Shown here: positions 1-22,455 of the stretch, in pieces | How the letters are laid out: the number at the start of each line of letters is the position of its first letter | How positions within the stretch are numbered: the first letter of the stretch is position 1 | IMG/VR virus record: IMGVR_UViG_3300030838_000051 | Span: 1 to 22,455 of that record | Strand: one strand, 5' to 3' | Origin: a virus | DNA: 22,455 nt | Notes under the pieces: model-generated | Database searches by the model: none | What the model was told of the DNA's origin: nothing | Seen by the model: only the letters and a program-made list of their open reading frames with translations | Position numbers and translations under genes: made by a program

Positions 1-2
1 CG

Positions 3-272
3 GTTCAGTGGATCGTGATGGCGGTCCTTGGGGTTTACACCTGGCTGACCAATCGCCAGGCCGCCAGCAACCAGGAAATGATGGTGTTGCGTACTCGCAT
101 CATTGCTCTGGAAGAGCACATTCGACATCTGCCTGACCACACCGCAATCACTGATTTGCTCGGTGATATGAAAGCCATGCGTGCCGAACTGACGGGGGTC
201 AAGGAGGCACTGGCCCCTTTGACCCGATCGCTGGACCGGATTAACGACTACTTACTGCGAGATAAAGCATGA
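3..272 (+). CDS. Mu gp25-like DUF2730 protein (5' partial)
   Basis: The frame is open to the left edge of the window, so the true start is probably outside; a GTG-ATG pair at 15-20 is the first visible start. The visible N-terminus is hydrophobic (WIVMAVLGVYTWL, a likely membrane anchor). A heptad-rich helical stretch follows (EMMVLRTRIIALEEHI... and MRAELTGVKEALAPLTRSLDRI). This pattern of one membrane segment plus a coiled coil, and the position just before gp26 and the terminase, match the Mu gp25/DUF2730 family. The molecular role of that family is unknown to me. It overlaps the next gene by 4 bp (ATGA), which implies coupled translation. Family assignment is from pattern memory; the truncation is seen directly. 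Confidence 0.7.
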   Translation, partial: VQWIVMAVLGVYTWLTNRQAASNQEMMVLRTRIIALEEHIRHLPDHTAITDLLGDMKAMRAELTGVKEALAPLTRSLDRINDYLLRDKA

Positions 273-562
273 CTCAATACGCCGATTATCTGCGCCACGA
301 TATTCGCCTGGTGGTGCTGCGCTTGCTGGTGGAGATGACGGCCTATCGTGCCAACAGCTCCGTCTTGACCATGGCCCTGGACAACTACGGCCACACGCTT
401 AGTCGTGACCAGGTGAAGACCGAGTTGCACTGGCTGGCCGAGCAGGGAGCGCTGACCCTCTCCGATGTGGGCCCGGTGTTGGTGGCCACCCTCACCGAGC
501 GCGGGCAGGACATCGCTGCAGGACGCGCTCGCGTCCCAGGCATCAAGCGGCCGGGAGCCTGA
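269..562 (+). CDS. Mu gp26-like phage protein (VpaChn25_0724-type, winged-helix-like)
   Basis: A 97-residue protein with the layout of a small winged-helix domain. Helices RHDIRLVVLRLLVEM and SSVLTMALDNYG precede a recognition-like segment SRDQVKTELHWLAEQGAL. A beta-wing (TLSDVGPVLVATLTERGQDIAAG) ends in the LTxxGxxIAxG motif common to this phage family. Between gp25 and the small terminase in Mu-like phages this is the gp26 position. It may bind DNA or act with the packaging genes, but that role is inferred. The start is fixed by the 4-bp overlap with the upstream gene. Confidence 0.7.
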   Translation: MTQYADYLRHDIRLVVLRLLVEMTAYRANSSVLTMALDNYGHTLSRDQVKTELHWLAEQGALTLSDVGPVLVATLTERGQDIAAGRARVPGIKRPGA

Positions 563-565
563 CTT

Positions 566-1114
566 ATGGCGGGCAAGTCCTCAATCGATCGCCTGCAGCC
601 GGTGGTCAAATCGTACATCCAGAAGCTGCTGCGCGAAGATCGCCTGACATTGGACGACATGCTGTCCGACATTCGAGCGCGCTTTCCCAACGAAAAAGCT
701 CCAAGTCGCAGTGCTCTGGGGCGCTTCAGGCAGGGTTTCGACGAGCTGACGCAGAAGGCTCGGCAGCAGCGTGAAATGGCTGAAGCGTTCGTCGGGGCCT
801 TCGGCGAGGATGCTTCGGACAAGACCGGCGTACTGCTGGTCGAGGCGATCTCGACCCTGACTTATCAGGCGGCCATGGGGGCGCATGAGAAAGATGAGGT
901 CACCATCGCCGAGGTCACGGCACTGGCGCGTGCCGCCAAGGCCACCATGGAAGCCCGAACGATGAGCGTGAAGGAGCGCCAGGCGATCGAGAAAGCGACC
1001 CGTGAGCGGATCCTCCAGGAGCAAGCCGCCGAGCTGGATAACACGGTCAAGGCCAAAGGCATGACCGAAGAACAGGCCATGTTCTGGCGTCAGAAGTTCC
1101 TGGGGGTTCGATGA
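566..1114 (+). CDS. Terminase small subunit, Mu gp27-like (DUF3486)
   Basis: A 182-residue protein that starts MAGKSSIDRLQP. It has an N-terminal helix-turn-helix-like region (SYIQKLLREDRLTLDDMLSDIRARFP, then SRSALGRFRQGF) typical of DUF3486, the Mu gp27 family. The rest is long, charged helices (residues about 60-180), as expected for an oligomerising small terminase that recognises phage DNA and hands it to the large subunit. Its stop overlaps the start of the large terminase gene (ATGA at 1111-1114), supporting a paired role. Family assignment is strong; DNA recognition is known for the family only by analogy. Confidence 0.85.
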   Translation: MAGKSSIDRLQPVVKSYIQKLLREDRLTLDDMLSDIRARFPNEKAPSRSALGRFRQGFDELTQKARQQREMAEAFVGAFGEDASDKTGVLLVEAISTLTYQAAMGAHEKDEVTIAEVTALARAAKATMEARTMSVKERQAIEKATRERILQEQAAELDNTVKAKGMTEEQAMFWRQKFLGVR

Positions 1115-2730
1115 GCGCCTCAGTGATCAAGCCGTCCTCCAGCACCCTACGCGTCATTGAGTGGGACGAGCTGCCAGACAGCGTCCGGCAAATCCCAGAA
1201 GGTTACGACCCGCTGGGCGACGGCGTCCTGATGGCGCACCAGGCTGAGTGGCTTGGTATCCGTGCGCAGATCAAGCTGTGCGAAAAAGGCCGACGTACCG
1301 GCATCACCTTTGCCGAGGCTCTGGACACGGTCATCACCGCCGCCTCGCAGAAAAGCGCCGGAGGCATGGATGGCTTTTACATCGGCGATACCAAGGAAAA
1401 GGGGCTTGAGTTCATTGGCTATTGCGCCAAGTTCAGCCGGGTGATGGCCGAGGCTCAGGCCTCTGGTGTCAGTGCGATCGAGGAGTTTCTTTTCGAGGAC
1501 CAGGATGCCAGCGGCAGCACGCGGCAGATCAATGCGTATCGGATCCGCTTCGCCTCCGGTTTCAAGATCGTCGCTTTGTCGAGCAACCCAGCCAGCCTAC
1601 GTGGCCTGCAGGGCAAGGTGATCATCGATGAAGCCGCCTTTCACCGCGATGTATCTGCGGTGCTCGATGCCGCTACCGCGTTGCTGATCTGGGGCGGCTG
1701 CATCGTCATCATCAGCACCCACAACGGCAAGGCCAACGCCTTCAATCAGATGGCCAACGACATCCGCGACAACCGCTATGGCGACACCGCCAAGGTCTAT
1801 CGGGCGACGTTCGATGATGCTGTTGCCAATGGCTTGTACGAGCGCGTGTGCTTCATGACGGGTGAAAGGCCTACGCCAGAAGGCAAAGAGGCCTGGTACA
1901 AGAAGATCCGCAATGCCTACGGGCCGCGCAAGGCACAAATGCGCGAAGAGCTGGATGCTATCCCGCGTGACGGCAATGGCGTCTGCATTCCAGGCGTCTG
2001 GATTGACGAGGCGATGCGCCCCGATCGCGCCGTACTTCGGCTGGCGCTCGATGACGATTTCACCCTGCAGCCTGTTTATCGTCGGGAGGCTTATGTCGAT
2101 GAGTGGATCGAGCGTCACCTGGTGCCAACGATGGCCGCCTTGAATGGCGGGCTACGTCATTTTCTGGGTATGGACTATGCCCGGCATCGCGACTTTTCCA
2201 TCATCTGTCCAATGTCGGTCGACCAGGACCGTCATCGCGATGTGCCGTTTGTGGTCGAGATGCATAAGGTTCCGACCCGACAGCAGCAACAGATCCTGTT
2301 CTATATCTTGCGGCGTCTGCCGCAGTTCGTGGGGGCGGCCCTGGACGCCACCGGCAGTGGCGAAACGCTCGCCGAGGACACCGCCGATGAATTCGGTCGT
2401 AACCGCATTCACCAGGTGAAGATCAGTCGTGCCTGGTACGGGGCTTGGATGCCGAAGTTCGTGCAGCTCTTTGAGGATGCAACGATGACGATGCCCAAGG
2501 ATGACTCGCTGCACCAGGACGTGCGTTCAATCGAGCTGATCGATGGCATCCCGATGATCGTCAAGGCGCGATCGCAAGACCTCAAGGATCCGGACCTCTA
2601 CCGCCACGGCGACTTCGCCGGTGCCGGTGCGCTGGCCAACTTCGCCACGCTTGAAGTGACCTCAGGCCCCGTCAGCGTCAAATCTCGCAGCCCCCGTCAG
2701 GGCCGTAAAATTACCCAGGGGTACGCATGA
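1111..2730 (+). CDS. Terminase large subunit, Mu gp28-like
   Basis: The DNA-packaging motor, 539 residues. An N-terminal ATPase half is visible: a degenerate Walker A region, EKGRRTGIT, at about residues 58-66; a Walker B, KVIIDEAAF, at 169-177; and the coupling motif ISTHNG at 201-206. The C-terminal half has the acidic positions of an RNase-H-like nuclease: D355 in GMDYAR, D412 in LDATGSG, and D504 in RHGDFAG. The enzyme would cut phage DNA and drive it through the portal during headful packaging. Both flanks overlap neighbours by 4 bp. The Walker A lacks a canonical GKS/T, which is common in Mu-type terminases, so this is not a sign of inactivation. Confidence 0.93.
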   Translation: MSASVIKPSSSTLRVIEWDELPDSVRQIPEGYDPLGDGVLMAHQAEWLGIRAQIKLCEKGRRTGITFAEALDTVITAASQKSAGGMDGFYIGDTKEKGLEFIGYCAKFSRVMAEAQASGVSAIEEFLFEDQDASGSTRQINAYRIRFASGFKIVALSSNPASLRGLQGKVIIDEAAFHRDVSAVLDAATALLIWGGCIVIISTHNGKANAFNQMANDIRDNRYGDTAKVYRATFDDAVANGLYERVCFMTGERPTPEGKEAWYKKIRNAYGPRKAQMREELDAIPRDGNGVCIPGVWIDEAMRPDRAVLRLALDDDFTLQPVYRREAYVDEWIERHLVPTMAALNGGLRHFLGMDYARHRDFSIICPMSVDQDRHRDVPFVVEMHKVPTRQQQQILFYILRRLPQFVGAALDATGSGETLAEDTADEFGRNRIHQVKISRAWYGAWMPKFVQLFEDATMTMPKDDSLHQDVRSIELIDGIPMIVKARSQDLKDPDLYRHGDFAGAGALANFATLEVTSGPVSVKSRSPRQGRKITQGYA

Positions 2731-4226
2731 AAGATCAAGGTGTGTGGGTCAGTCCCACCGAGTTTGTACGTTTCTCCGAAGCGAAGCGCTCCTCCAGCCT
2801 CACCAATCACATCGCCACGCGTGGCCGTATCGACGCGGGCGGCATGGGCGGTGTCAACCTGCCGAATCCCGATCCGATCCTCAAGGCTCAGGGCAAAGAC
2901 ATCACGGTGTATCGCGATCTGCGTAGCGCCGCCTTAGTCGGCGGTAACGTCCGTCGCCGCAAGTCCGCCGTGCTTGCCCTGGAACGCGACCTGAAACGAG
3001 CCAACGCGCCGACCAAGGTCGAGCGTTTTATCCGTGACTGGCTGACTGACCTGGATCTGGATCGGATCATTCGCGAGCTGCTCGATGCGCCTCTTTTCGG
3101 CTACCAACCCATCGAATTGATGTGGCAGCCGGTTGGCCTGTTCACGGTGCCTGAGGATGTCCTGGGCAAACCAGCCGAGTGGTTTTTCTACGACCAGGAC
3201 AACGCGCTGCGCTTCCGCTCCAAAGAGGCTGGCCAGGACGGCGAACTGTGCGACCCGATGCGTTTCGTCGTGGCCCGCCAGGACGCCACTTACGCAAACC
3301 CCTATGGCTTTCCGGACCTGTCCATGTGCTTCTGGCCCGCCGTGTTCATGAAAGGCGGCCTGAAGTTCTGGGTGCAGTTCACCGAGAAATACGGCAGCCC
3401 CTGGGTCATCGGCAAGCACCCACGTGGCGCGACCGATGCGGAAACCGATCTGCTGCTCGACAGCCTGGAAGCCATGGTCCAGGACGCCGTCGCCGCGATC
3501 CCGGATGACTCCAGCGTGTCGATTGTCGAAGCCGCAGGCAAGGCCGACAGCGCCGATGTGTACCGCGAGCTTCTGGAGTACTGCCGCAGCGAAATCAACG
3601 TGGCCATGCTCGGGCAGAACCAAACCACCGAGAAGGAAAGCAACCGCGCCAGTGCGACGGCCGGTGCCGAAGTCACCAAGGATATTCGCGACGGTGACGC
3701 GGGCATCGTGGCGGCGGCGCTCAACGGGGTGATTCGCCGGATCGTCGATCTGAACTTCGGTGAGTCCGTGGCCGCCCCCGTGTATGAGCTGTGGGAACAA
3801 GACGAGATTGATAAAACCTTGGCCGAGCGCGACAAGAACCTCACCGACGCAGGCGTGAAGTTCACCCAGGCGTATTGGAAGCGCACCTACAACCTGCAGG
3901 ATGGTGACCTCGCTGCGCCGGAGGTGACCACCGCGCCGTCAGCAGAATTTGCCGAATCCGTCGTGCGCCCGATTCTCGACCAGGTAGCGCTTGACCAGGT
4001 GATCGCCGCACTGCCTGACGAGCTGCTGCAAGAGCAAGCCGAACAGGCGATCGCGCCGCTGATCGAAGCCTTGCAGCAAGGTCGATCCGCAACTGAAGCA
4101 CTGGGTTTGCTGGCTGAAGCCTACCCGCAGATGGACGACCAGGCGCTGCAGCAAACCCTCACCAAGCTGATGTTCATGGCGAGCATGTGGGGCCGATTGA
4201 CCGCTGCAGCCGATCGGGAAGACTGA
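2727..4226 (+). CDS. Portal protein, Mu gp29-like (DUF935)
   Basis: A 499-residue protein of the DUF935 family. This family forms the dodecameric portal ring at one head vertex, through which DNA enters and to which the connector and tail attach. Family-like segments include DPILKAQGKDITVYRDL near the N-terminus, then AALVGGNVRRRKSAVLAL, FGYQPIELMWQPVG and EKYGSPWVIGKHPRG. AMLGQNQTTEKESNRASA in the stem region is the best family marker. The last 100 residues are helical and Gln/Glu/Ala-rich (LLQEQAEQAIAPLIEALQQ). The gene overlaps the terminase by 4 bp and is followed after 1 bp by the F-like gene, the Mu order. Confidence 0.92.
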   Translation: MKDQGVWVSPTEFVRFSEAKRSSSLTNHIATRGRIDAGGMGGVNLPNPDPILKAQGKDITVYRDLRSAALVGGNVRRRKSAVLALERDLKRANAPTKVERFIRDWLTDLDLDRIIRELLDAPLFGYQPIELMWQPVGLFTVPEDVLGKPAEWFFYDQDNALRFRSKEAGQDGELCDPMRFVVARQDATYANPYGFPDLSMCFWPAVFMKGGLKFWVQFTEKYGSPWVIGKHPRGATDAETDLLLDSLEAMVQDAVAAIPDDSSVSIVEAAGKADSADVYRELLEYCRSEINVAMLGQNQTTEKESNRASATAGAEVTKDIRDGDAGIVAAALNGVIRRIVDLNFGESVAAPVYELWEQDEIDKTLAERDKNLTDAGVKFTQAYWKRTYNLQDGDLAAPEVTTAPSAEFAESVVRPILDQVALDQVIAALPDELLQEQAEQAIAPLIEALQQGRSATEALGLLAEAYPQMDDQALQQTLTKLMFMASMWGRLTAAADRED

Positions 4227-4227
4227 C

Positions 4228-5058
4228 ATGGCCACCTCATCGAAAATGCCATCGCCCGCCGATCTCACCGCCATGTTCGGCATGGAGCCTGAGAATGCCG
4301 TGGCGTACATGAAGTCCAAGGGCTATGCGATCACCTGGAACTGGCAGGAAATGCTTGATCAGGCCCACGACCAGGCGTTCACCGTAGCCAAGGCCATGAA
4401 CCTTGATCTGCTGTCCGACATACGCGGTGCGCTGGAAACAGCGTTGCAGGATGGACAAACCCTCACCCAGTTCATCAAGGTCTTGCAGCCCACGCTGGAG
4501 TCGCAGGGTTGGTGGGGTAAGCAGGTGATCGTCGACAGCAACGGCGGTGCCGAGATGGTGCAGCTGGGCAGCCCGCGACGCTTGAAGACGATCTACCAGA
4601 CCAACCTGCAAAGCGCCTACATGGCCGGTCGTAAGGCCAGCATGGAAGAAACCACCGATACCCATCCGTACTGGATGTACATCGCCATCCTGGACGGCAA
4701 GACTCGACCGAGTCATCGGGCGCTGCACGGTCAGGTGTTCCGTCATGATGACCCGATCTGGGCAGCCATCTTCCCGCCCAATGGTTTCAACTGTCGCTGC
4801 CGTGTTGTAGCCCTGAGCGAAGCTGCAGTGAAGCGCCGGGGTTTGAAGGTCGTGTCGAGCGAGGGGAGTATGTTCACCGAGACCGTGGAGACTGGTACCG
4901 ACAAACGTACCGGCGAGTTCAGAACCGCTCCCGTGACAGGCATCCGTACAACCGACGCCGCAGGCAAAAGCATAACGTTCCGCACCGATCCTGGGTTCAA
5001 CCACGCGCCAGGTACTGGCCTTGCCGAGATGCTTAAACGCAAACGGGCAGCCGCTTAG
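4228..5058 (+). CDS. F: Minor head / head morphogenesis protein, Mu gpF-like (SPP1 gp7 family)
   Basis: A 276-residue protein with the SPP1 gp7 / Mu F signature. The segment THPYWMYIAILDGKTRPSHR (residues 145-164) is followed about 20 residues later by PPNGFNCRCRVVAL (183-196), containing the conserved Cys-Arg-Cys. Proteins of this family are minor capsid components that bind the portal and are needed for productive head assembly. The N-terminal 100 residues are helical. It follows the portal gene immediately and is followed by G, as in Mu. The ATG lies 1 bp after the portal stop, with a weak purine-rich stretch (GGGAAGA) upstream. Confidence 0.92.
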   Translation: MATSSKMPSPADLTAMFGMEPENAVAYMKSKGYAITWNWQEMLDQAHDQAFTVAKAMNLDLLSDIRGALETALQDGQTLTQFIKVLQPTLESQGWWGKQVIVDSNGGAEMVQLGSPRRLKTIYQTNLQSAYMAGRKASMEETTDTHPYWMYIAILDGKTRPSHRALHGQVFRHDDPIWAAIFPPNGFNCRCRVVALSEAAVKRRGLKVVSSEGSMFTETVETGTDKRTGEFRTAPVTGIRTTDAAGKSITFRTDPGFNHAPGTGLAEMLKRKRAAA

Positions 5059-5068
5059 GAGCTTTGAA

Positions 5069-5545
5069 ATGTTCACCATCGAACTGGATCACCAGCGTCT
5101 GCAGGACGTGCTACGCAAAGTTGAATGGGCTGTCGGTGATCTCGCGCCGTTAATGCGTTCGGTCGCTGCCGAGCTGGGCAGCATTACCGAGGAGAATCTG
5201 GAGGAGCAAGGCCGGCCAGACTGGCAGGATCTATCTGATGTGCGTATTGGCCAGCGGGAAAAAGATGGGACGTGGCCAGGTCAAATGCTGCAGGTCAGTT
5301 CGGCAGGCCTCGCGGCGTCGATCACCACCCATGCAACCGATAGCTCTGCCCTGGTCGGCAGTAACAAGCCGTATGCAGCTATGATGCACTTCGGTGGAAC
5401 CAAGGCCGAGTTCCCTCACTTGTGGGGCGATATTCCTGCGCGACCCTACCTGCCGATGGACGCTGAAGGTGCGCTTCAGCCTGAGGCAGAGGAAGCGATC
5501 CTTGATCTTGCGCTGATGCACCTGGAAAAGGCCGCCCGTCTGTAA
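5069..5545 (+). CDS. G: Phage virion morphogenesis protein, Mu gpG-like
   Basis: A 158-residue protein. The start at 5069 is chosen over an upstream in-frame ATG at 5021 because TAGGAG (5056-5061) sits at a proper distance from it, and the longer version would overlap F by 38 bp. It carries the hallmarks of the Mu G / P2 S tail-completion family: DWQDLSD near residue 50; SAGLAASITTHATDSSALVGSNKPYAAMMHFGG in the middle; and the IPARPYLPM motif before a C-terminal helix. Members act at the head-tail junction or in tail completion. The gene ends block 1; a hairpin lies about 20 bp downstream. Confidence 0.88.
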   Translation: MFTIELDHQRLQDVLRKVEWAVGDLAPLMRSVAAELGSITEENLEEQGRPDWQDLSDVRIGQREKDGTWPGQMLQVSSAGLAASITTHATDSSALVGSNKPYAAMMHFGGTKAEFPHLWGDIPARPYLPMDAEGALQPEAEEAILDLALMHLEKAARL

Positions 5546-5563
5546 GCCCGCTGGACGCGTTTA

Positions 5564-5580
5564 GGGGCGTTCAGCGCCCC
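5564..5580 (+). terminator. Hairpin after G, possible weak terminator
   Basis: A 6-bp perfect GC stem, GGGGCG / CGCCCC, closes a 5-nt TTCAG loop 19 bp after the G stop codon. No T-run follows on either strand, so intrinsic termination is doubtful. Its place at the end of an operon block is the main support. Confidence 0.4.
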
Positions 5581-5702
5581 GGTTCATCACGCAGCAACCC
5601 CGAAACCTGCTGTGCATGCTTTATAAATCCTCGTTGCCGCACTGCACGCCTATCGAACGGCTGCATATTTCAGACGCTCCGTCATTTCCTCTCGCGACAA
5701 CT

Positions 5703-5721
5703 CTTTAAACCCGATTAAAAG
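5703..5721. promoter_or_regulatory. 19-bp dyad element, copy 1 (candidate late-promoter operator)
   Basis: Sequence CTTTAAACCCGATTAAAAG. It shares 16 of 19 positions with both other copies (11834-11852 and 18562-18580), the three central bases being the only variable ones. The half-sites form an imperfect inverted repeat (CTTT-N-AA ... TT-N-AAAG). It lies 60 bp before the protease start codon, where Mu has its C-activated promoter for gene I. No clear -10 box conserved between copies is visible, so promoter function is inferred. Confidence 0.6.
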
Positions 5722-5781
5722 TCTCGGGCCGGTCTTTGGATCAGGCTGTGTGCTTACTCCACCAAGCGCACGCCAACAGCC

Positions 5782-6807
5782 ATGAAGCCACTCCATATTT
5801 TCAAGTCGGGTAAGCACATCGCCATGAGCGGTGACAGCTTCAACTTCAGCGAAAGTGATTTGGCCGCCACCGTGCGCGCCTACTCGCCTGCTGTGCATGA
5901 GGCGCCGCTGGTGATCGGCCATCCCAAACACGACGCACCTGCAGCGGGCTGGGTGAAGTCTCTGCAGGCGACAGCCGAGGGGCTCATTGCCGAACCGCAG
6001 CAGGTCGATCCGGCATTTGCCGAACTGGTTGCCAATAAGCGCTTCAAGAAAATCTCCGCTTCGTTCTATCACCCCGACTCGCCGAGCAATCCGGTGCCAG
6101 GCGTGTACTACCTGCGCCACGTCGGCTTCCTCGGGGCTCAGCCTCCCGCCATCAAGGGCTTGCGCCCCATTGACCTGGCCGACACCGACGAAGGCGTTAT
6201 CGAGTTCGGTGACTACGGGCACGAAGTCAGTTCCGGCCTGTGGCGCAAGTTTCGCGAATTCCTGATCGGCCAGTTCGGCGCCGAGACCGCCGACAAGGTG
6301 GTTCCGTCCTGGGAGATCGACAGCCTTGCCGAAATCGCTCGTCGCCCCGAGCTGGAAACCGGCCCGTCCTATGCAGAACCCAAACCCACCACCGAGGTAA
6401 ATCCCGTGACCGAGGAAGAACAGGCCCAATTGAAGGCGGAAAACGAGCGTCTTCAAGCCCAAATCAACCGACGCGACAAAGCCGACAAAGCGGCGACCGA
6501 GGCAGCAATCCACGCCAGTAACACTGTGTTCGCCGAGCATCTGGTGGCCAGCGGCATGAAGCCGGTCCACGTCGCTGCCGTTGTGGCTGCGCTGAACTTC
6601 GCCGAGACAGGCGACAAGGGTGACAAGCCCCTGGAATTCGGCGAAGCCGATGATCGTCAGCCGCTCACTGAAGGCCTCAAGGCCGTTTTTCAGGAACTGA
6701 CCGGCGCTGTCAGCTTCGGCGAACAGGCCTCCAAAGAGCGTGCTGGTAAGGCCCAGGACAAGACCATCAATCCGCTTGTGGCTGACGCCGAAGCCCGTTC
6801 GAAATGA
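5782..6807 (+). CDS. Prohead protease with scaffold domain, Mu gpI-like
   Basis: A 341-residue protein. The N-terminal half matches the Mu I protease family: FSESDLAATVRAYSP, then EAPLVIGHPKHDAP (41-53), FKKISASFYHP (88-98) and HVGFLGAQPPAIKGL (113-127). From about residue 209 it changes to a charged helical, coiled-coil-like domain (EEEQAQLKAENERLQ) that would be the scaffold. The protease matures the prohead by cutting scaffold. I do not assign catalytic residues. The start lacks a strong Shine-Dalgarno sequence but agrees with family N-termini. It follows the first 19-bp element and so opens the second block. Confidence 0.9.
   Translation: MKPLHIFKSGKHIAMSGDSFNFSESDLAATVRAYSPAVHEAPLVIGHPKHDAPAAGWVKSLQATAEGLIAEPQQVDPAFAELVANKRFKKISASFYHPDSPSNPVPGVYYLRHVGFLGAQPPAIKGLRPIDLADTDEGVIEFGDYGHEVSSGLWRKFREFLIGQFGAETADKVVPSWEIDSLAEIARRPELETGPSYAEPKPTTEVNPVTEEEQAQLKAENERLQAQINRRDKADKAATEAAIHASNTVFAEHLVASGMKPVHVAAVVAALNFAETGDKGDKPLEFGEADDRQPLTEGLKAVFQELTGAVSFGEQASKERAGKAQDKTINPLVADAEARSK
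6406..6807 (+). CDS. Candidate internal start for a separate scaffold protein (Mu gpZ-like)
   Basis: Inside the protease gene and in the same frame, a GTG at 6406 is preceded by GAGG with 8-nt spacing, exactly where the sequence changes from protease to the charged coiled coil. Initiation here would give a 133-residue protein identical to the C-terminus of the protease. Mu and many other phages make their scaffold from such a nested gene. The site and its ribosome binding site are seen; use of the start is inferred. Confidence 0.5.
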   Translation: MTEEEQAQLKAENERLQAQINRRDKADKAATEAAIHASNTVFAEHLVASGMKPVHVAAVVAALNFAETGDKGDKPLEFGEADDRQPLTEGLKAVFQELTGAVSFGEQASKERAGKAQDKTINPLVADAEARSK

Positions 6808-6818
6808 TAGGAGGCTCC

Positions 6819-7187
6819 ATGCCTACTTACACCAAGCCCAAAACCTTGGGCGATTTGCTCCTGGTCGAAGTCGCTCCGGGTTGGACCAAGGAAAAAGGCC
6901 TGCTCCTGGCGGGCACCGATTACCCGCTGGGCACGGTTCTGGCCAAGGTGAGCGGCAAATACCAGGCGCTCGATCCGGCAGGTACCGGTGCCGTCAAAAA
7001 GGCTGCCGCTGTCCTGGCCGTCAACGTAGATGCCAGTGCGGGCGATGCGCCGGGTGTTGTCATCGCTCGTGGCGCGGTCGTCGAGTCGACGGAATTGCTC
7101 TGGCCGGCAGGCGCTACCGACCCCCAAAAAGCCACCGCCCTGGACGAACTTAACGCCCTGGGCATCGTCGCTCGTGCGGCGCTCTGA
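6819..7187 (+). CDS. Head decoration protein (lambda gpD-like)
   Basis: A 122-residue protein. The ATG at 6819 is preferred to an in-frame ATG at 6804 because AGGAGG (6809-6814) lies between them. The sequence has the features of the head decoration family. An N-terminal GDLLLVEVAPGWTKEKGLLLAGTDYPLGTVL forms the characteristic opening; a segment on accumulated Ala/Val (AAAVLAVNVDASAGD) follows; and the end is LDELNALGIVARAAL. Trimers of such proteins clamp the expanded capsid lattice. It directly precedes a lambda-E-like capsid gene, its natural partner. Confidence 0.85.
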   Translation: MPTYTKPKTLGDLLLVEVAPGWTKEKGLLLAGTDYPLGTVLAKVSGKYQALDPAGTGAVKKAAAVLAVNVDASAGDAPGVVIARGAVVESTELLWPAGATDPQKATALDELNALGIVARAAL

Positions 7188-7199
7188 TAGGAGCTGTAC

Positions 7200-8177
7200 A
7201 TGAATCTTCAAAACCTCTTCACTGTTGCCAGCCTCAGTGCATCCATCAATAAGTTGCCCGTGATTCCGAGCAAGGTCGGCGCCATGGGCATCTTCGAAGA
7301 GAAAGGTGTCACTACCACGTCGGTGGTCATCGACGAATACGAAGGTCGCCTGGTGTTGGTGCCGAACGCTTCACGCGACGCCGATCCAGCCCCCGTGAAA
7401 AGCGGTAAGCGTGCCCGCCGTACCTTCGAAACGTTGCACTTGCCGCTGTCCCGACCACTGCTTCCGAGCCAGCTGCAGGGCATCGCGTCCTTTGGTCAGG
7501 AGGCGGCTACCGTCCCGCAGGCCACGGTGATCAACGATCACCTGCAGGAGCTGAAGAACAGCATCGAATCCACCCGTGAGTTTCAGCGCGTCGGCGCTCT
7601 GCGCGGCAAGCTGCTCGATGCGGATGGTTCCATCATTGTCGATTTGTTCGATGAGTTCGATGTTGCACAGAAGAAGGTAACGGTAGCCCTGGGCACTGCA
7701 GCGACGAACGTGCGCAAGGCTTGCCTCGATGCCAAGCGTCATGCTGAGTCCAAGCTCGGCGGTGTCATGGTCACCGGCTTCCGATCGCTGTGTGGCCCTG
7801 CCTGGTTCGATGCGTTCACTGAACACGAGAAGGTCAAAGCCGCATTCGCCAATTACCAGGAAGCTCAGGACCGTATCGGTGGTGACCTGCGCAATGGGTT
7901 CACCTTCGGCGGCATCGAGTTCATCGAGTACGACGTAACGGTCAGTGGTCAGCGCTACATCCCGGAAAACGTCGCCCAGGTGTTCCCGGTGGGCAAAGGC
8001 GTCTTCAAGATGTTCAACGCCCCGGCCAACTACAACGAGACGGTCAATACCGTCGGCCTGCCGTTCTATAGCAAAGGCGAAGAACGCAAGATGGGCAAAG
8101 GCTGGGACGTCGAGGCTCAGGCCAACCCGTTGGCTATGTGCTTGTTCCCTGAAGCCCTCGTCGAACTGTCGTTCTAA
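7200..8177 (+). CDS. Major capsid protein (lambda gpE-like)
   Basis: A 325-residue protein with a TAGGAG ribosome binding site 6-8 bp upstream. Motifs fit the lambda E capsid family (HK97 fold) and not the Mu T capsid: INKLPVIPSKVGAMGIFEEKGVTTTSVVIDE near the N-terminus; the P-loop-like basic segment SGKRARRTFETLHLPLS; AKRHAESKLGG; and LCGPAWFDAFTEHEKVK followed by GGIEFIEYD. The last ends the axial domain, and the family-typical FPEALVELSF closes the protein. Length is close to lambda E (341 residues). It forms the icosahedral shell. Confidence 0.92.
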   Translation: MNLQNLFTVASLSASINKLPVIPSKVGAMGIFEEKGVTTTSVVIDEYEGRLVLVPNASRDADPAPVKSGKRARRTFETLHLPLSRPLLPSQLQGIASFGQEAATVPQATVINDHLQELKNSIESTREFQRVGALRGKLLDADGSIIVDLFDEFDVAQKKVTVALGTAATNVRKACLDAKRHAESKLGGVMVTGFRSLCGPAWFDAFTEHEKVKAAFANYQEAQDRIGGDLRNGFTFGGIEFIEYDVTVSGQRYIPENVAQVFPVGKGVFKMFNAPANYNETVNTVGLPFYSKGEERKMGKGWDVEAQANPLAMCLFPEALVELSF

Positions 8178-8180
8178 GCC

Positions 8181-8612
8181 ATGCGCTACTGCAGCCGCGC
8201 CGATATCGGCAATGCCATTCCTGAGCTGACGCTGATTCAGCTCTCCAACGATGACCCCTCGGCCATGCAGCCGAACGAGTCTGTGATCGAGGACGGCGTG
8301 CGCCAGGCCGAGGAGCTGGTCGACGGTTATCTGCGCGGGCGCTACACCTTGCCGCTCGACCCGGTGCCCACGGTGCTGCGCGATGCCGTGGTCTACCTGG
8401 CACGGCACTGGTTGTATCAGCGTCGGCCCGAAGGTTCGTTACCGGATCCGGTCAAGGACAGCCGCAAAGACACCATCAAGCTACTGGAAAGTATCCGTGA
8501 TGGTGTCGTCACCCTGGGCATGCCTTCCGGTCAAGCAACACCGGAGCCCGGTGAGATCCGCGTCCGCTCACGTCGCCAGCAGTTTGGTGACGATCTCTGG
8601 AAGGGGTACTGA
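8181..8612 (+). CDS. Head-tail connector protein, Mu gp36-like (DUF1320)
   Basis: A 143-residue protein starting MRYCSRADIGNAIPE, the standard DUF1320 opening (YCTxxDLxxxxxE..L). It continues with the EDGVRQAEELVDGYLRGRYTLPL helix and loop, then VPTVLRDAVVYLARHWLYQRR. Family members sit in the head-tail neck as an adaptor below the portal. The start is 3 bp after the capsid stop and has no clear Shine-Dalgarno sequence, suggesting translational coupling. Mu has gp36 at the equivalent place after its capsid gene. Confidence 0.88.
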   Translation: MRYCSRADIGNAIPELTLIQLSNDDPSAMQPNESVIEDGVRQAEELVDGYLRGRYTLPLDPVPTVLRDAVVYLARHWLYQRRPEGSLPDPVKDSRKDTIKLLESIRDGVVTLGMPSGQATPEPGEIRVRSRRQQFGDDLWKGY

Positions 8613-9106
8613 TGAGCCAGCTGCTGATTCAACCCAAGACCCAGACCGAGCAACTGATGGCCGCCGTCATCGACCGATTGAAAGCGCACTTCGACCTGGA
8701 GCTGATGATCGAGTTATTTCCCGAGGACTCGGCTCGGTACCGGCTGAATCACCCTCGGGGCGCCATTCTGGTGGCCTTCGGCAAGTCGTCGTTCGATGAC
8801 TCCGAATCCATGGATGCCATGTTCCAGGCCCGCAAGATCGTGTTGCGTCTGACCTTTGTGTTTCGCCAGCTGAATGGCAAGGACGGGGTAATCAGTTATC
8901 TCGACCGTGCCCGAGGTGCGCTTACTGGATGGAAGGCGCCGCACTGCGATGTGGCCTGTCGCCCACTCGCGGAAGCGTTCATCGGCCAGACGCAGGGCAT
9001 CTGGCAGTACGCCCTCGACATTTCCACCCGTGCAACCCAGTTGCAAATCATGGAGCCCGAAACCGGGTATCCCCTGACTCAGACCCGTTTCGAGGATCTC
9101 CCGTGA
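8612..9106 (+). CDS. Mu gp37-like neck/tail-terminator-type protein
   Basis: A 164-residue protein overlapping the previous stop by 1 bp, with AAGGGG upstream. It has alternating strands and helices: HPRGAILVAFGKSSF, ARKIVLRLTFVFRQL, GVISYLDRARGALTGW, and a C-terminal WQYALDISTRATQLQIMEPE. This is the pattern of the gp37 / DUF1834-type family found in the neck region of Mu-like phages. A tail-terminator or connector role is inferred from position (after gp36, before the sheath). The exact Pfam family is uncertain. Confidence 0.7.
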   Translation: MSQLLIQPKTQTEQLMAAVIDRLKAHFDLELMIELFPEDSARYRLNHPRGAILVAFGKSSFDDSESMDAMFQARKIVLRLTFVFRQLNGKDGVISYLDRARGALTGWKAPHCDVACRPLAEAFIGQTQGIWQYALDISTRATQLQIMEPETGYPLTQTRFEDLP

Positions 9107-9357
9107 AACTGACCCGCTATTTGTACAAAGGCCCGCAGAGCGCGGCGACGCTTCGTCTTGTTGCCGAATCCGGCAAGCCTGCCGAGCTGCTCGAAGTACA
9201 GCTGATGCCTGGCAAACCTGTCGAGCTGCCAGAAGAACATGAATATGTTCAGGTGCTGCTCACCCTCAAACATCTGGAGTTACTTCCAGGCGGCGTCGCC
9301 GAAAGCGCTGTGGTCGCTGCGCCCACTGCGCAAGCCAAGAAAGGAGCAAAAGCCTGA
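9103..9357 (+). CDS. Small phage protein of unknown function (Mu gp38 position)
   Basis: An 84-residue protein. I choose the GTG at 9103, which overlaps the upstream TGA (GTGA) and has GAGG upstream; a longer reading from 8929 would overlap the previous gene by 178 bp. It begins MKLTRYLYKGPQSAATLRL and has a beta-rich first 65 residues followed by an Ala/Lys-rich basic tail (AAPTAQAKKGAKA). Mu has a small gene (gp38) between gp37 and the sheath, but I do not see convincing sequence similarity. Its stop overlaps the sheath start. Function unknown. Confidence 0.65.
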   Translation: MKLTRYLYKGPQSAATLRLVAESGKPAELLEVQLMPGKPVELPEEHEYVQVLLTLKHLELLPGGVAESAVVAAPTAQAKKGAKA

Positions 9358-10784
9358 TGGCTGCTAACTATTTGCACGGTATTGAGACCCTTGAGATATC
9401 CCGAGGGGCAAGGCCCATCCGCATTGTTAAGTCGGCGGTCATTGCCTTGCTCGGTACCGCACCGGTCGGGGCGGTGAATGCGGTCACGCTGTCGCTGAAT
9501 GATACCGACGGCGCGCAGTTTGGCCCTGATGACCTGGACGGCTTCAGTATTCCTAAGGCTTTGTCGGGCATCTACGACTTCGGCGCAGGGACTGTCCTGG
9601 TAGTGAACGTTCTGGATCCGTCGGTCCACCGCACCAATGTTGAGGGTCAGGCCCGCTCCTTCGGTGATAACGAACTGCTGAGGCTGGGTCACGGCGCACT
9701 ACAGGCATTGACACTCAAGCCGTCTGCCGAGGGCGTGGCCTATCAGGTCGGTGTCGATTACACCGCTGACATGCTGACCGGCAAGGTCACACGACTGGCC
9801 GCTGGCGCTATCCCGATCAACGGATCGGTCATTGCCGACTACACCCATGCGGACCCGAGCAAAGTCACACCCGCCGATATCGTCGGCGCGGTCAACGTTG
9901 CAGGTCAGCGAAGCGGGCTCAAAGCGTTCCAGGACAGCTACAACACCCTGGGCTTCTTTGCGAAGATCTTCATTGCTCCAGGGTTCAGTCAGCTCAACAC
10001 GGTCAGCGTCGAGCTGATTGCGGCCGCCACTCAAGTCGGCGGGGTCGCTTACATCGATGCGCCGATCGGCACCACTGTGCAGCAGTGCATTGCCGGTCGC
10101 GGACCTGCAGGCGCGATCAACTTCAACACCAGCAGTGATCGGGTGCGTTTGTGCTATCCCCACGTGAAAGTGCTCGATACCGCCACCAGCGGTGAGCGCC
10201 TGGAACCCCTGTCGATCCGTGCTGCCGCTCTTCGGGCGAAGATCGACAACGACAAGGGCTACTGGTGGAGCAGCTCCAATCAGGAGCTGATTGGCGTAAT
10301 CGGGCTGGAGCGGCCTTTGACCGCCCGAGTTGACGACGCGAGCAGTGAAGTCAATTTGCTCAACGAAAACGGCATCACCACCGTCTTCAATTCATTCGGT
10401 ACCGGACTGCGATTGTGGGGCAACCGCACTGCCGCCTGGCCGACCGTGACGGAGATGCGCAACTTCGAAAACGTTCGTCGCACCAAGGACATCATTGACG
10501 AATCGATCCGCTACAGCTCGCTGCAGTTCGTGGACATGCCGATCACCGATAGCCTGATCGACAGCATCACCGAAAGCGTCAATCTGCTGTTTCGCAAGTT
10601 GATTGGTGATGGAGCGTTGATCGGTGGGGAGTGCTGGTATGACCCCGCCCGCAACCCTCAGACAGAGCTGCAGCTTGGTCATGCGCTGTTCAGTTACAAG
10701 CTGACCGTGCCTCTGCCGCTTGAGCGAGGCACGTTTGAAACCGAAATCACCAGCGAATACCTGGTCAACCTGGGAGCACCATAA
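9357..10784 (+). CDS. Contractile tail sheath protein (Mu L / P2 FI type)
   Basis: A 475-residue sheath subunit. The N-terminus (FLHGIE-like MAANYLHGIETLEI, then RPIRIVKSAVIALLGTAP) and C-terminus (RNPQTELQLGHALFSYKL and PLERGTFETEITSEYL) match tail sheath families. These ends hold the arms that link subunits in the helical sheath. Between about residues 125 and 175 there is a beta-domain insert (YQVGVDYTADMLTGKVTRL and VIADYTHADPSKVTPADI) absent from minimal sheaths. Its stop overlaps the tube start by 1 bp, the usual sheath-tube pairing. The sheath contracts around the tube on infection. Confidence 0.93.
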   Translation: MAANYLHGIETLEISRGARPIRIVKSAVIALLGTAPVGAVNAVTLSLNDTDGAQFGPDDLDGFSIPKALSGIYDFGAGTVLVVNVLDPSVHRTNVEGQARSFGDNELLRLGHGALQALTLKPSAEGVAYQVGVDYTADMLTGKVTRLAAGAIPINGSVIADYTHADPSKVTPADIVGAVNVAGQRSGLKAFQDSYNTLGFFAKIFIAPGFSQLNTVSVELIAAATQVGGVAYIDAPIGTTVQQCIAGRGPAGAINFNTSSDRVRLCYPHVKVLDTATSGERLEPLSIRAAALRAKIDNDKGYWWSSSNQELIGVIGLERPLTARVDDASSEVNLLNENGITTVFNSFGTGLRLWGNRTAAWPTVTEMRNFENVRRTKDIIDESIRYSSLQFVDMPITDSLIDSITESVNLLFRKLIGDGALIGGECWYDPARNPQTELQLGHALFSYKLTVPLPLERGTFETEITSEYLVNLGAP

Positions 10785-11305
10785 TGGCCTTCGCCGCGCA
10801 CCGCATTTCAAACGCCAACATCTACCTGGACGGAGCCGACTTCTTCGGTAAGGCCGAAGAGATTGACCTTGGCTCAGTAAAGGCTGTGATGTCCGACTTC
10901 CAGGGCCTGGGCATGATCGGCTTGATCGAGTTACCCGATGGCTTCGACAAGATCGAGGGCAAGATCAACTGGAACAGCATGTACGGCGAGGCGGCCACCA
11001 AGCTTGCAACGCCTTTCAAAAGCGTTGCGTTGCAGTGCCGGTCGAACGTGCAGGTGTTCGACAGCACTGGCCTGGTGAAGGAAGTCCCGCTGGTCACGAT
11101 GATGACCATCACCTTCAAGGAGTACAAACTGGGCAGCCACAAGCCTCGCGATCCAGCGAAGTACGAGTCGCCGTTCTCGGCCACCTATGTGCGACAGGTC
11201 CTCGATGGTGACGAAGTGCTTCTGCTGGACTACATGTCAAACATCTTCAAGGTGAATGGTGAGGATCAGCTGGCGACATACAGGAAGAATATCGGCCGGG
11301 CTTAG
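10784..11305 (+). CDS. Major tail tube protein (P2 FII / Mu M type)
   Basis: A 173-residue protein of the P2 FII tail tube family. It starts MAFAAHRISNANIYLDG, where this family has its N-terminal 'NANVYxDG' motif. It continues DLGSVKAVMSDFQGLGMIGLIELPDGFDKIEGKINWNSMYGE, and the C-terminal half ends SNIFKVNGEDQLATYRKNIG, also a strong family match. Hexamers stack into the inner tube inside the sheath. It is the last gene before a terminator. Confidence 0.95.
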   Translation: MAFAAHRISNANIYLDGADFFGKAEEIDLGSVKAVMSDFQGLGMIGLIELPDGFDKIEGKINWNSMYGEAATKLATPFKSVALQCRSNVQVFDSTGLVKEVPLVTMMTITFKEYKLGSHKPRDPAKYESPFSATYVRQVLDGDEVLLLDYMSNIFKVNGEDQLATYRKNIGRA

Positions 11306-11334
11306 CGGTTGCGCGGGATGCGCCTGATCTGAAA

Positions 11335-11399
11335 CAGCCCCAAGGACGGGGCTGCATGGATGCAAATAGAAGCCCCGCCATCGCGGGGCTTCGCTTTTT
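11335..11399 (+). terminator. Tandem hairpins ending the sheath-tube block
   Basis: Two hairpins follow the tube gene. The first is CAGCCCC (11335-11341) pairing with GGGGCTG (11348-11354). The second is a perfect 10-bp stem, GAAGCCCCGC (11369-11378) with GCGGGGCTTC (11383-11392), loop CATC, followed by GCTTTTTC. The second is a classic intrinsic terminator for the + strand. Read from the other side it is followed by TATTTGC, so it may also weakly end transcription of the reverse cargo gene whose stop is 15 bp away. Confidence 0.85.
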
Positions 11400-11406
11400 C
11401 TGGCTG

Positions 11407-11757
11407 TCAGTCGTTAAATTTGGCGTTCAGGCATTGAGGAGTAGCGTTCAGCGCTGCCAGACCCTTCTCCGTGAGCACTACCTTGCCAAAGGTACCAAAT
11501 TGCTTTTGGGTTGCTGCCACGTATTCCTCACTTGTCAACCATTCGACACAATAATCGAAGAACTTTTCGTCAGCTCCCGTCCTGCGCTGCTGCAGCACGC
11601 TCAGACCGCCAATGGTCTCAGCAGGCTCATCTGGAAGCTCGTCTGAAATACCGATGTCCTCTGCGCACAGAGCTATTGGTTCTGGAAAGGTCTCCAGCAA
11701 TTTGGCAAATATTTTGCCCACTACATTCTCAAATTTTTCGGACTGCTTGATTTCCAT
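11407..11757 (-). CDS. Reverse-strand cargo gene (moron 1), small protein of unknown function
   Basis: A 116-residue protein on the opposite strand to all tail genes. The ATG at 11757 has a strong AAAGGAG 9 bp upstream, inside the end of a 21-codon leader ORF. The N-terminal half is acidic helix (EKFENVVGKIFAKLLETFPEP, then EDIGISDELPDEPAETI). The C-terminal half, FFDYCVEWLTSEEYVAATQ followed by GKVVLTEKGLAALN, has the shape of a winged-helix end. Hand counting gives 26 G/C in the 60 bases 11521-11580 (43%), against 37 of 60 (62%) at 15061-15120, which suggests separate acquisition. I do not recognise the family. A lysogen-expressed or host-modifying role is inferred from its orientation only. 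Confidence 0.8.
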   Translation of the reverse strand: MEIKQSEKFENVVGKIFAKLLETFPEPIALCAEDIGISDELPDEPAETIGGLSVLQQRRTGADEKFFDYCVEWLTSEEYVAATQKQFGTFGKVVLTEKGLAALNATPQCLNAKFND

Positions 11758-11759
11758 GC

Positions 11760-11825
11760 CTAATCTCCTTTGATGGCCGTGTGATACTGCTTTTTTAGCT
11801 GCTGAATTGCATCGTTTTTATTCAT
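11760..11825 (-). CDS. 21-residue leader ORF before moron 1
   Basis: A short reverse-strand frame from ATG (complement of 11823-11825) to TAG (complement of 11760-11762) encoding MNKNDAIQQLKKQYHTAIKG plus D. A GCAGGG stretch precedes the ATG. It ends 2 bp before the moron 1 ATG, and its last codons contain the AAAGGAG used by moron 1, so the two would be translationally coupled. The amphipathic helical peptide resembles the start of a longer protein, so it could be a real micro-protein, a leader, or the remnant of an N-terminal domain. Confidence 0.45.
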   Translation of the reverse strand: MNKNDAIQQLKKQYHTAIKGD

Positions 11826-11833
11826 CCCTGCTT

Positions 11834-11852
11834 CTTTAAAGCGGATTAAAAG
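11834..11852. promoter_or_regulatory. 19-bp dyad element, copy 2
   Basis: Sequence CTTTAAAGCGGATTAAAAG, differing from copies 1 and 3 only in the three central bases. It lies between divergent genes: 70 bp before the tail chaperone ATG on the + strand, and 8 bp before the 21-codon leader ORF on the - strand. It could therefore act on either or both transcripts. The best parallel is a Mu-type late promoter operator upstream of distal tail genes; repression or activation of the moron is the alternative. Confidence 0.6.
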
Positions 11853-11922
11853 CCGGATCGTCCTCCAGGTGCGAACCTCTGGATTCTTTCAGAGCAGTCC
11901 CATTTCACCTGGAGCAATAGCA

Positions 11923-12279
11923 ATGGCCGCAGCCCTCAGTATCCCACTCAAATTCCCCTTCACGACCGCAGCGGGCGCCTACCTAACGTCACTGCCTATC
12001 ACTCGCCTCAAGCGCAAGGACATCGGTAAGGCCCAGGACTACAGCAAGGACGAGGGCGTGATCGAGGACTTCCTCCTCGCAAAAATGACCGGTATGACCA
12101 TCGAAGATCTTAACGATCTGGATATCGCTGACTCCAAAACCGTCACCGAGGTGTTTCGGGGCATGGCTGATGGACGAGACCTGGCTGCACTCCTGGGACG
12201 AAGCGCTGTTGATGGTGCTGAAGATGCAGCCCTCGGAGATAGCAAACCTGGAGATGCCGGAGTATCTGCGCTGGGTTGA
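11923..12279 (+). CDS. E: Tail assembly chaperone (Mu gp41 / P2 E type)
   Basis: A 118-residue protein. The ATG at 11923 has GGAG 9 bp upstream and is preferred to a GTG at 11869. The sequence (GAYLTSLPITRLKRKDIGKAQ and the IEDFLLAKMTGMTIEDLNDLDIADSKTVTEVFRG core) matches the Phage_TAC family of P2 E, Mu 41 and relatives. These proteins chaperone the tape measure protein during tail tube assembly. Its zero-frame C-terminus after about residue 80 loses family character, while the same DNA in another frame regains it. That points to a programmed frameshift giving a long isoform, as in P2 and Mu. Confidence 0.85.
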   Translation: MAAALSIPLKFPFTTAAGAYLTSLPITRLKRKDIGKAQDYSKDEGVIEDFLLAKMTGMTIEDLNDLDIADSKTVTEVFRGMADGRDLAALLGRSAVDGAEDAALGDSKPGDAGVSALG

Positions 12280-12340
12280 TGCGTGCGGTCGGGAAATCGA
12301 CCGGCGCATCGAAGCTGCAGAAAAGATGCGCTCGCAATGA
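12161..12340 (+). CDS. Frameshifted extension of the tail chaperone (E'/gp41' type)
   Basis: This reading frame is displaced from the chaperone by -2 (equivalently +1). It is open over the overlap and encodes WLHSWDEALLMVLKMQPSEI followed by ANLEMPEYLRWVDACGREI and a basic helix to TGA at 12338-12340. That is the usual sequence style of chaperone extensions. A G-rich run CGGGGC at 12157-12162 would let a Gly-tRNA on GGC re-pair with GGG two bases back, giving a fusion of about 139 residues. A frameshift of -2 is reported for phage Mu, whereas P2 and lambda use -1. An internal ATG at 12170 has no ribosome binding site, so fusion is preferred. The exact slip site is inferred. Confidence 0.65.
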   Translation, partial: AWLMDETWLHSWDEALLMVLKMQPSEIANLEMPEYLRWVDACGREIDRRIEAAEKMRSQ

Positions 12341-12376
12341 GTGCCATCGTAGGAGCCGGGCCGTTGGCTCGGCTGG
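12341..12376 (+). repeat. Short hairpin resembling a degenerate Pseudomonas REP
   Basis: In the 65-bp gap between chaperone extension and tape measure, GTAGGAGCC is followed by complementary GGCTC and CGGCT, giving a 5-bp stem (GAGCC 12353-12357 with GGCTC 12366-12370). An alternative outer pairing is AGCCG with CGGCT. The GTAGGAGC head is typical of Pseudomonas REP sequences, but the stem is imperfect and there is only one copy. Confidence 0.3.
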
Positions 12377-12405
12377 CATAAGGTCAGGCTCCAGGCGTAA
12401 CGAAT

Positions 12406-15003
12406 ATGGCGAATGAAGTTCTTGTCGGGCTACGGATCGGTGCTGCGGTTTCGGGTACCTTGCAGTCCGCGTTCGGGTCTGCGCGCTCCACCGTCCAGCA
12501 GCTCGGACGAGCTACAGACGGTCTAACTGCCCGGCAAAAACTCATCGGTACCGAGCTGGCCGCGTCCCTCGCGCGCGGCGGTACCGGCATTGAGCGTCTG
12601 CGCAATCAGTACACCCAGGTTGGCCGCACCATTGATCAATTGAAGGCCAAGCAGGAGCAACTCAACACCAGCATTGCCCGTGGCGAAACCCTGAAAAACA
12701 AGCGCAGTGAATTGCGTGGTCAAGCGATGGAGACCATTGGGACGGCTGCTGTAGTAGGGGCGCCGATCGTTCAGTCCATGCGCACCGCAATCGACTTCAA
12801 AGATCAGACCAACGACATCGCCATCACGGGCGGCTTCAATGCTGCCGAGGAAGAGCAGCTCAGCAATGTAATGCGGGGGGCGGCGCTGAAGTGGAACCAG
12901 ACGCAGACTGAAGTGGCCAAGGGCACGGCTGTGTTAATTGCAGGCGGTATCTCCAGCGCCAAAGAGTTGGCCGCATACGCCCCAGTCATGGCAAAGACCG
13001 CAACCGCAACGCGTGCCAGCATGGATGATCTTGGGTCGGTAGCCATCGCGCTGAATGACAACCTCGGTATTGGCGCGGCAGGGCTTGAGCGCTCGATGAA
13101 TATGCTGGCCTATGCCGGTAAACGAGGCCAGTTCGAGCTGGCCGACATGGCTAAATGGCTGCCTCAGTTGACTCCGCAGTTCGCCGCTTTGGGCATTACC
13201 GGAGAGCGTGCTGTTGCTGAGATCGGTGCGTCGTTGCAGATTGCTCGCAAGGGTGCAGGCAGCAATGACGAGGCGGCCAACAACTTCAAAAACTTCTTAT
13301 CCAAGATCACTGCAAAGGACACTTTGAAGTCATTCAAAGATGCAGGCATTGACCTTCAGGACGCGATGAAAAATATGGTCGGCAAAGGCATGACGCCGAT
13401 GCAGGCCATGCTCGACATCATCACTCAGTACATGGGTACGAAGGGGCCAAAGGCCGCCGCCGAGTTCCAGAAAGTAATGGCTCTCAAGGATGATAAAGAG
13501 CGCGAAACAGCATTAGCTCGACTGAATGAATCTTACAAGCTGGGTGAGTTGTTCGCGGATCAGCAGGTCTTGGCGTTCATACGGCCAGCTATCGCAAACC
13601 GAAACGAAGGCGCAGACATTCAGAAAGGTAGTGCTGCGGCCGCTGATCAGGGCGTTCTTGATCAAGACTGGAAGAAGCGGATGGAGAGCCCTAAGGAGCA
13701 ACTGAAGGCTCTTACGGTCAATCTTTCGGACCTTGGCATCTCCGTTGGCAGCGTTCTGTTGCCCGCCCTCGTGGACGTAACTAGAGCGGCTATCCCTGTA
13801 GTAAAGGCATTTTCCACCTGGGCAGGCGAAAACCCGGCGCTGGTGAAGGGTGTGGTCGGATTGGTCGCAGGCCTATTGGCCAGCAAGTTAGCTTTCATCG
13901 GCGTTGCCTACGGCGCCAACCTGGTGATGTCGCCGTTTGTATCGATCATGACTGCCATGACCTCGATGTCGGCCAAATGGACGCTGCTGCGCGCTGCCTG
14001 GCAGATGGGCCGGTTTGCCCCGGCGATCTCCGGCCTGAAGATGCTGGGCGGCGGCCTGCTCACCACTCTCAAATACAGCGGCATATTCCTGCGCGGTATC
14101 GCCATGGCGTTCGGTGCGCCACTCATGATGGCTGCTCGGGGCGGGTTGTTCCTGGGCAAGATCCTGGGCGGAACATTGCTGTTCGGCCTGAAGCTTGCGG
14201 GTCAGGCCATCCTTTGGCTTGGTCGCGCACTGTTGATGAATCCCATCGGCCTGGCGATCACCGCTATTGCCCTCGGGGCGTACCTGATCTACCGCTACTG
14301 GGAGCCAATCAAAGGTTTCTTCAGTGGCTTGTGGAGTGAGATCAAGGCTGGCTTCAATGGCGGCCTGGCTGGGATCGTAGGCCTGATCGTCAACTTCTCC
14401 CCAGTGGGCTTGTTTTACCGGGCCTTCGCTGGAGTCATGAGTTATTTCGGGGTCGAGTTGCCGGGCAAATTCAGTGAGTTCGGCGGCAATATCATCAGCG
14501 GCCTGATCAGTGGCATCAGCGCCCGACTCGAAAGCGCCAAGGAAACCGTTGTCGGAATCGGTACTTCGATTAAGGGCTGGTTTACCGAAACGCTGGGCAT
14601 CCAGTCACCGAGCCGCGTGTTCATGGGTTACGGTGCCAACATCAGCGAGGGCGCTGCAATCGGCATCGCCTCGCAGTCCGGCCTCGTTCGTCAGGCAGCG
14701 CTGGGCATGGCCGACCAGACAGGCGTCCCAATGCGCCTTCCCAATCTGTCTGCTCTCACCAGCGCCAACATGGCCGGTGCTGATGGTCTCGGAGGCGCGA
14801 GCACCATGGGTGGTGCGGCAGGGGCGCAACCCCTGCAGGTTACATTTGCTCCAGTCATCAACGTGCCGGGTGGTGAAGGTGTTGGTAATCAAGTCACCCA
14901 AGCGTTGAACACCAGCTATGCCGAGTTCGTTAAGTTCATGGAGCGCTTCCAGCATGACCAGAGTCGCCGCAGCTACGGCCCACCAGCTGGAGGGCGTACC
15001 TGA
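12406..15003 (+). CDS. Tail tape measure protein
   Basis: An 865-residue protein, the longest in the window, placed directly after the tail chaperone. The N-terminal third is helical and coiled-coil-like (LRNQYTQVGRTIDQLKAKQE, then a TP901-type core with FKDQTNDIAITGGF and SMDDLGSVAIALNDNLGIG). Two hydrophobic blocks lie at about residues 478-506 and 601-632. The conserved tail end SPSRVFMGYGANISEGAAIG lies at about 733-752. The protein sets tail length and is ejected to help DNA cross the inner membrane. By the rule of about 0.15 nm per residue the tail would be near 130 nm. Confidence 0.93.
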   Translation: MANEVLVGLRIGAAVSGTLQSAFGSARSTVQQLGRATDGLTARQKLIGTELAASLARGGTGIERLRNQYTQVGRTIDQLKAKQEQLNTSIARGETLKNKRSELRGQAMETIGTAAVVGAPIVQSMRTAIDFKDQTNDIAITGGFNAAEEEQLSNVMRGAALKWNQTQTEVAKGTAVLIAGGISSAKELAAYAPVMAKTATATRASMDDLGSVAIALNDNLGIGAAGLERSMNMLAYAGKRGQFELADMAKWLPQLTPQFAALGITGERAVAEIGASLQIARKGAGSNDEAANNFKNFLSKITAKDTLKSFKDAGIDLQDAMKNMVGKGMTPMQAMLDIITQYMGTKGPKAAAEFQKVMALKDDKERETALARLNESYKLGELFADQQVLAFIRPAIANRNEGADIQKGSAAAADQGVLDQDWKKRMESPKEQLKALTVNLSDLGISVGSVLLPALVDVTRAAIPVVKAFSTWAGENPALVKGVVGLVAGLLASKLAFIGVAYGANLVMSPFVSIMTAMTSMSAKWTLLRAAWQMGRFAPAISGLKMLGGGLLTTLKYSGIFLRGIAMAFGAPLMMAARGGLFLGKILGGTLLFGLKLAGQAILWLGRALLMNPIGLAITAIALGAYLIYRYWEPIKGFFSGLWSEIKAGFNGGLAGIVGLIVNFSPVGLFYRAFAGVMSYFGVELPGKFSEFGGNIISGLISGISARLESAKETVVGIGTSIKGWFTETLGIQSPSRVFMGYGANISEGAAIGIASQSGLVRQAALGMADQTGVPMRLPNLSALTSANMAGADGLGGASTMGGAAGAQPLQVTFAPVINVPGGEGVGNQVTQALNTSYAEFVKFMERFQHDQSRRSYGPPAGGRT

Positions 15004-15884
15004 TGTATGCGGTCCTGGGAAAAATCGAATTCGAGGTGGCCAGCGGCATCACCGGCATGGAACAGCGCAGCACTGCCGATTGGGCCGAGCATTCGCTGAT
15101 TCAGGGCAAGCCGCTACTGGAGTGGATCGGCGACGGCCTCGACGAGCTGAGCTTCAGCATGCAGCTGCATCCATGGTTGGGTGACCCTGAGGCCCGGCTG
15201 CGCACGTTGCGCGAGGCGAAGAGCAAGCACGAGCCGATGGCGTTTGTCCTGGGCAGCGGTGAGTACGTCGGTGCCTTCGTGATCGCCGACATCAGCAACA
15301 CACCTCGTCGGACCTCGGCTGACGGTCGGCTTTATTCGTCGAATGTTCAGGTCACTCTGCGCGAATATGCAGGGCCATTCACGCCCAAGTTGGTCAAGCC
15401 TGGCCTGATCGATTCTGCGGTGCAGTCCACGGCTGCGGCGAAGATCGCGACCCCCGCATTAATCTCAAAACTTGCTCCGGTGCTGACCTCGGCTCAGCAA
15501 GTGGTTGGCTATGCGCGCCAAGCTGGGACGATGATCCAGCAGGCGAAGACCATCTACGACGCGGTGAAGAACTTCAACCCGATGACATTGCTTACGCAGG
15601 CTCCGCAGCTCGCCGCTCTGGCCGAGCGAGCGCTGGGGCCGATCGCTGGCCTGACTGAAGCTGCGAGCTTTATCCGCGAGGGGCAGGACATAGCGCAGCT
15701 GGGGCAGAGCCTGTATGGCAGCGTCAGCGGCGCACGATCTAGCCTGAGCCCACTGGACCTGGGCAATGTCGTCGATCGATTCGAGACCTCTGGCAATTAC
15801 ATTGCCCAGGCCTACGACAGGCTCGATGGGGCTTCAACGCGCCTGACTGGCCTGGCCGCTCAAGTCATCACCAGGAGAGCTTGA
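15003..15884 (+). CDS. U: Tail protein U-like with long C-terminal extension
   Basis: A 293-residue protein overlapping the tape measure stop by 1 bp. Residues 1-122 match P2 gpU: start MYAVLGKIEFEV, then an LSFSMQLHPWLGDPEARLRTLREA core, and the signature GEYVGAFVIADISNTPRR followed by YSSNVQVTLREY. P2 gpU has about 159 residues. Here a further roughly 170 residues of Ala-rich helix follow (AKIATPALISKLAPVLTSAQQ, GLTEAASFIREGQDI and others). U proteins act in tail assembly near the baseplate/tube junction. The extension's role is unknown. Confidence 0.85.
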   Translation: MYAVLGKIEFEVASGITGMEQRSTADWAEHSLIQGKPLLEWIGDGLDELSFSMQLHPWLGDPEARLRTLREAKSKHEPMAFVLGSGEYVGAFVIADISNTPRRTSADGRLYSSNVQVTLREYAGPFTPKLVKPGLIDSAVQSTAAAKIATPALISKLAPVLTSAQQVVGYARQAGTMIQQAKTIYDAVKNFNPMTLLTQAPQLAALAERALGPIAGLTEAASFIREGQDIAQLGQSLYGSVSGARSSLSPLDLGNVVDRFETSGNYIAQAYDRLDGASTRLTGLAAQVITRRA

Positions 15885-16090
15885 TGTTTCTGACTCATGT
15901 CACAACTGAGGGCGAGCGCTGGGACCAGTTGGCCTGGAAGTACTACGGCGATGCCCATCGTTACCCGCCGATCGTTGAGGCCAATCCTCATGTGCCGATC
16001 ACCGGGGCATTGCCTTCAGGTTTGATTCTGGCTATTCCAGTGCTTGAGCCTGCAGTGTCGAGCGAGGATCTCCCGCCATGGATGCGTTAG
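15884..16090 (+). CDS. X: Tail protein X-like (LysM-type hub factor)
   Basis: A 68-residue protein. The ATG at 15884 is preferred to the adjacent TTG; CAGGAGAG at 15872-15879 supports it, and it overlaps the U stop by 1 bp. The GERWDQLAWKYYGDAHRYPPI and EANPHVP core followed by LPSGLILAIPVLEP is the LysM-like P2 gpX pattern. It presumably sits in the baseplate hub or binds peptidoglycan. The stop lies 13 bp inside the start of D, as in P2-type phages. Confidence 0.92.
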   Translation: MFLTHVTTEGERWDQLAWKYYGDAHRYPPIVEANPHVPITGALPSGLILAIPVLEPAVSSEDLPPWMR

Positions 16091-17193
16091 TACCAGGGGA
16101 AGTACCCGAGGCGCGCTTTGTGCTGACCTACCAGCAGCGCAACATTACCCATGACATCAGCAAAAACCTGACCTCGATCTCTTACTCGGACTTTCTGACA
16201 GGTCAGGCTGACACCTTGGATATCGAGCTGGAAGACACGGAGGGGAAGTGGCTCGATGCCTGGTATCCGGGCCATGGCGACGCACTTGCTTTGTCCTTGG
16301 GGTGGACAGGCAAGCCGCTGCGCACGCTGAGCCGCCTGCAGATTGATGAGGTCGACTTCAGCTCCGCCCCTGCCACTGTCGGCATCAGGGCGATTGCGAC
16401 AGGCATCAACACGGCGCTGCGCACCACCGAGCACAAGGCCTACGAGAACACCACGCTTGCCGCCGTTGCCCAGGAGGTCGCTAGTCGCCTGGGGCTGACT
16501 CTGGTGGGCAGCATTGAGCCGATCAAGCTTGATCGACTGACACAGCAGGAGTCGGATCTGGAGTTCCTGCGCAACCTGGCAGATGAATACGACTACGCCT
16601 TTAAGGTGACCGGTTCACGCCTGGTGTTTCATGCCATCAGCGAGCTGGCCAAGGGCAAGCCGGTCGCTCAGTTGATGCTGAAAGACCTCAGCAACGTGCG
16701 CTTGCGGGACCAGATCAGGACCGTGCCGGAGAAGGTGTCGGTTAAACACAAGGATCCAGCCAAGAAGAAGCTGATCTCTTACGACATTAAAAACGGTGAG
16801 ACCGTCGCGGTTCCCAGCAGTAGTAGCGGCGCGACCACCAGTGCCGATACCAAGAAACAGCGCAAGCGTTCAGCCTCTGAAGAGGAATCCAAGGCCAAGG
16901 CCAAGGCTGACCTGGCCAAATCGAACCGGGAGCGCACGACGGGTAGCTGGTCGATGATCGGTCAGCCCAATCTGGTCAGCGGCAACGTCGTCACCCTGGT
17001 CGCAGCGGGCAAAATGGGCGGCAACTACCTGATCATGTCCGCGCAGCACCGGATTACCCGTGGTGGTGGCTATACGGTTGAGCTGAGCCTCTGTCGTGTA
17101 TCCGCGACCTCAATATCACTGTCATTCGAAGCCTCCAAGCCTGATCTGGCGCTGTCGACCTATGGCTTCCAGCAGGATGGTGCCCTTGCATAA
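16078..17193 (+). CDS. D: Baseplate hub protein D-like (phage late control gene D family)
   Basis: A 371-residue protein. The family opening PEARFVLTYQQRNITHDISK and YSDFLTGQADTLDIELED, the middle QQESDLEFLRNLADEYDYAF, and the end GNVVTLVAAGKMGG followed by RGGGYTVELSLCRV all match P2 D / Mu P baseplate hub proteins. They are homologues of the gp27 hub around the spike. About residues 240-290 form a low-complexity Ser then Lys/Glu/Ala-rich linker (KKQRKRSASEEESKAKAKAD). In P2-like phages this name is historical and does not imply a late regulator. The start overlaps X by 13 bp. Confidence 0.92.
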   Translation: MDALVPGEVPEARFVLTYQQRNITHDISKNLTSISYSDFLTGQADTLDIELEDTEGKWLDAWYPGHGDALALSLGWTGKPLRTLSRLQIDEVDFSSAPATVGIRAIATGINTALRTTEHKAYENTTLAAVAQEVASRLGLTLVGSIEPIKLDRLTQQESDLEFLRNLADEYDYAFKVTGSRLVFHAISELAKGKPVAQLMLKDLSNVRLRDQIRTVPEKVSVKHKDPAKKKLISYDIKNGETVAVPSSSSGATTSADTKKQRKRSASEEESKAKAKADLAKSNRERTTGSWSMIGQPNLVSGNVVTLVAAGKMGGNYLIMSAQHRITRGGGYTVELSLCRVSATSISLSFEASKPDLALSTYGFQQDGALA

Positions 17194-17219
17194 CCTCAAA
17201 GCAGCAGGAGGCCTCAGCC

Positions 17220-17771
17220 ATGGGCGTTGAGCTGGAATACGGCGAAGTGAGCGCGGTCGATTACCAGGGCTGCCGGATCCGCGTGCGTCTAGATGACCGG
17301 GACGGCGTGGAGAGCTATTGGCTGCATGTGCCTCAGCGCAACACCCAGGGCACGCAACGTCGTCCGTTGATGCCTGAGCTGAATGAGCAGGTGGCGGTGC
17401 TGCTCGATGCGGATGGCGTCGGTGGCGTTTACCTGGGTGGCATCTATTCCACCGCTGAGCCGCCGCCAGTCGTCGACCAGGACACCGACTATGTGCGCTT
17501 CAGTGACGGCACAACGCTGACTTATAATCGTGCAGCCCACGTGATGGCGTTGGACTGCGTAGGTTCCACAACGCTCAAGTGCGCCAAGAATCTGAGCGTC
17601 GAGTGCGGTGAACCGGTATTGATCAAGGCCCCGTCAGCTACGTTGGACATTGCTGACGTGGCGTTGAATGGCAATCTGAAGGTGAGTGGTAATGTCGAGG
17701 TTGGCGGCAACGTTGAAACTGCGGGTACTGTTATGGATGCAGGTGGAAATTCTAATCACCATTCCCACTGA
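17220..17771 (+). CDS. V: Baseplate spike protein V-like (membrane-piercing)
   Basis: A 183-residue protein with CAGGAGG 9 bp upstream of the ATG. The N-terminal OB-fold-like part is seen in VDYQGCRIRVRLDDRDGVES and WLHVPQRNTQG, then ELNEQVAVLLDADGVGGVYLG. A glycine/valine-rich beta-helix (LNGNLKVSGNVEVGGNVETAG) follows. It ends NSNHHSH, i.e. an HxH (H181, H183) at the extreme C-terminus. P2 gpV and Mu gp45 hold an iron ion at the spike tip with an HxH motif. The protein forms the trimeric needle that pierces the outer membrane. It is the last gene before the second cargo gene. Confidence 0.92.
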   Translation: MGVELEYGEVSAVDYQGCRIRVRLDDRDGVESYWLHVPQRNTQGTQRRPLMPELNEQVAVLLDADGVGGVYLGGIYSTAEPPPVVDQDTDYVRFSDGTTLTYNRAAHVMALDCVGSTTLKCAKNLSVECGEPVLIKAPSATLDIADVALNGNLKVSGNVEVGGNVETAGTVMDAGGNSNHHSH

Positions 17772-17778
17772 TATAGGC

Positions 17779-18501
17779 TCAGCTCCATTCTACCCGGCCA
17801 GCCGCGTCTCGCGGGAAGCCGTCATCTACTGACTGACGAACAATCTTTCCACATACTTCGATCTTGGTAGCTAAGAGCCAATCACTGTTTATCCGACGGA
17901 GTAGGATTTGTTGAAATATTGTCCCATTTCGTGCATTCATAAAAATGTTGAATCTGCGGGAATCGCCGGGGCCGAGGGAGTGCCAGTCCAAGGTCTTCGC
18001 CAAACCCACCGGCAATTCATCAACAGCAAAATACCGTTCGCTCATTCGGCCGGTGTGTGGGTCGTTATGGAATGTGTCCAAATCAACAATTCGCACCTGC
18101 ATTGTGTACATAGGGAAAGGGCCTGATTGGATTAACATCCATATCGACTGATCGTCACCTTGTCTACCTACTTCGACGTAGCAAAAGCTAGCACCACCGG
18201 TCACATGCCCCACGAGCTGCTCTGTTTGATGTTCAAGCCTCTCGGTGACAGCTTGGATGCGCTGCTCGACTGCAGCCAGGCTGCTTTCAACACCTGCTTG
18301 CTTACGGACCCGAAAAATTTGTCCGGTCATCCAGCTAGCAAAGAAGAACGCGGGCCCAAGATTCATACCTATGGATTGAACACTCAGCGGCTTACCCCAC
18401 AGTACATAGATAGTCCAGGCAGCTGCTGCGCCACATGGCACCCAAAACTCCCTTACAAGCTGCTTTATCGTCCTGACTGTCTTTTCTGATAGAACTTTCA
18501 A
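17779..18501 (-). CDS. Reverse-strand cargo gene (moron 2), membrane protein of unknown function
   Basis: A 240-residue protein opposite to the surrounding tail genes and convergent with V, with only 7 bp between stops. The start is TTG at 18501 with GGGGGC upstream; an ATG 5 bp earlier is in another frame and hits a stop. Two hydrophobic segments lie at about residues 19-36 (FWVPCGAAAAWTIYVLWG) and 41-63. A coiled coil follows (about 70-97, SLAAVEQRIQAVTERLEHQT), and then a roughly 140-residue mixed domain with no motif I know. Composition is AT-richer: 23 G/C in 17881-17940 (38%). A lysogenic-conversion or superinfection-exclusion role is plausible but unproven. Confidence 0.8.
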   Translation of the reverse strand: MKVLSEKTVRTIKQLVREFWVPCGAAAAWTIYVLWGKPLSVQSIGMNLGPAFFFASWMTGQIFRVRKQAGVESSLAAVEQRIQAVTERLEHQTEQLVGHVTGGASFCYVEVGRQGDDQSIWMLIQSGPFPMYTMQVRIVDLDTFHNDPHTGRMSERYFAVDELPVGLAKTLDWHSLGPGDSRRFNIFMNARNGTIFQQILLRRINSDWLLATKIEVCGKIVRQSVDDGFPRDAAGRVEWS

Positions 18502-18612
18502 TCCATTGCCCCCGCTAAATTTAGGGGTGTGATTTTGCCCGAAGGCACGTGCCCGCAGTACCTTTAAACTCGATTAAAAGCCATCCGAAGCAGGTATCCC
18601 CAATATGGGCGC
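18502..18612. promoter_or_regulatory. Control region between moron 2 and baseplate gene W
   Basis: This 111-bp divergent region holds two perfect 10-bp palindromes, CTAAATTTAG (18515-18524, flanked by C and G runs) and GGCACGTGCC (18544-18553), plus the 19-bp dyad copy 3. The first palindrome lies 14-23 bp upstream of the moron 2 start codon and could be an operator or contain a -10 box. No strong Shine-Dalgarno sequence precedes W. Roles are inferred. Confidence 0.45.
18562..18580. promoter_or_regulatory. 19-bp dyad element, copy 3
   Basis: Sequence CTTTAAACTCGATTAAAAG, identical outside the three central bases to copies 1 and 2. It ends 32 bp before the ATG of the baseplate gene W and lies about 60 bp upstream of the reverse cargo gene. 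If the element binds an activator in the same geometry as Mu C sites, transcription would begin very close to the W start codon. That is a weakness of the simple promoter model. Confidence 0.6.
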
Positions 18613-18990
18613 ATGACGACGCCCATCTCCTATACCAGCATCACCGCAGCCCACTGGCAGCCAGCACTTGGCACTGCCGGTGCGGTCGTGGAAGGCCTGC
18701 GTGATATTGACCAGGCTATTCGCATCATTCTCACCACGCCCAAAGGCAGCGACCCACACCGGCCTACGTTTGGCAGTGACATCCACCTTTATATCGACTG
18801 GCCCGTAAACCGCGTCGTACCGCACCTGGTGCGCGAAGCCGTCGACGCGATTCGCCTTTGGGAGAAGCGTGTCACCGTTGTTCGTGTTGTGCCGTTAATA
18901 GAAGAAGCACAAGTCAAGCTTGGCGTTATGTGGCGGGTTGCAGACGGCATGCCTCAGTTGACGGAGGTGCCGTATGCGCGAGCTGCCTAA
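18613..18990 (+). CDS. W: Baseplate wedge protein W-like (gp25 lysozyme-like fold family)
   Basis: A 125-residue protein of the GPW/gp25 family. IDQAIRIILTTPKGSDPHRP followed by FGSDIHLYIDWPVN is the family signature (RxILxTxxGxRxxxPxFG). The C-terminal EKRVTVVRVVPLIEEAQVKL segment is the family beta-strand end. W forms part of the inner baseplate and sheath initiator. J starts 17 bp before the W stop. The ATG at 18613 is the only reasonable start, since upstream in-phase starts are absent and the nearby ATG at 18605 runs into a stop. Confidence 0.92.
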   Translation: MTTPISYTSITAAHWQPALGTAGAVVEGLRDIDQAIRIILTTPKGSDPHRPTFGSDIHLYIDWPVNRVVPHLVREAVDAIRLWEKRVTVVRVVPLIEEAQVKLGVMWRVADGMPQLTEVPYARAA

Positions 18991-20095
18991 GCCAATATTC
19001 GTCACGATAGATCCTGCCGCCACCGAAGCGGATTTGATTGCGCGCTATGAAGAGAAGTCGGGCAAAACCCTGTATCCGGCGCAGATCGAACGTCTTTTCA
19101 TCGATCAGATCGCCTACGCCACCACAGGCCTGCAGATGTCCATCCAGAATGCTGGTGAGCAGCTGCTGGTGCGGCGCAGCAGCGGTCCGATCTTGGATTA
19201 CCTGGGCGAGCTGGTCGCCACTCCTCGACTGTTGGCAATAGCCGCTCGTTGCACGGTGCGTTTCGCCATTGCAACGGCAGCAATTCAGCCTTTGCTGATA
19301 CCGCTTGGCACGCGAGTGGCCACCCTGGACGCCAAGCTGGCATTCATCACTGACGAAGACGTGTTGATCCCTGCTGGCCAGACTCAAGTCATCGTCACCG
19401 CAACCTGCAGTACGGTCGGCGAATCAGGTAATGGTTGGGCGGTCGGGCAGATCAGCGTCATCACCAATCCACCATTCGCCGGTCTGTTGGCCACCAACAT
19501 TTCGGTGAGCGACGACGGTGCCGAGGACGAGGACGATGATCGCTACCGCGAGCGCATTATCCTGGCGCCTGAGGCGTACTCCAACGCTGGCAGCCGTGGG
19601 GCTTACCGCTATCACGCCATGGCCGTACACCAATCCATCGTGGATGTCGCAGTGCATGGTCCTGCTGAAGGTCAGCTACCTGGACATGTCGCACTGTTTC
19701 CGCTGACCACCAGTGGACTGCCGACTGCCGACCTGCTGCAGCGCGTGCTGACTTTGGTGAGTGGCGAGAAGGTCCGGCCCCTCTGTGACACCGTGCAAGC
19801 GCTGCCCCCGGTGCAGGTTGATTACTCGATCAGCGCTCGCATCGTCTTCTTCAACAGCGCCGATCGCGTTACTACGATGGCCCAGGTACAAGCTGCCGCC
19901 GATGCGTACGTACTTGAGTTGAGTGCCGGACTGGGTGTCGATATCGTCCCTGAGCAGCTGATCGCACGGCTTCAAGTGGCCGGTGTGTATCGGGCCTTTG
20001 TCGAACAGCCAGCGGTGCCGCGTGAATTGCTGGGCAACGAATGGGCGGTCTGTTCCTCGATCCAGCTGATCGATGCAGGTACGTCCAATGGCTGA
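18974..20095 (+). CDS. J: Baseplate assembly protein J-like
   Basis: A 373-residue protein with GGAGG upstream of its ATG. The first part is helical (EADLIARYEEKSGKTLYPAQI). A beta-rich core follows, with GTRVATLDAKLAFITDEDV and GNGWAVGQISVITNPPFAGL. The acidic signature GAEDEDDDRYRERIILAPEAYSNAGSRGAYRYHAM is the standard Baseplate_J landmark, and the C-terminal part reads QAAADAYVLELSAGLGVDIV. J is the baseplate wedge protein linking the hub to the fibres. It overlaps W by 17 bp and I by 8 bp, the usual W-J-I order. Confidence 0.94.
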   Translation: MRELPKPIFVTIDPAATEADLIARYEEKSGKTLYPAQIERLFIDQIAYATTGLQMSIQNAGEQLLVRRSSGPILDYLGELVATPRLLAIAARCTVRFAIATAAIQPLLIPLGTRVATLDAKLAFITDEDVLIPAGQTQVIVTATCSTVGESGNGWAVGQISVITNPPFAGLLATNISVSDDGAEDEDDDRYRERIILAPEAYSNAGSRGAYRYHAMAVHQSIVDVAVHGPAEGQLPGHVALFPLTTSGLPTADLLQRVLTLVSGEKVRPLCDTVQALPPVQVDYSISARIVFFNSADRVTTMAQVQAAADAYVLELSAGLGVDIVPEQLIARLQVAGVYRAFVEQPAVPRELLGNEWAVCSSIQLIDAGTSNG

Positions 20096-21218
20096 TCAAC
20101 AGCTGCCTCCAGCGCTGGCCGGTGACGAGCGATTCGTCTGGCTGAATGAGCTGCTCAGCGAGAACATGCAGCGCCTCGATCTCAATCCGATGCTCGTCTA
20201 CCTGGTAGACCTGGTGCCGCCTTCGCTGCTGCCGATCCTTGCTGAACAGTTTTCCATGCTGGAAGAGGCTACTTGGCCGGTGGCCAGGTCCGATGACGAT
20301 CGGCGAGCGCTGATCAAGACCGCGATCATGTTGCACCGCTATAAAGGCACGCCCTGGGCAGTCAAGCAGGCGCTGGCCACAATCGGTTATCCAGTTCTAG
20401 AGCTGGTCGAGCAGAAGACGTATCAGGCTGAGTGGATCGCCGCAGGTGGCAAAACCCTAGACGGAACCTGGCTGCTCGATGGCAGTGTCAGCCTCACGCC
20501 GCCCGAAACGGGTATCAACGGCCAGGTCATGAAGCGTATGGCCCTGAACCACTGGGCTCAGTATGCGATCCGCCTCAATGCCTCCGAGGGTGATTGGTCC
20601 CGCGAGCAACAAAAGCGCATCCGCAAAGTCGCCGAAGCTTACGCGCCGACCCGTGACGAGCTGGTCGGCATCATTATCGCCATGCAGGCCAGGTTCGATT
20701 CGCGCATCACACTTCAGTCAATGGCTGAACGCCTACGGCTCAAATACACCAAGTGCCAGCGCTTCCAGCCAGCAGCCCGTCGCACTTTGGATGGTTGCTG
20801 GAAACTGAGCGGGGGCTATGCCGACGTGATGCTCGATGGTGGCTGGTCCCTTGATGGCCGTCCACTCAACGGCCACTCGCCGATCGGCGCCGTCCTGGAC
20901 AACGGTCACATCACCACCCACCAGAAGCTCTCGCTACGCGCCGCCATGACCATGGGCGGCCCACGCACCCTAGAGCCGGTTGTCCTGGGTGAGCGCTACC
21001 GCTCGCTCGATGGACGCTGGGATCTGGACACCCAAACGCTCCAGAGTTGGCCGATGGACGAAGGTCGAGATCTTGCCAGCTCCCAACTCAATCGTATTGG
21101 CCTGCACCGTCTCGACGGTACGTGGCTGCTGGGCGGTGAGCTGGGCGGTCCAGGCATTCGGTTCAACGCCACCTTGCGCATCAAACACAACGGCATCACG
21201 ACACAGGAACCGCTATGA
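20088..21218 (+). CDS. I: Tail protein I-like with LDG-W-L-DG repeat extension
   Basis: About 376 residues. The ATG at 20088 with CAGGT upstream is preferred to an in-frame ATG at 20073. The first 110 residues match P2 gpI (FVWLNELLSENMQRLDLNPM, LLPILAEQFSM, RRALIKTAIMLHRYKGTPWA). P2 gpI has about 176 residues; this one is twice as long. The rest carries five copies of a short motif LDGxWxLxG: LDGTWLLDG, LDGCWKLSG, LDGGWSLDG, LDGRWDLDT, LDGTWLLGG. They are spread over 20457-21137. In the baseplate, I links J to the fibres; the repeats could be a beta-rich fibre-docking or adhesive surface. Confidence 0.88.
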   Translation: MADQQLPPALAGDERFVWLNELLSENMQRLDLNPMLVYLVDLVPPSLLPILAEQFSMLEEATWPVARSDDDRRALIKTAIMLHRYKGTPWAVKQALATIGYPVLELVEQKTYQAEWIAAGGKTLDGTWLLDGSVSLTPPETGINGQVMKRMALNHWAQYAIRLNASEGDWSREQQKRIRKVAEAYAPTRDELVGIIIAMQARFDSRITLQSMAERLRLKYTKCQRFQPAARRTLDGCWKLSGGYADVMLDGGWSLDGRPLNGHSPIGAVLDNGHITTHQKLSLRAAMTMGGPRTLEPVVLGERYRSLDGRWDLDTQTLQSWPMDEGRDLASSQLNRIGLHRLDGTWLLGGELGGPGIRFNATLRIKHNGITTQEPL

Positions 21219-21580
21219 GCAATCCGACCGCTACTCCCACCACGTTGGCCTATCGGCACCAGGTCGCGGTCAGTGCCGCCACCGGAGCCCCCATTTCTAA
21301 AGCAGCCTGGATGGCTTTCGGATCCGGCAGTAAGGCGTATTCGCCCGACGAAGACGTGGCCTTGGCTGCCGAGTTCGCCCGCGTTCCAGTGACCAGCACT
21401 GTGGTCGGTGCTGTGCTCACGGTCAGGGGAAACATGTCTGGCGTCCTGGCTGCCGACAACGTCCTGCGTGAGTTCGGTGTGTTTACCGAGTCGGGCGTGT
21501 TGATGGGGCGTCGTGTGGTGAAACCAAAGGAGTTCGAGTCCTCCAGCGAGATCGAACTCGACCTTGATTTTGAATACTGA
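21215..21580 (+). CDS. Short tail-collar-fibre-like protein (P2 H N-terminus type)
   Basis: A 121-residue protein overlapping I by 4 bp (ATGA). Its sequence (LAYRHQVAVSAATGAPISKA, FGSGSKAYSPDEDVALAAEF, then DNVLREFGVFTESGVLMGRR) resembles the N-terminal baseplate-binding domain of P2 gpH-type tail-collar fibre proteins. Here it is a separate gene instead of the start of a long fibre. It likely caps or attaches the fibre encoded next. A GAGGAG for the next gene overlaps its stop. Confidence 0.7.
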   Translation: MSNPTATPTTLAYRHQVAVSAATGAPISKAAWMAFGSGSKAYSPDEDVALAAEFARVPVTSTVVGAVLTVRGNMSGVLAADNVLREFGVFTESGVLMGRRVVKPKEFESSSEIELDLDFEY

Positions 21581-21591
21581 GGAGCACCGTC

Positions 21592-22455
21592 ATGCCGTTG
21601 ACCCCAAGTCCAGCCCCCGTTTTTTCCGCTAGCGTACCGGCGCTGACCACGTCCAGTGTCGCCCACCCGGACACATGGAACCCAATTCACCAGGTGCTGC
21701 TGGATAACGACGTAGCAATTCATGGCGCTGTCCAGGCGAACAAGCAGGCGACCGACCAAGTCACCAGCCAGCTCGGCCAGCGCCTGGATGGCGTGGAAGC
21801 CTCCAGCGCGGTATCGGTGCAGAAGGCCCAGGCACTCGACTGGATGTACCGCAACAACGTGATCAACTTCGAAATGTTTGTAAAGGGCTACACCCTGATC
21901 GATCTGGCGCCGGTCGCCGTGCAGCAGGGCGTGAACGGCGACGATTCGCTCGACGTGGCCGACACCAGCGGCCTGCGCGTCGGTGAGTTCTATGTGTTGA
22001 ACGATCCGACCGCGCTGGATGGATCGGGTAACCCTGCGCCTGTCTCGGCGCTGGTGCAGGTACAGGCGATCCTGTCGGGCCAGCGCGTGCGTCTGACGGC
22101 GAACCTGTCGCGTAACTGGGGGGCTGCGGCGTCCGTGCTGCGTTCCAGTATCAAGGTGCTGGGCGCCTCGAATGCAGCGGCGGTGCCGGGTGATATCTAC
22201 CTGACCCGCTCGATCAACATCGGCACCGATCAGGCCGGTGGCGCCGTGGTCATTCGTCGCACGCTGAACTCCGGGATGGCTCGACTGTACTACCGCGACG
22301 GCTACCAGCAGACCTGGAAAGAAACCGGTTGGTCGCAGCGTCGTACCGGAGGTGATATCCCGGTCGGTTTTGCCGATTACGAATACATCCTGCCGATGCG
22401 CGGCGATGGTGGGTTGCGCCTGGATGTCGAAGGCGAGGCGATGACCATTGCGCAC
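21592..22455 (+). CDS. Tail fibre or related tail structural protein (3' partial)
   Basis: The frame opens with ATG at 21592, after GAGGAG (21579-21584), and stays open through 288 codons to the window end, so the 3' end is missing. The N-terminus is Pro/Ser/Ala-rich and a helix follows (VTSQLGQRLDGVEASSAVSVQKAQ). A beta-rich, Gly/Asp-rich region then reads SLDVADTSGLRVGEFYVLND, ALVQVQAILSGQRVRLTANL, and SINIGTDQAGGAVVIRRTLN. Position after the collar-like gene points to the fibre that contacts the host surface. The receptor-binding part, if present, lies beyond the window. I do not recognise a named family. Confidence 0.75.
   Translation, partial: MPLTPSPAPVFSASVPALTTSSVAHPDTWNPIHQVLLDNDVAIHGAVQANKQATDQVTSQLGQRLDGVEASSAVSVQKAQALDWMYRNNVINFEMFVKGYTLIDLAPVAVQQGVNGDDSLDVADTSGLRVGEFYVLNDPTALDGSGNPAPVSALVQVQAILSGQRVRLTANLSRNWGAAASVLRSSIKVLGASNAAAVPGDIYLTRSINIGTDQAGGAVVIRRTLNSGMARLYYRDGYQQTWKETGWSQRRTGGDIPVGFADYEYILPMRGDGGLRLDVEGEAMTIAH

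Follow-up and report, generated by a model that had tools for sequence, protein, structure and literature searches.

The cargo slots of this Mu-like myophage are very probably the gaps at its operon joints, each lying past the end of a late operon and ahead of the Mor/C-type promoter that starts the next. The window, i.e., the whole 22,455-bp stretch of DNA analyzed, contains three such slots, at the G/protease, tube/chaperone, and V/W junctions; the observation of dyad, gaps, and window cargo is confirmed (Table 1). Each slot harbors the 19-bp dyad CTTTAAANNNNATTAAAAG on the + strand. A motif scan finds no further copy anywhere else in the window, and three copies compare with 0.02 expected by chance.

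Table 1. Coordinates of the slots, predicted promoter elements, and neighboring genes in the window.
Feature	Position	Strand	Evidence or remark
Slot 1, G/protease, empty form	5546..5781		~235 bp
Short GC hairpin GGGGCG-TTCAG-CGCCCC	5564..5580		sequence; without T-run
Conserved TTTATAAA element	5620..5627		74 nt past G stop
19-bp dyad, slot 1	5703..5721	+	predicted Mor/C-type activator site
Predicted -10 hexamer CAGGCT (nAnnnT), slot 1	5742..5747	+	predicted +1 near 5754
Head maturation protease, first gene of second late operon	5782..6807	+	PHROG 976, E 1e-116
Slot 2, tube/tail-assembly gene, occupied	11306..11922
Intrinsic terminator GAAGCCCCGCCATCGCGGGGCTTC then T-run	11369..11392	+	strong; left of slot 2 cargo
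Slot 2 cargo, 116 aa, winged-helix-like	11407..11757	-	PHROG 2266, E 3e-23
19-bp dyad, slot 2	11834..11852	+
Predicted -10 hexamer GAACCT, slot 2	11873..11878	+	predicted +1 near 11885
Tail protein (assembly-chaperone position), first gene of third late operon	11923..12279	+	PHROG 166
Slot 3, V/W, occupied	17772..18612
Slot 3 cargo, 240 aa: N-terminal hydrophobic helices, coiled coil, beta domain	17779..18501	-	no family
19-bp dyad, slot 3	18562..18580	+
Predicted -10 hexamer CAATAT, slot 3	18601..18606	+	predicted +1 = 18613
Baseplate wedge gene W, first gene of fourth late operon	18613..18990	+	PHROG 43

Variable content at three late junctions

The comparison set comprises 105 related loci, representing 91 distinct phages besides the window, with IMG/VR and GTDB duplicates taken out before counting; its sampling is uneven because all relatives were retrieved via a single gene (sheath). 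Inserts, defined as more than 300 bp at a junction, are found in 96 of 162 alleles at the three dyad junctions vs 7 of 903 at 17 other late junctions. The original prediction took the dyad junctions to be recurring insertion points between late transcription units, and the alignment of syntenic regions upholds this, with variable genes between conserved neighbors in related phages, as in morons and accessory hotspots; the rest of the late region is nearly free of such variation. Close relatives differ independently slot by slot. Slot 1 is common to loci L105 and L107 at 98%, but their slots 2 and 3 are not shared; L105 and L055 have slot 2 in common at 100%, but not slots 1 and 3. Flanks are at 92–94%.

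A rival reading is that the slots are tolerated just because they are intergenic, such that any gap would do and the promoter plays no part. This is somewhat unlikely, although other late junctions leave little room for inserts since most overlap or span less than 20 bp. However, the neck/sheath and chap/tmp gaps of ~240 bp, which hold small phage genes, seldom gain more than 300 bp. The reading is also largely compatible with slots at operon joints and differs only in what the promoter or operon end contributes (e.g., insulating cargo from late transcription).

Slot 1 measures 232–278 bp in 27 of 45 distinct phages and 632–6035 bp in the other 18. In the window, it holds no convincing gene, as predicted, and its short hairpin is absent from the terminator-scan list. 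The TTTATAAA element is kept in 33/33 empty and 16/18 filled alleles. The proposal that slot 1 has decayed, for which the geneless window copy might speak, is scarcely credible, given that the empty form is the conserved, intact majority and occurs in the most divergent relatives, that the blocks GGTTCATC and TTTATAAA are conserved at fixed positions, and that the slot lies mid-prophage, at 49–54% of the length in 16 of 18 long relatives (record ends being approximate), a central genome position shared with the strong gyrase site of Mu (PMC3820752). The A/T periodicity at slot 1 is mild and rarely the strongest of the locus. Locus L014, considered as a case of a displaced slot 1 dyad, probably has a misplaced protease start and was left out of the evidence.

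Slot 2 ranges from 10 to 7885 bp across 74 distinct phages, with an insert in 55; in sixteen group B phages it harbors 5–8 kb, beyond a simple moron. Slot 3 ranges from 55 to 1144 bp across 43 distinct phages, of which 24 are filled. The arrangement proposed to be common to the slots is retained on the right side, where all three have the dyad, and holds only loosely on the left, where hairpins differ or are absent; in the window, slot 3 has none.

Geometry of the predicted late promoters

The dyad has the form CTTTAAA-N5-TTAAAAG, and the copies in slots 1 and 2 also give weak - strand matches because the sequence is near-palindromic. A hexamer of type nAnnnT lies exactly 20 nt past the dyad in 149 of 150 dyad-bearing alleles (slot 1, 43/43; slot 2, 66/66; slot 3, 40/41). 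The predicted dyad center is at -42 relative to the predicted +1, such that a dyad-symmetric site stands in for the -35 element. Likewise, the Mor site of Mu is a 16-bp dyad centered at -43.5 that replaces the -35 element (PMC4390567), and promoter oligonucleotides for Mu lys, I, and P read ATAA-24 nt-TAGACT, -CAAACT, and -TATCCT, respectively (table, PMC4461284). Dyad, 20-nt spacing, and nAnnnT together are the geometry of Mu C/Mor-activated late promoters, from which a promoter function is inferred. A sigma-70 promoter scan of the window region returned zero matches, fewer than in shuffled sequence. Of note, a hairpin in the spacer between dyad and hexamer pairs only modestly above shuffled partners.

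The distance from the dyad to the next gene is 55–60, 53–78, and 32–33 nt in slots 1, 2, and 3, respectively, in empty and filled alleles alike. This constancy argues against the originally predicted cargo border and assigns the dyad to the downstream operon as a promoter element. The promoter geometry in turn suggests that each slot is the gap separating a late operon's end from the activator-dependent promoter of the operon that follows. The ATG of W is exactly 33 nt after the dyad in 38 of 41 alleles, placing the predicted +1 at its first base; the W mRNA is thus predicted to be leaderless.

The window is a fragment that does not reach the Mor/C region and is without its Mor/C gene. One such gene (PF08765) is found in 22 of 23 longer relatives, and 19 of the 23 longer records contain exactly four dyads (0–1 mismatch), all on the late strand, with zero control matches. 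The fourth dyad lies ~7.5 kb upstream of slot 1, on the lysis side, with the same geometry. A leaderless first gene on the lysis side, starting with GTG at +1, was ruled out: by codon-position counts, the GTG lacks a coding signal, and an AGGAGG precedes the true start codon, an ATG ~50 nt farther downstream. The geometry recurs in phage Komp_PAO1_1 (three sites), phage Bise (W and protease), and Klebsiella KP12 (four sites), in part with diverged dyads.

Cargo genes and their exchange

Cargo is AT-richer and slot-specific. The GC content of the gaps is mostly 0.44–0.55 vs 0.53–0.62 for the locus, with a few gaps near locus GC (e.g., L054 slot 3 and L060 slot 2). Each of the two occupied gaps in the window holds an AT-richer reverse-strand gene, as first described (GC ~0.50–0.53 vs ~0.60 around). 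As a general rule, reverse orientation fails: in slots 1 and 2, the + strand often carries the cargo. Nor is cargo in slot 2 always directly bounded by the dyad, as it sometimes sits left of the terminator.

The slot 2 cargo of the window belongs to a 38-member family found in slot 2, and its structural model (pLDDT 82) gives only weak matches in a fold search. The slot 3 cargo has a 44% relative in the V/W slot of another phage; its model likewise gives weak fold matches only. No sigma-70-like match was found for either window cargo gene, and a terminator is present left of the slot 2 cargo. No function is recognized for many cargo genes, among them the two of the window. Matches to known defense genes occur among the cargo, as in anti-phage hotspots, and several cargo genes resemble antivirus defense genes, suggesting a role in defense: an EruA NACHT protein (E 0), RES/HEPN-like proteins, a YfbU domain and a PD-T7-4 match, a PDC-S06/PrrC-like ATPase, and a Dsr1-like SIR2.

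The sequences show slots with turnover, a fixed geometry of the promoters, and families of cargo, all consistent with a late region split into four operons (lysis/packaging, head, tail, and baseplate). A Mor/C-family activator would bind the dyad centered near -42 to start each operon, and RNA polymerase would do without a -35 element and use a -10 hexamer (nAnnnT) that departs from the consensus. Foreign DNA in the gap between an operon end and the next activator site would break no gene, operon, or promoter, so three of these gaps may have become cargo slots. Extra genes, often defense-like, would be gained, lost, and exchanged slot by slot while the right-hand late promoter is kept, with recombination between conserved flanking sequences as the most likely route.

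It is also conceivable, if rather improbable, that the near-identical late promoters themselves act as recombination handles that capture and shuffle cargo, coupling late control to the acquisition of defense genes. There are four late promoters per genome, with ~50 bp alike between alleles of one slot, and in L045 the whole 50-bp promoter occurs in two copies with a gene between them, a duplicated promoter-plus-gene module that hints at this role. Very unlikely is a dyad serving as a recombination or integration site, or as the border of a mobile cassette, at which a dedicated enzyme inserts the cargo. The dyad does lie on the right side of nearly every filled slot, and the doubled promoter of L045 encloses a gene; however, the L045 doubling would fit homologous recombination between promoter copies, and no other locus has a second, left-flanking dyad copy. 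No integrase-like gene common to the cargo was found. A border or integration site was rejected because empty alleles contain the dyad just as filled ones do, and so does the fourth promoter on the lysis side, each time at a fixed distance to the downstream gene.

Comparison with known systems

The predicted promoters resemble the C-dependent late promoters of Mu (Plys, PI, PP, and Pmom) and its Mor-dependent Pm in the presence of a Mor/C-family activator gene (here in relatives), a dyad just upstream of a missing -35 element, a -10 of type nAnnnT, and promoters placed ahead of the protease (gene I) and of the lysis genes, one each. In contrast to Mu, the dyad here is CTTTAAA-N5-TTAAAAG with 20 nt to the hexamer, the starts of the other two operons are downstream of the tube gene and at W, not at P and mom, and cargo occupies three of the gaps. 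The analysis yields a set of Mor/C-type late promoters in which activator and sites lend themselves to comparison between genera.

The D3112-like Pseudomonas Mu-like phages have regions of genomic plasticity A–I (Cazares et al. 2014, PMC4378225), where, as here, a Mu-like genome has set positions for accessory genes that are often AT-rich. Those regions are mostly in the left arm of siphophages, with no common flanking sequence recognized, whereas the present slots are in the late region of myophages and adjoin one recognizable promoter element. The same study terms accessory-gene acquisition in such phages mysterious, and the slot model offers a testable answer. The suggested rule for Mu-like Pseudomonas phages is that exchangeable genes lie between a late operon end and the next activator site. 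The 45-bp pattern (dyad, 20 nt, nAnnnT) finds promoters, and hence slots, directly in unannotated sequence, making these phages a ready source of candidate defense genes.

The antiviral hotspots of P2-like phages and P4 satellites (Rousset et al. 2022, PMC9122126) are likewise small, high-turnover defense loci between two conserved phage genes. The present slots differ in phage family, in their number of three per genome, and in where they lie, at joints between operons that an activator site marks. Morons of lambdoid and other phages are also extra genes of different composition between adjacent genes; here, however, they recur at operon joints, and the extra gene of L045 brings a copy of the late promoter with it.

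Variable gene content at three late junctions

The window is a complete virus record of 22,455 bp from a Mu-like phage with a contractile tail. It spans the greater part of the late region, with genes for terminase, portal, F, G, protease, decoration and major head proteins, sheath, tube, tail proteins, tape measure, and baseplate; its closest named relatives are Pseudomonas prophages. With the sheath protein as the single query, 105 related loci were retrieved, representing 92 distinct phages (including the window) once identical records were dropped. Many of these records are partial, and their start codons are estimates. Gap length was taken for every adjacent late-gene pair, with more than 300 bp counted as an insert.

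The original prediction named three gaps, G|protease (slot 1), tube|chaperone (slot 2), and V|W (slot 3), and expected variable content where a 19-bp near-palindrome (the dyad, CTTTAAA-N5-TTAAAAG) marks them. All three are present in the window. Inserts occupy 96 of 162 dyad junctions versus 7 of 903 at the 17 remaining late junctions. Slot 1 ranges from 232 to 6035 bp (insert in 18/45 phages, empty in 27/45), slot 2 from 10 to 7885 bp (55/74 and 19/74), and slot 3 from 55 to 1144 bp (23/43 and 19/43). Phages with 90–95% DNA identity in the flanking genes differ independently by slot: L105 shares slot 1 with L107 (98%) and slot 2 with L055 (100%), the other two slots being different in each pair. 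The prediction is upheld by these counts and independent differences; neither constant content at all three sites nor cargo equally common elsewhere was seen among the related loci.

Features of the window and of two related records
Feature	Position	Strand
Slot 1, G|protease	5546-5781	
TTTATAAA block	5612-5632	
Slot 1 dyad, CTTTAAANNNNATTAAAAG	5703-5721	+
Slot 2, tube|chaperone	11306-11922	
21-codon reading frame (MNKNDAIQQLKKQYHTAIKGD), immediately upstream of slot 2 cargo gene	11760-11825	-
Slot 2 dyad, CTTTAAANNNNATTAAAAG	11834-11852	+
Slot 3, V|W	17772-18612	
Slot 3 dyad, CTTTAAANNNNATTAAAAG	18562-18580	+
Spacer between slot 3 dyad and predicted -10, with a hairpin such as GCCTGCgtcaGCAGGC in many relatives	18581-18600	
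W region, predicted leaderless	18581-18613	
Inverted repeat ATGGGCG..CGCCCAT, across W start codon	18605-18628	
L045, second slot 2 promoter and gene	12708-13288	+
L155 (PQ287647.1, Komp_PAO1_1), deposited ORF	5112-7241	-

Cargo gaps mostly have a GC content of 0.44–0.55, versus 0.53–0.62 in the rest of the locus. The 297 candidate open reading frames cluster into 117 groups, none of which spans more than one slot. Cargo had been described as reverse-strand genes, an orientation that varies: reverse genes predominate in slot 3, and slots 1 and 2 are mixed. Putative defence roles were assigned from family names. Slot 1 holds a RES domain protein with a weak HEPN/RES match (L048) and a 1339-aa NACHT protein (L021), the sole candidate for an NCBIfam antiphage EruA match among 26 cargo proteins scanned, one of which matched PD-T7-4. 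Slot 2 holds a YfbU-domain protein (L050) and, in the long phages L080 and L086, an AAA_13/PrrC-like PDC-S06 protein and a Dsr1-like SIR2 protein. A phospholipase D-like protein occurs in L015, and DUF4145 proteins in slot 3. A sister group (L015, L017, L018, L064-L066, L072, L077, L078, L080, L082, L084-L088, L098, and L099; 44–48 kb where record lengths tell) carries 5–8 kb of slot 2 cargo, including Dsr1-like, PrrC-like, PLD, and MBL genes, and is a worthwhile target for a defence-gene survey.

No known function was recognised for either cargo gene of the window. The slot 2 gene is one of a family of 38 found in slot 2; its predicted structure is winged-helix-like and gave weak fold matches. 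For the slot 3 gene, a model of modest confidence shows helices at the N-terminus, a long helix, and a beta domain; a 44% relative sits beside a DUF4145 gene in the V|W slot of another phage, 47 kb long. The V|W gaps of L105 (837 bp; 39% match to the window's slot 3 cargo) and L075 (751 bp) are AT-rich, lack a long reading frame, and look like decaying cargo.

Predicted late promoters at the dyads

The window holds three dyads, all on the late strand, where shuffles predict 0.02. In 19 of 23 longer relative records there are exactly four (0–1 mismatch), every one on the late strand, and a reversed control pattern has zero matches; the fourth, which shares the layout, precedes the lysis-side genes, ~7.5 kb ahead of slot 1. 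A gapless line-up on the dyad places an nAnnnT hexamer, the predicted -10, exactly 20 nt 3′ of it in 149/150 alleles: CAGNCT in slot 1, GATGCT (or CATCAT) in slot 2, and CATNAT in slot 3. The dyad is followed by protease after 55–60 nt (33 nt in outgroup loci L091 and L100), by the next gene of slot 2 after 53–78 nt, and by W after 32–33 nt, distances that are alike in empty and filled alleles; the slot 1 outlier, L014, probably has a misplaced start. Of the 23 longer records, 22 encode a Mor/C-family activator. From sequence, the sites are best read as a set of predicted Mor/C-activated late promoters, with the dyad centred at -42 if the predicted +1 is seven bases past the hexamer.

The W start codon falls exactly on the predicted +1 in 38/41 dyad-bearing alleles, as well as in the Klebsiella KP12 record and phage Bise, and an ATG stands there in 37/37 phages. 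Codons 2–9 vary mainly at third positions (67 versus 19 and 27), and W is predicted to be leaderless. The Bise protease start is likewise at the predicted +1. A leaderless first lysis-side gene was rejected, its true start being ~50 nt further on, after AGGAGG. The inverted repeat across the W start is paired in 28/41 phages versus 20 expected with shuffled partners, with some compensatory changes.

Slot architecture and the empty state of slot 1

In slot 3, the V stop and the dyad flank the cargo directly; in many relatives, the spacer hairpin appears as if a V operon terminator were embedded in the W promoter. Empty slot 2 has a strong terminator, GAAGCCCCGC..GCGGGGCTTC, immediately before the dyad, and cargo lies either left of the terminator or, as in the window, between terminator and dyad. 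Slot 2 of L045 contains a second complete promoter followed by a 98-codon gene, which would be an extra gene under predicted late control. Its extra dyad, the only one of its kind in ~1.8 Mb of relatives, is suggestive of recombination via promoter copies.

Slot 1 had been thought decayed or unused. It is not decayed: the empty form is the common state, its length is constant within a few bases among Pseudomonas phages with up to ~28% divergence between their G proteins, and it has blocks conserved in all copies. Of 18 filled alleles, 16 retain the ~80 bp immediately downstream of G, with TTTATAAA 70–74 nt past the stop, and cargo stands in place of most of the remaining sequence up to the dyad. 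In nearly all relatives, the block follows G at a constant position; outgroups L097 and L100 have it doubled.

Slot 1 lies at 49–54% of prophage length in 16/18 long relatives (ends per records). In Mu, the strong gyrase site lies between G and I. The Mu genome centre carries a strong gyrase site that the ends need in order to pair (PMC3820752, PMC10052514). Phased A/T content is raised in slot 1, yet it is rarely the highest of the locus; therefore, slot 1 is only a candidate gyrase site, of which the mid-prophage TTTATAAA block may be a part.

Comparison with Mu and other phages

The dyad/hexamer layout also occurs at three sites in the isolated phage Komp_PAO1_1, in whose record the + strand protease and other head genes were apparently missed, before W and protease of Bise, and, with diverged dyads, before four genes of the KP12 record. 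The latter (L156, OM835952.1, 'Klebsiella phage KP12'), filed under Vequintavirinae, resembles a Mu-like prophage (FluMu-like genes, transposase) and is possibly host DNA in the assembly. Accessory gene regions are already known in Mu-like Pseudomonas phages (PMC4378225), as are defence hotspots in P2/P4 (PMC9122126); no report tying such slots to Mor/C-type late promoters was found in the searched literature, which excludes most subscription journals.

In Mu, a 16-bp dyad centred at -43.5 takes the place of a -35 element and is bound by a Mor dimer (PMC4390567), and lys, I, P, and mom are activated by C (PMC4461284). The printed Mu promoter oligonucleotides carry ATAA, 24 nt, and then TAGACT, CAAACT, or TATCCT (PMC4461284), hexamers of the same nAnnnT type as the predicted -10 of the present phages.
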